This document shows positions 1-60,454 of a DNA stretch of 60,454 bases, piece after piece. The stretch is taken from contig MGQQ01000159.1 of the NCBI GenBank assembly GCA_001798855.1, forward strand, positions 1 to 60,454, in the 5' to 3' direction. This stretch comes from Deltaproteobacteria bacterium RBG_16_49_23 (lineage in GTDB: Bacteria; Desulfobacterota; BSN033; UBA1163). Made by a program: the position numbers and the translations under genes. Below the pieces are notes generated by a model, which was given only the letters and a program-made list of their open reading frames with translations, was not told the origin of the DNA and searched no databases. Every line of letters begins with the position of its first letter. Within the stretch, counting starts at the first letter, position 1.

Positions 1-413
1 TCACCCAATGTCTGTCCCCAGGGGACCCATGCGGTAGCTCGTGCCAAGTATAGCTCCGGCGCACCTGATGGCCCCGGTGGGCCCGCTGGTCCTACGGGTC
101 CCTGTGGGCCTCCTGGACCCTGTGGTCCAGCTGGCACCTTCTCAATCGCACGGGTCACAAAGACCGCTATCTGCGATCGCGTCACATTATCGCCCGGGCA
201 ATATTGAGCCTCGTTCTGCGGAGTCAACGGATCGTCGCCCACACACCCGCCCGTGATCCCCAAACCCCGAAACCTCTCAATGAAGTCACAGAAAAACTCT
301 CCCGCTGTCAATACGTTCACATCATTGAACACCGCTCCTGTGCAAACCGCCTGCGCACTGCCGATTGTCACAAGGTTCCAAAAGATCAAGAACAGATATG
401 GGGTCAGACTTGA
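1..413 (-). CDS. SLH-like / collagen-like secreted protein, partial at window edge
   Basis: Read on the minus strand, the open frame from the stop at 414–416 to the window edge starts with a hydrophobic stretch ending GSAQA, a plausible signal-peptide cleavage site. A Cys-rich S-layer-homology-like module follows, with FNDVNV, GITGGC, YCPGDNVTRSQIAVFVTRAI and related signatures. Next come seven Gly-X-Y triplets of collagen type (around 60–130), then a short linker running off the edge. Such proteins are exported and surface-associated. No ATG lies in the frame; only TTG (399–401) or CTG codons could start it, and the frame runs directly into a GGGGTCAG-type repeat at 400–420. The native 5' end may therefore have been cut off by that repeat. 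The plus strand also shows Gly-Pro triplets, but only the minus strand gives the SLH-like motifs. Confidence 0.6.
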
Positions 414-420
414 TTATTGA
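400..420 (+). repeat. GGGGTCAGACTT-type dispersed motif
   Basis: A short motif beginning GGGGTCAGACTTGATTATTG abuts the start of the collagen-like gene. A related inverted form (core GGGGTCAG on the minus strand) occurs at about 52548–52557, between rlmN and the MTA phosphorylase gene. Motifs of this sort often accompany REP/IS200-like elements in deltaproteobacterial genomes; that link is from memory. No transposase is present here. Confidence 0.35.
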
Positions 421-721
421 GTTTATGGAATGGAGAGGATTACGGAGGCCTAACACTTATAAGGCCTCCCGTTGTCAATAGGAAAAAGAAATCCAAGACG
501 AAAAAGTAATTGATTTTCGTTTTAATAGAAAAAGAGCCTTTTACCAGTTGGCAGTCGTTCCGACTTCGTTTCTGATCGGGTGCAAGAGCAGGTCCTGCAC
601 CAAACGGCTCCACCGGATCTCCGATAAATCCGGCTCCCCGTGATCCCCAAGATATACTACAAGAGAATTTTGCTTCTTGTAATGAAATGTGCTTCAATAT
701 GTATGAATGGAGGATGTCAAT
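421..721. other. Intergenic, no gene recognised
   Basis: This 300-base stretch has short open frames on both strands, but none has a ribosome binding site, a recognisable family or a sensible start. A possible remnant can be seen on the minus strand at 545–650, rich in Arg/Ser/Cys, but I cannot name it. Confidence 0.4.
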
Positions 722-955
722 ATGCCTACTGTAGCAAAGAAAATCATTGATGACGTGCTGCTGCTTCCAACAGATGCCAGGGTGAGTTTAGTAGAGCAGC
801 TACTTACAAGTCTAAACCTGCCTACGCAGCCAGAGGTGGATCGCCTTTGGGCTGAAGAGGCTGAACGGCGTATTGCCCAAATTGAGAGACGCAAGGTAAA
901 ACTGGTTTCTGGCGAAAAAGTGTTTTTGGATATTCGCAAGAAGTACCGACGATGA
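722..955 (+). CDS. Addiction-module antitoxin component, ParE/RelE-partner type
   Basis: A 77-residue protein starting MPTVAKKIIDDVLLLP. It matches the short 'putative addiction module component' antitoxin family: a helical N-terminus with LLLPTDARVSLVEQLL, then a charged tail EEAERRIAQIERRKVKLVSGE. In this family the tail normally wraps the toxin. ATG 722 is preferred over ATG 707 because GGAGG at 709–713 sits 8 nt ahead of it. Its stop overlaps the toxin start by ATGA (952–955), the usual translationally coupled toxin-antitoxin layout. The partner toxin is broken, so the antitoxin is probably an orphan remnant. Confidence 0.75.
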   Translation: MPTVAKKIIDDVLLLPTDARVSLVEQLLTSLNLPTQPEVDRLWAEEAERRIAQIERRKVKLVSGEKVFLDIRKKYRR

Positions 956-1245
956 GATACTATTTTCACCCAGAGGCCAAGGAAGAATTCGATGGCGCTG
1001 TGAACTTCTATGAACAGAGCCAAGCGGGGCTTGGTCTTGAGTTTGTTGAAGAAGTCTATGCGACCATTGCTCGAATCATTTAGTATCCGGATGCATGGTC
1101 GGTAATGTCAGAAAACTCCCGTCGTTGCTTAGTCAACAGGTTTCCATACGGATTGATCTGCCAGATTAAATCTCACAGTCTTCGCATTATTGCATTAGCT
1201 CATCTTCATCGATGACCAGGTTACTGGAAGGGGCGACTGGGATAG
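952..1245 (+). pseudogene. RelE/ParE-family toxin, inactivated by two in-frame stop codons
   Basis: Translation from ATG 952 gives MRYYFHPEAKEEFDGAVNFY, the start typical of ParE/RelE plasmid-stabilisation toxins, followed by GLGLEFVEEVYATIARI. An in-frame TAG at 1081–1083 falls where the family usually has a polar residue (I-x-YPDAW). The same frame then continues with family features: YPDAWSVMSENSRRCLVNRFPYGLIC and SLRIIALAHLHR. A second in-frame stop, TGA at 1213–1215, interrupts before PGYWKGRL, the family's usual C-terminus. Both stops are one C-to-T change away from a plausible sense codon (CAG, CGA). The gene is otherwise colinear, so the decay looks recent. Pairs with the antitoxin at 722–955. 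Confidence 0.75.
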
Positions 1246-1346
1246 AACAAGTCGATGTCGATCAAGAGGGAAACGGTAAAAAGCCGCCGCACCTCTTAGC
1301 TTTTTCATTCGGCAACGATTCCATATGGATTACGAAGGAGTCAGAC

Positions 1347-1550
1347 ATGAACTCACAAATCATAGGGTTGCGAGTCGCAAGCGTTGTATTTGGCCTGATA
1401 TCCTTAGCACAATTGGCACGACTTTTTATACGACCTCAGATACTCGTCGCAGGGTTTGAGATGCCGTTGTGGCCAAGCGTAATCGTTTTTGTTTTCTTGG
1501 GTGGATTAAGCCTATGGATGTGGAAACTCGCGCACACGTCAACAAAATGA
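1347..1550 (+). CDS. Small two-TM membrane protein
   Basis: A 67-residue protein beginning MNSQIIGLRVASVVFGLISL. It has two hydrophobic segments (about residues 6–28 and 40–60) separated by a short loop with RLFIRPQILVAGFEMPLWPS, and ends in a short polar tail. AAGGAG at 1335–1340 lies 6 nt before ATG 1347, so this start is preferred over the in-frame one at 1212, which would lie inside the broken toxin gene. Resembles unnamed small inner-membrane proteins in many bacteria; no function can be assigned. Confidence 0.6.
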   Translation: MNSQIIGLRVASVVFGLISLAQLARLFIRPQILVAGFEMPLWPSVIVFVFLGGLSLWMWKLAHTSTK

Positions 1551-2133
1551 CCCAAGCGAGTCGACCATAAGAAAGATAGTGCAAAGAGAAATAACAAGAG
1601 ACATAAAGTTTCACATGGGGTAAGGAAAGGAGTAAATTGCGCTATGCCAAGACAAGCGGGACGCTACGGAAGTTGGGGTCACGAGGGCCTCGGTAGTGCG
1701 CTTTCTGCGGATGAGGACGTCGTCGCTAAACCGGATGGCCAGACTGGAGGAGATGAAAGAGTTGGAGGCCTGGGGCAAGTAATTTGTATTTACCCCAACG
1801 TCACCCTCGCCTTTCTTAAGGAGCACTCCGACAGATACCCCATCCCACTCTCTCAGAGCCGGCGGCCTACCCTCCCCCTTGAAGGGGGAGGAATCACGCG
1901 AAGCGCGTGACGATTACCCTCCCTTTCAGGCTTCCGGCTCTGAGAGCCTCTGGCTTGGAGAGGGGAGGGTCGGGGTGGGGGTCGGGTATGCCAAAGCCTC
2001 AATTACATCAGTCGTACATTCCCTCATTGTGTCCAGCGCCCCTATTTATGGGTAAGGATCAGTTTTAACTTAGGGGAGGAATATTTTTAAGAAGGGGAAA
2101 GTACCCACACAAAAGCCGGAAGAACTTTTTTTT
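1551..2133. other. Intergenic with repeat copy, no gene seen
   Basis: Short open frames on both strands (about 1611–1910) have no recognisable family and run into repeat sequence, so they are not called. The 3' half (about 1829–2066) is a copy of the interspersed element described at 8221–8458. Confidence 0.5.
1829..2066. repeat. Interspersed repeat, copy A (related to 8207–8458)
   Basis: The segment starting near GCACTCCGACAGATACCCCA matches 8249 onward in order (start CACTC, then GC-rich hairpins, then TATGCCAAA, CAATT, CAGTCGTAC, TTCCCTC, TGTGTCCAG). Its right end is nearly identical, as reverse complement, to the left end of the copy at 8207–8248: about 40 bp with one or two differences. 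Internal hairpin arms such as CTCCCCCTTGAAGGGGGAG are present. No coding sequence, so a non-autonomous MITE-like element is the best reading. Confidence 0.6.
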
Positions 2134-4167
2134 TTAACGTTTTTTTTCAACAAGAGTCATCTCGCGGGACAAGATATCAGCTAAATCTGGGTTGATCTTT
2201 TTAAGGGTTTGGTATTCCTCAAGGGCTGAACGCCGATCCCCAATGATTAAATACGCCTTCCCCAGGCTAAAATGGGCATCTGCAAGATCGGGTTTTATTT
2301 GCAGGCACTTCATAAAGTGGATGATCGCTTCATGTATTTTTCCTTGTGAGGCAAGTGCGTTTCCAAGGTTATAGCGTGCTCCGAAATGGTCGGGTTTGAT
2401 ACGAAGGGCCTCGTGATAATAGGCAATGGCTTCCTCAATTTTCCCCTGCGCTACGAGAGAACCCCCTATATTGATATAAATCTCTGCATGGCCTGGTTTG
2501 ATTCGAAGAGCTTCGGTGAAATGAAGAAAAGCCTCCTGGTTTTTCCCCTGGCGGACCAAGATCATCCCCAGTTTATTATGCGCAACCGCATAGTTTGGAT
2601 TGATTTTTAATGCCTCGTTGTAATGGGCGATGGCCTCCTGTATATTCCCCTGTTCCGTTAAGGCCACCCCGATGTTGTAGTGCGCTATGGCAAAATAGGG
2701 GTCGATCCGCAAGGCTTCCGTGTAATGAGCAATGGCCTCTTGAATCTTTCCCTGTTGGACAAGGGTCATTCCCAGGTTGTTGTGAATTCGGGAGTTATCT
2801 GAAGTCACTTTCAATGAATGTTCAAAGAGGGTAATGCTGCTTTTCCAATGGGACACTTGTATCCTTGTCACGATCATTAAGATTGAAAGGAGCAGGCTTA
2901 TTGATACCGCAAGCACGATCTTTCGGTAACGCCATCTCCCTAAAATATCAGAAACACCCCCGGTAATCATGATAAATAGACCAATGAGCGGTATATAGTT
3001 ATACCGGTCAGCCATACTCTGAACCCCTGCCTGTACCAGACCGATCACAGGCACAAGAGTTCCAAGATACCAGAACCATCCTAACACAAGATAAGGGCGG
3101 CTCCGTGCTACGCGAATCACCAGAATCGATATACAGATAAGCAAAAGGAGAGCTCCGATGACCTCCCCCGCAGGTACGGTTGTAGGATAGGGATATAAGA
3201 CTGCCAGGCGGTGGGGCCAGATCATTTTCCAGATATATTTGGCATAAGATGTGAGGATGTTAGCGATTCTGACTTCCAGAGGATATAATTCCAGAGATCC
3301 GATCGTTCCGCTTTTTTGGGCGGCCAAAATAGTCAAAAAGCTTGAACCGATTGATAGAGCAAAAAAGGGGACTTTTTCCAAGATAAGTTTAAAAGGGGAT
3401 GATTGGGGAGCTTTTGATTTCCTTGGGTTGGAGGGATGCAAATGATCAGGGCCATTTGAATATCCAGATTGAAATCGGTTTAAAGGCCAATAGTCGAGTA
3501 AAAGCAAGGCAAAAGGCATGGTGACGAGCATTGGTTTCGACAAAAGGCCCAGGGCGAAGGAAAGGATGACCAGCAGATATCTACCGAGCCTTGGTCGCTC
3601 AACGTAACGAACGTATGTCCACATCGTTAACATCAAAAATAGAGTGCATAGAAGATTTTTGCGTTCTGCCAGCCATGCAACGGACTCTACATTGAGGGGA
3701 TGCAATGCGAAAAGGGCGGCAACAAAGCCGCTCTTCCAGAGCGCCCCTGTCATCCGATTAAGAACTAAAAAAAGCAAAAGGCTATTGACGATATGAATCA
3801 GCAAATTGGTCATATGATGCCCGCCTGGCTTCAACCCGTAGAGCTCATAGTCCAGCATGTGGGATATCCATGTCAATGGATGCCAATTGGCGGCTCCCGT
3901 TGTGGTGAAAGCCCAGCATACACTCTTGAGAGTCAGTCCGGCCTGCACATCAAGGTTATTGGTAATATAAACATCATCATCAAAATTGATGAACCCATTG
4001 TTTCGTACTTGCTCGTAGGCAGCAAAGATCGCTAAAAAAAGAAATAAACTGATTAAACCCCTGAAAGCATGACGATGTAAGGATAAAGAATTTTTCTCTT
4101 CAGGTTTGTCTTCGTTTTTTATCCTCTTAGGGATAGTTTGGGATTGGACTTTCTTTTTTTTTAACAT
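2134..4167 (-). CDS. TMTC-like polytopic membrane protein with C-terminal TPR repeats
   Basis: 677 residues. The N-terminal ~420 residues form about ten membrane segments. The first extracytoplasmic loop carries the acidic motif NFDDDVYITNN, followed by WHPLTWISHMLDYELYGL and FALHPLNVESVAWLAERKNL. This pattern is shared with the TMTC/DUF1736 group of GT-C-like O-mannosyltransferase candidates. The last ~230 residues are six to seven tetratricopeptide repeats with the usual spacing (NLGMTLVQQGKIQEAIAHY and similar). The likely role is lipid-linked sugar transfer onto exported proteins, with the TPRs binding partners; this is inferred from the family. A poly-A start region (MLKKKKVQ) is followed by a basic cytoplasmic leader. 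No strong ribosome binding site is seen. Stands alone, facing away from purF. Confidence 0.75.
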   Translation of the reverse strand: MLKKKKVQSQTIPKRIKNEDKPEEKNSLSLHRHAFRGLISLFLFLAIFAAYEQVRNNGFINFDDDVYITNNLDVQAGLTLKSVCWAFTTTGAANWHPLTWISHMLDYELYGLKPGGHHMTNLLIHIVNSLLLFLVLNRMTGALWKSGFVAALFALHPLNVESVAWLAERKNLLCTLFLMLTMWTYVRYVERPRLGRYLLVILSFALGLLSKPMLVTMPFALLLLDYWPLNRFQSGYSNGPDHLHPSNPRKSKAPQSSPFKLILEKVPFFALSIGSSFLTILAAQKSGTIGSLELYPLEVRIANILTSYAKYIWKMIWPHRLAVLYPYPTTVPAGEVIGALLLLICISILVIRVARSRPYLVLGWFWYLGTLVPVIGLVQAGVQSMADRYNYIPLIGLFIMITGGVSDILGRWRYRKIVLAVSISLLLSILMIVTRIQVSHWKSSITLFEHSLKVTSDNSRIHNNLGMTLVQQGKIQEAIAHYTEALRIDPYFAIAHYNIGVALTEQGNIQEAIAHYNEALKINPNYAVAHNKLGMILVRQGKNQEAFLHFTEALRIKPGHAEIYINIGGSLVAQGKIEEAIAYYHEALRIKPDHFGARYNLGNALASQGKIHEAIIHFMKCLQIKPDLADAHFSLGKAYLIIGDRRSALEEYQTLKKINPDLADILSREMTLVEKKR

Positions 4168-4521
4168 AGGGTTTTTTTACGCCGTTAGAAACACGTGAAG
4201 GAAGCTTATCAGAACCTCTTATCAAAGTCAAAAGAGGCGAGGTCCCATTTGTTTATCAGAGAGAGAATGATCTTTCTTTGACAACCTGCTATAAATCAAT
4301 TATAAATCCCTTGTGTCCGCTCTATATTTATATTTCTTCAATTTACTTCATCAATACACGCTGATGTCTTATTATGAACTGACAGCAATCATTTCATAAC
4401 TTCATTAATTACTTTAATATTTATTTATAACTATTCGATATTTATAATAAATTAATTGTAAATAAAATCATAAACGCTATGCGTATTTGCTTTTTGATTG
4501 GTTATCGGGAGGTAAACCGAG
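4168..4521. promoter_or_regulatory. AT-rich intergenic region upstream of purF
   Basis: This 350-base gap separates two divergent genes. From about 4280 to 4500 it is markedly richer in A and T than the rest of the window, as expected for a promoter region. I cannot pick a convincing -35/-10 pair. GGGAGG at 4509–4514 is the ribosome binding site of purF. Confidence 0.35.
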
Positions 4522-5874
4522 ATGTGCGGCATCTTTGGGATCTATGATCATACAGAAGCATCCAACCACGCTTATTTAGGCCTATATGCCCTTCAGCACC
4601 GTGGCCAGGAGAGCGCTGGGATCGTCTCTTCCGATGGAAAACAGCTCCACCACTATAGGCAGATGGGGCTGGTCTCTGAGGTTTTTTCACGGGATATCCT
4701 GAAAAAGCTTCCCGGAAGAAACGCAATAGGCCATGTCCGGTATTCCACTGCCGGGTCAAGTGAACTGAAGAATGCCCAGCCTTTTATGGTGGACTATGCG
4801 AACGGGATGATATCGATCGCCCATAATGGCAATCTGACCAATGCCTTTCTGATCAGGAGCGAACTGGAGTCCAGGGGGTCCATCTTTCAGTCGAATATGG
4901 ATACGGAGGTCATTGTTCATCTCATTGCCCGTTCGAAGGAGAAAACATTTTTGGAACGGACCATCCACGCCCTCAGGCAGGTCGAGGGGGCTTATTCCCT
5001 GCTTTTTCTCACCGAGAAAGAGATGGTGGCCGCGAGAGATCCCCTCGGTTTCAGGCCGCTGGTCCTCGGCTCTCTCAAGGATGCGCCAGTGGTTGCTTCG
5101 GAGACCTGCGCCTTCGACCTTATCGGCGCAAAATTTATAAGAGAGATTGAACCCGGAGAAATCCTCCTCATCAATGGGAAGGGGATCAAATCTTTTAAAC
5201 CCTTTCCCCGGAAGCAGCCTCATCAATGCATCTTTGAGTTCATCTATTTCGCCCGTCCGGACAGCTTCATCTTCAACCATAATGTCTATGAGATGAGAAA
5301 ATCCTTCGGCGTCCAGCTTTCCAAAGAATCGCCGGCAGGGGCGGACATAGCCGTCCCTATTCCGGATTCCGGATTTCCCGCCACACTGGGTTATGCGGCT
5401 CAATCCGATCTTCCCCTTGAACTGGGGATGATCAGAAACCACTATGTGGGAAGGACCTTCATCGAGCCAGAACAGCGGATCCGCCATTTTGGCGTGAAGA
5501 TTAAACTGAATCCTGTCAGGGAATTATTGAAGGGGAGGAAGGTTGTCATTGTGGACGACTCCATTGTGCGCGCCACAACCAGCCGGAAGATTGTCAAGAT
5601 GTTACGAAACGCTGGCGCCAGGGAGGTCCATGTCCGGATCAGTTCTCCGCCTATCACCGGTTCCTGCTTCTTCGGTATTGATACCCCTAAGAAATCTGAA
5701 TTGATCGCCTCCTCCCATCAGGTCAGTGAGATTCGGAAATTTATCCACGCCACTTCTTTAAGTTACCTGAGTATCGAAGGATTGAAAAAATGTGTCAAAG
5801 GTGAGGAGGAAAATTTCTGTTACGCCTGTTTTTCAGGCGATTACCCTTATCCATTCCAGATGGAGTTAGAGTAG
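4522..5874 (+). CDS. purF: Amidophosphoribosyltransferase
   Basis: 450 residues. Catalyses the first committed step of purine synthesis: PRPP plus glutamine to phosphoribosylamine. The N-terminal nucleophile Cys2 directly follows Met (MCGIFGIYDH), giving the class II glutaminase domain (about 1–230) with HRGQESAGI and HNGNLTN. The PRPP-binding loop VVIVDDSIVRATTSRKIV marks the type I phosphoribosyltransferase domain. Cysteines in HQCIFEF, TGSCFFG and the C-terminal CYAC match the four ligands of the [4Fe-4S] cluster found in the Bacillus-type enzyme. Unlike B. subtilis PurF there is no propeptide, because Cys2 follows the start directly. The start is well supported by GGGAGG 7 nt upstream. 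No other pur genes are adjacent; purC lies at 59 kb. Confidence 0.96.
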   Translation: MCGIFGIYDHTEASNHAYLGLYALQHRGQESAGIVSSDGKQLHHYRQMGLVSEVFSRDILKKLPGRNAIGHVRYSTAGSSELKNAQPFMVDYANGMISIAHNGNLTNAFLIRSELESRGSIFQSNMDTEVIVHLIARSKEKTFLERTIHALRQVEGAYSLLFLTEKEMVAARDPLGFRPLVLGSLKDAPVVASETCAFDLIGAKFIREIEPGEILLINGKGIKSFKPFPRKQPHQCIFEFIYFARPDSFIFNHNVYEMRKSFGVQLSKESPAGADIAVPIPDSGFPATLGYAAQSDLPLELGMIRNHYVGRTFIEPEQRIRHFGVKIKLNPVRELLKGRKVVIVDDSIVRATTSRKIVKMLRNAGAREVHVRISSPPITGSCFFGIDTPKKSELIASSHQVSEIRKFIHATSLSYLSIEGLKKCVKGEEENFCYACFSGDYPYPFQMELE

Positions 5875-5929
5875 AATTTTTAACTACCCTCATGTGGAAT
5901 CAACCCCCTCGAAAATCTGATCTCCTGAC

Positions 5930-6096
5930 ACCTAAATGGAGCTATTTTTATAAATTTAATCGTAGGGCAGCCCTTTAGAGTTGCCTCTCATGCAAGGCTG
6001 AAGACTTGCCCTACGAATCACCCAATCGGTGAGAAAAAAACGCAGGCTAAAGCCTTCGCCTACAATAAATTTCAAAAAGAATCGCTCAATTTAGGT
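5930..6096. repeat. MITE-like element, family 1, copy 1
   Basis: A 167-bp non-coding element bounded by inverted ends. The left end is ACCTAAATGGAGCTATTT; the right end, read in reverse complement, is ACCTAAATTGAGCGATTC. The interior forms GC-rich hairpins with TAGGGCAGCCCTTTAGAG and GCAGGCTAAAGCCTTCGCC. A second copy lies at 47376–47528. No obvious target-site duplication can be read. Confidence 0.75.
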
Positions 6097-6269
6097 AACA
6101 GATACCTCTTCCTTTCAATCTTTTCATGCAGAACCGCCTCGAAATACAGTCTTTTCCGTTGATATTTACCGGGAAGACCCTATTTATTTTTTTGAATCAG
6201 GTGATATACTTAAATCAATGGTCCATGCCCGGAGGGCGCTTTCGTACCATGAAAATAGATTAATAGCCG

Positions 6270-6302
6270 AGGCATCCTGCCTCGGTGTCAGGCAGGATGC
6301 CT
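6270..6302. other. Perfect 13-bp hairpin
   Basis: AGGCATCCTGCCT and its exact reverse complement are separated by 7 nt. There is no T-run on either side, so it is not a standard terminator. The rest of the gap from 6097 to 6475 shows no gene; a short frame starting upstream at 6386 is only an extension of the next gene. Confidence 0.6.
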
Positions 6303-6475
6303 GACCTATTATTCGGTTTGAAGTTTCCAATTACTTACTGACACTTACACTGACACTGACACTTTTATTTCCTAATGGAAAGGGGGTGATGCGAAAGATT
6401 ATAGGAAGCATCGACCAGGCGGAAATGGAAGAAGCAGAAAGATCACGCTGCAAAACTAAGAAAGGAGAAAAGACT

Positions 6476-6835
6476 ATGAGGAAAATGATCATTCTCGGAA
6501 CTTTGGTCGCTTGTATGGCGGTTTTGGGTGTTTTACCTATCTATGCGGCCGAGACGGTAACGGTCACCGGCGAAATCATCGAGACCTACTGCTATGCTCT
6601 CATGGGAGCAAAAGGCGAGAGCCATCGGCAATGCGGGATTGAATGCGTCCAGAAGGGCATACCCGCAGGGTTGCTCGAGGATGGAACAAACAAAGTTTAC
6701 GTTCTGTTACCCAATAAAGACAGGTCTCCGCTTCCCAAGACCGTTATTGACAAGATGGCACGCAAAGTCACCATCACTGGCAAGACCTATGCCACTGGCG
6801 GAAGTCAGTTCTTAACCATTGAATCGATTAAGTGA
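6476..6835 (+). CDS. Small exported protein of unknown function
   Basis: 119 residues starting MRKMIILGTLVACMAVLGVL. A signal peptide of about 26 residues ends in YAA before ETVTVTGEI. The mature part has three cysteines (TYCYALMG, RQCGIECVQ) and a beta-rich C-terminal part, VTITGKTYATGGSQFLTIES, resembling an OB-like or metal-site fold. ATG 6476 is chosen because AGGAG lies 8 nt upstream; a longer in-frame version from 6386 has no signal-peptide logic. It is followed immediately by the DUF2231 gene, so the two probably form an operon and may share a periplasmic or redox role; that is inference. Confidence 0.7.
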   Translation: MRKMIILGTLVACMAVLGVLPIYAAETVTVTGEIIETYCYALMGAKGESHRQCGIECVQKGIPAGLLEDGTNKVYVLLPNKDRSPLPKTVIDKMARKVTITGKTYATGGSQFLTIESIK

Positions 6836-6836
6836 G

Positions 6837-7322
6837 ATGATCTTAGAGAACTTTCTTCCAGGAGTGCGGCACCTTCAAAACATCCACCCTCTGGTGATTC
6901 ATTTCCCTATCGCATTTTGGGTGGGCGCTGCACTCTTCTATGGGTTGGCGTTGGGTTTGCGAAGCGATCCAATGGCAAGAACAGCCTTTTCGCTTCTGAT
7001 CCTTGGAACGATTTCTGCCGTCGTTGCGGTGGCAACCGGCCTCTATGGCGGGGAAGGAGTGATGATTGCGCGCTCGGTGCGGGAGCATCTCCTGGAACCT
7101 CACAAGAAAGTCATGATTTCAACACTGGGGATAAGCATTATCTTAGCCGCATGGGCTGCGGTTTCACGGCCTTTTCCGAATAAAGGCAGGGCCGTCTTCC
7201 TCTTCATTCTTCTGCTCTTGCTGGGAATCATGATGGTTGGTGCGGACTACGGTGCGCGAATGGTATATGATTACAATGCAGGAGGAAATGCCTGTTCCCA
7301 ACCCATTGAGTTTACCAGGTGA
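6837..7322 (+). CDS. DUF2231-type membrane protein
   Basis: 161 residues from ATG 6837, two bases after the preceding stop. A longer TTG start at 6819 would overlap the upstream gene. Four hydrophobic segments are visible. The first is preceded by the conserved histidine-rich motif LQNIHPLVIHFPIAFWVG, characteristic of DUF2231 inner-membrane proteins, which are related in layout to small b-type cytochromes. Later segments carry ATGLYGGEGV and a C-terminal GADYGARMVYDYN. Function unproven; coupling with the exported Cys-containing protein upstream suggests a membrane-redox or heme-related module. Confidence 0.75.
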   Translation: MILENFLPGVRHLQNIHPLVIHFPIAFWVGAALFYGLALGLRSDPMARTAFSLLILGTISAVVAVATGLYGGEGVMIARSVREHLLEPHKKVMISTLGISIILAAWAAVSRPFPNKGRAVFLFILLLLLGIMMVGADYGARMVYDYNAGGNACSQPIEFTR

Positions 7323-7328
7323 CCGAAC

Positions 7329-7359
7329 AAATTTTCCCACCCATAGGGCGGGAAAATTT
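7329..7359. terminator. Bidirectional intrinsic terminator
   Basis: A 10-bp stem AAATTTTCCC / GGGAAAATTT with an 11-nt loop, AT-rich on both flanks. It lies exactly between two convergent genes, the DUF2231 gene (plus) and pyrE (minus). Confidence 0.7.
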
Positions 7360-7407
7360 AAAATATTTTCTTTAGGGTTAGGTTGAGCATGATGGCGGGG
7401 TTTAATC

Positions 7408-8094
7408 TTAAGCAGGTGAGACCCGGGAAGCCTTGCTTTCACCATCGATATATTCTTTTACTGTTTCGTGGATTTTATCTCCTATCAAACCGACTCTGTG
7501 AAGCCAATCCATTGCATCCGATATTTTAAACAGGACGTGGGGCTCAATGCGGGAAGCCCTGAGCCTTTCCCTTCCTCCTTGCTCACGGTCCAATAAAACG
7601 ACGAGTTCATTGACTACCCCGCCCTGATCTCTAACCACTTCTGCCGCCTCAATGACGCTCTCGCCTGTTGTGATAAGATCATCCACGATGAGGACCCGGT
7701 CGTTCCGGTCCAGAGTGCCCTCGATCTTCTTTCTGACGCCGTGCTCCTTCCGTGCCTGGCGGTAGTAAATGAGAGGGATGCCTAATTTCTGGCTGACCAT
7801 CGTGGCAAACGGAACCCCTGCAGTAGGCACTCCCAATATCTTATCAATCTTACCCTTACCGATCTCATTGACAACGATCCTCGTCAGGGAGTTGGCGATC
7901 CAGTCCATCGTAATCGGGCTGGAGATGGTCAATCTCAAATCGATATAATAAGGACTCTTCTTTCCCGAGGCCAGGGTATAGTCCCCGAATTTAATGGCAT
8001 CGTTTTTGATTAAGAGGATTCCGACCTGTTTCGTCAGGAAGAGCTTCTCCTCCTCCCAGACCTTCTTCTCAATCTCTTCGATCCCCAGGATCAT
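7408..8094 (-). CDS. pyrE: Orotate phosphoribosyltransferase
   Basis: 228 residues. Forms OMP from orotate and PRPP. Shows the PRPP loop VLIVDDLITTGES, the catalytic-loop region YRQARKEHGVRKKIEGTLDR, and the substrate strand TLASGKKSPYYIDLR. The C-terminal ~35 residues, ending in SRVSPA, extend beyond a minimal PyrE. GGAGGG sits 5 nt before the ATG. It lies 1.5 kb from an aspartate-type carbamoyltransferase and carbamate kinase on the same strand, which gives the neighbourhood a pyrimidine flavour. Confidence 0.93.
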   Translation of the reverse strand: MILGIEEIEKKVWEEEKLFLTKQVGILLIKNDAIKFGDYTLASGKKSPYYIDLRLTISSPITMDWIANSLTRIVVNEIGKGKIDKILGVPTAGVPFATMVSQKLGIPLIYYRQARKEHGVRKKIEGTLDRNDRVLIVDDLITTGESVIEAAEVVRDQGGVVNELVVLLDREQGGRERLRASRIEPHVLFKISDAMDWLHRVGLIGDKIHETVKEYIDGESKASRVSPA

Positions 8095-8220
8095 AAGCCC
8101 TCCAAAAATGTTTGTTACTACTTTTATACAGATTTGTGTCGGATGTCAATAGGATTTATGAATTACTCGTAACCCCTCAGTTATAGTTGTTTTTATCCCC
8201 CTTTGGAAAACTGATCCTTA

Positions 8221-8458
8221 CCCATAAATAGGGGCGCTGGACACAAGGGGCACTCTGATAGATTCCCCATCCCCCTCCTGACCTCCCCCTTGAAGGGGGA
8301 GGAACGTGGGGATTACCTTCCCTTTCATTAGGAGGACCATAGCGATTACCCTCCCCTTCAGGGGGAGGGTTGGGGTGGGGGTGGGGGTGGGGTATGCCAA
8401 AACCTCAATTGCACCAGTCGTACGTTCCCTCCTTGTGTCCAGCCCCCCGACTTATGGG
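8221..8458. repeat. Inner MITE-like element with 28-bp inverted ends, copy B
   Basis: The left end, CCCATAAATAGGGGCGCTGG and on to 8248, matches the right end (8431–8458, reversed) at 25 of 28 positions. The interior holds GC-rich hairpin arms and no gene. It interrupts the outer repeat between CTTTGGAAAA and the ATTTTTGAAATTATGC segment. Related to the copy at 1829–2066. Confidence 0.65.
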
Positions 8459-8498
8459 ACGAGGTGGATTTTTGAAATTATGCTTGGAAAATCTCCCC

Positions 8499-8532
8499 CC
8501 TGCCTACGCCGGAGCGGCTTCGCGCAGGCAGG
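8499..8532. repeat. 34-bp hairpin repeat, 5 copies in window
   Basis: Consensus CCTGCCT-CG-CGAAGC-GCTTCG-CG-AGGCAGG. Copies lie at 8499–8532, 9597–9629, 13858–13891, 51230–51263 and 53807–53840, all between genes. The copies are nearly palindromic and differ mainly in the middle, as expected of REP-type elements. Confidence 0.7.
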
Positions 8533-8604
8533 TTACCCCTCTTTGCCAAAGAGGGGTATAAAGGTACATTTGTATTACTTGGACAAGTAACTGAGGGGTT
8601 ACAA

Positions 8605-9546
8605 TTACGCTGTAAGGGTTGTTCCGGCTTCTCCTTTGACCGCCTTCAGAAGGTTTTCTGGAGAGGTAATAATCGCCTTTTCACCCCCTCCTTCGAGAAA
8701 CTGGATGATGGCTTCGATCTTTGGTCTCATTGAACCGGGCTTGAAATGTCCTTCTTTTAGATATTTCTTTATCTCAGAGAGGGAAACACGACGGAGAGGC
8801 TTTTGATCCACCTGGCCAAAGTTCAAATAGACAGCATCGACAGACGTCGAAATGATAAAGGTGTCTGCCCCAAGGTTTCTTGCCAGGAGTGAGGACCCCA
8901 TATCTTTGTCAATCACGGCTTCAACGCCTTCCAGGTCGCCCTGCTCATTCCGGATCACGGGGATCCCGCCTCCACCGGCAGCGATAACAATATAGCCGTC
9001 TTCCACTAGTAACCTGACCACATCCAGTTCGACGATCTCTATCGGGATGGGGGAAGGAACGACACGTCTGAAACCCCGACCGGCATCTTCCATGACTTGC
9101 CACCCCGCTTCTTTCCTGTGGAGGGTCGCTTCTTCCTCCGACATGAAGGAGCCGATCGGTTTTGAGGGATGTTGAAAGGACGGGTCGTCCCTGTCCACAA
9201 TAACCTTGGTCACCACTGCAGCCACCTTCTTCTCGACGCTTAACTTACGGAACTCGTTCAGAAGGGCCATTTGAATCATATACCCGATTGCCCCCTGTGT
9301 GTCAGCTCCACAGATGTCGAGAGGGATCAGGGGGAGTTCATGCCGGGCAAGCTCCCCTCTTCTGTAAATAAAACCTACCTGGGGACCATTCCCATGAGTG
9401 ATGATCAATCTCTGGCCCTCAGCAATCAGTTCAGCAATAAATTTCGAGGTTTCCTGGATCGCTTCATACTGGGAGGAGAGCGCGATGTGGTCCTTATCCT
9501 TGATTAAAGAGTTTCCGCCAATGGCGAGAACCGCTAAAGAATTCAT
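8605..9546 (-). CDS. arcC: Carbamate kinase
   Basis: 313 residues, full length for the family. Converts carbamoyl phosphate plus ADP to ATP, CO2 and ammonia. Amino-acid-kinase fold motifs: LAIGGNSLIK at the N-terminus, THGNGPQVG, the PLDICGADTQGAIGYMIQ helix, AGGGGIPV, VIDKDMGSSLLARNLGAD and the C-terminal GSMRPKIEA. Lies at the end of a minus-strand set with pyrB-like, hydantoinase and carbamoyltransferase genes, so it is well placed to harvest carbamoyl phosphate as ATP. This corresponds to yqeA in the E. coli xdh/yge cluster. It may instead run in reverse to supply carbamoyl phosphate. Confidence 0.94.
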   Translation of the reverse strand: MNSLAVLAIGGNSLIKDKDHIALSSQYEAIQETSKFIAELIAEGQRLIITHGNGPQVGFIYRRGELARHELPLIPLDICGADTQGAIGYMIQMALLNEFRKLSVEKKVAAVVTKVIVDRDDPSFQHPSKPIGSFMSEEEATLHRKEAGWQVMEDAGRGFRRVVPSPIPIEIVELDVVRLLVEDGYIVIAAGGGGIPVIRNEQGDLEGVEAVIDKDMGSSLLARNLGADTFIISTSVDAVYLNFGQVDQKPLRRVSLSEIKKYLKEGHFKPGSMRPKIEAIIQFLEGGGEKAIITSPENLLKAVKGEAGTTLTA

Positions 9547-9657
9547 AGGTTGACCTATTCTAATCGGTGTAGTTTCACCCTCACCCCACCCTCTCCCCTG
9601 CCTTCGCCGAAACGCTTCGTGCAGGCAGGCATCAAGGGAGAGGGTAATTTGTTGTTT

Positions 9658-10587
9658 TTATCGTTTGCCGAAAATCATGGCCAGCAGGGCCATCCTGATA
9701 AAGACTCCATTCCTTATCTGTCTGAAATAGGCAGCCCCAGGATAAGTATCCACATCAGGGTGAATCTCATCCACCCTTGGGAAGGGATGTAGTATTGTAA
9801 TTTTCTTCTTCAAGCTCTTGAGGAACCCTCCATCTATGATCAGGCTTCCTTTGACCCTCTCATACTCAGAAAGGTCAGCAAATCTCTCTTTTTGAACCCG
9901 TGTCATATAGACCAAATCGCTTGCATTGGCTGCCTCCATCATGTCCTCGGTTTCAATGATTTTTATTCCCTTCTCTTTTAAATTCGCAGTAATCTCCTCC
10001 GGCATTCGAAGGAGACCCGGTGAGACAAAATAGAGTTTGGCCCGGAAAAGGGATAAAACCTCAACCAAGGCATGAACCGTTCTCCCGTGCTTAAGATCCC
10101 CCACCAACGAAACCGTCAGGTTTTTAAGGGTCCCCAGTTCTTTAGAGATGGTATAGACATCGAGGAGCGCCTGCGTGGGATGCTGACCTGCCCCGTCTCC
10201 AGCATTGATCACAGGGACCGGCGTTGCATCTGCAGCTTCTCTTGCTGACCAAGTTCGCGGATGGCGCAGCACAATCACATCGGCATATTGAGAGACGGTC
10301 CTTGTGGTATCGACCAGAGTTTCACCCTTTGCGACCGATGAACTCTCCACCGAGCCCATGCTGATCACACCGCCCCCGAGTCTCTGCATGGCCGCCTCAA
10401 AAGAGAGCCGAGTGCGCGTGCTGGGTTCGAAAAAAAGAGTCGCAAGAAGTTTTCCCTTGAGCAGGGAGAAACTGCCTTTCTTTTTTAACTCTTTTTCAAA
10501 CGCTGATGCCACCTTCATGATCGCTTCGACATCTTTCTTCGAAAATTGATTTCCATGAAGAATATCTTTTCCTTTAAGACTGGCCAT
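9658..10587 (-). CDS. pyrB: Aspartate carbamoyltransferase, catalytic chain
   Basis: 309 residues. Transfers the carbamoyl group to aspartate. The carbamoyl-phosphate loop FFEPSTRTRLSFE, the HPTQALLD motif, SVLR-type RHPR and the C-terminal HPFPRVDEIHPDVDT and YFRQ are all present and of aspartate type. AAGGAGG lies 7 nt before the ATG. No pyrI regulatory chain and no pyrC follow. The neighbours are carbamate kinase and a hydantoinase, so the enzyme could serve pyrimidine synthesis or, reversed, release carbamoyl phosphate from N-carbamoyl-aspartate. The first is the safer call. Confidence 0.92.
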   Translation of the reverse strand: MASLKGKDILHGNQFSKKDVEAIMKVASAFEKELKKKGSFSLLKGKLLATLFFEPSTRTRLSFEAAMQRLGGGVISMGSVESSSVAKGETLVDTTRTVSQYADVIVLRHPRTWSAREAADATPVPVINAGDGAGQHPTQALLDVYTISKELGTLKNLTVSLVGDLKHGRTVHALVEVLSLFRAKLYFVSPGLLRMPEEITANLKEKGIKIIETEDMMEAANASDLVYMTRVQKERFADLSEYERVKGSLIIDGGFLKSLKKKITILHPFPRVDEIHPDVDTYPGAAYFRQIRNGVFIRMALLAMIFGKR

Positions 10588-10738
10588 TTTAAACCTCCTT
10601 ATAATTTACGCTTAACGGTAAAGCTCAAACCGGATGCCGAAACAAGTTCGGCATGACAACAACGTCATTCTCAACTCGTTTCAGAATCTTAATCCCTCAT
10701 TTGATATTCATTTGTCATTTGAACTTTGAAATTTGGAT

Positions 10739-12103
10739 TTATAACTTTCCCTTAATAATCTTTGTCGGCTGAAACTTCCCGTCTCCGGGTCTGGCTCTGG
10801 TTTCTCCATTCTCGACCAATATTTTTCCCCTTTGCATGACCAAAACAGGCTTCCCTTTGCATCTTCTTCCTTCATAAAGCGTGTAATGAGCTCCGGAGTG
10901 CTGGGTCTGCTGCTGGAGCATATGGAACTTTTCCGGGTCGAAAATAAATAAATCAGCGTCCGACCCTTGCCGAATCGTCCCCTTCTTCGGGTAGAGGCCA
11001 AAGATCCTGGCAGGATTCTCCGAAAAGAGTTGAACGCACCGCTCCGGTTTAATCTTTCCTTTATTGACACCTTCGTCGTAAGTGACAGTGAACATGGTTT
11101 CTGTCTGGGGTGAGCCAAAGGGAGATTCGAAGAAAGGATCCCCCAACTTCTTCGCCTTGGGTGCATGGTCGCTTGCCACGGTATCGACAATTCCTTCCTG
11201 AATGGCCTTCCACAGGGCAACCCGGTCTTTCTCGGTTCGAAGTGGAGGCCCGATTTTAGCCAGGGGACCCAACCTCTGAAGCTTGGTGTCGGTCATCGTC
11301 AGATATTGAGGGCATGTCTCAACATAGACGGCCTGCCCCTCTGCCTTTGCCTGTTGAAGAGGGAGAACGCCCTTTGCCGTGCTGAGATGGACAATATAGA
11401 GCGGACAGCGTGTAACGGCTGCAATCGTTATGGCTCTGAAAATTGCCTCAGCTTCCAGGCGGTCGGGCCTCGTCATCAGAAAAACTCTCCTCTGATCCTC
11501 TCCCCTCTTCAAAGAACGGTCCTCCAGATAGTCGGTCACCAGACCATTCTCTGCGTGGACCATGGCCATGCCGCCACACTCTGCGATCAGGTCCATAGCG
11601 GCAGCAAGATGATAATCATCCGTCATCCATTTCAGTTTCGCATAGGCCATGAACATCTTGAACGAAGAGACGCCGAGATCGAAGGCCCTCGGGATTTCTT
11701 CAATTTGAGAGGCAGGATCGAACAATGTCCCGTGGATTCCAAAATCGAGACACGATTTCTTTGAGCCCTCTTCCTGATACTGCTTGATTGTATCGATCAG
11801 CTTCATTCCGGGTTTCGCATAGGCAAAATGGATAAGGGTTGTCACCCCTCCATGGGCTGCTGTCAGGGAAAGACCTCCCATATCATCTTCATAAACGGGA
11901 TGGACATGAACATCGATTACGCCCGGCATCACATATTTACCCGAGGCATCGATGATCCGGCCCGCCTCCTCCTTTTTTAATCCAGGCTCGACCCTGGCAA
12001 TCTTTTCTCCCTTTACCGCAACATCAGCCTTGCGGATTCCCGAACCTGAAACAACCAGGCCCTTCTGAAACAGAATGTCATATTTCTTTTCCATACTCCT
12101 CAC
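10739..12103 (-). CDS. hyuA: Hydantoinase / dihydropyrimidinase-family amidohydrolase
   Basis: 454 residues. Hydrolyses cyclic amides (hydantoins, dihydropyrimidines, or ureide rings derived from purines). The binuclear metal site is visible: HVHP near residue 68, the carbamylated lysine in SSFKMFMAY, the histidines in MVHAENG and IVHLST, and the aspartate of ASDHAP. A C-terminal dihydropyrimidinase-type extension ends in FQPTKIIKGKL. The start may be GTG 12103 or ATG 12094; GAGGAG overlaps this point, so I keep the longer frame. It begins just after the small FeS subunit of a molybdenum hydroxylase (3-nt gap), so the two are probably cotranscribed. Matches HyuA in the E. coli xdh/yge cluster; dihydroorotase activity is an alternative. 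Confidence 0.9.
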   Translation of the reverse strand: MRSMEKKYDILFQKGLVVSGSGIRKADVAVKGEKIARVEPGLKKEEAGRIIDASGKYVMPGVIDVHVHPVYEDDMGGLSLTAAHGGVTTLIHFAYAKPGMKLIDTIKQYQEEGSKKSCLDFGIHGTLFDPASQIEEIPRAFDLGVSSFKMFMAYAKLKWMTDDYHLAAAMDLIAECGGMAMVHAENGLVTDYLEDRSLKRGEDQRRVFLMTRPDRLEAEAIFRAITIAAVTRCPLYIVHLSTAKGVLPLQQAKAEGQAVYVETCPQYLTMTDTKLQRLGPLAKIGPPLRTEKDRVALWKAIQEGIVDTVASDHAPKAKKLGDPFFESPFGSPQTETMFTVTYDEGVNKGKIKPERCVQLFSENPARIFGLYPKKGTIRQGSDADLFIFDPEKFHMLQQQTQHSGAHYTLYEGRRCKGKPVLVMQRGKILVENGETRARPGDGKFQPTKIIKGKL

Positions 12104-12106
12104 CCT

Positions 12107-12580
12107 TTACGCCTTACCCTTTACGGAACTATCCTTAATAGCTTTTACAATCTGTGTGTATCCTGTGCAACGGCATAAGTTGCCCCGTATATACTCCCTA
12201 ATCTCCCCTTCTGTGGGTTGAGGGTTTTCGTCCAGGAGCGCCTTTCCCGTCAGAATCAACCCGGGCGTGCAAAACCCGCATTGAACAGCTCCGTGATTCA
12301 GAAAAGATTCCTGAACCGGATGGAGCCTCCCATCAGATCCGGAAATGCCCTCAATGGTGACCACATCGCTTCCATCCACAGCCATGGCCAAGGTCAGGCA
12401 TGCGAGAATCGGTTCGCCATCGAGGAGAACCGTGCAGGAACCGCACTCTCCGATACCGCACCCATATTTTGCCCCTGTCAATTCCAGATGATCCCGCAAG
12501 ACATTGAGAAGGAGCTCATTGGAAGCAACAAAAAGTTCCCTCTTCACGCCGTTAACAGTCAATGTGATCTGCTTTTTCAA
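12107..12580 (-). CDS. Molybdenum hydroxylase, small 2x[2Fe-2S] subunit (set 1)
   Basis: 157 residues with the CoxS/XdhC layout. A plant-type ferredoxin domain carries CGIGECGSC-x11-C (about residues 41–63). The C-terminal all-helical [2Fe-2S] domain carries CGFC and CRCTGY (about 102–145). It passes electrons from the Mo site to FAD. The start is TTG, with GGAG 7 nt upstream. Its cognate FAD and large subunits (13932–17187) lie upstream but are separated from it by an ornithine-type carbamoyltransferase gene and repeats, which is an unusual split. Confidence 0.93.
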   Translation of the reverse strand: MKKQITLTVNGVKRELFVASNELLLNVLRDHLELTGAKYGCGIGECGSCTVLLDGEPILACLTLAMAVDGSDVVTIEGISGSDGRLHPVQESFLNHGAVQCGFCTPGLILTGKALLDENPQPTEGEIREYIRGNLCRCTGYTQIVKAIKDSSVKGKA

Positions 12581-12589
12581 TTTTGTCTC

Positions 12590-12745
12590 CGCCCCCTCTC
12601 CCCTCGAGGGAATGGGGAAGGGTAAGGGGAATTGTACTCTTACACCCCTCTTTGGAAAAGAGGGGCAAGTGGAGATTTTCCAAGCATAATTTTAAAATCC
12701 CCCTTTGCCAAAGGGGGATAAAAACACTGGAAACTGAGAAGTTAA
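12590..12745. repeat. Interspersed repeat between hydroxylase and carbamoyltransferase genes
   Basis: Contains the CCCCTCTTTGGAAAAGAGGGG hairpin and the CCCCCTTTGCCAAAGGGGGAT arm found in the other 'CCCCTTTG' repeats of the window. No gene. Confidence 0.6.
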
Positions 12746-12751
12746 GGGGAA

Positions 12752-13684
12752 TTACATAATTAGCGCCATCAACGCCTTCTGGGTATGCAATCTGTTCTCC
12801 GCCTGATCGAAGATAACGCTGTTCTTTGAATCGGCCACCTCGTCTGTCACCTCTTCTCCCCGGTGGGCCGGAAGACAGTGCATAAAAATATAGTCCTCTT
12901 TGGCTCCCTTGACCAACTTTGAATTGACCTGATAGGGTTTTAAAATCTTCACCCTCTCTGCATGCTCCTTCTCTTTTCCCATGCTCGCCCAGACATCGGT
13001 ATAGATGATATCCGCTCCCTTGACCGCTTCCTTCGGGTCATCCGTCACCCTTACTTCTGAACCATTTTTTCTTGCCTCCTTCTTTCCCTGTGCCACCACT
13101 TTCGAATCGGGTTCATACCCCTTCGGACAGGCAAGGACGATATTCATCCCCACCTTTGAGCAGCCATCGATCAGGGAATGGGCAACATTATTGCCGTCCC
13201 CCACATAGGCCAGTTTCAGACCGTCGAGCCGCCCCTTCTTCTCATAGACGGTGAACAGATCGGCAAGCCCCTGGCACGGGTGGGAGAAATCGGAGAGCCC
13301 ATTGATCACAGGGACTTTTGAATTCTGAATGAGGTCGAGTATGGTCTGATGGGAAAAGACCCTCGCCATGATCCCATTGACATAACGCGAAAGGGTTCTG
13401 GCTGTGTCTCCGATCGTTTCCCCCCGTCCTAATTGCAGATCGCCGGCGCTCAGGTTGAGCGCATAACCGCCGAGCTGCCACATCCCCACCTCAAAAGAAA
13501 CACGGGTCCGGGTGGACGGTTTCTCAAAGATCATCGCCAGGGTTTTCCCCTTGAGCAGGGGATGCTCCTGTCCTCTTAGAAGCTGGAACTTCAACAGCTC
13601 CGATGCCTTGAGAATCTGCTCGATCTCTTCCCGCGTGAGATGATCGAGGCTCGCCAGAGATTTCCCTTTCATATGAACAGCCAT
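12752..13684 (-). CDS. argF: Ornithine-type carbamoyltransferase
   Basis: 310 residues. Carries the carbamoyl-phosphate motif STRTRVSFE, the HPCQGLADL loop, the ornithine-type signature [11 protein letters not shown] and the C-terminal [11 protein letters not shown]. These together point to ornithine carbamoyltransferase (citrulline formation or arginine catabolism) rather than aspartate type. AAGGAG lies 9 nt before the ATG. It sits between two halves of a molybdenum hydroxylase set and near carbamate kinase, so in this operon it may act on a ureide rather than citrulline. The sequence alone supports the ornithine call. Confidence 0.87.
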
Positions 13685-13797
13685 ATTCTACACTCCTTTC
13701 TAAACAAGTCGTCCTTAAAAATACAGGCTTTACCTGATCCACTTCCATGTAAAATATTTTATATAATTTTGTTCGAACATGTAAACTATCTAATCCC

Positions 13798-13915
13798 ATC
13801 CCCCTCCTGACCTCCCCCTTGAAGGGGGAGGAACTTAGGGTTTTCCCTCCCCTTCAGCCTGCCTGCGCGAAGCCGCTTCGGCGAAGGCAGGGGGGAGGGA
13901 CAGGGTGGGGGTGGG
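13798..13915. repeat. GC-rich hairpin repeats
   Basis: CCTCCCCCTTGAAGGGGGAGG followed by the 34-bp CCTGCCT-AGGCAGG hairpin (13858–13891) and a G-rich tract. The whole gap between the carbamoyltransferase gene and the FAD subunit gene is repeat sequence. Confidence 0.6.
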
Positions 13916-13931
13916 ATATTTTTCGGGGCAA

Positions 13932-14807
13932 TTAAACGGCCCTTTTCCACGCAAGGTTGATTGCATCTCGAACAAGTATTTTCGACACCTCTTTTCGATA
14001 CCAAGCTGTTGAACGCATATCATTAATGGGTTTAATTTCTTCAGAAACCTGGAGGCTCGCCTTTTCAACAAGATCCTCTTTAAACTTCCTACCCATCAAG
14101 ATTCTTTCTGCCCCTTTTGTCCTCAGAGGGATCTCTGCCACTGAACCCATAACCATTTTACAATCTCGACAAAAATCTTCTTCTCGCTCTATAACCACTG
14201 CCACACTGACTTTGGCTAAATCGGCAGAAACCCTGCCCAGTTTCACAAAAGCGCTCCCCGTGTTAGCTTTCGGCTCGGGGACCTGGATCTCAACCATCAA
14301 TTCCTTTCGGGTTAGGAGGGTTTGTCCAGGTCCGCTAAAAAAGGCCTCAAGGGGAATAGTCCTTTCTTTATCTCCCTCGATCATCCTGACCTCTGCCCCA
14401 AAGGCAATCAGGGGTGGGGCGGAATCGGCTGCAGGGGATCCATGACAAAGGTTCCCCCCGAGAGTCCCCATCGTCTTGATCTGTATGGAGGTCACAGCCT
14501 TCGCTGCCTCATGGAGCGCCGTATAGCGTTTTTGGATGAATCCATTTCTCTCAATTTGCCGGAAGGTGGTGAGAACGCCGATGCGCAGGCCAGGCTCGAT
14601 GATCAGGTACCTGAGCGCAGGAATCTTTGAGAGGTTGATGATTGCCTCCGGACGGGCCCTGCCCATCTTCATCCGGACGAGGAGATCCGTCCCTCCGGCC
14701 ATGAACTTGGCATTCCCCCGGTAGGCGGCCATCCACTTCACCGCTTCTCCAATGGTATGAGGTTCGACGAACTCAAACTCCTGGGAAAGGATGTGGGAAT
14801 TAATCAT
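13932..14807 (-). CDS. Molybdenum hydroxylase FAD subunit (set 1)
   Basis: 291 residues, CoxM/XdhB type. FAD-binding motifs AGGTDLLVRMK (about 37–47) and TMGTLGGNLCHGSPAADSAP (about 112–131) are intact, and the CO-dehydrogenase-flavoprotein C-terminal domain ends the protein. Carries electrons to NAD or another acceptor. Its start overlaps the end of the large subunit upstream by 8 nt, so the two are translationally coupled. Confidence 0.93.
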   Translation of the reverse strand: MINSHILSQEFEFVEPHTIGEAVKWMAAYRGNAKFMAGGTDLLVRMKMGRARPEAIINLSKIPALRYLIIEPGLRIGVLTTFRQIERNGFIQKRYTALHEAAKAVTSIQIKTMGTLGGNLCHGSPAADSAPPLIAFGAEVRMIEGDKERTIPLEAFFSGPGQTLLTRKELMVEIQVPEPKANTGSAFVKLGRVSADLAKVSVAVVIEREEDFCRDCKMVMGSVAEIPLRTKGAERILMGRKFKEDLVEKASLQVSEEIKPINDMRSTAWYRKEVSKILVRDAINLAWKRAV

Positions 14808-17154
14808 TTCGCTTTTCCATCCCTTTCAGCGCCTCGAGAACACGCTCAGGGGTAATAGGAATTTTCTTGAAGCGGACTCCGATGGCGTTGTAAACCGCAT
14901 TGGCAAGGGCAGCAGCCACAGGATTCAGAGCCGCCTCACCAATCCCCTTGGCCCCGAATGGCCCTGTCGGTTCGTAAGTGTCGGTAAAATGGACTTCTAT
15001 GTTGTCCATTTCCGGCAAATCGTTTGCAGTCAACATCTTGAAGTCGGTGATCCAGCCGCCGCTGGTCAGTTCCCCGGATTCCTCATCATATTGCGTATCC
15101 TCCAGCAGGGCGTAACCTAATCCGCGATAGAGGCCTCCGAACAGCTGCCCTCGGGCCAGATCCGGATTGACCACCTGTCCCACGTCCGCATAGGCAAGGG
15201 CCTTTGTTGGCTTGATGACACCGGTCTCCGTGTTCACCTCGACCTCAATGAAGTAGGCCATGAAACAGGGAGGACAACTAACCTGGCGAAGGCTGTCGAC
15301 GGCAGCGATTGTACCCCAATTATTGATCTGAGCTGTCTTGGCCACCTCTCCCACAGATATTCTCCTGCCCTGAACACCGTCGACATAGACCATTCCCTGG
15401 CCAGCCTCTTCATCCACCTCCATTTTTAAGGAATGGGGAGGTGCCTGCAGAATCCTTGAGGCAAACTCCAACAGTTTTGTTTTTGCTTGTCCGGTTACCT
15501 TATGGAGAGCGCCCCCTCCGCAATAGATGCCCCTTGTGGCATGCGTGGCGACATCGTACACCGTTGTCCGAGTATCGACAGGTGAGATGCCAACTTTGTC
15601 GAGAGGGACCTTAAGCTCCTCTGCAACGATCTTAGCCAGTGCATCGAGGGTACCTCCTCCGAGGTCCATGAGGGCCGTCAGGAAATCGACTGAACCATCC
15701 TCATTGATCTTGACGATGCTTCCCGAATAATCAATGACCTCTCCAGCCATTGGGGCCCCAGCTCCGGAGGTGTGGAACCCTCTGGCCATGCCAATGCCCC
15801 GTCGAATGACCCCTTCCTTCTTCTCTCGCTTAAATTTATCCTTCCAGCCAACCAGTTCAGCTCCCTTCCGGAGCATCTCTTCCACGCCGCAACTCCGGAT
15901 GATGGACTTAACCGTGGGTCCCTGCCCCCAGAAGGTCTCCCCCAAGCCCACATAGTTTTTGAGACGGAGATCGATGGGATCTATCTCCAGCCTCTCGGCT
16001 AGCATATCCATCATGGATTCGACGGCAAAGGTCACCTGGGGGTTCCCAAAGCCCTGCATCGCACAGGCAGGGACTTTATTCGTATAGACTGCCCTGCCCT
16101 CAAACTTGAGATGGGGAAGGCGGTAAAGGGAAACCCACCACCCGGCCATGCATCCGAGAAGAGGATAGGCCTGGGTATTGTGGGCACCAATATCAATAAT
16201 CACCTTCATATGGCCGGCAACAAGCGTCCCATCTCTCTTCGCCCCCAGTTTTAGTTGAATCCAGGAAGGATATTTGCAATGATCGTACATGTCCTCTTCC
16301 CGGCTCGAAACAAGCTTCACGGGTCTTCTTGCTTTTAAGGCAAGAGCCACTCCGATGGGGACAACAGAATTCATCTGGATGCTCGACCCGAAGGATCCCC
16401 CCAAGGCCACCTTTTTGACATTGACCCTGCTTAGAGGGATATTGAAGATCTCCCCCAGAAGCTGTCGAACGTTGTGGATGGTCTGTGTAGTGGTCCACAC
16501 CGTGATACCCCCGTCCGCTTCCGGTTGGCAGACAACTGACTTTGGCTCCATCTGCGCATGGTAGACCCGGCCAGTCTCAAATGTCTCTTCGAAAATGATC
16601 TCTGCCTCTTTGAATCCCTTCTCAATATCTCCCTCTACAATCTCCCGGGAGGCGGCGATGTTGTTTTTGACCTTGATCTCGTCCTGTCCGAAAAGGATTG
16701 TACGGTGAAGGAGAGGACTTCCTTCTTTCATGGCCTCAAAGGGGTCAAAGACCGCAGGGAGCCTCTCATACTCCACGCGGACGAGGCTCAGAGCCTGTTC
16801 CGCCAGATCTTCTGTCTCGGCGGCAACTGCGGCAATGGCCTCCCCCACATGCCGCGGCGTGTGGGTCAGTACCTGCCTGTCCTTGAAGGTCTTGGACGGG
16901 ATGGTGACGATCCGCTCCGCGTATCTCAGATTTGGAACATCTCTCGGAGTAATACAGACAGCCCCGAGCTTCTCGGCTTCGCGTGTGTCGATTGTTTTGA
17001 TCGTTGCATGGGGAAAAGAACTCCGGAGGACACGGGCATGAAACATCCGGGGTAGCACGACGTCAGTCGTGTAGATCTCATGGCCCGTCACTTTTGAGAT
17101 TCCATCCTTCCGAATGGATGTTTTGCCAATAGCATGATATTGAGATTTTTCCAT
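14800..17154 (-). CDS. Molybdenum hydroxylase large subunit (set 1), purine-site residues altered
   Basis: Start set at ATG 17154, with AGGAAAAGGAA just upstream; an in-frame start at 17187 is weaker. About 784 residues of xanthine dehydrogenase/aldehyde oxidase type: N-terminal hammerhead domain (DVVLPRMFHARVLRSSFPHA), then the Mo-binding domains. The catalytic Glu motif FGAKGIGEAA is intact. The usual GGGFGGKE is instead GGSFGSSIQ, and the usual RGFG is QGFG (CAG codon at 16054–16056). In xanthine oxidoreductase those positions (Glu802, Arg880) hold the purine; aldehyde oxidases lack both. This subunit therefore probably acts on something other than xanthine. Shares an operon with a second, purine-type set. 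Confidence 0.93.
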   Translation of the reverse strand: MEKSQYHAIGKTSIRKDGISKVTGHEIYTTDVVLPRMFHARVLRSSFPHATIKTIDTREAEKLGAVCITPRDVPNLRYAERIVTIPSKTFKDRQVLTHTPRHVGEAIAAVAAETEDLAEQALSLVRVEYERLPAVFDPFEAMKEGSPLLHRTILFGQDEIKVKNNIAASREIVEGDIEKGFKEAEIIFEETFETGRVYHAQMEPKSVVCQPEADGGITVWTTTQTIHNVRQLLGEIFNIPLSRVNVKKVALGGSFGSSIQMNSVVPIGVALALKARRPVKLVSSREEDMYDHCKYPSWIQLKLGAKRDGTLVAGHMKVIIDIGAHNTQAYPLLGCMAGWWVSLYRLPHLKFEGRAVYTNKVPACAMQGFGNPQVTFAVESMMDMLAERLEIDPIDLRLKNYVGLGETFWGQGPTVKSIIRSCGVEEMLRKGAELVGWKDKFKREKKEGVIRRGIGMARGFHTSGAGAPMAGEVIDYSGSIVKINEDGSVDFLTALMDLGGGTLDALAKIVAEELKVPLDKVGISPVDTRTTVYDVATHATRGIYCGGGALHKVTGQAKTKLLEFASRILQAPPHSLKMEVDEEAGQGMVYVDGVQGRRISVGEVAKTAQINNWGTIAAVDSLRQVSCPPCFMAYFIEVEVNTETGVIKPTKALAYADVGQVVNPDLARGQLFGGLYRGLGYALLEDTQYDEESGELTSGGWITDFKMLTANDLPEMDNIEVHFTDTYEPTGPFGAKGIGEAALNPVAAALANAVYNAIGVRFKKIPITPERVLEALKGMEKRND

Positions 17155-17197
17155 TTCCTTTTCCTGCAACTGTTTAACAAACCTCAAATTCCGATTC

Positions 17198-17298
17198 TGT
17201 CATTCCCGTGCAAACGGGAATCCAGAAATGGGTGTTGCTCTAAGATGTGGATTCCAGCTGGAGTTTATCCTGTACTTTGTTACGGGACAGGAATGACA
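17198..17298. repeat. Inverted repeat TGTCATTCC...GGAATGACA
   Basis: A 101-bp spacer between the two large-subunit genes is bounded by TGTCATTCC and its reverse complement, with an internal CCCGTGCAAACGGG hairpin. A common bacterial dispersed repeat type. No gene. Confidence 0.55.
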
Positions 17299-17302
17299 AC
17301 CC

Positions 17303-19606
17303 CTATCCCATGTCTTTCTTTTCTTTGAGTGCCTTCACGATCTTCTCCGGCGTCAGCGGAAGATCATAAATCCGTACACCAATGGCATTAAAAACCGCAT
17401 TTGCAATCGCAGGGGCAACCGAACAGACCGAAGGTTCTCCCACTCCCTTTGCTCCAAAGGGGCCGACACCATCACCTGATTCGATCAGAATGGTCTCAAC
17501 ATCCGGCACATCCATCGACGTGGGCAGAAGGTATTCCGAGAAGGACGGGGTCATGGTGATCCCTTGATTCAGAATGACCTCTTCTGTCAAACTATAGCCC
17601 ATACCGTAGATTGCTCCACCTTCGATCTGACCTTCAACACTTAAACGGTTGATGGCTCTGCCCACGTCAAAAGAGGAGATGAGTTTCAATACCTGAATCC
17701 TTCCTGTCTCCTCATCCACAGCCACCTCTGCACCGTGTGTACCGAACGTAAAATCAGGGAAGACCTGCCCCTCAATCCTCTCAAATTGAGCTATATTGCG
17801 AAAGGGAGCCTTAAAAAGGGCCACATGATAAAGTGGAACCCCATCAGAGGCGCAGGCCCTCACCACCTCTTTAAGAGGAAGACTCTTTCCAGTTCCTTCT
17901 TTGTCGATCACTTCCCGGTCTACCAGGTCAAGACTCTCAGGATCAATGCCAAGCATCCCGGCTGCCTTATGAACCAATACCTTCCGGACCTCAAGGGCGG
18001 CCATAAGCGTTGCATTTCCGGACATATAGAGCTGCCGGGTTGCAGTGGTCGTTCCGGCAAACGGGGTTAACGCCGTATCCGCAATATAGATCTTTATGTC
18101 TTCAATTGGAACTCCAAGAATTTCAGCCGTGATCTGACAGAGGGAGGAGGCCTGACCGCCGCCGATGTCCTGAATTCCCGCCCGTATGGTCACGCTTCCA
18201 TCCATTTCGATCGAGACATGGGAGCGTGAGGTGTCATGGAGAAAGACCATTCTTCCATAACTCGTCATCCCGGAGGCAATTCCCCTTCCGATTCTCATCT
18301 GACCGGAGGGCAAAGTTCTCTCTTCAAGGGCCTCGATGACTTTCTCCGTAGTCTCCTGCAAGGCGACATGGCGTTCAAGGATCTGCCCGGTGGCTAAAGC
18401 TTCCCCCTTTTCGAGATAGTTCATCATACGAATCTTTTCAGGCTCCAATCCGGTCCGCCTGGCCAATTCATCCATCTGTGATTCATAGGCAAAACAGACC
18501 TGGGGCGCTCCGAATCCGCGATTGGCGCTTGTAAAGGTATTATTCGTCAGGACCGTATAGCCATCCACTTTCACATGTGGGATCCGGTAGGGGCCTGCCG
18601 CATTGACCATGGAGTAAAGGAGAACCCACGGGCTGAGATAGACATAGGCACCCGCATCGGAGACCAGTTTTGCCTCAAGGGCTGTTAATCGTCCGTCCTT
18701 TTTTGCCCCGGTTTTATAAATCATCACATAGGGATGGCGCTTGCTGTGGGAGAGGATCGACTCCTCACGGGTATAGGTCAGTTTCACCGGCCTTCCTGTT
18801 TTATAAGTAAGAAGAGCAAGGAACGCCTCAACGGTGATATCCTCTTTTCCGCCGAAACCTCCGCCCACATAAGTTCCAATCACCCTTACCCGGTTATGGG
18901 GAAGATTGAGGACATCGGCAATACCCCTGAAATGTTCGATCACCTGTGTGGAGACTCGAATCGTGATGACTCCGTCTTCATCAATCCAGGCCATGCCGGA
19001 TTCCGGCTCCAGATAGGCATGATCGACAAAGGGAACGCGGTAGGTATTCTCCACGATGATATCGGCTTCGGAGAAACCCATCTTCACATCACCCTTCACC
19101 ACCTCATAATGTGTGATGATATTGGGTCTTCCCTCCTGGACCAAAGGGGCATCGGGTTTCATCGCCTCGATTGGATCGAAGATTCCGGGAAGCGGTTCAT
19201 AATCCACTCTAATCAATTCCAGGGCCTTTTCCGCAATCTCCTCTGCCTCAGCCGCAACGAGCGCTACAGCCTCCCCCATGAAGTGGACTTTTCTATCTGC
19301 GAGAACACGGTAGAGCCCTTCAAACCCACCCCCAACCACGTGGGTCTGTCCGAAACGGGTCACCGATTCGTTTCGGGGAACATCTTTGGCCGTGAGGACG
19401 GCTTTGACACCTTTGAGCCGCTCGGCCCTTGAGGTATTGACGGAGAGAATTCTTGCAGATGGATAGTTGCTTCTCAGCACCTTTCCATAAAGCATTCCCG
19501 GCAAGGAAAAATCGGCTGCATAACAGGTTAACCCGAATGCCTTCTCCCATGCATCGTGCCGAGGAATGGGCTTACCAATGATTCTCAATTCAGTTTTCTC
19601 GTTCAT
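17303..19606 (-). CDS. Molybdenum hydroxylase large subunit (set 2), purine-type
   Basis: 767 residues, xanthine dehydrogenase family. The hammerhead domain (about 1–130) is followed by Mo domains with VGGGFGGKED (Gln- and Glu-bearing substrate loop), TSANRGFGAPQ (Arg codon at 18518–18520) and the catalytic FGAKGVGEP. All three residues known to act in purine hydroxylation (Glu802, Arg880 and Glu1261 of the bovine enzyme) have counterparts here, so this set fits a xanthine/hypoxanthine dehydrogenase. Its ATG overlaps the stop of the FeS subunit by 4 nt. With 19603–20103 and 20154–20993 it forms a complete three-subunit enzyme. Confidence 0.94.
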   Translation of the reverse strand: MNEKTELRIIGKPIPRHDAWEKAFGLTCYAADFSLPGMLYGKVLRSNYPSARILSVNTSRAERLKGVKAVLTAKDVPRNESVTRFGQTHVVGGGFEGLYRVLADRKVHFMGEAVALVAAEAEEIAEKALELIRVDYEPLPGIFDPIEAMKPDAPLVQEGRPNIITHYEVVKGDVKMGFSEADIIVENTYRVPFVDHAYLEPESGMAWIDEDGVITIRVSTQVIEHFRGIADVLNLPHNRVRVIGTYVGGGFGGKEDITVEAFLALLTYKTGRPVKLTYTREESILSHSKRHPYVMIYKTGAKKDGRLTALEAKLVSDAGAYVYLSPWVLLYSMVNAAGPYRIPHVKVDGYTVLTNNTFTSANRGFGAPQVCFAYESQMDELARRTGLEPEKIRMMNYLEKGEALATGQILERHVALQETTEKVIEALEERTLPSGQMRIGRGIASGMTSYGRMVFLHDTSRSHVSIEMDGSVTIRAGIQDIGGGQASSLCQITAEILGVPIEDIKIYIADTALTPFAGTTTATRQLYMSGNATLMAALEVRKVLVHKAAGMLGIDPESLDLVDREVIDKEGTGKSLPLKEVVRACASDGVPLYHVALFKAPFRNIAQFERIEGQVFPDFTFGTHGAEVAVDEETGRIQVLKLISSFDVGRAINRLSVEGQIEGGAIYGMGYSLTEEVILNQGITMTPSFSEYLLPTSMDVPDVETILIESGDGVGPFGAKGVGEPSVCSVAPAIANAVFNAIGVRIYDLPLTPEKIVKALKEKKDMG

Positions 19607-20103
19607 CGTCTATCGTTCTTCGTCCGTCGTAATTTCAAGGCTGCCTCTTCAATGGCTTCGATGATCTTTTTATATCCTGTGCATCGGCAGAGATTTCCTG
19701 AGATCGCTTTTCCGATTTCTTCTCTCGAAGGCTTCGGGTTTTTGTCAAGTAAACCTTTTGCCGTGACGATCATGCCGGCGGAACAGAAACCACACTGGAT
19801 CGCGCCCTTCTTTATAAAACTCTCCTGAAGGGGATGGGGCTTATCCGGTGTCCCGATTCCCTTAAGCGTCACCACCCTCTGTCCGTCAGCCTGGAGAGCA
19901 AGGGTCAGACAGGCATTCACCGGTTTTCCGTCGAGCAGGACAGCGCAGGCGCCACAGTCGCCCTTCCCGCATCCCTCCTTCACTTCGGTGTGACTCAGTC
20001 TCTCTCTCATAACATGAAGAAGCGTCTCCCGCGGAGTTACTTCTGCCTTCTTCCATTCTCCATTGACATTGAGTTTTAATGGGTAAGTTTTAGATACTTT
20101 CAT
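19603..20103 (-). CDS. Molybdenum hydroxylase, small 2x[2Fe-2S] subunit (set 2)
   Basis: 166 residues. N-terminal ferredoxin domain with CGKGDCGAC-x11-C and C-terminal helical domain with CGFC and CRCTGYKK, giving eight cysteines for two clusters. Overlaps the large subunit start by 4 nt. A short basic tail (RRTKNDRR) extends past the usual end. Confidence 0.93.
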   Translation of the reverse strand: MKVSKTYPLKLNVNGEWKKAEVTPRETLLHVMRERLSHTEVKEGCGKGDCGACAVLLDGKPVNACLTLALQADGQRVVTLKGIGTPDKPHPLQESFIKKGAIQCGFCSAGMIVTAKGLLDKNPKPSREEIGKAISGNLCRCTGYKKIIEAIEEAALKLRRTKNDRR

Positions 20104-20153
20104 TGCCGCAATGCTCTATGCCCCTGATCTGTTTATCGAAAACAGAGCCCCTG

Positions 20154-20993
20154 TTATTGGGTAACCCGTTTCATCACCCGTTTCAGAAGCACAGAGGCCA
20201 TCTCCGTTCTGTACTCTTTGCTTGCTCTGATATCTGAGATCGGACTGATTTCCTTCCCGATGGTCTCACAGCATGCTCTGAGAAGTCTTTCGGTTAACTC
20301 ATGATTCTCCAGCATCTCTTCGATTCGATAGGCCCGAATGGGTTTGGGCGCAACAGCTCCACAACCAATCCTTGCCTTTTTGCAAAAAGTTTTCTCCATC
20401 TCCATCAAAACAGCAATACTGACCACTGAGACGGCCATGGAATTCCGAAGGCCCAGCTTGAAGTAGGCTGTTTTTGCATTGGGGTTGCATTTGGGAACAA
20501 TAACCTCTTTAATCATCTCGTCTCGTTTCAATACCGTCTGATTCGGTCCAACAAAAAACTGATGGATAGGAACCTGTTTCTCTTTCCCTCCTTGAATTAC
20601 AATGATGGCCTCCAGGGCCAGCAGCGGAACCGCCGTATCCGCCGCAGGAGAGCCATCTGCCAGATTTCCTGCAATCGTCGCCCGATTTCTCACCAGGGGG
20701 TTCCCGAGTTGATTGGCCGCCTCGGAAAGAAGGGGGGCCCATTTCTGAATAATTTTGGAGGAGGCCAATTCCGAAACGGTCGTAAGGGCCCCAATGTGGA
20801 TTTTCTTTTTATCTTCTTTAATATAGGAGAGGCCTTTTAACTGGCTGATATCGATCAAGACCTCGGGGCGGATCGCTCTTGCCCGGAGGTCCGGAATGAC
20901 ATTCGTCCCCCCTGCAATCAGCGTGGCCTTCTTCTTCCATTGCTTCATCAAATGGAGGATCTCTTTCAGATTTTGAGGCCGGATATATTCCAT
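20154..20993 (-). CDS. Molybdenum hydroxylase FAD subunit (set 2)
   Basis: 279 residues, CoxM/XdhB type. FAD motifs AGGTNVIPDLR and TIAGNLADGSPAADTAVPL are intact. First of the three set-2 genes, lying 26 bases after livF, so the hydroxylase is probably cotranscribed with the ABC transporter. That links uptake and oxidation of the same substrate. Confidence 0.92.
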   Translation of the reverse strand: MEYIRPQNLKEILHLMKQWKKKATLIAGGTNVIPDLRARAIRPEVLIDISQLKGLSYIKEDKKKIHIGALTTVSELASSKIIQKWAPLLSEAANQLGNPLVRNRATIAGNLADGSPAADTAVPLLALEAIIVIQGGKEKQVPIHQFFVGPNQTVLKRDEMIKEVIVPKCNPNAKTAYFKLGLRNSMAVSVVSIAVLMEMEKTFCKKARIGCGAVAPKPIRAYRIEEMLENHELTERLLRACCETIGKEISPISDIRASKEYRTEMASVLLKRVMKRVTQ

Positions 20994-21019
20994 TCTTTCG
21001 CCCTATTTCACCCTGAGCT

Positions 21020-21724
21020 CTACCCTCTCAGGTAGGCCTTTTGGATCAGGTCACTCTGAAAAAGTTCGCTCCGATTCCCTTTCACAACGATCTCACCTTT
21101 CTGAAGGACATACCCCTTGGAGGCAATGGAAAGGGCTTTTTTTGCATTCTGCTCAATCAGTAAGATCGTATTTCCCTCCTCATTGATCCTCTTGATCGTC
21201 TTAACAAATTCTTCTACCAGAATGGGGGAAAGCCCAAGGGAGGGCTCATCCAGGAGAAGGATTTTGGGCTTTCCCATCATGCCCCGGCCAATGGCGACCA
21301 TGCCCTGCTCTCCACCGCTCATCGTGCCGGCCACCTGATTGAGCCTTTCCTGTAGACGTGGAAATAAACGATAAATGGTCTCCAGCCGCTTCTGGATCTC
21401 TCCTTCATCTTTTTCCGAAAAAGCGCCCAGTCTCAGATTTTCAAGCGCCGTCATCTTAGGGAAGAGCCTTCTTCCTTCGGGCACCACACTGATCCCTGCC
21501 CCGACGACCTGATGGGGCTTCCAGGAATGAATGGGCCTTCCTTCAAAAAAAATGGAGCCTTCCACCAGTGAGACCAATCTCAGGATCGTCTTCATAGTAG
21601 TGGTCTTTCCCGCCCCATTGCTTCCGAGGAGGCAGACAAGCTCCCCCTTCTCGATCTCCATGCTCACCTTTCGGAGCATGGGAACTCCCCCATACTGCGT
21701 CGAAATACCTTCAAGCTTGAGCAT
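21020..21724 (-). CDS. livF: Branched-chain-type ABC transporter ATPase
   Basis: 234 residues. Walker A GSNGAGKTTT, signature MSGGEQGMVAIGR, Walker B ILLLDEPSLGL. LivF-type short ATPase of a HAAT (hydrophobic amino acid/amide) importer. Overlaps the end of livG by 14 nt. The operon with molybdenum hydroxylases and an IclR regulator suggests the cargo is a nitrogen heterocycle or ureide, as for urea- and amide-specific members of this family, rather than leucine; this is inference. Confidence 0.9.
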   Translation of the reverse strand: MLKLEGISTQYGGVPMLRKVSMEIEKGELVCLLGSNGAGKTTTMKTILRLVSLVEGSIFFEGRPIHSWKPHQVVGAGISVVPEGRRLFPKMTALENLRLGAFSEKDEGEIQKRLETIYRLFPRLQERLNQVAGTMSGGEQGMVAIGRGMMGKPKILLLDEPSLGLSPILVEEFVKTIKRINEEGNTILLIEQNAKKALSIASKGYVLQKGEIVVKGNRSELFQSDLIQKAYLRG

Positions 21725-22502
21725 CCTTCTCTTCCCTTCCCAGATAGGCTTCGAGCACTAACTCGTTGTCCGAAATCTCATGAAATGTCCCTTCGGCAAT
21801 CTTGCGACCATAGTTGAGAACGATCACCCTATCCGCTACCTTCCGGATCACAGCCATGTCATGCTCAATAATGATGATGCCAATTTCTCCGACCTTCTGC
21901 CTTACCTTCCGGATGTCCTCCATCAGCTCTTCGGTTTCCGCGGGGGACATCCCGGCGGAGGGCTCATCTAAAAGAAGGAGCTTTGGATTGGAGGCCAGCG
22001 CCCGGCAGATCTCCACTTTTCTCCGGTCAGCCTGGGGGAGATCTCCTGCCCGCTGGTAACAGTTTGTTAACAGACCTTCACTGAACTGACTTAAAAGCTC
22101 CAATCCCTTTTCCACGCCTTGTTCGATTTCCCTCTCCACATAACTTCTCCGGAAGATGGCGTCGAACCAGTTCGAGTCCTGTTGAGGATGCATCCCGATT
22201 AAGACATTATCAAGCACGCTCAGGTTGAGAAAAAGCCTGTTATTCTGAAATGTCCTGGCAACCCCCTGCTTGGCAATTTTAAAGGTGGGAAGTCCCACCA
22301 TATTCTTCCCACAATAACGGATTTCACCTCCTGTGGGCTTATAGATGCCGGTGAGGAGATTGAAAAAGGTCGTCTTTCCTGACCCGTTCGGTCCGATCAG
22401 GCCGACTGTCTCTCCCTGGTCAATGGTGAAATCCACTTCATTGACAGCGGCTAACCCTCCGAAGTGAATGGTCAATTTATTGGTTTCTAACAATGAAGAC
22501 AT
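21711..22502 (-). CDS. livG: Branched-chain-type ABC transporter ATPase
   Basis: 264 residues from ATG 22502 (MSSLLETNKLTIHFGG); an in-frame start at 22547 would add 15 non-conserved residues. Walker A GPNGSGKTTF, LivG-type signature (AGDLPQADRRKVEICRAL) and Walker B LLLLDEPSAGM, with the extended LivG insert between. The pair of the LivF protein downstream. Energises import with LivH/LivM. Confidence 0.9.
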   Translation of the reverse strand: MSSLLETNKLTIHFGGLAAVNEVDFTIDQGETVGLIGPNGSGKTTFFNLLTGIYKPTGGEIRYCGKNMVGLPTFKIAKQGVARTFQNNRLFLNLSVLDNVLIGMHPQQDSNWFDAIFRRSYVEREIEQGVEKGLELLSQFSEGLLTNCYQRAGDLPQADRRKVEICRALASNPKLLLLDEPSAGMSPAETEELMEDIRKVRQKVGEIGIIIIEHDMAVIRKVADRVIVLNYGRKIAEGTFHEISDNELVLEAYLGREEKDAQA

Positions 22503-22658
22503 AAGACTTTCTACCTCACTGCCAATAGCTGAAATTTCGAATGCCAAAGTTCAAATGCCAAATCAAATCCAAAGCTCAAATGTCAAAGAATTTTAAAATT
22601 TAGAATTTGACATTCATTTGACATTTAGATTTTGAAATTTGGCATTGATGCACCAAAT

Positions 22659-23810
22659 TTATTTCTTATAGATTCTCATCTTCTGAGGAAACAGACCCTG
22701 AGGCCGAAACATCAGCATCGTGACAACGATCAGACCGTAGATCAAGACCCGGAAATCCTCAAAGGCCCGAAACTTCTCAGGCAGAATCGTCAGAAGGATG
22801 GCTCCGATGATCACCCCGAAGACGTTATCCATTCCTCCCAGGATGACCATGGTGACCACCACCACCGATACGATGAAAGCAAAATTCTCAGGCGATATAA
22901 AACCGATATAGTGGGAGTACACCGTCCCTGCTACCCCTCCGAAGAAGGCATCAATGCAGAAGGCTAATATTTTATACCAGGTCACATCAATTCCATGACA
23001 CCGGGCGGCAATCTCATCCTCCCGGATGGCATTCCAGGTCAGCCCCACGCGGGAATGATGAAGACGATGGGCAACGAAGAGAGACCCTCCGACCAGAAGG
23101 AAGATCAGGTAGTAATAATTTGACTGGAAGGGAAGCTGATACCCAAAGAGACTCAATGGTTCTTTGAAGGAGTGACCGAAAAGAGAGGGAGGAGGAATGT
23201 TGGGGATGCCATTGGGCCCGCCTGTCCATGAAAAATTGTTGAGGAGGATATAGACGATGAGGCCAAAAGCGATTGTGACAAGGGATAAGTAGTAGTCCTT
23301 GGTCTTCATACAGGGAATTCCGAGAAGAAGACCGAAGATAGAGGCAAGGCTTCCGCCAACCAGAAGACCCAACCAGAAGGAGATATGAAAATGAACCGCT
23401 AATAGGGCGGAGGCATAGGCCCCGATTCCATAGGAGGCCGCTGTGGCAAAGTTGACCACATTCGTGCTTCCAAGCTGAAAATTGAGGCCGAGGGCCAGGA
23501 TGGCAAAGAGCCCGGCCATGACGCAGATGTGAATCAGGTAGGGGCTTGCTTGAAAAATAAAAGGAAGTGTAAGAAGCATCGCAACAAACCCTGCTCCTGC
23601 CACGATCTTCAGTTCTTTAAAGAGCCCTGTCAGGGTGAGGCGCGCCTTCTCCCATTTTTTGAACATCACCCCCAGGCCGATAAAAAAGAGGAGAAAAGCG
23701 ATCACCTTTCCAGTTTCATCAGTCTTCATGAAGGCGGCAAAGAGAATGAAAAAGAATGCCTCCACTGCCAGCAGGATGACGGCCCGTCCGATGGTTCGGG
23801 GTAGCATCAC
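22659..23810 (-). CDS. livM: Branched-chain-type ABC transporter permease
   Basis: 383 residues, about ten membrane segments. LivM signatures include GLGVMFKKW, GAYASALLAVHFHISFW and the cytoplasmic coupling helix around VGLTWNAIREDEIAARCHGID. GTG 23810 or ATG 23807 starts it; AAGGAGG is upstream. A 110-base gap to livG holds short AT-rich inverted repeats of the type AAATGTCAAA. Confidence 0.9.
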   Translation of the reverse strand: MMLPRTIGRAVILLAVEAFFFILFAAFMKTDETGKVIAFLLFFIGLGVMFKKWEKARLTLTGLFKELKIVAGAGFVAMLLTLPFIFQASPYLIHICVMAGLFAILALGLNFQLGSTNVVNFATAASYGIGAYASALLAVHFHISFWLGLLVGGSLASIFGLLLGIPCMKTKDYYLSLVTIAFGLIVYILLNNFSWTGGPNGIPNIPPPSLFGHSFKEPLSLFGYQLPFQSNYYYLIFLLVGGSLFVAHRLHHSRVGLTWNAIREDEIAARCHGIDVTWYKILAFCIDAFFGGVAGTVYSHYIGFISPENFAFIVSVVVVTMVILGGMDNVFGVIIGAILLTILPEKFRAFEDFRVLIYGLIVVTMLMFRPQGLFPQKMRIYKK

Positions 23811-23822
23811 TTACAAACCTCC

Positions 23823-24794
23823 TTAAACCTTTTCGTAGACTTTCTCTCCTAAAATCCCGGAGGGTTTAAATATTAAGAAAAAGATCACCACCAGAAAAGC
23901 AAAGACATCGGTATAGGGAGTGCCTCCGGGAATGAAGGCCGCGGCAAAGGTCTCCACCAATCCCAGGATCAAACCGCCGATGATGGCTCCGTAGACATTT
24001 CCCAGTCCTCCCACCACGGCAGCCGAAAATCCCTTTACGCCACCCATCAATCCCATATCAAACCGGATGATATTGTTATAGGCCCCGATGAGGATGCCGG
24101 CGATAGCGCCCAGGACAGAGCCGATTAAAAAGGTGACCGCCACAGTGCGATCAATATTGATCCCCATCATTGCGGCGGCCTCCGTGTCCTGGGAGACCGC
24201 CCGGATTGCGGCTCCTATTCTCGTCCTCTTGATGAAGAGAAACATCATGGAGATGAGAAAGATCGTCGTTCCAAAAATGATTAAACTATCGAGCCGGATG
24301 AGAACGCCTTCCCACTGGAAACTGGTCTGGGGCAGAATCCTCGGAAAGATCTGGGGATTGCTTCCGTGAGGAAAGGAGAGCCTCACTGTTTCCCGGACAA
24401 CCATCCCTAATGCCACCGTGGCCACCAGCACCATCAGCAGAGGGGCATAACGAAAAGGTCTGATGACGACCCTCTCAAAAAAGGTCCCGATCAGTCCTGT
24501 GAGAACCATGGCCATCAGGATCAAAAGGGGAACGAAGACATAACCCGGGAGAAAGGTCACAAGTCCGAGGAGTTTCGCCAGCCCATAGAGGATAAGGGTC
24601 ATAAAAGCTCCAAGGATACAGACATCACCATGGGAAAAGTGGACTACATTGAGTGCGCCGAAGAAGAGATTAAATCCGATGGCGATGAGCGTATAGGTGC
24701 ATCCGAGGAGTAATGCATTGATCAGTTGCTGAAAGATTTCTGCCACTCCACTTCTCCTTCCTGAGGAATCATTTCGAGTCCCTTCACTCCTCAT
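23823..24794 (-). CDS. livH: Branched-chain-type ABC transporter permease
   Basis: Up to 323 residues. The true start is probably GTG 24746 (VAEIFQQLINALLLG), as the first 16 residues are polar and non-family. LivH features: GFNLFFGALNVVHFSHGDV at the first segments, RIGAAIRAVSQDTEAAAMMGINID (coupling helix) and a C-terminal GLVETFAAAFIPG. Partner of LivM. Confidence 0.88.
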   Translation of the reverse strand: MRSEGTRNDSSGRRSGVAEIFQQLINALLLGCTYTLIAIGFNLFFGALNVVHFSHGDVCILGAFMTLILYGLAKLLGLVTFLPGYVFVPLLILMAMVLTGLIGTFFERVVIRPFRYAPLLMVLVATVALGMVVRETVRLSFPHGSNPQIFPRILPQTSFQWEGVLIRLDSLIIFGTTIFLISMMFLFIKRTRIGAAIRAVSQDTEAAAMMGINIDRTVAVTFLIGSVLGAIAGILIGAYNNIIRFDMGLMGGVKGFSAAVVGGLGNVYGAIIGGLILGLVETFAAAFIPGGTPYTDVFAFLVVIFFLIFKPSGILGEKVYEKV

Positions 24795-24863
24795 GTCCCA
24801 GACCGGGGAGAGGGAGGAGTGAAGGGAAAAATGCCCGAGGGGTTAGGCAAAAGATTGAATCGA

Positions 24864-26042
24864 CTATTGGGGGAGTTTACGCACCCCTTTGGCATAATCC
24901 GATTCTTCCCAGGTGATCCACTTGCCGCCCTGCCCGACGAATCGGCTGACTATGAGATTGGTTGTTTGACCGGTCGCATCAAAACTGGTTTCGCCCATGA
25001 GGCCTTTATATTTGATCCCTCGAATATATTTGGCGATGGCCCCTTTGTCATCCGGTCCGGCTTTTGAAACGCCTTCGAGAATAATTCCTGCTGAGTCATA
25101 GGCGTTAGGACCGTAAGCGCCGAAGGGCTCCCGGTATCCAGCCCCTTCATACGCCTTAACAAACTTTGTTCCCCCTTCGAGTTTATCAATGGGTCTTCCG
25201 GGTTTAATGGTCACTACCCCTTCTCCCGAGGGACCCGCCACTTCTAAAAATTTATCGTCTTTAATCCCCGAAATGGCAAAAAACAGCTTCTTCAGACCCA
25301 CCTTCTCCATCTGATCCCGGATGAGCGCTCCCTCCATCACCACCCCGCCAAAATAGACGGCGTCCGGATTGAGGCCCTTGACCTTCGTCAGAATTGGACG
25401 GAAGTCTGTTGTTCCTACGGTGACGCTGTCCACGGAAATAATTTTCGCTCCCTTGCCCTCTGCCATGGGCCTGAAGGCTTTGAGGTTCATCTCTCCGTAA
25501 CTGCTCGTATCCGAAATGATGGAAAAATTCTTATATCCCAGTTCCCCGATCACCCAGTCACAGAGGGGGCCGTTCTCCTGGATCAGGGTAGGAGCCACAC
25601 GATTGACCCCAGGATATTTATAGAATCCGGTGATGTCGGGATGGATTGCCCCCCATACGATGAAGGGAATCTTGTAGGTGTGAAAGATATGGATCGTAGC
25701 CAGGGCCACCGGGCTGTTCCAATGGCCGCTTGCTGCCACTACGGCTGGATCCGAAACGAGCTTGAGCGCGGCGGCCACACCGGTTGCGGGATCAGAGGCA
25801 TCGTCAAGAGCCACCATCTCAACTTTGTAAGGGTATTTTCCGGAAGCATTTGCCTCGCGAATGGCAAGATCAAACGCATTTCTCGCCCCCACTCCCTGCG
25901 CCGCATTGGGTCCGGTGAGAGGACCGATGAAACCGATCTTCACCACCTTCGATTGTGCCCATCCGCTTGAGGTGATCAAAAGGATGGAAACCGCTAAAAA
26001 AAGAACAAGAACCATCTTTCGATAAAGAAACTTCATCTTCAT
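24864..26042 (-). CDS. livK: Periplasmic ligand-binding protein of Liv-type ABC transporter
   Basis: 392 residues. Signal peptide of about 30 residues (LVLFLAVSILLITSSGWAQ) precedes VVKIGFIGPLTGPNAAQGVG, the start of the type I periplasmic binding fold. The N-terminal domain has ALDDASDPATGVAAALKLV and the hinge region SSYGEMNLKAF. Its ligand cannot be told from sequence. First gene after iclR (4-nt overlap). In context the ligand may be a purine, hydantoin or ureide. Confidence 0.9.
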   Translation of the reverse strand: MKMKFLYRKMVLVLFLAVSILLITSSGWAQSKVVKIGFIGPLTGPNAAQGVGARNAFDLAIREANASGKYPYKVEMVALDDASDPATGVAAALKLVSDPAVVAASGHWNSPVALATIHIFHTYKIPFIVWGAIHPDITGFYKYPGVNRVAPTLIQENGPLCDWVIGELGYKNFSIISDTSSYGEMNLKAFRPMAEGKGAKIISVDSVTVGTTDFRPILTKVKGLNPDAVYFGGVVMEGALIRDQMEKVGLKKLFFAISGIKDDKFLEVAGPSGEGVVTIKPGRPIDKLEGGTKFVKAYEGAGYREPFGAYGPNAYDSAGIILEGVSKAGPDDKGAIAKYIRGIKYKGLMGETSFDATGQTTNLIVSRFVGQGGKWITWEESDYAKGVRKLPQ

Positions 26043-26851
26043 ACCCTCCTTTTCCTTTGAATATTTGTGCTACCCCCTCGAGCAGCGATGTTTGACTCAT
26101 TCCTAAATTGTGATGAGATCTTTTGGGCATACTCCATGACCAGCTTGCTCAGTTCACCTACTCTCCGTCTACTGATTCGATAAAGAGGACCGGCGATGCT
26201 CACCCCTGCGATCAATTCACCGTTGGGGTCCAAAATGGGAGCGGCCACTGCTCTCACATCCCGGTCCACCTCCTGATCGCTGAAGGCGACCCCCCTCTTC
26301 CGAATCTGTCTCAGATGAGCCTTGAGCGATTCGGCCTCTGTGAGGGTATGGGGAGTGTATCGCTTCAAACCCTCTTTGGAGATGATGTGATCCCATTCCT
26401 CTTCTGGTAGATGGGCCATCAGGATTTTGCTTGAGGCTCCGCAATGAAGGGGAAGGGTCACCCCCGGCTGAAAGATTGAAAAGCGAACGGGCTCCTCGCT
26501 CTCCACCCTTTCGAGAACCACTCCTCTTGTTCCGTTGACGGCAGTGAGAAGAACGGTCTCTTTGGTCCGGAGGGATAACTCTTTCATAAAGGGTTTGGCA
26601 AGGCTGGAGAGATTGAACTGCCCTTTGGCCAGCAGGCCTAATCGCAGGGTATTCAAACCAAGGGTGTACTGAGCCGTCCCATTCTCCTCTCTGAGAAGGT
26701 CGTACTGGGTCAATGTCCTGACCAGGCGATAGGTTTTACTCTGGCTGTACCCGAGTTGCTTCGAAATTTCGGAAACCGTGAACAAAGGGGTGGAGGCTTC
26801 GTAGAGGAGCAGGATATTCAATCCATGGGCAAGAGACTGGTTGATCGCCAT
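26039..26851 (-). CDS. IclR-family transcriptional regulator
   Basis: 270 residues. N-terminal winged helix (about 1–60) with LLLYEASTPLFTVSEISKQLGYSQSKTYRLVRTL, then the GAF-like effector domain with GTRGVVLERVESEEPVRFS, PLHCGASSKILMAHL and GVAFSDQEVDRDVRAVAAPI, all typical. Likely senses a catabolic intermediate and controls the operon it heads. The stop overlaps livK's start by 4 nt. A promoter lies at 26891–26919 on its strand and an inverted repeat at 26856–26883 could be an operator. Confidence 0.88.
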   Translation of the reverse strand: MAINQSLAHGLNILLLYEASTPLFTVSEISKQLGYSQSKTYRLVRTLTQYDLLREENGTAQYTLGLNTLRLGLLAKGQFNLSSLAKPFMKELSLRTKETVLLTAVNGTRGVVLERVESEEPVRFSIFQPGVTLPLHCGASSKILMAHLPEEEWDHIISKEGLKRYTPHTLTEAESLKAHLRQIRKRGVAFSDQEVDRDVRAVAAPILDPNGELIAGVSIAGPLYRISRRRVGELSKLVMEYAQKISSQFRNESNIAARGGSTNIQRKRRV

Positions 26852-26855
26852 TGTT

Positions 26856-26883
26856 ATATTTTAACAATCAATTTCCAAAATAT
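26856..26883. promoter_or_regulatory. Candidate operator near iclR start
   Basis: ATATTTT (26856–26862) and AAAATAT (26877–26883) form an inverted repeat with a 14-nt spacer, 5 bases upstream of the iclR ATG. Spacing of about two helical turns suits an IclR dimer. The site is small and AT-rich, so the assignment is tentative. Confidence 0.35.
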
Positions 26884-26890
26884 GAAAACA

Positions 26891-26919
26891 CCCTTATCAG
26901 AGCCAAACGGTTTTGTCAA
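26891..26919 (-). promoter_or_regulatory. Sigma70-like promoter for iclR–liv–xdh operon
   Basis: On the minus strand TTGACA (26914–26919) is followed after 17 nt by TAAGGG (26891–26896), 40 bases ahead of the iclR start. The -35 is consensus; the -10 is weaker, as expected of a regulated promoter. Confidence 0.55.
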
Positions 26920-26975
26920 GAAAAAAATGGGGAAAATAGTTGAGAATACGATTCTCTCCAGAAAAGGAATGCCTA

Positions 26976-27004
26976 TTGACAGGGAGTGGGTATTTTTCTA
27001 TAAT
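26976..27004 (+). promoter_or_regulatory. Consensus sigma70 promoter for the TRAP/yge arm
   Basis: TTGACA (26976–26981), 17 nt, TATAAT (26999–27004): a full match to the consensus in both hexamers and spacing. It faces dctP at 27196, giving a 5' leader of about 185 nt. It diverges from the iclR promoter by 57 bases between -35 hexamers. Confidence 0.75.
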
Positions 27005-27195
27005 TCAGACCGCTTCAAGGAAAGGACCATTCTCACGATCGGATCATCTCCACATCCCCATTTTCGAAAATGGTTCAGGACAGAAAGAATGTTAAGGCTA
27101 TCTTTATCGGAGAAAACGGCATTGGGAAGGAGGTGAACCTGTCTTTCCCGATAGAGGGTTGGGATAAACGAATAAATTTTTTAAGGAGGTTAAAA

Positions 27196-28263
27196 ATGAA
27201 GTCCACAAATTTATTTCGCAAAACGGTTTTAACCATCTCTGTGTTCATGTTGTTCATGTTTATCTGCTCAGGGAACGCCTATTCCTCCAAAGTCCTGAAG
27301 CTGGCCCATTTAAATCCTCAGGAACCTTTCGAAAATCCAACTGCCCCCATCGCCGCCGTATTTAAAACCATGGTGGAATCAAGGACCAATATGGGCATCA
27401 AAGTCGAAATCTACCCTGCAGGCGTCCTGGGAAAAGAACGAGAATCGATGGAGCAGGTTCAGCAGGGGGTGATTCAGAGTTATATCGCCTCCGGAACAGG
27501 CATCGCACAATTCTATAAAGCCTACGATGTCACCAACCTCCCCTTTGCTTTCAATTCCTATGCGGTGGCCTATGACGTCTATGATGGACCCTTCGGCCAG
27601 GAGATGGCAGAGGATATCCGGAAAAAGACGGGATTTAAAGTTCTGGGTTTTGGTGAATCCGGAGGATTCTTTCAGATCTCGAATTCGAAGAGACCCATTA
27701 AAACGCCTGCCGACATGAAAGGATTAAAAATAAGAACGATGGCCATCCCTCTTCATATGGGAATCATCGACTCACTCGGAGGCGCGGCCACTCCCATCGC
27801 ATGGGTTGAAGTCTATACCGCCCTCCAGACAGGTGTGGTCGATGGTCAGATGAATCCTATTCCGATTATCAATACCGCCAAATTCTTCGAGGTCCAGAAA
27901 TATATCACCCTGACCAATCATCTCTATGCTCCCTATGTCTGGGTGTTGAACGACAAATGGTTCCAGGGGTTAACCCCGGCGGAAAAGGAGATCATCCTGG
28001 ATGCGGCCCAGACGGCTGTGATGTCCGGCAGGGGTTTAAACCGTATTACCGAATCATCGGATAAGGGTCTGCCGGTGATTGCAAAGAAAATGGAGATCTA
28101 CACTCCCAGCCCGGAAGAACTCGCTCAGTTTAGAAAACTGGCCATCGCAGGCGCCCAGAAGATCATTTCGGAGAAACTGGGAGAGGAAGGTAAGATATGG
28201 ACCGATAAATTTTTAAAGGCGATTGATGTGGCTGAAAAAAAGATGAAGGCTCAGGTCAAATGA
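27196..28263 (+). CDS. dctP: TRAP transporter solute-binding protein
   Basis: 355 residues from ATG 27196; AGGAGG at 27184–27189 lies 6 nt before it. Signal peptide (KTVLTISVFMLFMFICSGNAYS) precedes KVLKLAHLNPQEPFENP. DctP motifs: YPAGVLGKERESMEQVQQG, the substrate-carboxylate region MKGLKIRTM with Arg (the classic salt bridge to carboxylates), and EVYTALQTGVVDGQMNP. It therefore binds an organic acid. In this locus ureido- or amino-acids from ring cleavage are candidates. Confidence 0.92.
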   Translation: MKSTNLFRKTVLTISVFMLFMFICSGNAYSSKVLKLAHLNPQEPFENPTAPIAAVFKTMVESRTNMGIKVEIYPAGVLGKERESMEQVQQGVIQSYIASGTGIAQFYKAYDVTNLPFAFNSYAVAYDVYDGPFGQEMAEDIRKKTGFKVLGFGESGGFFQISNSKRPIKTPADMKGLKIRTMAIPLHMGIIDSLGGAATPIAWVEVYTALQTGVVDGQMNPIPIINTAKFFEVQKYITLTNHLYAPYVWVLNDKWFQGLTPAEKEIILDAAQTAVMSGRGLNRITESSDKGLPVIAKKMEIYTPSPEELAQFRKLAIAGAQKIISEKLGEEGKIWTDKFLKAIDVAEKKMKAQVK

Positions 28264-28276
28264 GGTCTCTGGATCG

Positions 28277-28795
28277 ATGAATCTCGTTTCTGGACGAAAA
28301 GGATACCTGTCATGGGTTGAGAAACTCGCCTGGATCGTGGAAAGGATTGCCGCTGTTCCCTGTATGATCGCCATAGGGGGGATGACGGTGATCGTCATCC
28401 TCGGTGTCATCTTCCGCTATGTTCTCGGAAGCCCCCTCGGATGGACAGAGGAAGCAGCCCGTTACCTGATGATCTGGGCTGCTTCCCTCGCTGTGAGCAT
28501 GGGGATTATGAAGGGAGAACATGTCGGGATCAACCTGATGGTCAACGCCTTTTCTCCGAAAATCCGGCGGTGGATGGCCATCTCGGTCCATCTGGCCATC
28601 CTGGCCTTTCTATGGGTCCTGACGCAGCGCGGTTACCTCATGGCCATCAACGGAAGGAATCAGTTTTCTCCCCTCCTCGGCGTCACCATGGTCTGGTCCC
28701 TGGCTGCGATTCCCATTGCCGGCCTCCTGGCCATGCTGCAAACCGTTTTCCTCATTCTTATAATGCTTTCACCGTCAAAGGAGTCATCGAAATAG
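28277..28795 (+). CDS. dctQ: TRAP transporter small permease
   Basis: 172 residues, four membrane segments, with the DctQ motif GSPLGWTEEAARYLMIWAAS. GAGG precedes the start. Joins DctM to form the permease. The gap to dctP is 13 bases. Confidence 0.9.
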   Translation: MNLVSGRKGYLSWVEKLAWIVERIAAVPCMIAIGGMTVIVILGVIFRYVLGSPLGWTEEAARYLMIWAASLAVSMGIMKGEHVGINLMVNAFSPKIRRWMAISVHLAILAFLWVLTQRGYLMAINGRNQFSPLLGVTMVWSLAAIPIAGLLAMLQTVFLILIMLSPSKESSK

Positions 28796-28804
28796 AGGGA
28801 TGAG

Positions 28805-30088
28805 ATGCTCTTGTTCATAGGGATTGTTTTTCTGGGACTCCTGATGCTCGGAACGCCGATCGGGTTTGCTCTTGGAATCGCGGCCCTCGCGGTCTTCGTC
28901 AAAATGGATGTCTCCGTCCTTTTCAACATGGTCCCCCAGCGCTTCTTTGCCGGCCTGGACATGTTCACGCTGATGGCCATGCCCTTCTTTATCCTCGCCG
29001 GCGAGATGATGAACAAGGCAGGGATTACACATCGGCTCGTTCAATTTGCCAATGTCCTGGTAGGACATCTGAGGGGCGGATTGGCCCATGCCAATATTGT
29101 CGCCAGTGTTTTCTTTGCCGGACTGACCGGAGCAGCAGTCTCGGACACGGCGGCCATCGGCACCATGCTCATCCCGGCCATGGTGGAGGATGGCTATGAG
29201 CTCGATTACAGCGCGGCCGTCACCGCCTCCTCATCCATCATCGGACCGACGATCCCCCCAAGTAATATGATGGTCATCTACGGATCCATGATGAATGTAT
29301 CCATCGCCGGACTCTTCGCCACCGGAATCCTGACCGGGTTGCTCCTTGCATTCCTGCTGATGATCATGGCTGCCTATTTTGCGGCCAAAAGGAACTATCC
29401 CAAAAAGCCCCGGAGTTCCCTACGGGGAGTCATCAGGTCGACCAGGGAAGCGATCATCCCCCTTTTGATGCCGATCATCATCCTTGGAGGAATCCTTACC
29501 GGAATCTTCACGCCGACAGAGGCAGCTGCAGTCGCTGTCGGATATGCGGCCGTGATCGGTCTATTCGTCTTAAAAACCCTTAAGCTAAAGGATTTCCCGG
29601 AGCTCTTTTATAAAACAGCCATGACTACAGGCGTTGTATTTTTAATTATCGGAACAGCAAACATCTGCGGGTGGATTCTGGCCTCTGAAAAAATACCCGA
29701 AGCCGTGGCTGCAGCCATGGTGTCGATCAGTGATGACAAGACGATTCTGCTGCTCATGATCCTGCTCCTCATGGGCATCGTGGGCTGTTTCATGGACATC
29801 GCTGCCGCCCTGATCATTTTAGGCCCCATCCTTCACCCCCTTGCGGTGAGCCACGGCGTCCATCCTCTTCATTTCGGAATCATCATGGTCTTTTCACTCA
29901 ATATCGCCCTGACGACACCGCCCGTGGGAGCCTGCCTCTTTGTAGCATGCGGGATCACCAAACTGAGTCTGGAGCAACTCTCTAAGGCGATATGGCCTTT
30001 TATCATCATGGAATTTATTACCCTAATCATCATCACCTTTGTCCCTGATATTCCTATGGCCATCCCTAAACTGCTTGGATATTATTAG
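28805..30088 (+). CDS. dctM: TRAP transporter large permease
   Basis: 427 residues, about twelve membrane segments. DctM motifs: GTPIGFALG, MPFFILAGEMMNKAG, VFFAGLTGAAVSDTAAIG and SSIIGPTIPPSN. Sodium- or proton-driven import of the DctP-bound acid. The start is 9 bases after dctQ. Confidence 0.93.
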   Translation: MLLFIGIVFLGLLMLGTPIGFALGIAALAVFVKMDVSVLFNMVPQRFFAGLDMFTLMAMPFFILAGEMMNKAGITHRLVQFANVLVGHLRGGLAHANIVASVFFAGLTGAAVSDTAAIGTMLIPAMVEDGYELDYSAAVTASSSIIGPTIPPSNMMVIYGSMMNVSIAGLFATGILTGLLLAFLLMIMAAYFAAKRNYPKKPRSSLRGVIRSTREAIIPLLMPIIILGGILTGIFTPTEAAAVAVGYAAVIGLFVLKTLKLKDFPELFYKTAMTTGVVFLIIGTANICGWILASEKIPEAVAAAMVSISDDKTILLLMILLLMGIVGCFMDIAAALIILGPILHPLAVSHGVHPLHFGIIMVFSLNIALTTPPVGACLFVACGITKLSLEQLSKAIWPFIIMEFITLIIITFVPDIPMAIPKLLGYY

Positions 30089-30163
30089 GTAAAAGATTTC
30101 ATTAAATCCTCATTGATCATGCTGATGGAACACGTCCAATGAAGAAAGGCGCAGGCATAACGA

Positions 30164-31348
30164 ATGATCCTTGCAGATAAAATCTATGAGCTTGCTGAAA
30201 AATATAAGGATGACACAGCGGAGAATCTCTCGAAACTGGTCAAGATCAAATCCTTCAGCCGGGAAGAGGAAGCGGTCCAGCAGGAACTCAAACGCCAGAT
30301 GGAACCGTTGAAGCTGGACGAATTGAAGATCGATGGACTGGGGAATGTCATCGGTCGCATAGGCCATGGGAAAAAGATTTTGGCCATCGATGCCCATATG
30401 GATACGGTCGATATCGGGAATATGGACAACTGGGAGTTTAGCCCCTTCTCGGGAAAGATCGAAGGGGGATATGTTCTTGGAAGGGGAACAGTGGATCAAA
30501 AAGGTGGTGCGGCCAGCTTTGTTACGACAGCCAGAATTCTTAAGGAGCTCGGATTTGATAAGGATTTGACCGTTTATTTTGTGGGCAGCGTCATGGAAGA
30601 GGATTGTGACGGCCTCTGCTGGAAATATATTATCGAAGAAGATAGGATTAAGCCGGACATTGTGATCTGCACCGAACCTACCAATGGCAATATCTGCCGT
30701 GGCCATAGGGGAAGAATGGAGATTGAGGTGACCTTTCGCGGGGTCTCAGCCCACGGGTCGGCTCCGGAAAGGGGAAAAAATGCCATTTACATGGCCTCCA
30801 AAGCCTGCCTCGATATCAAAGCCCTTAATGAACGTTTGAGAAGCGATCCCTTTCTTGGAAAGGGCTCTGTAACGATAACCGATTTTTTTTCCAGGAGCCC
30901 CTCTTTATGTGCGGTGGCGGATTACGCAAAAATCCATGTCGACCGGAGATTGACCTGGGGAGAGACAAAAGAGTCTGCTCTGGCTGAAATCGAAGAGATC
31001 GTAAAAGATGTGAGAGCAGAGGTTCAGATCCTTCAATATGATGAAAGAGCCTATACCGGGCTTCGATACGGGATGGAGAAATATTACCCCACCTGGAAGC
31101 TCCCGCCGGATCACGCCGCTGTAAAAACAGGGGTTGCGGTCTATGAATCTCTGTTCGGGAGCTCACCCATGGTGGATAAATGGACATTTTCCACCAATGC
31201 CGTCACGATTACTGGCATATATGGCATCCCCACAATCGGATTCGGTCCGGGGGATGAGACCCTGGCCCATGCTCCCAATGAGAGAGTGGTTGTCAAAGAC
31301 CTCGTCAACGCATCCGCTTTTTACGCACTCTATGCCTATCAACTATAA
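30164..31348 (+). CDS. ygeY: YgeY-like M20 peptidase/deacylase family hydrolase
   Basis: 394 residues. Metal-dependent amide hydrolase of the M20 family. Zinc-site residues appear in order: IDAHMDTVDIGN (His, then Asp), GRGTVDQKGG (Asp), MEEDCDG (catalytic and metal Glu pair), CTEPTNG (Glu) and HAPNERV (His). The dimerisation lid lies in the middle (EIEVTFRGVSAHGSAPERGKNAI). Its neighbour YgeW and the wider set identify it with YgeY of the E. coli cluster. It probably removes an acyl, formyl or carbamoyl group from a small amino acid derivative; the substrate is inferred. Confidence 0.82.
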   Translation: MILADKIYELAEKYKDDTAENLSKLVKIKSFSREEEAVQQELKRQMEPLKLDELKIDGLGNVIGRIGHGKKILAIDAHMDTVDIGNMDNWEFSPFSGKIEGGYVLGRGTVDQKGGAASFVTTARILKELGFDKDLTVYFVGSVMEEDCDGLCWKYIIEEDRIKPDIVICTEPTNGNICRGHRGRMEIEVTFRGVSAHGSAPERGKNAIYMASKACLDIKALNERLRSDPFLGKGSVTITDFFSRSPSLCAVADYAKIHVDRRLTWGETKESALAEIEEIVKDVRAEVQILQYDERAYTGLRYGMEKYYPTWKLPPDHAAVKTGVAVYESLFGSSPMVDKWTFSTNAVTITGIYGIPTIGFGPGDETLAHAPNERVVVKDLVNASAFYALYAYQL

Positions 31349-31368
31349 ATCATCTCGGAAGGATACCT

Positions 31369-32556
31369 ATGGACTATCAGACTATCATAAATTCCCTAAA
31401 AAAATTGGAGGCCAACCTATTCCAGACCGATTTTTTGCTCACCTGGGAAAAATCCGAAGACCAAATCAAACAGATATTATATGTGGCCGAGGCATTGCGA
31501 TACTTTCATCGCCATCATATCTCTTCTCGATGTTTTGACTCCGGACTTGCCGTATCCATTTTCAGAGACAAATCAACCCGGACACGGTTCTCTTTTTCAT
31601 CCGCCGCCAATTTCGTAGGCCTTGGAGTTCAGGAGCTGGACGAGGAAAAGTCCCAAATGACCCACGGTGAAACCCTGCGGGAGACGGCCAATATGATCTC
31701 CTTCTTTACGGAAGTGATCGGGATCCGGGATGATATTTACCTCGGGACCGGTCACGCCTACATGAAGGCCGTGGCCGAAGCCCTGGATGAGGGATTCCAG
31801 GCGGGCGTCCTAAATCAGCGGCCCGGTCTTATCAATCTTCAATGTGACATCGACCATCCCACCCAGTCCATGGCGGACCTGCTTCATCTTAAAACCCACT
31901 TCGGTTCCCTTGAAAACCTCAGGGGGAAGAAGCTTGCCATGACCTGGGCCTATTCACCGAGCTATGGGAAACCCCTCTCCGTGCCCCAGGGAATCATCGG
32001 CCTGATGACCCGTTTCGGAATGAATGTTTCCCTCGCCTATCCTGAGGGTTATCACCTGATCCCCGAAGTGACAGGCCTTGCAAAAAAGAATGCCGCTCAA
32101 AGCGGCGGCTCCTTTACAATCGTTGATTCCATGGATGAGGCATTCAAAGACGCCGATATGGTCTACCCCAAGAGCTGGGCGCCGTATACGGTGATGGAAA
32201 AACGGACCGAGTTATTTAGAAATAACGACGACCAGGGTCTTAAAGCGCTTGAGAAAGAATGTCTGGCCAAGAATGCACGGTTTAAAAACTGGGAATGCAC
32301 CGAAGAAAAAATGAAACTGACCCGAAAAGGACAGGCCCTCTACATGCACTGCCTTCCCGCAGATATTTCAAATGTCTCCTGCAAACAGGGGGAGGTCCAG
32401 GAGACCGTTTTTGAGAAATATCGCATCGCCACTTATAAAGAAGCGGGATTCAAGCCGTATATTATCGCATCGATGATGATCAACGCCCGGTTTAAAGATC
32501 CGGTCCGACTGCTGGAGGAGATGAAAAAAAGAAACATCAAACGGGTGGGCTTTTAA
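31369..32556 (+). CDS. ygeW: YgeW-like knotted carbamoyltransferase
   Basis: 395 residues, longer than ornithine or aspartate carbamoyltransferase. The carbamoyl-phosphate loop DKSTRTRFSFSSA and the YgeW-type ELDEEKSQMTHGETLRETANMISF are present, as are HPTQSMADLLHL, YPKSWAPY (the extended loop of the knotted group) and the C-terminal MHCLPADISNVSCKQGEV. In urate catabolism the family is thought to phosphorolyse a ureido amino acid to give carbamoyl phosphate. GGAAGG precedes ATG 31369. With arcC it would yield ATP. Third carbamoyltransferase of the locus. Confidence 0.88.
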   Translation: MDYQTIINSLKKLEANLFQTDFLLTWEKSEDQIKQILYVAEALRYFHRHHISSRCFDSGLAVSIFRDKSTRTRFSFSSAANFVGLGVQELDEEKSQMTHGETLRETANMISFFTEVIGIRDDIYLGTGHAYMKAVAEALDEGFQAGVLNQRPGLINLQCDIDHPTQSMADLLHLKTHFGSLENLRGKKLAMTWAYSPSYGKPLSVPQGIIGLMTRFGMNVSLAYPEGYHLIPEVTGLAKKNAAQSGGSFTIVDSMDEAFKDADMVYPKSWAPYTVMEKRTELFRNNDDQGLKALEKECLAKNARFKNWECTEEKMKLTRKGQALYMHCLPADISNVSCKQGEVQETVFEKYRIATYKEAGFKPYIIASMMINARFKDPVRLLEEMKKRNIKRVGF

Positions 32557-32567
32557 TTTTAGGGAAC

Positions 32568-33830
32568 ATGGAACAGGTCAAAAATCTAAAATGTCTTCTG
32601 TGTGGTCATGAATATGGGCCGGATGAAGTCCTCTACGTTTGCCCTAACCACGGCACGGAGGGCATTCTCGATGTTCAGTATGATTATGATCTCATCACTT
32701 CGAAATTCTCCCGCACTGACCTGAAGGGGAAAGGAGAAAGCAGCCTCTGGCGCTATAAACCCCTCTTGCCTGTCAAATCCAACACCCCTGTCCCGCCCTT
32801 AACAGTCGGGTGGACGCCCCTTTATCCAGCCCCCCGCCTTGCTAAAACATTAGGACTAGAACACCTCTGGGTAAAAGATGATTGCCGTCAGCCCACAGCC
32901 TCCTTCAAAGATCGGGCCAGCCTGATCGCCATTGTCAAAGCCCTTGAAGTCAATGCAGAAGTGATCACTACCGCCAGTACTGGCAATGCGGCAGCAGCGC
33001 TTTCGGGTCTGTGCGCCAGTATTGGCATGCCCAATGTGATCTTTGTGCCTGCCTCCGCACCTGAAGCAAAAATCGCTCAATTGATGGTCTTCGGCTCAAC
33101 GGTATTATTGATCGAAGGGACCTATGATGATGCCTTCGATCTCTGTCTGGAATCCGCTCAGGTATATGGCTGGTACATCCGGAATACCGGATATAATCCT
33201 TACATGACCGAAGGGAAGAAGACCGCTCTCTATGAGATCTATGAACAGTTGGAGTGGGAAGGCCCCGATGCTATCTTTGTTCCGGTTGGAGATGGTTGCA
33301 TCATTGGTGGACTCCATAAAGGCCTGAAAGATCTGTTCGCATTGGGCTGGATAAAAAAAATGCCACGGCTGATCGGAGTGCAGGCATCCGGCTCTGCGGC
33401 CATGTATCATGCCTGGAAACAAGAGATGGACCCTGTCCAAATCAAACCCATCAAGGCTTCTACGATCGCCGACAGCATGGCTTCGGGTCTGCCTCGTGAT
33501 CGCATCAAGGCCATGCGGGCTGTCCGGGAGACCGGAGGAGCCTTTTTGGCTGTGACGGATGAAGAGATTCTTCAGGCCATTCCCGCCTTAGCCCGCGGGT
33601 GCGGGGTGTTTGCGGAACCGGCGGGGGCCTCTTCCTTCGCAGGATTGGTCAAAGCCGTCCAAACAGGTCTGGTCAGACCTGAAGAGCGGATTGTCATCCT
33701 TGCCACAGGCAGCGGCCTCAAGGATATTCCTGCGGCGATGCAAACCGTAGGGAAACCGAAACGCATCCGGGCCAGCCTGAAAGCCGTTGAGGCCGCTCTG
33801 GACGATAACCTTTTCTTGCTTAAAAGATAA
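32568..33830 (+). CDS. Threonine-synthase-like fold-type II PLP enzyme
   Basis: 420 residues. Zinc-ribbon-like start with C9, C12, C25 and H28 (CLLCGHEY...VCPNHG), as in class II threonine synthases. PLP-binding Lys114 lies in PTASFKDR, the asparagine loop is ASTGNAAAAL and the phosphate loop is VPVGDGCIIGGLHKG. No homoserine-phosphate pathway genes are nearby; instead it follows ygeW by 11 bases. Such an enzyme could carry out beta-elimination or replacement on the amino acid released by YgeW, taking the place of YgeX (diaminopropionate ammonia-lyase), which is missing. Threonine synthase proper is the alternative. Confidence 0.82.
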   Translation: MEQVKNLKCLLCGHEYGPDEVLYVCPNHGTEGILDVQYDYDLITSKFSRTDLKGKGESSLWRYKPLLPVKSNTPVPPLTVGWTPLYPAPRLAKTLGLEHLWVKDDCRQPTASFKDRASLIAIVKALEVNAEVITTASTGNAAAALSGLCASIGMPNVIFVPASAPEAKIAQLMVFGSTVLLIEGTYDDAFDLCLESAQVYGWYIRNTGYNPYMTEGKKTALYEIYEQLEWEGPDAIFVPVGDGCIIGGLHKGLKDLFALGWIKKMPRLIGVQASGSAAMYHAWKQEMDPVQIKPIKASTIADSMASGLPRDRIKAMRAVRETGGAFLAVTDEEILQAIPALARGCGVFAEPAGASSFAGLVKAVQTGLVRPEERIVILATGSGLKDIPAAMQTVGKPKRIRASLKAVEAALDDNLFLLKR

Positions 33831-33842
33831 GGGGGATATTCA

Positions 33843-35309
33843 ATGATCGACCTCACGATCAATAAAGAAGAGTTGAAACGAACAGTCCATCGGGCCAGGG
33901 AGAGAAAGATTATCATCCCGACCTTTCGACAGCAGAGAAACCCGGAATTGATCCCTCAAAAAATAAGGGAAAAACTGAGAGAGGTTGAGCTCTGGGAGGT
34001 CCATCCCTATAATCTCTTTCGAATCACCTGGAAGAATGAACCAATCGACCGGAACGGAGGATTCGGGGAGGTCAATACGATGGAAATCCCATCTGAAATC
34101 TCAGGAGTCGATGCCCGGATCATTGCTCTGATTGGAAAATGGTTCCCTACGGGTTCTCACAAAGTGGGAGCCACTTTCGGATGTCTGGTTCCCAGGCTCG
34201 TTACCGGACAGTTCGACCCCACCCATCAAAAAGCGGTCTGGCCCTCTACCGGCAATTTCTGCCGGGGCGGGTCTTATAATGCGGCTCTATTGGCATGCGA
34301 GTCGATTGCCATTTTGCCGGAAGAGATGAGCCGGGAACGGTTTGACTGGTTATCCAAGATGGCAGGCGAGGTCATCACCACACCGGGTGGTGAGAGCAAT
34401 GTGAAAGAGATATTCGACAAATGCTGGGAACTGAAAAAGACGCGACAAGACATTTTCATCTTCAATCAATTTGAGGAATTTGGAAACCATCTCTGGCACT
34501 ATGAAATTACAGGCCATGCGATTGAAGAGGTTCTTCGCAAGAGGATGTCTCCCGATGATCGATTGGCCGGCTTCATCTCTCAGACCGGATCAGCCGGCAC
34601 CTTGGGAGCCGGGGACTATTTGAAAGAGGTCTTTCCGGGGAGTCAAATCGTTGCGGGCGAGGCCCTCCAGTGCCCCACCCTTCTGCTCTGCGGTTACGGA
34701 AACCATCGCATTGAAGGGATTGGTGACAAACACATCCCCTGGATCCATAATGTTAAAAATACGGACATGGTCATTGCTGTGGATGATCGTGCCTGCATGA
34801 ATCTTCTCCGGCTCTTCAATGAGCCTGCGGGCTGGGACTTTTTAAAAAAACAGGGAGTGAAGGAGGATGTCATTTCGAGGCTTCCCCTTCTTGGAATATC
34901 GAGCATTGGCAATCTATTATGTGCTATCAAATTCGCCAAATATTATGAATTGACCAGGCATGACCTCGTCGTGACGGTATGGACGGATTCCATGGACCTC
35001 TATGGGTCTCGATTGAAGGAGTTACGGGAGGTCCATGGGTCTTATTCGGAGACGGAGGCGGTTAAAGATTACCACCATTATCTCATGGGGATGTCCACCG
35101 ATCATATGCTCGAACTAAGCTACTATGATAAACGTCGGATTCATAACTTGAAGTATTTTACCTGGATCGAACAGCAGGGCAAGAATCTTTCGGAATTGGA
35201 GGCGCAGTGGTATGATGCCCCGGGCTACTGGGGGCGAATCCACGGACAGGTTCAGAAAATTGATGACCTCATTGACCAATTCAATGAACGAACTGGGTTG
35301 TTGGGGTAA
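33843..35309 (+). CDS. Large fold-type II PLP enzyme, function unknown
   Basis: 488 residues, longer than cysteine synthase. The PLP lysine (K107) is in FPTGSHKVGA, the asparagine loop is WPSTGNFCRGGSYNAALL and the glycine loop is QTGSAGTLGAGDYL. An N-terminal ~75 residues, rich in charged residues, and a C-terminal ~100 residues flank the core. Belongs to an unnamed tryptophan-synthase-beta-like group of PLP proteins. GGGGGA precedes the ATG, 12 bases after the threonine-synthase-like gene, so the two are cotranscribed. Its place at the end of the YgeY–YgeW set suggests an amino acid lyase or ammonia-lyase step. Confidence 0.75.
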   Translation: MIDLTINKEELKRTVHRARERKIIIPTFRQQRNPELIPQKIREKLREVELWEVHPYNLFRITWKNEPIDRNGGFGEVNTMEIPSEISGVDARIIALIGKWFPTGSHKVGATFGCLVPRLVTGQFDPTHQKAVWPSTGNFCRGGSYNAALLACESIAILPEEMSRERFDWLSKMAGEVITTPGGESNVKEIFDKCWELKKTRQDIFIFNQFEEFGNHLWHYEITGHAIEEVLRKRMSPDDRLAGFISQTGSAGTLGAGDYLKEVFPGSQIVAGEALQCPTLLLCGYGNHRIEGIGDKHIPWIHNVKNTDMVIAVDDRACMNLLRLFNEPAGWDFLKKQGVKEDVISRLPLLGISSIGNLLCAIKFAKYYELTRHDLVVTVWTDSMDLYGSRLKELREVHGSYSETEAVKDYHHYLMGMSTDHMLELSYYDKRRIHNLKYFTWIEQQGKNLSELEAQWYDAPGYWGRIHGQVQKIDDLIDQFNERTGLLG

Positions 35310-35432
35310 TAAGGAATCCTGAAAAGTATATCCTTTCAAAGAAGGGAGCCATCGGAAGGAATAAGTCTTGACTTCTATTCCATCATTTGCTAATTCTCCC
35401 ACTAAACATATTCTAAATAGGAGGTGAGAGTG

Positions 35433-35660
35433 ATGTCGAATGTGATCGGAATCATTGCAGGGGTGGTGGTCAGCATTCTGGGGATCTTTCTGCTGATCTT
35501 CTGGTGGCCGATGTTCGCCGCCGTCTTTAAAGGGATTTTCCCCATCCTTTTGATCTTGATCGGCCTTGGCGTCCTCATCTATTACATCAGTGAGATCAAA
35601 TCAAAACTGGAGATGGGAAAGGAACAGGCAACCACCCCCGAAGAAAGTAAACCCCGTTAG
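35433..35660 (+). CDS. Small membrane protein, stop codon inside a repeat element
   Basis: 75 residues starting MSNVIGIIAGVVVSILGIFL. Two hydrophobic segments (about 3–20 and 27–50) are followed by a charged tail. AGGAGG at 35419–35424 lies 8 nt before ATG 35433. The last residues, ending KPR plus stop, and the TAG itself (35658–35660) fall within the left end of the family-2 repeat, so the native C-terminus was probably altered by its insertion. Unnamed family; inner membrane by sequence. Confidence 0.65.
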   Translation: MSNVIGIIAGVVVSILGIFLLIFWWPMFAAVFKGIFPILLILIGLGVLIYYISEIKSKLEMGKEQATTPEESKPR

Positions 35661-35904
35661 AAACTCCAGGGGAGCACTCGCCGCGCAAGCGCTGGCGCAG
35701 CGGGTTAAACCCCGCTGGAATGATTCTAAAATGTTACCGCTGCTGCAGCCGCCGGCCCAGGCTCCGCCCCAGAGGGGCTTCTGCCCCGGAGGGAGGGCCT
35801 CTGGCCCGGAGGGAGGGCCTCTGGCCCGGAGGGAGGGCCTCTGGCCCGGAGGGAGGGCCTCTGGCCCGGAGGGAGCAGCGGGGCATTATTTCTAACGGGG
35901 TAAA
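35651..35904. repeat. MITE-like element, family 2, copy 1, with 20-bp tandem repeat
   Basis: The ends ACCCCGTTAGAAA (35651–35663) and TTTCTAACGGGGT are inverted. The inside carries AGCGGGTTAAACCCCGCTGG. From 35791 to 35870 the unit GGGAGGGCCTCTGGCCCGGA is repeated four times exactly, with a degraded copy at 35771–35790. Each unit contains the hairpin GGGCC-TCT-GGCCC. Long frames on both strands here are artefacts of the repeat. A shorter copy, without the tandem array, lies at 39602–39699. Confidence 0.75.
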
Positions 35905-35955
35905 AAAGAAAAATCCCTGGAAGAGGATCAGCGGAGGCGGGATTGAACGGAAAGT

Positions 35956-36852
35956 TCAATTCCGCCTTTTATGTTTCCCTTCTTCCTCCTCTACAGGCTC
36001 GATGTGAACCACGACATCGGTCACCCCTGGAAAATCCCTTTTAATTTTATTCTCGATGGCGTAAGAGAGATGATGGGCCCGGTGGACATCCATCTCCCGG
36101 GCAACCAGGATATGGAGATCGATATGGATATCATCCGCAGGCCCCCTGCTCCGGATCTGATGACATTCCTTCACTCCCTTAATGGCGAGGACGACCCTCT
36201 CGATCTCCCGAATGGGAATCGCCGCCCCATCGCTGAGCACACGGGCGCTCTCACGCAAGATTTGAACAGCCGCATATCCAATGAAGAAGGCGATGACCAG
36301 CGAGGCAATGGGATCAACCATGGGATATCCCAGTTTGATGGCGAAAAGGGTGATGATGACAGAAGAGGAGGTCAGGATGTCTGCACGAGTGTGGAGTGAG
36401 TCAGAGATAAGGATGTCACTTTTTAACTCTTTCCCCTTTTTGTTCTCATAGACCATGACACCCGTATTGATTGCCAAGGTCACAATCATCACCAAAAAAG
36501 CGTTGAGGTTGGCCTCCGGAATCACAGGATGAATCAGGCGAGAGATTCCCTCTCTGATCACGTTGAAACAGACAAGGAAGAGGAGGGCGGAGATGGCCGC
36601 TGAGGTGAGGGTTTCAAATTTTTTATGACCGTAGGGGTGGTTTGGGTCGATGGGACGGGAGGCAACCCAGATGCCTAAGAGACCGATGAGGTTGGAAGAT
36701 CCATCGGAAAATGAATGGAATCCATCGGCCTTCATGCTGGCAGAGCGAATGAGCCAACCATAGATCAGTTTTGCTGTTGCCACGCCCCAGTTGAGAATAA
36801 AGGTGTAAATCAAGACGCGCCGAATCTGTTGATAACGGTTTATGGGGTCCAT
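35956..36852 (-). CDS. CDF-family divalent cation exporter
   Basis: 298 residues. Six membrane segments, with metal-site motifs ADGFHSFSD in segment 2 and HTRADILTS in segment 5. The linker HPYGHKKFETL and the cytoplasmic C-terminal domain (DIHIDLHILVAREMDVHRAHHLSYAIE) are typical. Likely a zinc/iron/manganese exporter driven by proton exchange; the specificity cannot be read. The C-terminal tail is acid- then base-rich (EEEEGKHKRRN). Confidence 0.88.
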   Translation of the reverse strand: MDPINRYQQIRRVLIYTFILNWGVATAKLIYGWLIRSASMKADGFHSFSDGSSNLIGLLGIWVASRPIDPNHPYGHKKFETLTSAAISALLFLVCFNVIREGISRLIHPVIPEANLNAFLVMIVTLAINTGVMVYENKKGKELKSDILISDSLHTRADILTSSSVIITLFAIKLGYPMVDPIASLVIAFFIGYAAVQILRESARVLSDGAAIPIREIERVVLAIKGVKECHQIRSRGPADDIHIDLHILVAREMDVHRAHHLSYAIENKIKRDFPGVTDVVVHIEPVEEEEGKHKRRN

Positions 36853-37196
36853 GCGTTCCTATTCCGGCCCTCCGAATCGATCTATGATCTCTTGAAATGG
36901 AATGGCGAATAATGCTAAACAAAGATATTTGAAATTTCTCAAATAATCCCCTCCCCCTTCGACGGGGGAGGGTGAGGGTGGGGGTGGACAAAATAGAGAC
37001 CATTTGGTCCCCCCTCCCCTTCATCCCCTCCCGCCGAGGGGAGGGGATGATTTTTTGGAAACATTTAAGAGAAAGTTAGAGATAAATTCTCAGACTTTCT
37101 GGTGTAAGTATCTAATGATACCAAAGGAAACCCTATATTCATAACCAATTTCGGTATGATAGTGTAAATTCGCTGTCATTCGTATCATTTGTTACC
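36853..37196. other. Intergenic with GC-rich hairpin repeats
   Basis: Holds arms such as CTCCCCCTTCGACGGGGGAG near 36950 and CCCCTCCCGCCGAGGGGAGGGG near 37024. No gene is seen before the small frame at 37197. Confidence 0.5.
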
Positions 37197-37373
37197 ATGA
37201 AGAAGCTTCAGCCCGATGATGAGATCGTCAAAGTGGACAGGGACTTCGGGATTGCCTGGATCCTCCTGCCTCCTGACCCGAACCTGAGAGGATTCCGGGG
37301 GATATCCCCGCGGATCATGGATGAGGAAAAATATCTCTCGGCAAAGAAAAAAGCAAAAAAGGACGCAGATTAA
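37197..37373 (+). CDS. Possible 58-residue hypothetical protein
   Basis: An open frame starting MKKLQPDDEIVKVDRDFG, with an even codon-position pattern, ending in a Lys-rich tail (AKKKAKKDAD). No clear ribosome binding site is seen. It converges on the Cys-containing gene at 37386. I do not recognise a family. Confidence 0.4.
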   Translation: MKKLQPDDEIVKVDRDFGIAWILLPPDPNLRGFRGISPRIMDEEKYLSAKKKAKKDAD

Positions 37374-37385
37374 AGACGAAATTCA

Positions 37386-37595
37386 CTATTTTTCACGTTT
37401 TAAAAGAACCCTCTCACACCCCCAGCGACAATCCTCTCCTCCAAAATCAGCCAGCCGCGGGTTCTGACAGTCGACCTGTTTGAGAGCTCTCTTGAGGATC
37501 CGACCTTTTTCCGAAAGAATCTCCCACTCGCACATGATTCGGGTCTTTCCCTTTCCCTCGGGACAATCCACCGACTTCCACTCTCTCTCGCTCAT
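37386..37595 (-). CDS. Small Cys-containing hypothetical protein
   Basis: 69 residues from ATG 37595 (MSEREWKSVDCPEGKGKTR); AAGGAG lies 8 nt upstream, so this start is preferred over the in-frame 37625. Five cysteines: KSVDCPE, RIMCEWE, KQVDCQN, GGEDCRWGCE. Ends with lysines. Probably a small metal- or FeS-binding protein. Begins 27 bases after the TPR gene and is probably cotranscribed with it. Confidence 0.6.
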   Translation of the reverse strand: MSEREWKSVDCPEGKGKTRIMCEWEILSEKGRILKRALKQVDCQNPRLADFGGEDCRWGCERVLLKREK

Positions 37596-37621
37596 TGGCC
37601 TCACTCCTTTCTTCCCTCCTT

Positions 37622-38203
37622 TCAATGTCTAACTCTCTCCTCACTCTTCTTCTCATGCATAGAACGATCCAGAATCCCTCCATGGATAACCCGTCCATCC
37701 GGGTCCGCACTGATCGCCTTCAAGTAGTAATGTTCTGCTTTCGCTCCCTCCCCCACTCTCTCATAACAATCGCCCATCAGGTTCAGGGCGTCTTTAAATG
37801 TTGGAAGAAACTCGATGACCTCTTCCAGGGTGTTGATGGCCGCATAATAACGTTCTAATTCCCAGTAACAGACCGCCAACCAGTAGTGTCCCTGGTAGTG
37901 TTTGGGATTCAGGCGGACCACCTTCTCATAATAAGGAATGGCCTGCTCAAACTTTCCTCTGCGGAAATAGAGCCCCCCGAGATTCATGAGCGCCGCAACG
38001 CTCTTCGGATCCTTTTTTAACGACTGTTCATAAATCTTAACAGACAATTCCAGGAGATCGGCCTGATCATAGGCGTTGGCCTTTCCGTAAAGGTAATTCA
38101 TCCTTCTCTCCTCCGGGGAGAGATCTTCGAAAGCCTTGTCTTTGATGAAAGACCAGAGAACCGGTATCATATGGAAGATAAAGCGAAATAATTTTAAGCT
38201 CAT
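37622..38203 (-). CDS. TPR-repeat protein
   Basis: 193 residues. A hydrophobic N-terminus (LKLFRFIFHMIPVLWSFI) may anchor it. Four tetratricopeptide repeats follow (ALMNLGGLYFRRGKFEQAIPYY and GHYWLAVCYWELERYYAAINTL are clear ones). A scaffold for protein contacts; partner unknown. Ends with a charged tail. Confidence 0.75.
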   Translation of the reverse strand: MSLKLFRFIFHMIPVLWSFIKDKAFEDLSPEERRMNYLYGKANAYDQADLLELSVKIYEQSLKKDPKSVAALMNLGGLYFRRGKFEQAIPYYEKVVRLNPKHYQGHYWLAVCYWELERYYAAINTLEEVIEFLPTFKDALNLMGDCYERVGEGAKAEHYYLKAISADPDGRVIHGGILDRSMHEKKSEERVRH

Positions 38204-38493
38204 CCACTTCTCCTGAAAAACGTGCTACTTTTAGCGATTAATAAATTCCAATGATCCAATAATCAAACAATAAGGAGTCGTTTGGAATTTGAATATTGGT
38301 AACACTTTAGTGCTTTGAAAAAAATGATCTAATCCCCCTTCATCCCCCTTTTTCAAAAGGGGGAAACCTTTCTCCTCCCTTTGGCAAAGGGAGGTTGGGA
38401 GGGATTTTACAAGACGATTTCAAACAACTAAGTTGATACGAATATTGGATATTATTTGGTTATTGGCGCTTGGTGATTGGCTACTGCCTTCCT
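38204..38493. other. Intergenic repeat stretch
   Basis: Holds CCCCCTTCATCCCCCTTTTT and a CTCCCTTTGGCAAAGGGAG hairpin of the family common in this window. No gene seen. Confidence 0.5.
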
Positions 38494-39588
38494 TTATACA
38501 TTAAACCGGAAGTGGATGATATCTCCGTCCTGAACGAGATACTCTTTTCCTTCCGACCGGAGAAGACCTTTCTCCTTCGCCACATGTTCGGAGCCGCAGT
38601 TTATAAATTCACTGAATGAAATCACCTCTGCGCGGATGAATCCCCGCTCCATATCGGTATGGATCTTACCTGCCGCCTTGGGAGCGGGGGTCCCTTGGGT
38701 GATGGTCCAGGCCCTCAATTCGGCGCTGACGGTGGTATAAAACGTCACCAGATCAAGAATCCCATAGCCCACCCGTATCAGCCTCTCTAAACTGGACCCC
38801 TCTAGGCCCAATTCCTTTCTAAATTCCTCCCGCTCCTCTTCCTTCAACTCAGCAATCTCGGCCTCCAGATCGCCGCAGATGACCACCACCCTTTTCCCTT
38901 CTTTCTCTGCCCAATCCATCATAGCTTTGAGAAAGACTCCTTCCCCCTTTAATTCTCCTTGATCCGCATTGGCCACATAAAAACCAGGTTTTGCCGTCAG
39001 GAGATGAAGGTCCGCAAGGACTGTTTTTTTCTCTCCCGTGAAGTTTAAGCGCTTGGCCATCTCACCCCGATCAAGAAACCTCTGAGCCTCTCGATATACT
39101 TCTAACTCAAGAGCAGCCTCTTTCGCACCCACCCGGTGGAGTTTCTCAACCTTGGCCATCCTTTTTTCAAGTGTCTGGAGATCTGCCAAAATGAGTTCTG
39201 TATTCACCACCTCGACATCCCTCACCGGATCGATTGAACAAAAAACATGTGCGACATTCCTATTTTCAAAACATCGAACGGCATGCGCAATGGCATCCAC
39301 ATTCCGGATATGATCCAGGAACTGATTTCCCAACCCCTCTCCTTTGCTTGCTCCTTTCACCAGTCCGGCGATGTCAAAGAATTCGAGCGTGGTGGGGGTC
39401 ACTTTTTTAGGGTGGATGGACCTGGCAAGATCCTCCAGCCTCTTATCCGGAACTGGAACGATTCCCACATTAGGCTGAATGGTACAAAAGGGATAGCTGG
39501 CCACCTCCGCCCCTGCTGCGGTCAGTGCATTAAAAATGGTCGATTTGCCCGCGTTGGGAAGCCCGACAATGCCGCAACGGAAACCCAT
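38494..39588 (-). CDS. ychF: YchF-family ribosome-associated ATPase
   Basis: 364 residues. Obg-like GTPase fold: G1 GLPNAGKSTIFNALT, G3 DIAGLVKGASKGEGLGNQF. The coiled-coil helical insert (TLEKRMAKVEKLHRVGAKEAALELE) and the C-terminal TGS domain (HTDMERGFIRAEVISFSEF) complete the family pattern. Binds ATP in preference to GTP and the ribosome. Encoded singly, between repeats. Confidence 0.95.
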   Translation of the reverse strand: MGFRCGIVGLPNAGKSTIFNALTAAGAEVASYPFCTIQPNVGIVPVPDKRLEDLARSIHPKKVTPTTLEFFDIAGLVKGASKGEGLGNQFLDHIRNVDAIAHAVRCFENRNVAHVFCSIDPVRDVEVVNTELILADLQTLEKRMAKVEKLHRVGAKEAALELEVYREAQRFLDRGEMAKRLNFTGEKKTVLADLHLLTAKPGFYVANADQGELKGEGVFLKAMMDWAEKEGKRVVVICGDLEAEIAELKEEEREEFRKELGLEGSSLERLIRVGYGILDLVTFYTTVSAELRAWTITQGTPAPKAAGKIHTDMERGFIRAEVISFSEFINCGSEHVAKEKGLLRSEGKEYLVQDGDIIHFRFNV

Positions 39589-39601
39589 CTGTCACCCTTC
39601 A

Positions 39602-39699
39602 CCCCGTTAGAAATAATGCCCCGCTGCTCTGCAGCGGGGTTAGGTTTGAGAATAATTCCGGCGGGGTTTAATGCCCCGCTGGAATTTCTAACGGGGTTC
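39602..39699. repeat. MITE-like element, family 2, copy 2
   Basis: Bounded by CCCCGTTAGAAATAATGCCC on the left and TTTCTAACGGGG on the right, with an inner CCCCGCTGCTCTGCAGCGGGG hairpin. Shares both ends with the copy at 35651–35904 but lacks the tandem array. Confidence 0.7.
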
Positions 39700-39775
39700 A
39701 CTACTGATCGGTTGGTCTATTCGTCTCATCGTCCGATAGTCTTATAACTAAACGACTATCCGACTATGCACCTTT

Positions 39776-39870
39776 TCACCCCTCTTTGGAAAAGAGAGGT
39801 AAGGGGAGATTTTCTCAACGTCATTTTTAAATCCCCCTTTATCCCCCTTTGCCAAAGGGGGATAAAAACA
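39776..39870. repeat. Hairpin repeat of the CCCCTTTG family
   Basis: CACCCCTCTTTGGAAAAGAG, ATCCCCCTTT and GCCAAAGGGGGAT arms match those at 12630–12745 and 60118–60270. No gene between 39700 and 39980. Confidence 0.6.
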
Positions 39871-39980
39871 CCCATAAGGTCTGAGTGGGTACCGACTTTT
39901 TAATTTTTAGGTGGATTTCTCTCCCAATATTTGTATAATAAATTCTGAAGGAAATAAAGTCCAGATCAAAGGAGAAGAAA

Positions 39981-40856
39981 GTGAAAGCACAGAACCGGCT
40001 CCTGGTGGAAATAGCTTGTAGCATTGTAAAGAAAACGAAATCAAAAGGGATTTTAATCTATGCCGACCTCATCGAGGACTACGAGACCCTGTCCCAAATT
40101 GGTCGGGAAAAACAGGTTGAATTGATTCTCGCCCTCAAGGAGGATGTCTATTTTCAGGAAGCAAGTACAATATTTAAGAAAGTGTTGAAGCTCCCGGATA
40201 TCCCTTTGGGCAGGGTCAACCAGATAAAAATAGCCATTCTTCAGGCCCTCTCAAAAGGGTTGGTCAAAAAAGGGGATAAATGGGTCTGCCTTTCCGGAAT
40301 TCCTCAATCGAAAGCTCTTGACAATCTCCTCATTCTCGAATTCGGGAGGGAGTTTGAAATTATCTCCTCCTCGGATTTGCCGATTCTTTCCGATATCGTA
40401 AAACCGGAGGTCTTCGATACCCTCTTGACCATTGCCCTGGAACTTTCCTCAGAAGGAAAAGAAGGAAGAAAACCGGCTGGAACCATCCTGGTTATGGGGA
40501 GGCATGAAGAGGTTTTTAAATTTTCACACCCCATGGTTATCAATCCCTTTCAGGGATATCCCGAGGAGGAACGTAACATCCTTGATCCCCGCCTGAAGGC
40601 AACGGTGAAAGAATTTTCTTCCATTGATGGGGCCTTCATCTTCCGCGATGATGGCGTCATCATGGCCGCAGGTCGCCACCTCGATGCATCAGGGGAGAAT
40701 ATCGAAATTCCGCTGGGCTTGGGGAGCCGCCACCGAGCGGCAGCCGGGATTACCCGGCTGACCGATGCCCTGGCCATTGTGGTCTCCGAGGAAACAGGAG
40801 GGGTTCGTATCTTTCACCATGGAAAGATCTTTATGGAGATTGAAAAAGGAGAATAG
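39981..40856 (+). CDS. Diadenylate-cyclase (DAC) domain protein, stand-alone DisA_N type
   Basis: 291 residues. The C-terminal half has the DAC motifs: DGAFIFRDDGVIMAAGRHL (metal and ATP site, about 217–235) and GSRHRAAAGITRLTDALAIVVSEETG (catalytic RHR, about 248–275). The N-terminal ~150 residues are of unknown fold. Lacks the DNA-binding HhH domains of DisA, so it is the free-standing kind. Should make c-di-AMP from ATP, a messenger controlling potassium and osmotic balance. GAGAAG upstream. A hairpin at 40857–40899 follows. Confidence 0.82.
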   Translation: MKAQNRLLVEIACSIVKKTKSKGILIYADLIEDYETLSQIGREKQVELILALKEDVYFQEASTIFKKVLKLPDIPLGRVNQIKIAILQALSKGLVKKGDKWVCLSGIPQSKALDNLLILEFGREFEIISSSDLPILSDIVKPEVFDTLLTIALELSSEGKEGRKPAGTILVMGRHEEVFKFSHPMVINPFQGYPEEERNILDPRLKATVKEFSSIDGAFIFRDDGVIMAAGRHLDASGENIEIPLGLGSRHRAAAGITRLTDALAIVVSEETGGVRIFHHGKIFMEIEKGE

Positions 40857-40899
40857 AAGGTTGAGGTTGAGGAAAATGTTTAACCTTAACCTCAACCTT
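40857..40899. terminator. Convergent hairpin between DAC gene and hppA
   Basis: AAGGTTGAGGTT (40857–40868) and AACCTCAACCTT (40888–40899) are exact inverted repeats with a 19-nt loop. They lie between two genes that converge at 40856 and 40920. There is no strong T-run. The arm AACCTT continues in a CCTTAA-type simple repeat. Confidence 0.45.
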
Positions 40900-40919
40900 A
40901 GCCTTAACCTTCTATAGAT

Positions 40920-42986
40920 TTAAAACAGTGAAATCAGCCATTTGTGGATGCCAAGAATCATGGGACCGAAGACCAGCGAGACAACGGTCATCAATTTTAA
41001 AAGGATATTCATCGAAGGGGCAGAGGTATCCTTGAAAGGATCTCCAACGGTGTCTCCCACGACAGCGGCCTTGTGAGTATCAGAACCCTTGCCTCCCAGG
41101 TTTCCTTCTTCGATCCACTTCTTGGCATTATCCCAGGCCCCTCCTGCATTGGCCATCTGAATGGCCAGCGGCACACCGGTGGCTAAGGACCCTAACAAAA
41201 CCCCTGCCAGAGCCTCTGGTCCGAGCAGGCCTCCCAGTAGGATAGGAATGGCAACAGCGGCAATCCCTGGAACGATCATCTCTTTGAGGGCGCCGGCTGT
41301 GGTGATGTCAACACATCGGGCATATTCGGCCTTTGCCGTTCCCTCCATCAATCCCTTGATTTCACGAAACTGCCTCCTCACCTCCTCCACGACATTGAAG
41401 GCCGCTCTTCCCACAGCCATCATGGTTGCTCCGGCAAAGAAATAAGGAATAATAGCCCCGATGAAAACCCCTGCCATAATCTTATAACCACCTGCACCCA
41501 TCAGATCGATGGCTGAGAGGTTCATGACCTGAGTATAGGAGAGAAAAAGGGCAAGGGCTGTCAATGCGGCCGATCCAATGGCAAAACCTTTTGCTATCGC
41601 CGCTGTCGTATTCCCTGCCGAATCCAGGGAGTCTGTGATCTTCCGGATCTCTTTGCCCATATGCGCCATCTCTGCAATGCCTCCGGAATTATCCGCAATC
41701 GGCCCATAGGCGTCAACGGCCACGACCATGCCGGTTGTGGCAAGCATACCGATGGCGGCAAGGGCGATGCCGAAGAAACCACCCAGTTTAAAGGAAATCA
41801 GGATGGAGATTCCAATGACCACCAGAGGGATAACCGTGCTCTGACAGCTCAGGGCAAACCCATGGATGATTGTGGTGGCGGAACCTGTGGTGCTCGCCTT
41901 TGCAAGTTTCTGGACCGATTTCCCAGAGGTATAATAATAAGCGGTAAAACCGATCACCATCCCCGCCACAATCCCTGAGAAACTTGCAAAGAAATAGGAG
42001 AGATCCCACCCGAACATTGCCAAAACCAGGAAAAAAGAGCTGATACTATAGAAGACCGCGCTCGAAATGGTGCCGTTGTTAAGGGCCTTTCCGGGATCGG
42101 CCTTCTCACCTGTCCTCACAAAGAAGACACCCAGAATGGAGGCGATAATCCCGACGGCATAGAGGAGAAAAGAGAGGACGACTCCCTTGATTTTTAGTTC
42201 CGGCGTGGCGAGCGTGCTTACGGCAATGATCACTCCGGAGAGGAGCGAGCCGATATACGATTCGTAGAGGTCTGCGCCCATCCCTGCGACATCGCCGACA
42301 TTGTCTCCCACATTATCGGCAATCGTGGCTGGATTTCGTGGGTCGTCCTCCGGGATGCCGGCTTCAACTTTTCCGACGAGGTCTGCCCCCACATCGGCTG
42401 CTTTGGTATAGATGCCGCCTCCAACTCTTGCGAAAAGGGCTACGGAACTGGCTCCCATACTGAAACCAGCAATGATCCCAGCGGCCTCGGTCATCTTCTC
42501 CACCAAACCACCCGGAGCAAATTGCCCTAAGATCAGAAATACAGCGGAAAAGGCTAAAAGACCCAATCCCACAACCGTCAGCCCCATGACTGCTCCACCC
42601 GGAAAGGCAACGGACATGGCTTGATTAAACCCTTTTGTAGCCCCTTGAGCGGTTCGGGTATTGGCCCTGGTAGAAATGCTTAACCCAACATAGCCGGCAG
42701 TCAAGGAACAGGCGGCCCCAACCAAATAAGACAGCGCCGTAAAAATTGAAAAATGCCACCCCTGTCCCTTCAAACCTATGGCCAGCAAGATGGCCACAAT
42801 GATGGCAAAAATGCTAATGGCCCTATACTCCCTCTTTAAGAAAGCCATAGCCCCTTCATAAACCGCATCGGAAATCGCAACCATCTGAGGGGTTCCTGGG
42901 TCCTGTCTCATCACCTTCTTAGCCGTGAAGAAAACAAAGATCAATGCAATAATCCCAGTCAGTCCAGCCACTCCAATCCAGACCAT
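40920..42986 (-). CDS. hppA: Membrane-bound proton/sodium-pumping pyrophosphatase, K+-dependent type
   Basis: 688 residues, about sixteen membrane segments. The catalytic motif [22 protein letters not shown] is intact, and so is the second active-site loop [36 protein letters not shown]. The residue after GNTT in [19 protein letters not shown] is Ala, which marks the K+-dependent subfamily. Saves part of the energy of pyrophosphate as an ion gradient. Starts 2 bases after pth. Confidence 0.96.
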
Positions 42987-42988
42987 AA

Positions 42989-43570
42989 CTAACCCTCCTC
43001 TGTCCTGTTTTTTTTCTGAAACCGGTTCATTGCCGTTTGTATCCCGTCGGAAATCAACACCCTCAATGCCTCTACAGCTTGATCGATGACCCTGTCCAGG
43101 TGGGATTGTTCAAATAGATCGAAGGAGTTCAAAACATACTCTGCAGGCTCCATTCCTCTGGGAGGCCTTCCGATGCCAACCTTTAGCCTTAAGAAATTTG
43201 CTCCCCCCAACAGCTCGATAATGGAGCGAACTCCTTGATGGCCTCCATCCCCTCCTCTTTGCTTAAAGCGGAACCTTCCAAAGGGAAGATCCAGATCGTC
43301 ATGAATGACGATCAGATTTTCGATTCCAAGGTGGAAAAAATGGACCATCTTACCCACCGCCTCACCGCTTCGGTTCATATAGGTCATCGGTTTGACAAGG
43401 ATGACTTTTTGGGAATCGATAGATCCTGTTCCGTAGAGGGTTTGATGGCGCTTCGTGGAGAGAGGAATATGGCATGTCTCGGCGAGGCGGTCCACCACCC
43501 GGAATCCGATATTATGCCGGGTTTCCAGGTAACGAACCCCCGGGTTTCCCAGTCCCACAATAATTTTCAC
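42989..43570 (-). CDS. pth: Peptidyl-tRNA hydrolase
   Basis: 193 residues. Catalytic His in ETRHNIGFRVVD, the substrate-binding Asn in GLGNPG and KPMTYMNRSG, and the HDDLDLPFGRFRFK loop are all present. Recycles stalled peptidyl-tRNA. Lies 6 bases after rplY, the usual order. Confidence 0.96.
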   Translation of the reverse strand: MKIIVGLGNPGVRYLETRHNIGFRVVDRLAETCHIPLSTKRHQTLYGTGSIDSQKVILVKPMTYMNRSGEAVGKMVHFFHLGIENLIVIHDDLDLPFGRFRFKQRGGDGGHQGVRSIIELLGGANFLRLKVGIGRPPRGMEPAEYVLNSFDLFEQSHLDRVIDQAVEALRVLISDGIQTAMNRFQKKNRTEEG

Positions 43571-43576
43571 ATTCGA

Positions 43577-44221
43577 TTACTCTTTCTCCTCCTTCTCTTT
43601 TACCTCCGCCCCTTCAACCGCTTCTACGGCGACTACCTCTTCAGCCTTCTTTTCTTCTGCGAGAGGCGGAACCACGGTGGCAATGGTGAAGTTGGTCTCC
43701 GATAAGATTTTTGCCTTCTCCACCTGAATTTCATTGACATGGACCGAATCGCCGATCATTAAAGAACTGACATCGATATCAATGCTCTTTGGGATATCCC
43801 CCGGAAGGCATAGAACCTCGATCACCCTGCGGACCTGCTCAAGGATGCCCCCCATCTTGGTCCCTTCCGGTTTCCCGACGAGATGGATGGGAACCTCTAC
43901 GGTCACTAACACATCCATGGCCACTTCATAGAAGTCGGAATGTAGAGCCCTCTTCTGAAGATGATCGAGCTGGAGCTCTTTGACCATCACGACCTTTCGT
44001 TCGGATTGGTCGCCCTTTCGTATTTCAAGATCGATCAGGACATTCCCCCCTGCTTCGGTCTGAAGGGTCTGTGATAATTCCTTGGGATCGACGATCAGAG
44101 GAATCGTCTGGGTATGGGCGCCATAGAAGATGGCAGGGATCAACCCTCTGGCTCTTAACTTCCTTGCCGTCTCTTTTCCCGTTCCCTCTCTTATTTCCGC
44201 TTTTAAAACAGGTCTTTCCAT
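43577..44221 (-). CDS. rplY: Ribosomal protein bL25, CTC form
   Basis: 214 residues. N-terminal L25 domain (LKAEIREGTGKETARKLRARG) binding 5S rRNA, then the TL5-like beta domain with LDHLQKRALHSDFYEV, and an Ala/Glu-rich tail. The longer CTC form rather than the short E. coli form. Confidence 0.94.
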   Translation of the reverse strand: MERPVLKAEIREGTGKETARKLRARGLIPAIFYGAHTQTIPLIVDPKELSQTLQTEAGGNVLIDLEIRKGDQSERKVVMVKELQLDHLQKRALHSDFYEVAMDVLVTVEVPIHLVGKPEGTKMGGILEQVRRVIEVLCLPGDIPKSIDIDVSSLMIGDSVHVNEIQVEKAKILSETNFTIATVVPPLAEEKKAEEVVAVEAVEGAEVKEKEEKE

Positions 44222-44294
44222 AGGCTCGCTTCCTTTCGTGATTCATTCTGGTGAACCATGGGTTACGAATCACCAACACAGTATTTAATGTATC

Positions 44295-45266
44295 TCAAAT
44301 AAAGAGACAACTTACCGATTCGTCTTCATAGATCCTTCGAATGGCATCTGCAAGGAGGCCCGATACCGAAAGAACCTTGATCTTGGGGCATGCCACCGCT
44401 TCTTCCCGCAACGGTATGGTATTGGTCACAATCATCTCCTCAATGGGTGACTCCGAAAGAATCTCCACCGCCCTCCCCGAAAGCACGGGATGGGTGCAAC
44501 ACGCATAGACGGCTTTTGCTCCCTTTTCCATCAAGGCATAAGCTGCACGGACCAATGTTCCCCCTGTATCCACCAGATCATCCACCAGAACAGCGACCAT
44601 TCCTGACACATCTCCGATGATATTCATGACCTGTGAAACATTCGGAGCCTCCCTCCGTTTATCGATGATGGCCAGGGAGGTATTCAACCGCTTTGCATAA
44701 GCCCGGGCCCTTTCCACGCCCCCTGCATCCGGAGAGACAATCACCAGATCGTTCTTCAATTGCTTCAAATATTCTAAAAGCACAGGGGCGGCAAAGAGGT
44801 GATCCACCGGGATATTAAAAAAGCCCTGGATCTGACCGGCATGAAGGTCAACCGTGAGTACCCGGGAAGCGCCTGCCGTGGTAATCAGGTCCGCAATCAA
44901 TTTGGCGGAGATGGGCGCCCGGGGCGAGACTTTCCGGTCCTGTCTCGCATATCCGTAATAAGGCAACACCGCGGTAATTCTTTCAGCGGAGGCTCTTTTT
45001 AACGCATCGATCAGGATGAGAAGCTCCATCAGGTTATTGTTCACCGGATGGCAGATGGACTGGACCACAAAAACATCCATCCCGCGGACACTCTCGTCAA
45101 TCTCGACATTGATCTCTCCATCACTGAAATTCTTCACCAGGGACTTCCCGATGGCCGTGCCCAGATTCCTGACGATCTCCTCGGCCAGATGGATATTCGA
45201 ATTTCCTGTAAAGATCTTCAGCCAGTCAAGATTTTTATCCTCTTCCAATATCACCCTTTTCCTCAC
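44295..45266 (-). CDS. prs: Ribose-phosphate pyrophosphokinase
   Basis: 323 residues. Makes PRPP, used by purF, pyrE and others here. The PRPP loop [15 protein letters not shown], the flexible loop [20 protein letters not shown] and the N-terminal [16 protein letters not shown] are conserved. The first ~12 residues ([11 protein letters not shown]) are extra to the family core; a start at a later codon is possible, but the given one is kept. Lies between tRNA-Gln and rplY. Confidence 0.95.
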
Positions 45267-45352
45267 TATTAGGTCCCCCTGAATCCGGAGAGTGGAGAGT
45301 GGAGGGTCGAAAGTAGTTTAAAATATTTTCTACTTTCTACTTTCCAGAAGTT

Positions 45353-45427
45353 TGGCTGGGGTGGGAGGATTCGAACCTCCGAATCCAGGTTCCAAAGACC
45401 TGTGTCTTACCGCTTGACGACACCCCA
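45353..45427 (-). tRNA. tRNA-Gln (anticodon UUG)
   Basis: 75 nt with the CCA tail encoded. The acceptor TGGGGTG pairs with CACCCCA. The anticodon stem CAGGT/ACCTG holds the loop CTTTGGA, so the anticodon is TTG (UUG). The T-loop GGTTCGAATCC is standard. Lies between ispE and prs, a common deltaproteobacterial order. Confidence 0.95.
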
Positions 45428-45687
45428 ATCTTAAAAGTTCGTATTGATTTAGCTCTTTGAAATAACCTTCTTAAATCCCTCCCCACCTCCCTTTGCCCTC
45501 CGGGTCAGAGACCGCTCTGGGTCGGAGACCAAAGGGAGGAGAAAAAAGAAAACCCATTTTGATAAAGGGAATCCCCTCCTTCCCCCTTTTGTAAAGGGGG
45601 GCGAGGGGGGATTTTTCAAAAGGCTAAATTGATACGATTATTCTAATTATTCCTTTCGGATTTCGTGTTTCGAATTTCGATATTATA
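45428..45687. other. Intergenic hairpin repeats
   Basis: CCTCCCTTTGCCCTCCGGG near 45480, and TCCCCCTTTTGTAAAGGGGG near 45580, belong to the repeat family of the window. No gene is seen. Confidence 0.5.
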
Positions 45688-46563
45688 TTAGGGGATACCT
45701 TGGGCTTTTATTACGGTCCAGCCTCTATCTTTAACCCTGTCTTTTATTTTTCTATAGGCCATTGCCGCCCTTTTCTCTTCAAAGAAAATGCCGAATACGG
45801 TCGGGCCACTTCCGGTCATCATGGTTCCCATCGCTCCAGCCCCCGCAAGCAACTCTTTCATCAGGGGTATCTCTGAATACCTGGCAGAAACAACCTCCTC
45901 CAGATCGTTATGAAGGAGGCGAACAATCCCTTCGCGCGATTTTAATAACCCATGAAGATTAATATCATATTTCGATTTTGTCAATATGATATTTTGATAA
46001 GCCCAGCGGGTTGAAATCTCAAAATTGGGATAGATGAGAATATACCATAACGTAGGTAGTGTAATTTTTCTCAATTTATCTCCAACCCCTGAACCGATGG
46101 CGGATCCCTCATATAAGAAGAAAGGGACATCTGCCCCGATTTCCACCCCTATCTCCATTAACTCCGTTTTCTTCAAATTCATCCTCAGGAGTTGATTTAA
46201 GGCCTTCAAGGTTGTGGCTGCATTGCTGCTCCCCCCCCCAAGCCCAGCCCCAAGAGGAATCCTCTTCTTGATTTCGACCTCAACCCCTTCTCTGTAGCCA
46301 GATTTTTTCAGTAAAGATATGACCGCCCGGTAGATCAGGTTCCTTTTTCCGGTTGGAAGGTTGGGATGGTCTGTGGTAATCCGAATCCCTCTCCTTCGGC
46401 TCAATGAAAAATGGAGCGTATCGTGAAGGCTGATCTTCTGGAAGATGGTCCTGATCTCATGGTATCCATCCTCCCTCTTTTTTAGGATCTCCAGCCTTAG
46501 ATTGACCTTCGCGGGTGATTCCAAATAGAGGATATCGGCCATCTCATTCATTGAAACATTCAA
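45688..46563 (-). CDS. ispE: 4-diphosphocytidyl-2-C-methyl-D-erythritol kinase
   Basis: Up to 291 residues; M8 at 46542 (MADILYLESPAKVNLRLEI) is also possible. GHMP kinase motifs: N-terminal PAKVNLRL and KREDGYHEI, the phosphate loop PLGAGLGGGSSNAATTL (about 97–113) and the C-terminal MTGSGPTVFGIF. Fourth enzyme of the MEP isoprenoid pathway. Precedes tRNA-Gln and prs on the same strand. Confidence 0.94.
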   Translation of the reverse strand: MNVSMNEMADILYLESPAKVNLRLEILKKREDGYHEIRTIFQKISLHDTLHFSLSRRRGIRITTDHPNLPTGKRNLIYRAVISLLKKSGYREGVEVEIKKRIPLGAGLGGGSSNAATTLKALNQLLRMNLKKTELMEIGVEIGADVPFFLYEGSAIGSGVGDKLRKITLPTLWYILIYPNFEISTRWAYQNIILTKSKYDINLHGLLKSREGIVRLLHNDLEEVVSARYSEIPLMKELLAGAGAMGTMMTGSGPTVFGIFFEEKRAAMAYRKIKDRVKDRGWTVIKAQGIP

Positions 46564-46666
46564 AAAATAGACAAATCATCCTGTCATTGAGGCTGCCAAC
46601 AAACCCTTAAAATGGTGATTGGGTTAAGGCAAGGAAGCCGGTTTGGATTTGACTGACCAATGACTT

Positions 46667-47134
46667 CTATTTTGATGGGGGAAGAATCTTAATCTCTATG
46701 GGGCCCACCCGGATTTCGATTCTCTTCGTTTCGTCATCCTGGGGCAGGATGTAGATGACACTGATCCATCCCTCTTTGATAAAGGTCAGCATCACGTTAT
46801 GGAGTTCGAAATTGCTCACCAGTCGCCATTGGTAATTCACCATCTGCTCCTTAAAGAAGTTGGCCAGCTTCTCCATCTCCCCTTTTCCCTCATAGACGAG
46901 AAGCCCGGTCCGGGTTGTCTTCGTTTCATAGACAAAAGATTCTTTCCGGTTGAGATTCATCCCCGGCGGCAATGGGATATCCTCAAATCGATAGGAGGTG
47001 GTGATTGGCTGTTTCGTCTCCGGTTCCCTCTCACGAACGGTCCGAACGGTGAAGAGATCGCCGCACCCGTATGCTCCGGCAATTAGAAAAAGAATCATTC
47101 CCGCCCAGAATAAATTTTTCCATCTTCTTGTCAT
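46667..47134 (-). CDS. Lipoprotein of unknown function
   Basis: 155 residues from ATG 47134, with GGAGGAGTGAG directly upstream; a longer frame to 47215 is discarded. The signal peptide ends in AGAYGC, a lipobox with Cys at about residue 23. The mature part has FRFED-type IPLPPGMNLNRKESFVYETK and a C-terminal beta region. An unnamed family of lipoproteins seen in Deltaproteobacteria. Follows ispE's direction with a 100-base gap. Confidence 0.7.
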   Translation of the reverse strand: MTRRWKNLFWAGMILFLIAGAYGCGDLFTVRTVREREPETKQPITTSYRFEDIPLPPGMNLNRKESFVYETKTTRTGLLVYEGKGEMEKLANFFKEQMVNYQWRLVSNFELHNVMLTFIKEGWISVIYILPQDDETKRIEIRVGPIEIKILPPSK

Positions 47135-47282
47135 CTCACTCCTCCTTCTCCTTTTTTGTGGAAATGGTAAGGCTGCCTCACCCTGTGCCTGAGGTAGGCC
47201 AAGGCTGAGCACCATTTATCATAGGAGAGACTATTCTTTTTTTCAAGGATTTTTTATTCAAATCAATTGCAGGGATCGGGCT

Positions 47283-47315
47283 CTGTCTCGTGAAGTATTC
47301 TCCTTCACGAGACAG
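47283..47315. other. Perfect 13-bp hairpin without T-run
   Basis: CTGTCTCGTGAAG and its exact reverse complement, 7-nt loop. Lies 150 bases upstream of the lipoprotein gene start, in a gap with no gene. It is not a clear terminator, as no poly-T follows on either strand. Confidence 0.6.
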
Positions 47316-47375
47316 GTTCCTTCAAACTTCTGTCAGGAGGGATGTTCAGAAGGGTAACAAAAGGATTTATATTTT

Positions 47376-47528
47376 ACCTAAATTGAGCGATTTATTATTT
47401 TAAATGTAGCCGCAGCCTTTAGGTTGCGTGATTTTATCAGTAACGAATTCTCACCCAACGGGTGAGAAAAAACGCAGGCTAAAGCCTTCGCCTACAAGAA
47501 ATTTCAAAAAGAATCGCTTAATTTAGGT
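47376..47528. repeat. MITE-like element, family 1, copy 2
   Basis: 153 bp. Terminal inverted repeats ACCTAAATTGAGCGATT and AATCGCTTAATTTAGGT; the inside holds the hairpin TGTAGCCGCAGCCTTTAGG / GCAGGCTAAAGCCTTCGCC. Same family as 5930–6096. Confidence 0.75.
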
Positions 47529-47603
47529 TTTATTTACCAGGCAGGAGAAACCGAATGTAAATTTAGAAGCGAAGAGATGGGGGGCTGCCCCCCCTTCTTC
47601 TTC

Positions 47604-47822
47604 TCAGGCTGTCTCCACGCTCTTCACTTCCGGGACATGCTGTTTCAGAATCTTCTCCACACCCATCTTAAGGGTCATCTGGGACATCGGGCACCCTCCG
47701 CAGGCCCCGGTTAGTCTCACCTTCACCACTCCCTCGACCACATCGATTAATTCGATATCGCCGCCGTCTGCCTGGAGTGCGGGTCGAATCTTCTCTAACG
47801 CTTTTTCCACGCTCTCTCTCAT
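47604..47822 (-). CDS. NifU C-terminal-like Fe-S scaffold protein
   Basis: 72 residues. The NifU_C domain has ALQADGGDIELIDVVEGVVKV and the cluster motif CGGCPMSQMTL (CxxC). A short stand-alone scaffold for Fe-S assembly. GAGGTGAG lies ahead of the start. Confidence 0.88.
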   Translation of the reverse strand: MRESVEKALEKIRPALQADGGDIELIDVVEGVVKVRLTGACGGCPMSQMTLKMGVEKILKQHVPEVKSVETA

Positions 47823-47917
47823 CTCATCTCACCTCCTCCTGTTCTTAGCCATCTCATTCATCTGACACGCTTGCCTTCCGAATTATCATAACATAAAAAA
47901 GGAGATACCGAAATAAG

Positions 47918-47946
47918 AAAGGCCTTCCCGCATCAGGAAGGCCTTT
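47918..47946 (-). terminator. Intrinsic terminator after the Cys-rich gene pair
   Basis: An AAAGGCCTTCC / GGAAGGCCTTT stem of 11 bp with a 7-nt loop, followed on the minus strand by TTTCTTATTTC. It follows the Cys-rich genes at 47985–48361. Confidence 0.7.
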
Positions 47947-47984
47947 CATGGATAGGTTTCCTATTCTTCAGGCCCTCTTCCTTT

Positions 47985-48176
47985 TCACTTCTCTTTCTCT
48001 TCCAGGTCGTTCATTTTTATTCGGAGATATTTCTTGAGGGCATCAGGCCTTTCGCAGAACTTCATATCTCCCTCGCAGGTAGTGCCCCCGCTATCCATAT
48101 CACAATAACCGATGCCTCCCCCCATGCCCAGGCTTTCCGGCTTTCTGAAAAGGGGGCATCTCTTATCCTCTACCAT
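47985..48176 (-). CDS. Cys-rich mini-protein, paralogue B
   Basis: 63 residues. Cysteines in KRCPLF, GYCDMD, TTCEGD, KFCERP, then LKKYLRIK. Paralogue of the protein encoded just upstream: the same order C..YC.xD..C.GD..xC..LxKYL. Four spaced cysteines suggest a small zinc or Fe-S site. Overlaps the upstream gene by 7 bases. Family not recognised. Confidence 0.7.
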   Translation of the reverse strand: MVEDKRCPLFRKPESLGMGGGIGYCDMDSGGTTCEGDMKFCERPDALKKYLRIKMNDLEEKEK

Positions 48177-48361
48177 CTTGCACCTCCTTCTCGCCTCTTC
48201 TCCTCGAGTAAATATTTTCTCAGGAGATCAACCTTTTTACAGGATTGGATATCGCCCTTGCAAATGATCCAATCCTGGTCAAGGTAGCAATATCCTCTAA
48301 AACCATTCTCTTCCAAATTACCGTATTCTCGATAAAAGGAACATTTTTTAATAACCGGCAT
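48170..48361 (-). CDS. Cys-rich mini-protein, paralogue A
   Basis: 63 residues from ATG 48361 (MPVIKKCSFYREYGN), with AAGGTGAAG upstream; a longer frame to 48454 is repeat-derived. Cysteines in KKCSFY, GYCYLD, IICKGD, QSCKKV, then LLRKYLLEE. Matches its neighbour in order and spacing, so a tandem duplicate. The putative riboswitch leader lies upstream. Confidence 0.7.
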   Translation of the reverse strand: MPVIKKCSFYREYGNLEENGFRGYCYLDQDWIICKGDIQSCKKVDLLRKYLLEEKRREGGARW

Positions 48362-48454
48362 CTTCTTCACCTTCTTGCTCAGAAAATAACTCTCAAATCC
48401 CCCCATCTCCCCTTTTGCTAAGGGGGGGATTATCAATTCTCCTTGAAGGACCAA

Positions 48455-48790
48455 ATAAAAAGGCCCGCGTCAACTAAAGCCACGGGCCCTCCACACTTCT
48501 TCCGTTCTGATGGTAGGCAGGCTCATCATGAGAGATTATAGGCCTGTCTGCCCTCAGTCAGATGTTTCGGCAACCCGGCGATCCAGGGAATTCCCGGCTA
48601 CCCATCTGGGTTTCTTCCTGGACCCGTGCCTGCACGCCGTAGTGCCGTCATTGTATGGTTGACGTATCGGCTTGCAAGCACTCCCGCATGCTACTCTTGA
48701 TAGGCCTGCGGTAAGCAGGCGTTTCGGCACGCAGGCGTGGCTTTCCGTCCCACGATCACTCGTGGTTTGGCTTTATCGACAGTATTTAAG
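48455..48790 (-). ncRNA. Structured leader with GEMM-like (cyclic dinucleotide) riboswitch motifs
   Basis: On the minus strand, about 48700–48785 reads AAGCCAAACC, a 6-bp stem closed by a GTGA tetraloop (CCACGA-GTGA-TCGTGG), then GACGGAAAGCCACG. This matches the core of GEMM-I aptamers (AAACC–stem with GNRA loop–GGGACGCAAAGCC). Lower down (48546–48640) there are GTAGCCGGG and GCCGGGTTGCCGAAAC, like the second half of such aptamers, within longer helices. The element ends in an intrinsic terminator at 48461–48488. It leads into the Cys-rich gene pair. The total of about 330 nt is larger than one aptamer; it may be two or an expanded form. Confidence 0.55.
48461..48488 (-). terminator. Intrinsic terminator at end of riboswitch-like leader
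   Basis: On the minus strand GGCCCGTG pairs with CGCGGGCC (one G·U), followed by TTTTTAT. The mismatch would be unpaired on the plus strand, which fixes the strand. A terminator ahead of coding genes supports attenuation. Confidence 0.65.
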
Positions 48791-48950
48791 CATTTCTCCT
48801 GATTATATTTTCAGCAATTCTAATGCCAAATCACTATTAATGATTAAACCTTATGAATTCAAAAGAGTTTATTGATGAGAGAAGATCTTAGGAAGGGTAA
48901 ATACTGCCTCTTTTTGTTTCCATAACGTAAAAAATTCACTGGAGGAAGGA

Positions 48951-49322
48951 TCAACGGAAAACCCATTCCGGGATCGTGTAGATTTCATCGGGTTTCAGCT
49001 TTTTTGTAAACCTTCCGGAACCGTCCGGATCCAGGAGAAAGTAATCGATCGGAGGCTCCCAGTCCCTGTCCACCGCATAGGCAAATACTTTTCCATTTCC
49101 GCTGATCCTGGCCACATGGCCTCCCTGAGGCGTATCGAATCTCTCGACGATCTTCTCCGCTCCATCCACCTGTTTTATGGTAATGGAATATGGAGTCAGA
49201 CCTTTTAAATCAGGGATGGACCAACCTTCATGTTGGATCATCTGGCTTATGGAAAATACGGGTGTCGTTAAAACCACGATGCAAACGAAGGGCACCCATA
49301 AATATTTTTCTATTTTTACCAT
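48951..49322 (-). CDS. Exported hypothetical protein
   Basis: 123 residues from ATG 49322 (MVKIEKYLWVPFVCIVVL); an in-frame start at 49382 would add 20 non-conserved residues. Signal peptide of about 25 residues, then WSIPDLKGLTPYSITIKQVDG and a C-terminal DPDGSGRFTKKLKPDEIYTIPEW. No family recognised. Standing alone, upstream of the riboswitch-like leader. Confidence 0.6.
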   Translation of the reverse strand: MVKIEKYLWVPFVCIVVLTTPVFSISQMIQHEGWSIPDLKGLTPYSITIKQVDGAEKIVERFDTPQGGHVARISGNGKVFAYAVDRDWEPPIDYFLLDPDGSGRFTKKLKPDEIYTIPEWVFR

Positions 49323-49471
49323 CCGTGTTATGCGTAGGTCTTTAGCAAATCGATATCGATAAAAACTTGTCGATATTCCCAAAGGACATTATTTGTATCA
49401 TTCGTAGCGCCCCATTTCATGGGGGAGAATTCCAACATCCCGAATAAATCGGGACGCTACATTTTTGGCGC

Positions 49472-50407
49472 CTACTCTTTTTCTTCCAGGTACTTCTCTG
49501 CTGTAAATGCGGCCGTTGCTCCATCCCCCACGGCTGTGGCGATCTGGCGCAGAAGCCTTTTCCTGCAATCCCCCGCAGCGAAAATCCCTTTGACAGAGGT
49601 TTCACAGTCTTCATTGGTCAGGAGATATCCCCCTTCATCCATCTGGAGAAGACCTCTTAAAAATTGTGTCCTCGGGACGAGCCCCACAAAAAGAAACACT
49701 CCGTCCGTAGCGAACTCTTCGATCTTCCCGGTCCTCACATTTTTAACGACGATGGAACGCACCCCCGAATCCCCTTTGATTTCTTGAACAATCGAATTCC
49801 AGAGGAATTTGATCTTCGGATTGGAACAGGCCCTTTCCTGATAGATCTTGGTCCCTCGAAGAGCGTCTCTCCGGTGGATAATGGTCAACTCCTTGACAAA
49901 CTTTGTGAGAAAGAGGGCTTCAGTAAGGGCAGAATCCCCTCCTCCCACAACCACAATCTGACTATCCTTGAAAAAGGTCCCATCGCATGTGGCGCAATAA
50001 GAGACTCCTCTTCCTGCAAATTCCCTCTCCCCCGGAACTCCCAATTTCCGGTATTCCGTGCCTGTACATACAATCACGGTCTCACACCGGTAAATTGCAT
50101 TATCCGTTTCAACCACTTTTGTATCCCCTTCCAGGCTCACCCTGAGGACTTCCTTTGCGACCGTTTCCATTCCGAACCGCCTCGCCTGTTCCTCCATCAG
50201 ACGGCTTAACTCATCTCCGGTAACCCCTTGCGGAAAACCTGGATAGTTTTCGATTAATTCAGTAGTGGTCATCTGTCCGCCGTAAAGTGCGTTTTCAATC
50301 AAAAGGGTGCTCAGTCTCGCCCTCGATGTATAGAGGCCGGCGGTCAATCCGGCCGGCCCGCCTCCGATAATGATCACCTCATAAGGTCCCGCCTGTTTCT
50401 CCCCCAT
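49472..50407 (-). CDS. trxB: Thioredoxin reductase
   Basis: 311 residues. FAD motif IIIGGGPAGLTAGLY, redox-active disulfide CATC in GVSYCATCDGTFFKD, NADPH site VVVGGGDSALTEALFL and IHRRD, C-terminal FAD motif GIFAAGDCR. All parts are of the low-molecular-weight bacterial type. Keeps thioredoxin reduced. The first residues, GEKQAGPY, are a short lead. Confidence 0.95.
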   Translation of the reverse strand: MGEKQAGPYEVIIIGGGPAGLTAGLYTSRARLSTLLIENALYGGQMTTTELIENYPGFPQGVTGDELSRLMEEQARRFGMETVAKEVLRVSLEGDTKVVETDNAIYRCETVIVCTGTEYRKLGVPGEREFAGRGVSYCATCDGTFFKDSQIVVVGGGDSALTEALFLTKFVKELTIIHRRDALRGTKIYQERACSNPKIKFLWNSIVQEIKGDSGVRSIVVKNVRTGKIEEFATDGVFLFVGLVPRTQFLRGLLQMDEGGYLLTNEDCETSVKGIFAAGDCRKRLLRQIATAVGDGATAAFTAEKYLEEKE

Positions 50408-50698
50408 CGAATGCTCCTTTTTGGAAATTTATATATTTTATAGTCGAATAGACTCTCCCTTGTCAATGATTCCGCCCACACCTGTTAATCTCCTCTCCCC
50501 AAGGGGAGAGGATGAAGGTGAGGGGGTTATTCCTAATCCACCCTCACCCCAACCCTCTCCCGCCAGCGGGAGAGGGAGAAGCTACTGATTTCAATCGTGT
50601 GATGGTTTGGTCACAATTGATGAAGCACGTGCCATGACTAACTTTAAACAGATTAGGTGTGCACTTTTAATTCTTAAATGACATGTTTTCTCCTACAC
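50408..50698. other. Intergenic hairpin repeats upstream of ndk
   Basis: CTCCTCTCCCCAAGGGGAGAG near 50493 and CTCTCCCGCCAGCGGGAGAG near 50560 are repeat arms. No gene between trxB and ndk. Confidence 0.5.
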
Positions 50699-50699
50699 C

Positions 50700-50744
50700 T
50701 TGACAATGAAGATTTAGGGAAGATAGATTATGAACGAATAATCT
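50700..50744 (+). promoter_or_regulatory. ndk promoter with overlapping inverted repeat
   Basis: TTGACA (50700–50705), 18 nt, TAGATT (50724–50729). The inverted repeat AGATTAT-GAACGA-ATAATCT (50725–50744) overlaps the -10 and start point, so it may be an operator or a 5' hairpin. GGAGG follows, 19 bases ahead of ATG 50763. Confidence 0.55.
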
Positions 50745-50762
50745 GTTCAATAGGAGGAAAAG

Positions 50763-51182
50763 ATGGAAAGGACATTATCAATTGTCAAACCGGATGGAGT
50801 GAGTAAGCGCCTGATTGGAGAGGTGATCAAACGCTTCGAGGGTAGCGGCTTGAAGGTAATCGGACTGAAGATGATCTGGATTGATAAGAAGGAGGCGGAA
50901 GGATTCTATGCGGTCCACCGGGGCAAACCGTTCTTTGAGAGCCTGACTGTTTTTATGTCTTCCGGGCCTTCCGTCGTCATGGTTCTCGAAGGGGATGGGG
51001 TCATATCAAAAACGAGGGAATTGATGGGAGCCACCGATCCCAAAAAGGCAGCAGAAGGGACCCTGAGGCGCCAGTTTGCCGCCGATATCGAACATAATAT
51101 TGTTCATGGATCAGACGCCCCTGAAACCGCCGCCTTTGAAATCAGGTATTTCTTCAATGCCCTGGAGATGTTTGAATATTGA
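50763..51182 (+). CDS. ndk: Nucleoside diphosphate kinase
   Basis: 139 residues. The phosphohistidine motif NIVHGSDAPETAAFEI is intact, as are the N-terminal ERTLSIVKPDGV and TDPKKAAEGTLRRQFA. Balances nucleoside triphosphate pools. Single gene. Confidence 0.96.
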   Translation: MERTLSIVKPDGVSKRLIGEVIKRFEGSGLKVIGLKMIWIDKKEAEGFYAVHRGKPFFESLTVFMSSGPSVVMVLEGDGVISKTRELMGATDPKKAAEGTLRRQFAADIEHNIVHGSDAPETAAFEIRYFFNALEMFEY

Positions 51183-51350
51183 GATTTGAGCGGAATGATT
51201 CCTCAGAAAATACCTCCTCTCCCCTGGCGCCTGCCTGCGCGTAGCCGCTTCGGCGAAGGCAGGGGAGAGGATTGAGGTGAGGGGGTAAATGCCGTCAAGG
51301 GGGGAGGGGACCTCGTTATATTTTCATAATACGCGGGTGGCGTAACCGTC

Positions 51351-52385
51351 ATGAAGGATTGCCGGGAAAAGACCGACCTGAAAAATCTCAGCCCTCCCGA
51401 TCTGGAGAGTTTCATCGCTTCGTTCGGAAAAGAACGATACCGGAGCATCCAGATCCTGAGATGGCTCTATCAGAAAAGCGTCCATTCCCTTGATGAAATG
51501 ACCAATCTCTCTAAGAAATTCCGCGAGAAACTGAATTTGGTCAGCCGGATTTCAACCCTGCAACCTATCCGTATCGAGGTGGCCGGGGACGGGACGAAAA
51601 AATTTCTTATCGAACTTGAAGATGGAAATCGAATTGAGAGCGTATTGATCCCGGACAAGTCCCGGCTCACTCTCTGTGTCTCCACTCAAGTGGGCTGTGG
51701 ACTCGGATGCCGGTTCTGTCTCACAGGCAAAATGGGATGGAAAAGAGATCTCTCTGTATCGGAAATCGTTAACCAGATTTTGGCTGTGAGGGAAACGCTC
51801 GGCGGCAAACGTTCGATCACCAACATCGTTCTCATGGGAATGGGGGAACCCCTGGCCAATTACAGCAATACGTTAAAGGCCATCGAGCTGATGGCCCATC
51901 CGGATGGATTCAGATTTTCATCCAGAAGGATCACGCTTTCCACAGCAGGTCTTCTCCCGGGATTGGAACAACTGTTAAAGGAAAAAGTCCAGTTTCGTCT
52001 TGCTATCTCCCTCAATGCGTCTGACGAAGAGACTCGAAGCCATCTCATGCCCGTCAATCGCCGCTATCCGATGAAAAGGGTTTTAGAAGTATTAAGAAAT
52101 TTTCCCTTAAAGCGGAGGGCCAGAATCACATTTGAGTATGTCATGGTGGAAGGGGTCAATGATTCTCCCCAGGATGCAAAACGATTGATTAAGCTATTGA
52201 AAGGCATCCCCTCAAAGATCAATCTCATTCCCCTCAACGAAACGCCGGAGATCCCTTTCAAGAGACCCTCTGAGGAAAGGGTGAGGCAGTTTCAAGAGAT
52301 TCTAATGAAAGCCGATCTGACTGCCATTGTCCGCACAAGCAAAGGAGCCGACATTTCAGCCGCCTGCGGACAGCTCCAGGGATAA
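51351..52385 (+). CDS. rlmN: Dual-specificity RNA methyltransferase RlmN
   Basis: 344 residues. Radical SAM triad in VGCGLGCRFCLTG (Cx3Cx2C) and the methyl-carrier Cys in ISAACGQLQG near the C-terminus. Methylates A2503 of 23S rRNA and A37 of some tRNAs. The N-terminal helical part has FGKERYRSIQILRWLYQ. Ribosome site weak. Confidence 0.95.
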   Translation: MKDCREKTDLKNLSPPDLESFIASFGKERYRSIQILRWLYQKSVHSLDEMTNLSKKFREKLNLVSRISTLQPIRIEVAGDGTKKFLIELEDGNRIESVLIPDKSRLTLCVSTQVGCGLGCRFCLTGKMGWKRDLSVSEIVNQILAVRETLGGKRSITNIVLMGMGEPLANYSNTLKAIELMAHPDGFRFSSRRITLSTAGLLPGLEQLLKEKVQFRLAISLNASDEETRSHLMPVNRRYPMKRVLEVLRNFPLKRRARITFEYVMVEGVNDSPQDAKRLIKLLKGIPSKINLIPLNETPEIPFKRPSEERVRQFQEILMKADLTAIVRTSKGADISAACGQLQG

Positions 52386-52648
52386 GCCTCAGATTAAATC
52401 CACCCAATCGACTGCACCTACGGATACATGGCTCTCTTCTTTAATACAGGCTGCAATTACCACTTAAAATCATGTATCTAAACTACCAATAAAAACATTT
52501 CATCTAAACCCCATTCCCCATATTTGGAAAATTGGAAATTAATTATGACTGACCCCATTTCCGCATGGAGAAAGTGAGGGGCTTTCTGATATGGGTTATT
52601 CTATCTTTTGGGAAAGAGCAGGGAGACATAATTCCCTGTTTCTCTTGT
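52386..52648. other. Intergenic, no gene seen
   Basis: Contains a reversed GGGGTCAG motif (52548–52557) and AT-rich sequence. Frames running into the next gene have no ribosome site. Confidence 0.5.
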
Positions 52649-52677
52649 TTGACAGAGTCCCGGAAATCAATTAACAT
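52649..52677 (+). promoter_or_regulatory. Sigma70 promoter of MTA phosphorylase gene
   Basis: TTGACA (52649–52654), 17 nt, TAACAT (52672–52677), 25 bases ahead of ATG 52703. It argues against the longer in-frame start at 52565, as transcription would begin downstream of that. Confidence 0.65.
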
Positions 52678-52702
52678 TTTGAAAAAATGGAGGAGGATAG
52701 GC

Positions 52703-53563
52703 ATGTCTGAAAAGATTGTGGGTGTGATCGGTGGATCGGGTCTCTATGAGATAGAAGGGCTTGAAGAGGTTAAGGAGGTCATTTTAAAGACTCCTTTTGG
52801 AGACCCTTCCGATGCTTTTATTACGGGCCGCCTTGAAGGAATGAAGATTGTCTTTTTACCCCGCCACGGAAAAGGTCATCGAATTCAACCCTCTTCCCTC
52901 AACTTCAGAGCCAATATCATGGGGATGAAGATGTTGGGCGTTCATTGGATCATCGGCGTCAGCGCCGTGGGATCCATGAAGGAGTCGATCCATCCGGGGG
53001 ATATGGTCATACCCAATCAATTCATCGATCGAACCGTCGGACGTCCCAACACCTTTTTCAGCGATGGAGTGGTCTGTCACATCAGCTTTGCCGATCCGGT
53101 CTGCCCTACCCTGAGTCAGATCCTTGCGAAAGCCGGAGAGGAAGTAGGGGCCACTGTCCATCCGGAGGGAACCTATATCTGCATCGAAGGACCTCAATTC
53201 TCAACACGGGCCGAATCAAGACTTTACCGTTCCTGGGGCGTTGATATCATCGGAATGACGAATCTTCCGGAGGCAAGGCTTGCCCGTGAAGCGGAAATAT
53301 GCTACGCCACCATCGCCTTTGCGACCGACTACGACTGCTGGCATCAGACGGCAGGCGATGTCTCCATCCGAGAAGTCCTGAGAATTCTTGCCCAGAGCGC
53401 CCGAACCGCCAAGAGCGCCATCCGGACAGCCGTGAGACACCTGCCCGAAAAGAGGGACTGCATCTGTGCCACAGCCCTGAAGCAGGCCCTGATCACGAGC
53501 AAAAAGTTGATCCCTGAAAAGACGAAGAAGAATCTGGAGCCCATCATTGGGAAGTATCTATAA
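52703..53563 (+). CDS. mtnP: S-methyl-5'-thioadenosine / purine nucleoside phosphorylase
   Basis: 286 residues from ATG 52703 with GGAGGAGG 6 nt upstream. Phosphate site GGSGLYEI and RHGKGHRIQPSSLNF; base site EGPQFSTRAESRLYRSWGVDIIGMTN and DYDCWH. The last is of the MTAP kind. Cleaves methylthioadenosine to adenine and methylthioribose 1-phosphate. The fused HAD phosphatase at 55631 has a MtnX-like half, so salvage of methionine is possible here. Confidence 0.9.
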   Translation: MSEKIVGVIGGSGLYEIEGLEEVKEVILKTPFGDPSDAFITGRLEGMKIVFLPRHGKGHRIQPSSLNFRANIMGMKMLGVHWIIGVSAVGSMKESIHPGDMVIPNQFIDRTVGRPNTFFSDGVVCHISFADPVCPTLSQILAKAGEEVGATVHPEGTYICIEGPQFSTRAESRLYRSWGVDIIGMTNLPEARLAREAEICYATIAFATDYDCWHQTAGDVSIREVLRILAQSARTAKSAIRTAVRHLPEKRDCICATALKQALITSKKLIPEKTKKNLEPIIGKYL

Positions 53564-53570
53564 GGACCAA

Positions 53571-53870
53571 TTTCAAATGTCAAACTTACGAATCAGTCCA
53601 TATGGACATCTGATTAACCCCCCCCCCACCCTTCCCCTCCCCCTGAAAGGGAGGGAAACCGTTATCTTCCTCCCCTTTCAAGGGGGAGGTTAGAGGGGGA
53701 TGGGGATTTGTCGGAGCAGTATAAAGAAGTCTTCTCAATTATGGCCTCCTTAATAAGAATGTCAAAAGTATTAGCGTTAAGACATTTGGCATTTCTTTGC
53801 TATTTGCCTGCCTGCGCGAAGCCGTTTCGGCGAAGGCAGGGAATTTGACATTTGGATTTCATTTCAGACG
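53571..53870. repeat. Intergenic repeats
   Basis: The CCTCCCCCTGAAAGGGAGGG arm near 53636, CCTCCCCTTTCAAGGGGGAGG near 53670, and a 34-bp hairpin copy at 53807–53840. Short AAATGTCAAA-type motifs flank them. No gene. Confidence 0.5.
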
Positions 53871-54359
53871 ATGAAGTTTATTGCGGATCGCACGCTGGGA
53901 AAACTGGCAAAAGAGTTGAGGATGCTGGGTTACGATACCCTTTATTACCGGCAGGAGGATATTCATCAATTCATTCATATCGCCCGCCAGGAGGAACGAA
54001 TCATCATGACCCGGAATACGAAACTGGCTCTTAGAAGACCGAAAGATCGTATCATCACCATCACAGAGGAGAATCCTTCTCGCCAGTTGAAGGAGGTTAT
54101 TCAAAAGGGTGGCCTCTCCCTCGACGAGGAAAGTCTTTTTACCAGATGCCTTCTCTGTAACATGCTTCTCGATAACATCCCCCGGGAAAAAGCAGCGGGT
54201 AAGGTTCCGGATTTTATCTTTCATCAGCAGAAAGATTTTTCCCGGTGTCCGCAATGTGAAAGAATCTACTGGCAGGGATCGCATCTGGAGAACATGCAGA
54301 AAAAGATGCATGAACTATTTCAAATTTCAGATCGCAGATTGCAAATTGAAAAAAACTGA
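53871..54359 (+). CDS. Mut7-C RNase-domain protein with zinc ribbon
   Basis: 162 residues. PIN-like Mut7-C domain: MKFIADRTLGKLAKELRMLGYD (acidic site near D6), IIMTRNTKLALR. A C-terminal zinc ribbon has CLLC and CPQC pairs (TRCLLCNMLL, SRCPQCERIYW). A candidate RNase; target unknown. Precedes rsmD by 15 bases. Confidence 0.85.
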   Translation: MKFIADRTLGKLAKELRMLGYDTLYYRQEDIHQFIHIARQEERIIMTRNTKLALRRPKDRIITITEENPSRQLKEVIQKGGLSLDEESLFTRCLLCNMLLDNIPREKAAGKVPDFIFHQQKDFSRCPQCERIYWQGSHLENMQKKMHELFQISDRRLQIEKN

Positions 54360-54374
54360 AATCAGAGAAATGGC

Positions 54375-54956
54375 ATGCGGATCATCAGCGGAACATCGAG
54401 AGGCAGGAGATTGGCGACCCCCAGGGGATACGCCCTCCGGCCAACCTCTGACCGGGTGAAAGAATCGATTTTCAATATTCTTGGAAGGGAATTAGAAGGA
54501 AGGACTGTTCTTGACCTCTTCGCCGGCACCGGGAATCTGGGGATTGAAGCCCTGAGCCGGGGAGCAGGGAAAGTTGTCTTCGTTGAGAAAGGGAGAGAAG
54601 CCTTGAGAATCATCCAGGGAAACCTCCATCAATGCGGTTTCGAAGGGCAGTATGAAATCGTTCCAAAAGAGGTGAACCGGGCAATCGGTATTCTCGAAAG
54701 GAGAGGGGCAACCTTCGACCTGATCTTCATGGATCCTCCCTATGAAAAGGGACTCATTCAGAGAACTCTGGCTAAACTCAATCTTTGCCGAATCTACCAT
54801 GGCGGCTCGGTCCTGGTGATCGAACATAGTCGCCGGGAGCCTCTTCCCGAAAAAATGGAAGAGTGGGACCTCACCCATCAGAGACGGATGGGAGACACGC
54901 TGATTTCATTCTTGCAGGCAGTCGAAGAAAACAGAGAGGTAAGACAAGATGAATGA
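54375..54956 (+). CDS. rsmD: 16S rRNA m2G966 methyltransferase RsmD
   Basis: 193 residues. SAM motif I DLFAGTGNLGIEALSRGA and catalytic FMDPPYEKG. RPTSDRVKESIFNIL at the N-terminus is conserved. The stop overlaps coaD by 8 bases if that gene starts at 54949, as is usual for rsmD–coaD. Confidence 0.95.
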   Translation: MRIISGTSRGRRLATPRGYALRPTSDRVKESIFNILGRELEGRTVLDLFAGTGNLGIEALSRGAGKVVFVEKGREALRIIQGNLHQCGFEGQYEIVPKEVNRAIGILERRGATFDLIFMDPPYEKGLIQRTLAKLNLCRIYHGGSVLVIEHSRREPLPEKMEEWDLTHQRRMGDTLISFLQAVEENREVRQDE

Positions 54957-55500
54957 AAAGATGAAAGGAGACAAAAACAATATGGGAAATGTAGCTATCT
55001 ACCCCGGATCTTTTGATCCCCTCACCTACGGTCATATCGATATTGTGGAGAGGGCCCTCGAGATTTTTGATAAGGTGATCCTCGCCATCGCCCATGATGC
55101 TGAAAAAAAATCTCTCTTTACGATGGAGGAACGGGTCGAGATGGCAAAATTGATTTTTAAAGACAATCCCCATGTCATCGTCGATAGTTTTAAGGGGCTT
55201 CTCGTCAACTATGTGGAAAAGACCAATGCGAAGGTGATCCTGAGAGGATTGCGGGCCACCTCGGATTTCGAATATGAGTTCCATATGGCCTCCATGAACC
55301 GCAGTCTCAGCGTCCATCTTGACACCCTCTTTATGATGACCAGCAAGGATTATTTCTTTGTCTCCTCCCGGACGATTAAAGAGGTGGCCAAACTGGGGGG
55401 AACGGTCGAAGGGTTGGTCCCCGATCTTATCGCCCGGCGATTGAAGGAGAAGTTTAAACTGCCGGTTTCAAAAAAGAGACTGATCGGCTGGGATGACTAA
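54949..55500 (+). CDS. coaD: Phosphopantetheine adenylyltransferase
   Basis: Up to 183 residues; starts at ATG 54961 or 54982 (MGNVAIYPGSFDPL) are also possible. The nucleotidyltransferase motif YPGSFDPLTYGHIDI (xxGH) and the C-terminal SSRTIKEVAKLGG are intact. Late step in coenzyme A synthesis. Confidence 0.95.
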   Translation: MNEKMKGDKNNMGNVAIYPGSFDPLTYGHIDIVERALEIFDKVILAIAHDAEKKSLFTMEERVEMAKLIFKDNPHVIVDSFKGLLVNYVEKTNAKVILRGLRATSDFEYEFHMASMNRSLSVHLDTLFMMTSKDYFFVSSRTIKEVAKLGGTVEGLVPDLIARRLKEKFKLPVSKKRLIGWDD

Positions 55501-55630
55501 TCTGAATTGGGATTGCGGAATTCGGAATGCGGATTGAAACATGAAATGACCGATTTGAATCCAGGATATGGGATTGTAAAATACAAAGGACTCACTACTT
55601 GCCCCCCCTTGCCCCCTGGAATCCTATTTT

Positions 55631-56911
55631 ATGAAGAGACTAATCCTCTGTGATTTCGATGGAACAATCAGTGTCAAAGATATGGGCTATGTTCTGCTCA
55701 ACCGGTTCAGCTCCGGAGACTGGCAGGCCATCGATCGGGATTTCTGTGAGGGCAAGATCGGATCGAGGGAGGCCTATTCCCGTATTGCTAATATCCTAAA
55801 GGGGAATGAAGCGGATGTCCTTCGTTTCATCCGGGAGAATTCACATATCGATCCCCACTTCAAACCTTTCTATCACTATTGTCGCGAACATAATATCGAT
55901 GTGAAGATTGTCAGTGATGGTCTCGATTTCTATATCCGGACCATGCTCGAAACCCACCATCTTACTGAAATCCCTTTCTATGCCAACCAGACCTGTTTCC
56001 TGAGAGACGGAGGGATGGATATCTCCTATCCTCATGTCAGTGAGGAGTGCGGTCTCTGCGGCACCTGTAAGAAGCGGATTGTCCGGATCCACCGTAAGGA
56101 CTATGAGAGAATCTTCTTCGTTGGAAATGGTCTCTCCGACAGGTGTGCAGCCCGTGAATCGGACTTTGTCTTTGCCAAAGATTCCCTCTACCCATACTGC
56201 ATCGATCAGGATATCACCTGCCACCCCTTTCAGAATTTTAGTGACATTCTCGGAGACCTGAAGAAGCGGATCCGGGGAATCATCTTTGATCTCGATGGGA
56301 CGCTCATCGAGGCTTACAAAGCAATCTACCTGGGGTTGAAGGAGGTGTTTCAACGGTCAGGAAGAGAAATCTTCCCCTATGGTGAACTGAAACAGTATCT
56401 GAAAGCAGATCTTGAATCGACACTCGATCAATTCTTCTCTCCGGAGGAGGTTCAACAAAATATTCCTATCATGCGCAAGAAATATGAGGAGGTCTATCTC
56501 GACCATACCCATTTTTTAAATGGCGCGAAGGAGGTCCTCGACTTGCTTCACAACCGAGGAATGATTCTGGGGGTGGCGTCCAATAAATTTGGCCGCTTCT
56601 CAAGAGGGGCCCTCAACCATCTCGGAGTTTCATCCTATTTTAAATCGGTGATCGGCGCCGGAGATGTCTCCCGAAACAAACCTTTCCCGGATATGATTCA
56701 TACCGCATTAAGAGAGATGGGGCTTCCTCCAGAGGAGGTGGTTTTTGTGGGAGATACCCTGACCGATATCGAGACGGGAAGAGAGGCAGGGGTCGATGTC
56801 TATGGGCTGCCAACAGGGTTCCATACGAGGAAGGAACTTTCGCAAAAGAGACCGAAACGGATATTAAAAAACCTTAAAGAGCTCGCTGATTTGCTGGATC
56901 AATCCTTTTGA
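55631..56911 (+). CDS. Fused double HAD phosphatase (MtnX/PSP-like + phosphoglycolate-phosphatase-like)
   Basis: 426 residues with two complete HAD domains. Domain 1 (about 1–210) opens with LILCDFDGTIS, has VSDGLDFY and ends with FFVGNGLSDRCAA; of MtnX/phosphoserine-phosphatase type, with a CGLCGTCK cysteine pair. Domain 2 (about 217–426) has GIIFDLDGTLIEAY, ASNKFGRF, NKPFPDMI and VFVGDTLTDIETG; of phosphoglycolate-phosphatase type. Domain 1 resembles the enzymes of methionine salvage, which ties in with mtnP 2 kb upstream; domain 2 would handle another small phosphate. Confidence 0.82.
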   Translation: MKRLILCDFDGTISVKDMGYVLLNRFSSGDWQAIDRDFCEGKIGSREAYSRIANILKGNEADVLRFIRENSHIDPHFKPFYHYCREHNIDVKIVSDGLDFYIRTMLETHHLTEIPFYANQTCFLRDGGMDISYPHVSEECGLCGTCKKRIVRIHRKDYERIFFVGNGLSDRCAARESDFVFAKDSLYPYCIDQDITCHPFQNFSDILGDLKKRIRGIIFDLDGTLIEAYKAIYLGLKEVFQRSGREIFPYGELKQYLKADLESTLDQFFSPEEVQQNIPIMRKKYEEVYLDHTHFLNGAKEVLDLLHNRGMILGVASNKFGRFSRGALNHLGVSSYFKSVIGAGDVSRNKPFPDMIHTALREMGLPPEEVVFVGDTLTDIETGREAGVDVYGLPTGFHTRKELSQKRPKRILKNLKELADLLDQSF

Positions 56912-57119
56912 TGTCTCCCCCCTCAACCCCCACCCTCTCCCGCAAGAGAGAGGGTCGTAAGTCCGTTCATGGTTCGACAGGCTCACCACGAACGGACCAC
57001 GGTACATTAAAAATCAATTACTTAGCCGTTCGTCCTGAGCATGTCGAAGGGCGAATAGCGAATTGCGACACAGTCTCTAAGGGGGGAGGAATTTAGTAAT
57101 AAAACCACTTCGCTTTTCT
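56912..57119. repeat. Intergenic inverted repeats
   Basis: CCCACCCTCTCCCGCAAGAGAGAGGG and paired GTTCGACAGGCTCACCACGAAC / GTTCGTCCTGAGCATGTCGAA segments face each other. No gene. Confidence 0.5.
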
Positions 57120-58142
57120 TCACCCCTGCCTCCCCAGGTTATCATACCAGGCTAAATTTTTTCTGATCAGTTCGGGAATGGGTAGTTGGTAAGGGCAGCG
57201 TTTCGCACAATCCCCACATTCGGTGCAGTTGCGCGCCTTCTCGATGAGGGAATGAAACCAATCGAGTTCTTCAGCTTGAGGCCCAAATCGCTTAAGAATA
57301 TATTTCAGTCCCATGGTGTGCTGAATGCTGATTGTCTTCGGGCAGGGTTGACAGTAATCGCATCTTCGGCAGAACTGGCGGTCCAGCTCCTTTCTCAGGG
57401 TATCGATCGTCTCCCTGTCTCTCCTGGTGAGGGAATGGTCTTGAACGAAAACCTCCCAGTTGGCTCTCGCTTTCTCCAGGGTTTCCGATCCGGGAATCGG
57501 GACGATATCCGGTTGGGTAAGGACGAACCTCAGGGCCGGACCCGGATCTTCAATTACTCCGCCTGAAAAAGGCTTCATCGAAATCATCCCGATGTCTTTC
57601 GCCCTGGTCAGAGGAAAAAGTTTCCTCTCGGCATCGGGTTCAAGGAAGCTATAGCAAGCCATGATCACATCAAAATGGCCCTCTTCAACCGCCCTCTCCA
57701 GCACATCAAGGTTATGACTCGTGATTCCGATGAAATCGATCCGGCCTTCATCGCGCATGCGCAACAATCCTTCATAGGCTCCACCCCGGCTCATCACTTT
57801 TTCATAATCTTCCTGACGAGAGATATTGTGAAGATGGTAAATATGAATCTTTTTCACGTTCATTTCTCTTAAACTAGTCAGAACTTCATCGCCTATCCGG
57901 TCTGTCTTCACTTGAGATTTCGACGAAAGAATTACTTCCCGATCGGTTGTTTGAAGAGCCAGTCCGATCCGGGACTCACTATTCGTATAACCGCGGGCAG
58001 TATCCAGGAGTTTCACCCCCATATCCACGACCGCCCGGATGACTGAAACTGCTTCGTCCTGACTGACCCTTTGAACAGGGATCCCTCCCCATCCGAGCCG
58101 GGTGATATAAAGGTTTGTTCTACCCAGTCTTACTTTTTCCAT
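57120..58142 (-). CDS. Aldo/keto reductase with C-terminal ferredoxin domain
   Basis: 340 residues. AKR barrel: LGRTNLYITRLGWGGIPVQ, catalytic Asp-Tyr region LLDTARGYTNSESRIG, Lys LSSKSQVKTD and HLHNI. The last ~70 residues have two cysteine sets, CRRCDYCQPCPK and CTECGDCAKRCPY, so one or two [4Fe-4S] clusters. A fusion common in anaerobes; perhaps electron-linked carbonyl reduction. Substrate unknown. Confidence 0.88.
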   Translation of the reverse strand: MEKVRLGRTNLYITRLGWGGIPVQRVSQDEAVSVIRAVVDMGVKLLDTARGYTNSESRIGLALQTTDREVILSSKSQVKTDRIGDEVLTSLREMNVKKIHIYHLHNISRQEDYEKVMSRGGAYEGLLRMRDEGRIDFIGITSHNLDVLERAVEEGHFDVIMACYSFLEPDAERKLFPLTRAKDIGMISMKPFSGGVIEDPGPALRFVLTQPDIVPIPGSETLEKARANWEVFVQDHSLTRRDRETIDTLRKELDRQFCRRCDYCQPCPKTISIQHTMGLKYILKRFGPQAEELDWFHSLIEKARNCTECGDCAKRCPYQLPIPELIRKNLAWYDNLGRQG

Positions 58143-58230
58143 TTGCGCTCTTCCTTAATATTCCTCTTCTACGGATAGGAAATTGGGGTTCTGGCGGGAT
58201 CTCAAAAAAAGAATGGATGGAAGGTTCCGG

Positions 58231-59118
58231 TTAACTCTCTCTTTTCTCCTCATCTTCCTGTCTTTTCAGAAAGGCCTGAATGTAGACGACCTTATCCTCT
58301 TTCGATTCCTCCCTCTTCCCGAAGGGAATGGGTCTCCCGGAGCTTTTATAAGCTCCCTCCAGTTTGCTGATCATCTCCTGGAGTTTGGGATCCTGGTTGA
58401 CGAGATCGCTCACCTGCTGGTCGAAATAGTCGCCGGCGCTTTCAAGCCTTGAGAGGTCCAACTCCATCTTCATCAAGCCGCTCAATTTTTTTAGAACTCC
58501 ACAGGCCACCCTGATGTTCCTTGCCTGGAGATACCGGGGGGCATGGCCCCAGAGGCTGACCGCCTTTAATCCCCTCTTTCCTGCGGCCTCAAGAAGAAAG
58601 GTGTGGATGCTGATGGGACCGGCATATTCGGTCAGGTTGAGTCCGGCTTCGAGGATATCCTTTCTTAAATCTTCCCTGTTATAGACCGCGCTGACCACGG
58701 TGGGGTGCGTATGGGGGATATAGTCGTAGGTTCCTCCAAGGGTGATGATCTGAGGGACTCCGAATCTCTGAGCGAGATCGAGAAAGAGATCGGTGAAGAT
58801 GTCCCAGCGAAGATGGGGTTCGATTCCAGAAAAAAGGATGAGGTCTTTCCCCAGCGGGTCCTTTGAATAGTAAAAATGGTTGCCCGGAAAATTTAATTCC
58901 ATTAATCTTCCATCTTTGATGATGGCGGCGGGACGATTGGAAGATATCTGATAAAAATTGTCCATCGGAATGGAAGCAAACCTTTTTGCCTTCAGGGTTT
59001 CCACCAGATGCTGAAGGGAAAAAGAAGAGACCTCAGCCGCATTCGGCCATCCCTCAAATCCGGCGATCAGATAGGGCTGATTCAAAAGTGGAATTTCATT
59101 GTAAATCATTTCATCCAT
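58231..59118 (-). CDS. PAC2-family protein
   Basis: 295 residues. Features AGFEGWPNAAEVSSFSLQHLV and LGGTYDYIPHTHP fit PAC2 proteins (archaeal proteasome-assembly chaperone-like). Widely found in bacteria without a known role. C-terminal ~40 residues charged. Lies 12 bases downstream of purC. Confidence 0.78.
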   Translation of the reverse strand: MDEMIYNEIPLLNQPYLIAGFEGWPNAAEVSSFSLQHLVETLKAKRFASIPMDNFYQISSNRPAAIIKDGRLMELNFPGNHFYYSKDPLGKDLILFSGIEPHLRWDIFTDLFLDLAQRFGVPQIITLGGTYDYIPHTHPTVVSAVYNREDLRKDILEAGLNLTEYAGPISIHTFLLEAAGKRGLKAVSLWGHAPRYLQARNIRVACGVLKKLSGLMKMELDLSRLESAGDYFDQQVSDLVNQDPKLQEMISKLEGAYKSSGRPIPFGKREESKEDKVVYIQAFLKRQEDEEKRES

Positions 59119-59130
59119 CGTCCGTCATTC

Positions 59131-60024
59131 CTATAGAGGCTTCCCTACAAGCCTCTCGTAGGCTTCTAAATACTTCCCCCTCGTCTTCTTAATGATATCC
59201 TCAGGCAATTCAGGGGCAGGAGGCGTCTTATCCCATTTGATGGAGAGGAGGTAATCTCTCAAGTACTGCTTGTCAAAGCTCTTCTGGGAACCTCCTGGCC
59301 TGTAACCGTCTTTCGGCCAGAACCGGGAAGAGTCTGGCGTGAGGAGCTCGTCGATCAGGATCAGCTTTCCTTCCCTCATTCCAAATTCCATTTTGGTATC
59401 CGCGATCAGAATCCCTCTCTGCTCTGCAAAATCCCTGGCCTTTTGATAAACCTCTATGGAGGCGGATCTCAATCGCTGGGCCAGGTCTTTCCCGACAATC
59501 CCTTCCATTCTCGAAAAGGTGATGTTTTCATCGTGGAGTCCCACCTCCGCTTTAGTGGCAGGAGTAAAAATAGGCGCCTCCAGTTTTGAGGACTCCGCCA
59601 ATCCTTTGGGAAGCGGGATTCCGCAGACTGCTCCTGTCTTCCGATATTCTTCCCATCCTGACCCCGCAAGATACCCCCTGACTACACATTCGACAGGAAG
59701 TGGATCGGTCTTCAGGACCAGCATGGACCGGCCCATGAGATCCGCCTGATAGGCCTGACACTCCTGGGGATACTCTTCTGTTCTGGTTGAAATGATATGA
59801 TTGGGAATAATCTCCCGGGTCAGATCGAACCAGAATCTTGAAAGCTGGGTAAGAATCTTTCCCTTCTCCGGGATGGGATCAGGCATGACCACATCGAATG
59901 CGGAGATCCGGTCGGTGGCAACGATCAGAAGCCGGTCTCCGAGATCGTAGATATCTCTTACTTTTCCCCTTCCCTTCAGGGTAAGGGATTTGAATTCCGT
60001 TTGAGAAATGACATGAGTTGGCAT
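59131..60024 (-). CDS. purC: SAICAR synthase
   Basis: 297 residues from ATG 60024, with GGAGGGGG 6 nt upstream; a longer frame to 60114 is less likely. Motifs GRGKVRDIYDLGDRLLIVATDRISAFDVVM (split by residue), DTKMEFGM and ELLTPDSSRFWP. Adds aspartate to CAIR in purine synthesis. This is the 'long' single-domain bacterial/yeast type. Confidence 0.95.
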   Translation of the reverse strand: MPTHVISQTEFKSLTLKGRGKVRDIYDLGDRLLIVATDRISAFDVVMPDPIPEKGKILTQLSRFWFDLTREIIPNHIISTRTEEYPQECQAYQADLMGRSMLVLKTDPLPVECVVRGYLAGSGWEEYRKTGAVCGIPLPKGLAESSKLEAPIFTPATKAEVGLHDENITFSRMEGIVGKDLAQRLRSASIEVYQKARDFAEQRGILIADTKMEFGMREGKLILIDELLTPDSSRFWPKDGYRPGGSQKSFDKQYLRDYLLSIKWDKTPPAPELPEDIIKKTRGKYLEAYERLVGKPL

Positions 60025-60117
60025 AAGCACCCCCTCCATTAAATTTAAAGTCTGTGGTCGGGAGTATAAAACACTTCGATTGACTTTTCCATAAAAAATG
60101 TTAATCTCATGCAATCC

Positions 60118-60271
60118 ATCAGTGATGGGTGTTTTTATCCCCCTTTGGCAAAGGGGGATAAAGGGGGATTTTAAAATTATTCTGGGAAAATCTCCCCTTC
60201 CCCCCTCTTTTCCAAAGAGGGGTATGATAAGAGGACATTTGTAGTACTTGGACCCATAACTGAGGCATTAC
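60118..60271. repeat. Interspersed repeat, related to 8169–8602
   Basis: Contains TTTTTATCCCCCTTTGGCAA, CCCTCTTTTCCAAAGAGGGG, and ends TAACTGAGGCATTAC, as at 8588–8602. Lies between purC and the next gene. Confidence 0.6.
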
Positions 60272-60288
60272 AATCTCATTGCCACATT

Positions 60289-60454
60289 ATGCTCAGCGAT
60301 AGACTCGGACACCGGCTCGATCCCTATCTCTACGACACTTTCAAAAAGATCTTCGGAGAAAAGGGGAATCCCAACCTCTTCACCCTGCTGGGATTCTTCT
60401 CAACCCTTGTCGCTTCATGGCTGATCCTGAAAGGATTCTGGCTCTCAGCGGGTC
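60289..60454 (+). CDS. CDP-alcohol phosphatidyltransferase, N-terminal fragment
   Basis: An open frame beginning MLSDRLGHRLDPYLYDTFKK and running to the window edge. The segment GNPNLFTLLGFFSTLVASWL resembles the amphipathic first helix and first membrane segment of CDP-alcohol phosphatidyltransferases. The catalytic motif would lie beyond the edge, so the class is open. Confidence 0.6.
   Translation, partial: MLSDRLGHRLDPYLYDTFKKIFGEKGNPNLFTLLGFFSTLVASWLILKGFWLSAG

Follow-up and report, generated by a model that had tools for sequence, protein, structure and literature searches.

A probable mosaic of argF–pyrB biosynthesis genes, a molybdenum hydroxylase set and a ureido operon in a deltaproteobacterial genome, with a hydantoinase-lineage protein in the pyrC slot

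The window, that is, the whole stretch of 60,454 bp analysed here, comes from contig MGQQ01000159.1 of Deltaproteobacteria bacterium RBG_16_49_23 (genome G000, 93% complete) and carries between positions 8605 and 35309 three sets of genes referred to below as modules A, B and C. All the genes described are full-length ORFs at the coordinates given with strong Pfam or NCBIfam matches, in agreement with the gene families named in a first-pass annotation of this DNA, which had considered this region a single island for anaerobic purine or ureide catabolism. Its statement that xdhD, ygfK, ssnA and ygeX are missing also holds by Pfam and NCBIfam matches, the absence of xdhD referring to the window and not to the whole genome. 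The GC content is 0.50, 0.51 and 0.50 in modules A, B and C, respectively, so composition is uninformative.

Module A (8605–13684, reverse strand) would serve arginine and pyrimidine biosynthesis with argF, pyrB and a hydantoinase-descended dihydroorotase (DHOase), accompanied by a carbamate kinase. It consists of genes coding for the carbamate kinase (8605–9546; TIGR00746, 383.5 bits, cut-off 358), the aspartate carbamoyltransferase (ATCase) PyrB (9658–10587; TIGR00670, 371 against a cut-off of 237), a cyclic amidohydrolase of the hydantoinase lineage which is a probable DHOase (10739–12103; TIGR02033, 406.5 bits, cut-off 393), the 2Fe-2S subunit XdhC2 located between the amidohydrolase and argF (12107–12580; Pfam Fer2/Fer2_2), and the ornithine carbamoyltransferase (OTCase) ArgF (12752–13684; TIGR00658, 443 bits, cut-off 281), the latter being the only OTCase found in G000. 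The motifs STRT, HPTQ, HPFP and RVQ can be read in the PyrB protein, with HPFP being one residue off the HP[LG]P of the set STRT, HPTQ, HP[LG]P and RxQ by which ATCases and pseudo-ATCases are told apart (Table 1 in PMC4016543). The genuine RxQ rules out a pseudo-ATCase or ureidoglycine carbamoyltransferase at 9658–10587, and the earlier placing of this protein among purine-catabolic carbamoyltransferases is not supported. The Rubrobacter pseudo-ATCase/ureidoglycine carbamoyltransferase found with allantoinase and carbamate kinase (PMC4016543) resembles module A in having a carbamoyltransferase by a cyclic amidohydrolase and a kinase, but differs in that the window protein possesses the true ATCase motif and is the sole ATCase found in G000.

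In 12 of the 13 family genomes, argF and pyrB share a contig, with 2.3–3.3 kb between their starts, and a hydantoinase-like gene adjoins pyrB likewise in 12 of 13. The order argF-[xdhC2]-hydantoinase-like-pyrB-carbamate kinase is a conserved block, also present in relatives without YgeW, although the block counts are not independent because the family genomes are related. The first-pass annotation had read the hydantoinase, OTCase and ATCase as catabolic, whereas they make up this family's argF-“pyrC”-pyrB block. A copy of the kinase gene, 81–89% identical, is found next to pyrB in seven further genomes of the genus; a carbamate kinase beside pyrB could mean a catabolic use of module A. In genome G192, the slot between argF and pyrB is held by a canonical type I DHOase (429.7 bits), with the gene order being like that in the window and the OTCase and ATCase each 79% identical to the window's. 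The window differs in having the hydantoinase-lineage protein at the pyrC position and an intervening 2Fe-2S gene. An orthologue of the amidohydrolase from another family (G258) lies in the order pyrE-Hyd-pyrB-carB.

Both the TIGR02033 cut-off and the position in the tree assign the amidohydrolase to the D-hydantoinases/dihydropyrimidinases, its family forming a clade of its own (support 100/99) that lies with the hydantoinases and is distinct from the clades of HyuA and DHOase. Orthology to HyuA is ruled out by the tree. Against the type I DHOase model TIGR00857 the protein scores 242.6 bits, below the cut-off of 279, and the alignment reveals HVHPVYEDD and FAYAKPG where the canonical DHOases included in it have HxHxR[EV]P and NT. 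The HxHxR and NT motifs of DHOase are responsible for carboxylate binding. The gene is the only cyclic-amidohydrolase match in G000 (E ≤ 1e-12 to its own sequence; E ≤ 1e-20 to TIGR00857); in HMM searches, none of the 12 Hyd-bearing family genomes has a type I DHOase above the cut-off, and none of 21 genomes has a type II enzyme above the cut-off of TIGR00856, with zero match in G000. Its genomic place is within pyrimidine biosynthesis, with no other candidate found. As it is the sole match, occupies the argF–pyrB slot, is exchanged for a canonical enzyme in G192 and has the pyrE-pyrB-carB context in G258, the amidohydrolase is most likely a dihydroorotase of hydantoinase descent. Its scoring as a D-hydantoinase and its lack of canonical motifs are observations that point the other way.

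Module B (13932–26851, reverse strand) appears to be an uptake and molybdenum hydroxylase set. It includes XdhB2 (13932–14807) and XdhA2 (14800–17187) of hydroxylase set 2 (13932–17187), set 1 consisting of XdhA1, XdhC1 and XdhB1 (17303–20993), the ABC transporter LivF, LivG, LivM, LivH and LivK (21020–26042) and an IclR-family regulator (26039–26851; IclR_C), all recognized by Pfam, with no NCBIfam equivalog cut-off reached by either hydroxylase set. Set 2 is interrupted by argF in the order XdhA2-XdhB2-OTCase-XdhC2, and XdhC2 is retained in G007, where no XdhA or XdhB is present in the 50.6 kb examined. XdhA1 and XdhA2 score 529.5 and 504.8 against the xanthine dehydrogenase (XDH) equivalog NF043082 (cut-off 780), which leaves a xanthine dehydrogenase identity unsupported. 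At the column of XdhD residue 606, which is Glu in XdhD, they have Q and K, respectively, in a gapped region of the alignment. Among solved structures, XdhA1 is closest in sequence to 4-hydroxybenzoyl-CoA reductase and nicotinate dehydrogenase, and XdhA2 to 4-hydroxybenzoyl-CoA reductase. The Liv gene order is identical in G045 and G215, in which the regulator (79% and 97%, respectively) also adjoins LivK. As the IclR-Liv-two Mo-hydroxylases arrangement occurs in relatives without YgeW, its proposed membership of a purine island is not supported.

Module C (27070–35309, forward strand) would be an inserted operon. It begins with genes for the TRAP transporter DctP, DctQ and DctM (27070–30088; Pfam, 73–92% in G007), the receptor ORF of which probably has its true start not at 27070 but at a Met codon (27196) that, as judged by eye, opens a signal-peptide-like sequence. 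These are followed by YgeY, an M20 hydrolase (30164–31348; TIGR03526 and NF009555 above cut-off, 526 vs 321), the knotted carbamoyltransferase YgeW (31369–32556; TIGR03316, 642 bits, and NF005538, 686 bits vs 453, both above cut-off), a ThrC-like PLP enzyme paralogous to threonine synthase (32568–33830; NF006050, 307.7 vs 303) and a 488-aa CysK-like PLP enzyme designated P488, a candidate β-eliminating lyase (33843–35309; PALP). YgeW and YgeY of the reductive urate cluster are therefore each recognized by two models.

Modularity was assessed in 12 genomes of the same family. Module C is a block of 8 kb that relatives lack at the corresponding site: DNA comparison places the stretch absent from G045 at approximately 26928–35418, since G045 matches window positions 26760–26927 and, after about 250 unmatched bases, 35419–35516. 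The site lacks module C in G045 and both B and C in G319, while G007 contains module C without module B. YgeW was found in two of the seven genus genomes tested and in seven of 395 genomes sampled from the phylum. The first-pass annotation had held that homologues split across the genomes of relatives, with unrelated expression, would tell against a single island; as far as gene separation is concerned, this is partly so. Together these features make it probable that the stretch is a mosaic of argF/pyrB biosynthesis with a hydantoinase-descended dihydroorotase (A), uptake with Mo-hydroxylases (B) and an inserted ureido operon (C), rather than one purine-catabolic island.

The reductive urate cluster of E. 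coli has the composition xdhD-ygfM-ygfK-ssnA-hyuA-ygeW-ygeX-ygeY-yqeA, with SsnA as the stated pathway marker (PMC12507026). The window is similar to it in having YgeY and YgeW above curated cut-offs, a carbamate kinase near and adjoining PLP enzymes, but differs in the PLP enzymes being ThrC-like and CysK-like, in TRAP uptake in place of a urate permease, in a hydantoinase from another clade and in the lack of SsnA, YgfK and YgeX matches in G000. SsnA (TIGR03314) is above the cut-off in none of 21 genomes, with a best score of 34 bits in G000; one of 14 controls exceeded this cut-off, E. coli being among the controls that responded. YgfK (TIGR03315) is likewise above the cut-off in none of the 21 genomes in a search for YgfK itself, as distinct from the UacX or F420 alternatives, and the matches listed are confined to positions 403–937 of 1012. 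Against the YgeX model NF006058 (cut-off 276), G000 and G007 reach at most 66 and 77 bits, respectively. With none of the three above curated cut-offs in G000, opening of the urate ring by the known route is unsupported.

A single island in which the Mo-hydroxylases attack the purine, the hydantoinase opens the ring and three carbamoyltransferases with the kinase yield ATP is thus improbable. All these families do lie together within 27 kb, and Xdh, HyuA, YgeW and YgeY cluster in uricolytic bacteria, but the modules come apart in relatives, SsnA and YgfK were not found in G000, the hydantoinase falls outside the HyuA clade, and neither XdhA reaches the XDH cut-off or has Glu at the gapped XdhD-606 column. 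It is also very doubtful that module A runs in reverse as a fermentation, with dihydroorotate or carbamoyl-aspartate split by ATCase phosphorolysis and ATP formed by the kinase. The kinase gene adjoins pyrB in eight of ten genus genomes, of which G045, G215, G279 and G319, at the least, have no YgeW; the remaining two are G396, with no kinase beside pyrB, and G140, where the contig ends. Nevertheless, the ATCase and OTCase are the only such enzymes found, so that a prototrophic organism must use them for biosynthesis as well, and the presence of two full CPSase large subunits fits the anabolic direction.

Somewhat less remote, though still unlikely, is that the amidohydrolase works for module C as a genuine hydantoinase (one that might, for instance, turn ureidomethyl-hydantoin into 2,3-diureidopropionate) and that the dihydroorotase is of an unrecognized type. 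The TIGR02033 score, hydantoinase descent and missing DHOase motifs agree with this; retention of the gene in family genomes without YgeW, its linkage to pyrB, in G258 also to carB and pyrE, and its replacement by a canonical DHOase at the same slot in G192 favor the dihydroorotase instead.

Both PLP enzymes of module C belong to fold-type II and resemble its lyases and synthases (cysteine synthase, threonine synthase, diaminopropionate ammonia-lyase) in fold and PLP-lysine region. P488 differs from these in forming a separate family of 484–500 aa (18 sequences in alignment A2) with no NCBIfam model above its cut-off; a Foldseek search with its predicted model (pLDDT 86.9) gave O-acetylserine sulfhydrylases as the best matches, with 20–28% identity to the 50 rows listed. 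A housekeeping threonine synthase at 32568–33830 is ruled out by a separate thrC (TIGR00260, 314.6 bits) on contig C15 by a homoserine-dehydrogenase-like ORF. Against the YgeX model, the ThrC-like protein scores 65.7 bits (cut-off 276) and P488 is not among the matches listed. Among 82 YgeW loci, P488 or the ThrC-like protein is present in 25 (both together in 13 of these) and YgeX in 15, with no locus having both kinds, which suggests that this pair of PLP enzymes stands in for YgeX; the P488 and ThrC-like genes were found via YgeW neighbors only, and orthology of the ThrC-like proteins outside the genus is unsure because of their 37–47% identity. None of the 21 P488 genomes has YgeX above the NF006058 cut-off. 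One of them, G399, contains a 62-residue edge fragment resembling real YgeX. Of eight genomes whose YgeW locus (and only the locus) is P488-less, L109, L148, L157 and L131 were picked as YgeX controls, so that Fisher tests on YgeX are not free of bias, and among the other four YgeX is above the cut-off in L112 and L117 but not in L086 and L087. Two loci, L092 and L019, have the order TRAP-P488 relative-YgeY-YgeW, and neither shows a match to Xdh, SsnA or YgfK.

Module C resembles the second half of the reductive urate pathway, with an imported ureido amino acid as its feed, and it probably breaks down external urea-tagged amino acids. From the gene content we infer that the TRAP transporter may import a carboxylated ureido amino acid such as 2,3-diureidopropionate, albizziin or one of their kind, that YgeW would split one ureido group with phosphate to give carbamoyl phosphate and YgeY would hydrolyse the other, and that P488, perhaps with the ThrC-like protein, would remove the β-amino group in YgeX's stead, yielding pyruvate and ammonia. 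The carbamoyl phosphate could be converted to ATP via the kinase or could supply the neighboring ATCase and OTCase. Of the original proposal, ureido-compound breakdown yielding carbamoyl phosphate accordingly survives, given YgeY, YgeW, TRAP, the PLP enzymes and the nearby kinase, without the single island.

A wider reading, offered tentatively and with more doubt than confidence, is that a new kind of dihydroorotase, born from a hydantoinase, took over the position of the canonical enzyme between argF and pyrB, binding its substrate by a different loop, and that ThrC-like and CysK-like enzymes, not orthologous to YgeX, end the reductive urate pathway in lineages that are probably Bacteroidota, Riflebacteria, Bdellovibrionota and Verrucomicrobiota. 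In the window's genus they would have been recruited to ureido amino acids from urate degraders, so that the synthesis of ATP, arginine and pyrimidines would draw its carbamoyl phosphate straight from external ureido groups. Neither a hydantoinase-type dihydroorotase nor a ThrC-like or CysK-like substitute for YgeX is mentioned in the titles and opening abstract lines of the open-access PMC matches listed.

Co-location alone is a poor basis for calling the hydantoinase, OTCase and ATCase of this family purine catabolism. In the figure legends of PMC12507026, any PF00291 protein is taken as YgeX, and surveys equating the two would count P488 and the ThrC-like proteins as YgeX. If the replacement is true, it identifies which enzymes probably complete the anaerobic degradation of urate in lineages that lack YgeX, and the hydantoinase-type dihydroorotase, if true, would fill a missing-gene gap with a testable candidate in 12 genomes of one family that have no type I or II dihydroorotase above cut-off.

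All the genes named in the first-pass annotation between positions 8605 and 35309 are present and complete, with strong family matches. In transcription order, the left arm codes for IclR, LivK, LivH, LivM, LivG, LivF, XdhB1, XdhC1, XdhA1, XdhA2, XdhB2, OTCase, XdhC2, a hydantoinase-like amidohydrolase (10739-12103), ATCase and carbamate kinase, with pyrE located 510 bp beyond the latter. The right arm codes for TRAP P/Q/M, YgeY, YgeW, a ThrC-like PLP enzyme and P488, a CysK-like PLP enzyme of 488 aa, and is likely to be a single operon because the intergenic gaps are only 9-75 bp. The proposal that both arms form one purine island was not borne out, as three modules are separable in relatives, namely A (argF to carbamate kinase, 8605-13684), B (IclR, Liv and Xdh genes, 13932-26851) and C (the right arm, 27070-35309). 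The stretch is a mosaic which, judging from sequence comparison, likely includes a dihydroorotase stand-in as well as a transplanted operon with a predicted function in ureido-amino-acid metabolism. Elsewhere in the window, a c-di-GMP-I riboswitch match (48723-48781, minus strand) barely exceeds its threshold (36.4 vs 35 bits).

The window is contig C159 of the 3.83-Mb genome G000 (93% complete), in which YgeW, OTCase and ATCase queries each returned just the three carbamoyltransferases of the window. No argF or pyrB was thus found in G000 outside the island, which argues against a purely catabolic assignment. Module A is a probable housekeeping unit. The comparison set comprised 21 genomes, G000 and 20 relatives, 13 of which, including G000, belong to its family. 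The ATCase query has a 76-87% match in each of the 12 other family genomes. OTCase and ATCase genes share a contig in 12 of the 13, with starts 2.3-3.3 kb apart, the exception being G215, where they are split over two contigs. The hydantoinase-like gene adjoins pyrB in 12 family genomes; the 13th, G192, possesses a canonical dihydroorotase between argF and pyrB (429.7 bits vs a cut-off of 279), which was also the sole match to the hydantoinase query there. In G258, from another family, the same strand carries, in order, pyrE, a 61% orthologue, pyrB and a gene for a CPSase large subunit; the latter is over the NF003671 cut-off (829.5 vs 599) and under that of TIGR01369 (765.6 vs 1027). Two full-length CPSase large subunits are found in G000 (L206 and L207, contigs C106 and C62), and likewise in several relatives. 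G140 carries on contig C91 (L176) a second OTCase, carbamate kinase and ATCase-like set (48, 45 and 41% identical) accompanied by a YgeV-like regulator and TRAP-like genes.

The dihydroorotase profile TIGR00857 was over cut-off in eight of the 21 genomes. Seven have canonical genes (G192, G374, G393, G398, G167, G002 and G001), and the match in the eighth, G258, has E. coli allantoinase as a loose neighbour in a tree with long branches. No match over the cut-off was obtained in the 12 family genomes that carry the hydantoinase-like gene, a second gene in G081 falling slightly under it (277.2) and additional matches in G215, G395 and G396 being weaker. The Fisher value for 1/13 genomes with the gene vs 7/8 without it is descriptive only, since it ignores kinship. 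The type II dihydroorotase HMM was over cut-off in none of the 21, and neither kind was found in G337 (82% complete). The 13 hydantoinase-like proteins form a single clade (100/99), separate in the same tree from dihydroorotases (100/100) and HyuA proteins (100/99). In place of the dihydroorotase motifs HxHxR[EV]P and NT, they share HxHPVYxDDxG and [FY]AYA[KR]PGMKL in the common alignment. We infer that pyrC was displaced in place by a hydantoinase-derived enzyme, a candidate dihydroorotase.

Module B Xdh genes lie upstream of argF in five of ten genus genomes (G000, G045, G215, G279 and G395), with IclR and Liv beyond them in the first three, the G279 and G395 stretches stopping short of that region. 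They were not found in the stretch read of G007, G140, G319 and G396, and the G397 contig ends before the region where they could show. Six genomes (G000, G045, G279, G395, G397 and G007) have XdhC2 positioned between argF and the amidohydrolase gene. The G007 copy is an intact orphan (L018, 3479-3982), the 50.6-kb stretch read there containing neither XdhA nor XdhB, which may reflect loss of module B in that genome. In the RG[FY]G motif, XdhA2 (14800-17187) carries Gln in place of the Arg of XdhA1 and E. coli XdhA; Gln is also found in E. coli XdhD. In G396, an IclR gene whose product is 65% identical to that of the window directly follows pyrB (L167, 11476-12249), with no module B beside argF.

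Module C is separable as well. YgeW (E<=1e-60) was detected in 7 of 395 genomes sampled from the phylum; of the seven genus genomes tested, G000 and G007 have it, the latter directly opposite argF without module B. It was not found in G045, G215 and G279, which together with G000 are the genomes tested among the five with module B Xdh genes. In G045, IclR is 637 bp from the CDF-YchF-DisA genes that come after P488 in the window, and its DNA matches window positions 26760-26927 and, after about 250 unmatched bases, 35419-35516, so the 8.5 kb between are absent. G319 has neither module B nor C; CDF adjoins argF, and their spacer matches window positions 35415-35602 and the argF start, about 140 bp apart.

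A GTDB scan with a seven-sequence YgeW alignment gave 583 confirmed places, the best 80 of which, a sample biased to close YgeW, were typed by ORFs together with L018 and L019. P488 was found in 19 of these 82 loci, the ThrC-like enzyme in 19, both in 13, either in 25 and YgeX in 15; neither PLP enzyme accompanied YgeX in any of the 82. P488 in L019 and YgeX in L148 escaped this typing but were recovered by tblastn. Eighteen of the 25 also contain a gene matching SsnA or YgfK best and therefore look like urate clusters; their record titles place them in Bacteroidales, Ozemobacter, Bdellovibrionales and other groups. Just 2 of the 15 YgeX loci have SsnA or YgfK, because the flank examined often stops before those genes; judging by title, 14 of the 15 are gammaproteobacterial. 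Whole-genome searches of 21 genomes carrying a P488 locus gave no YgeX match over cut-off; in two of these (G105 and that of L092) P488 is represented only by a 41% relative, and in another, G399, a contig-edge fragment of 62 residues is probably YgeX. YgeX was over cut-off in five of eight genomes without P488 in the locus examined, four of the eight having been picked as YgeX controls; G418, among the eight, has it in two pieces. Figure legends of PMC12507026 assign YgeX by Pfam PF00291, a criterion that would catch P488 and the ThrC-like protein too.

The AlphaFold model of P488 (pLDDT 86.9, pTM 0.90) has O-acetylserine sulfhydrylases as its best structural matches, with no diaminopropionate ammonia-lyase among the best 50 listed. 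Lys107, invariant in 18 sequences, aligns with the lysine of the cysteine synthase SVKD motif, which we take to be the PLP lysine. P488-like enzymes (41-42%) also occur on conjugative Rhizobium and Bosea plasmids (L215 and L216), with genes for M20 hydrolases and TauE/SafE exporters nearby, joined on the Bosea plasmid by RidA and TRAP genes. This picture would fit beta-elimination from beta-substituted alanines.

The search for upper-pathway genes covered SsnA and YgfK, which were over cut-off in none of the 21 genomes of the comparison set, G000 and G007 among them. L092, Desulfobacterales by title, and L019 of G105 have TRAP genes 34-55% identical to those of the window, a 41% P488 relative, YgeY and YgeW; tblastn (E<=1e-12) detected neither Xdh nor SsnA nor YgfK over their 18.6 kb and 20 kb, respectively. 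What fits best is a predicted import of a ready-made ureido amino acid.
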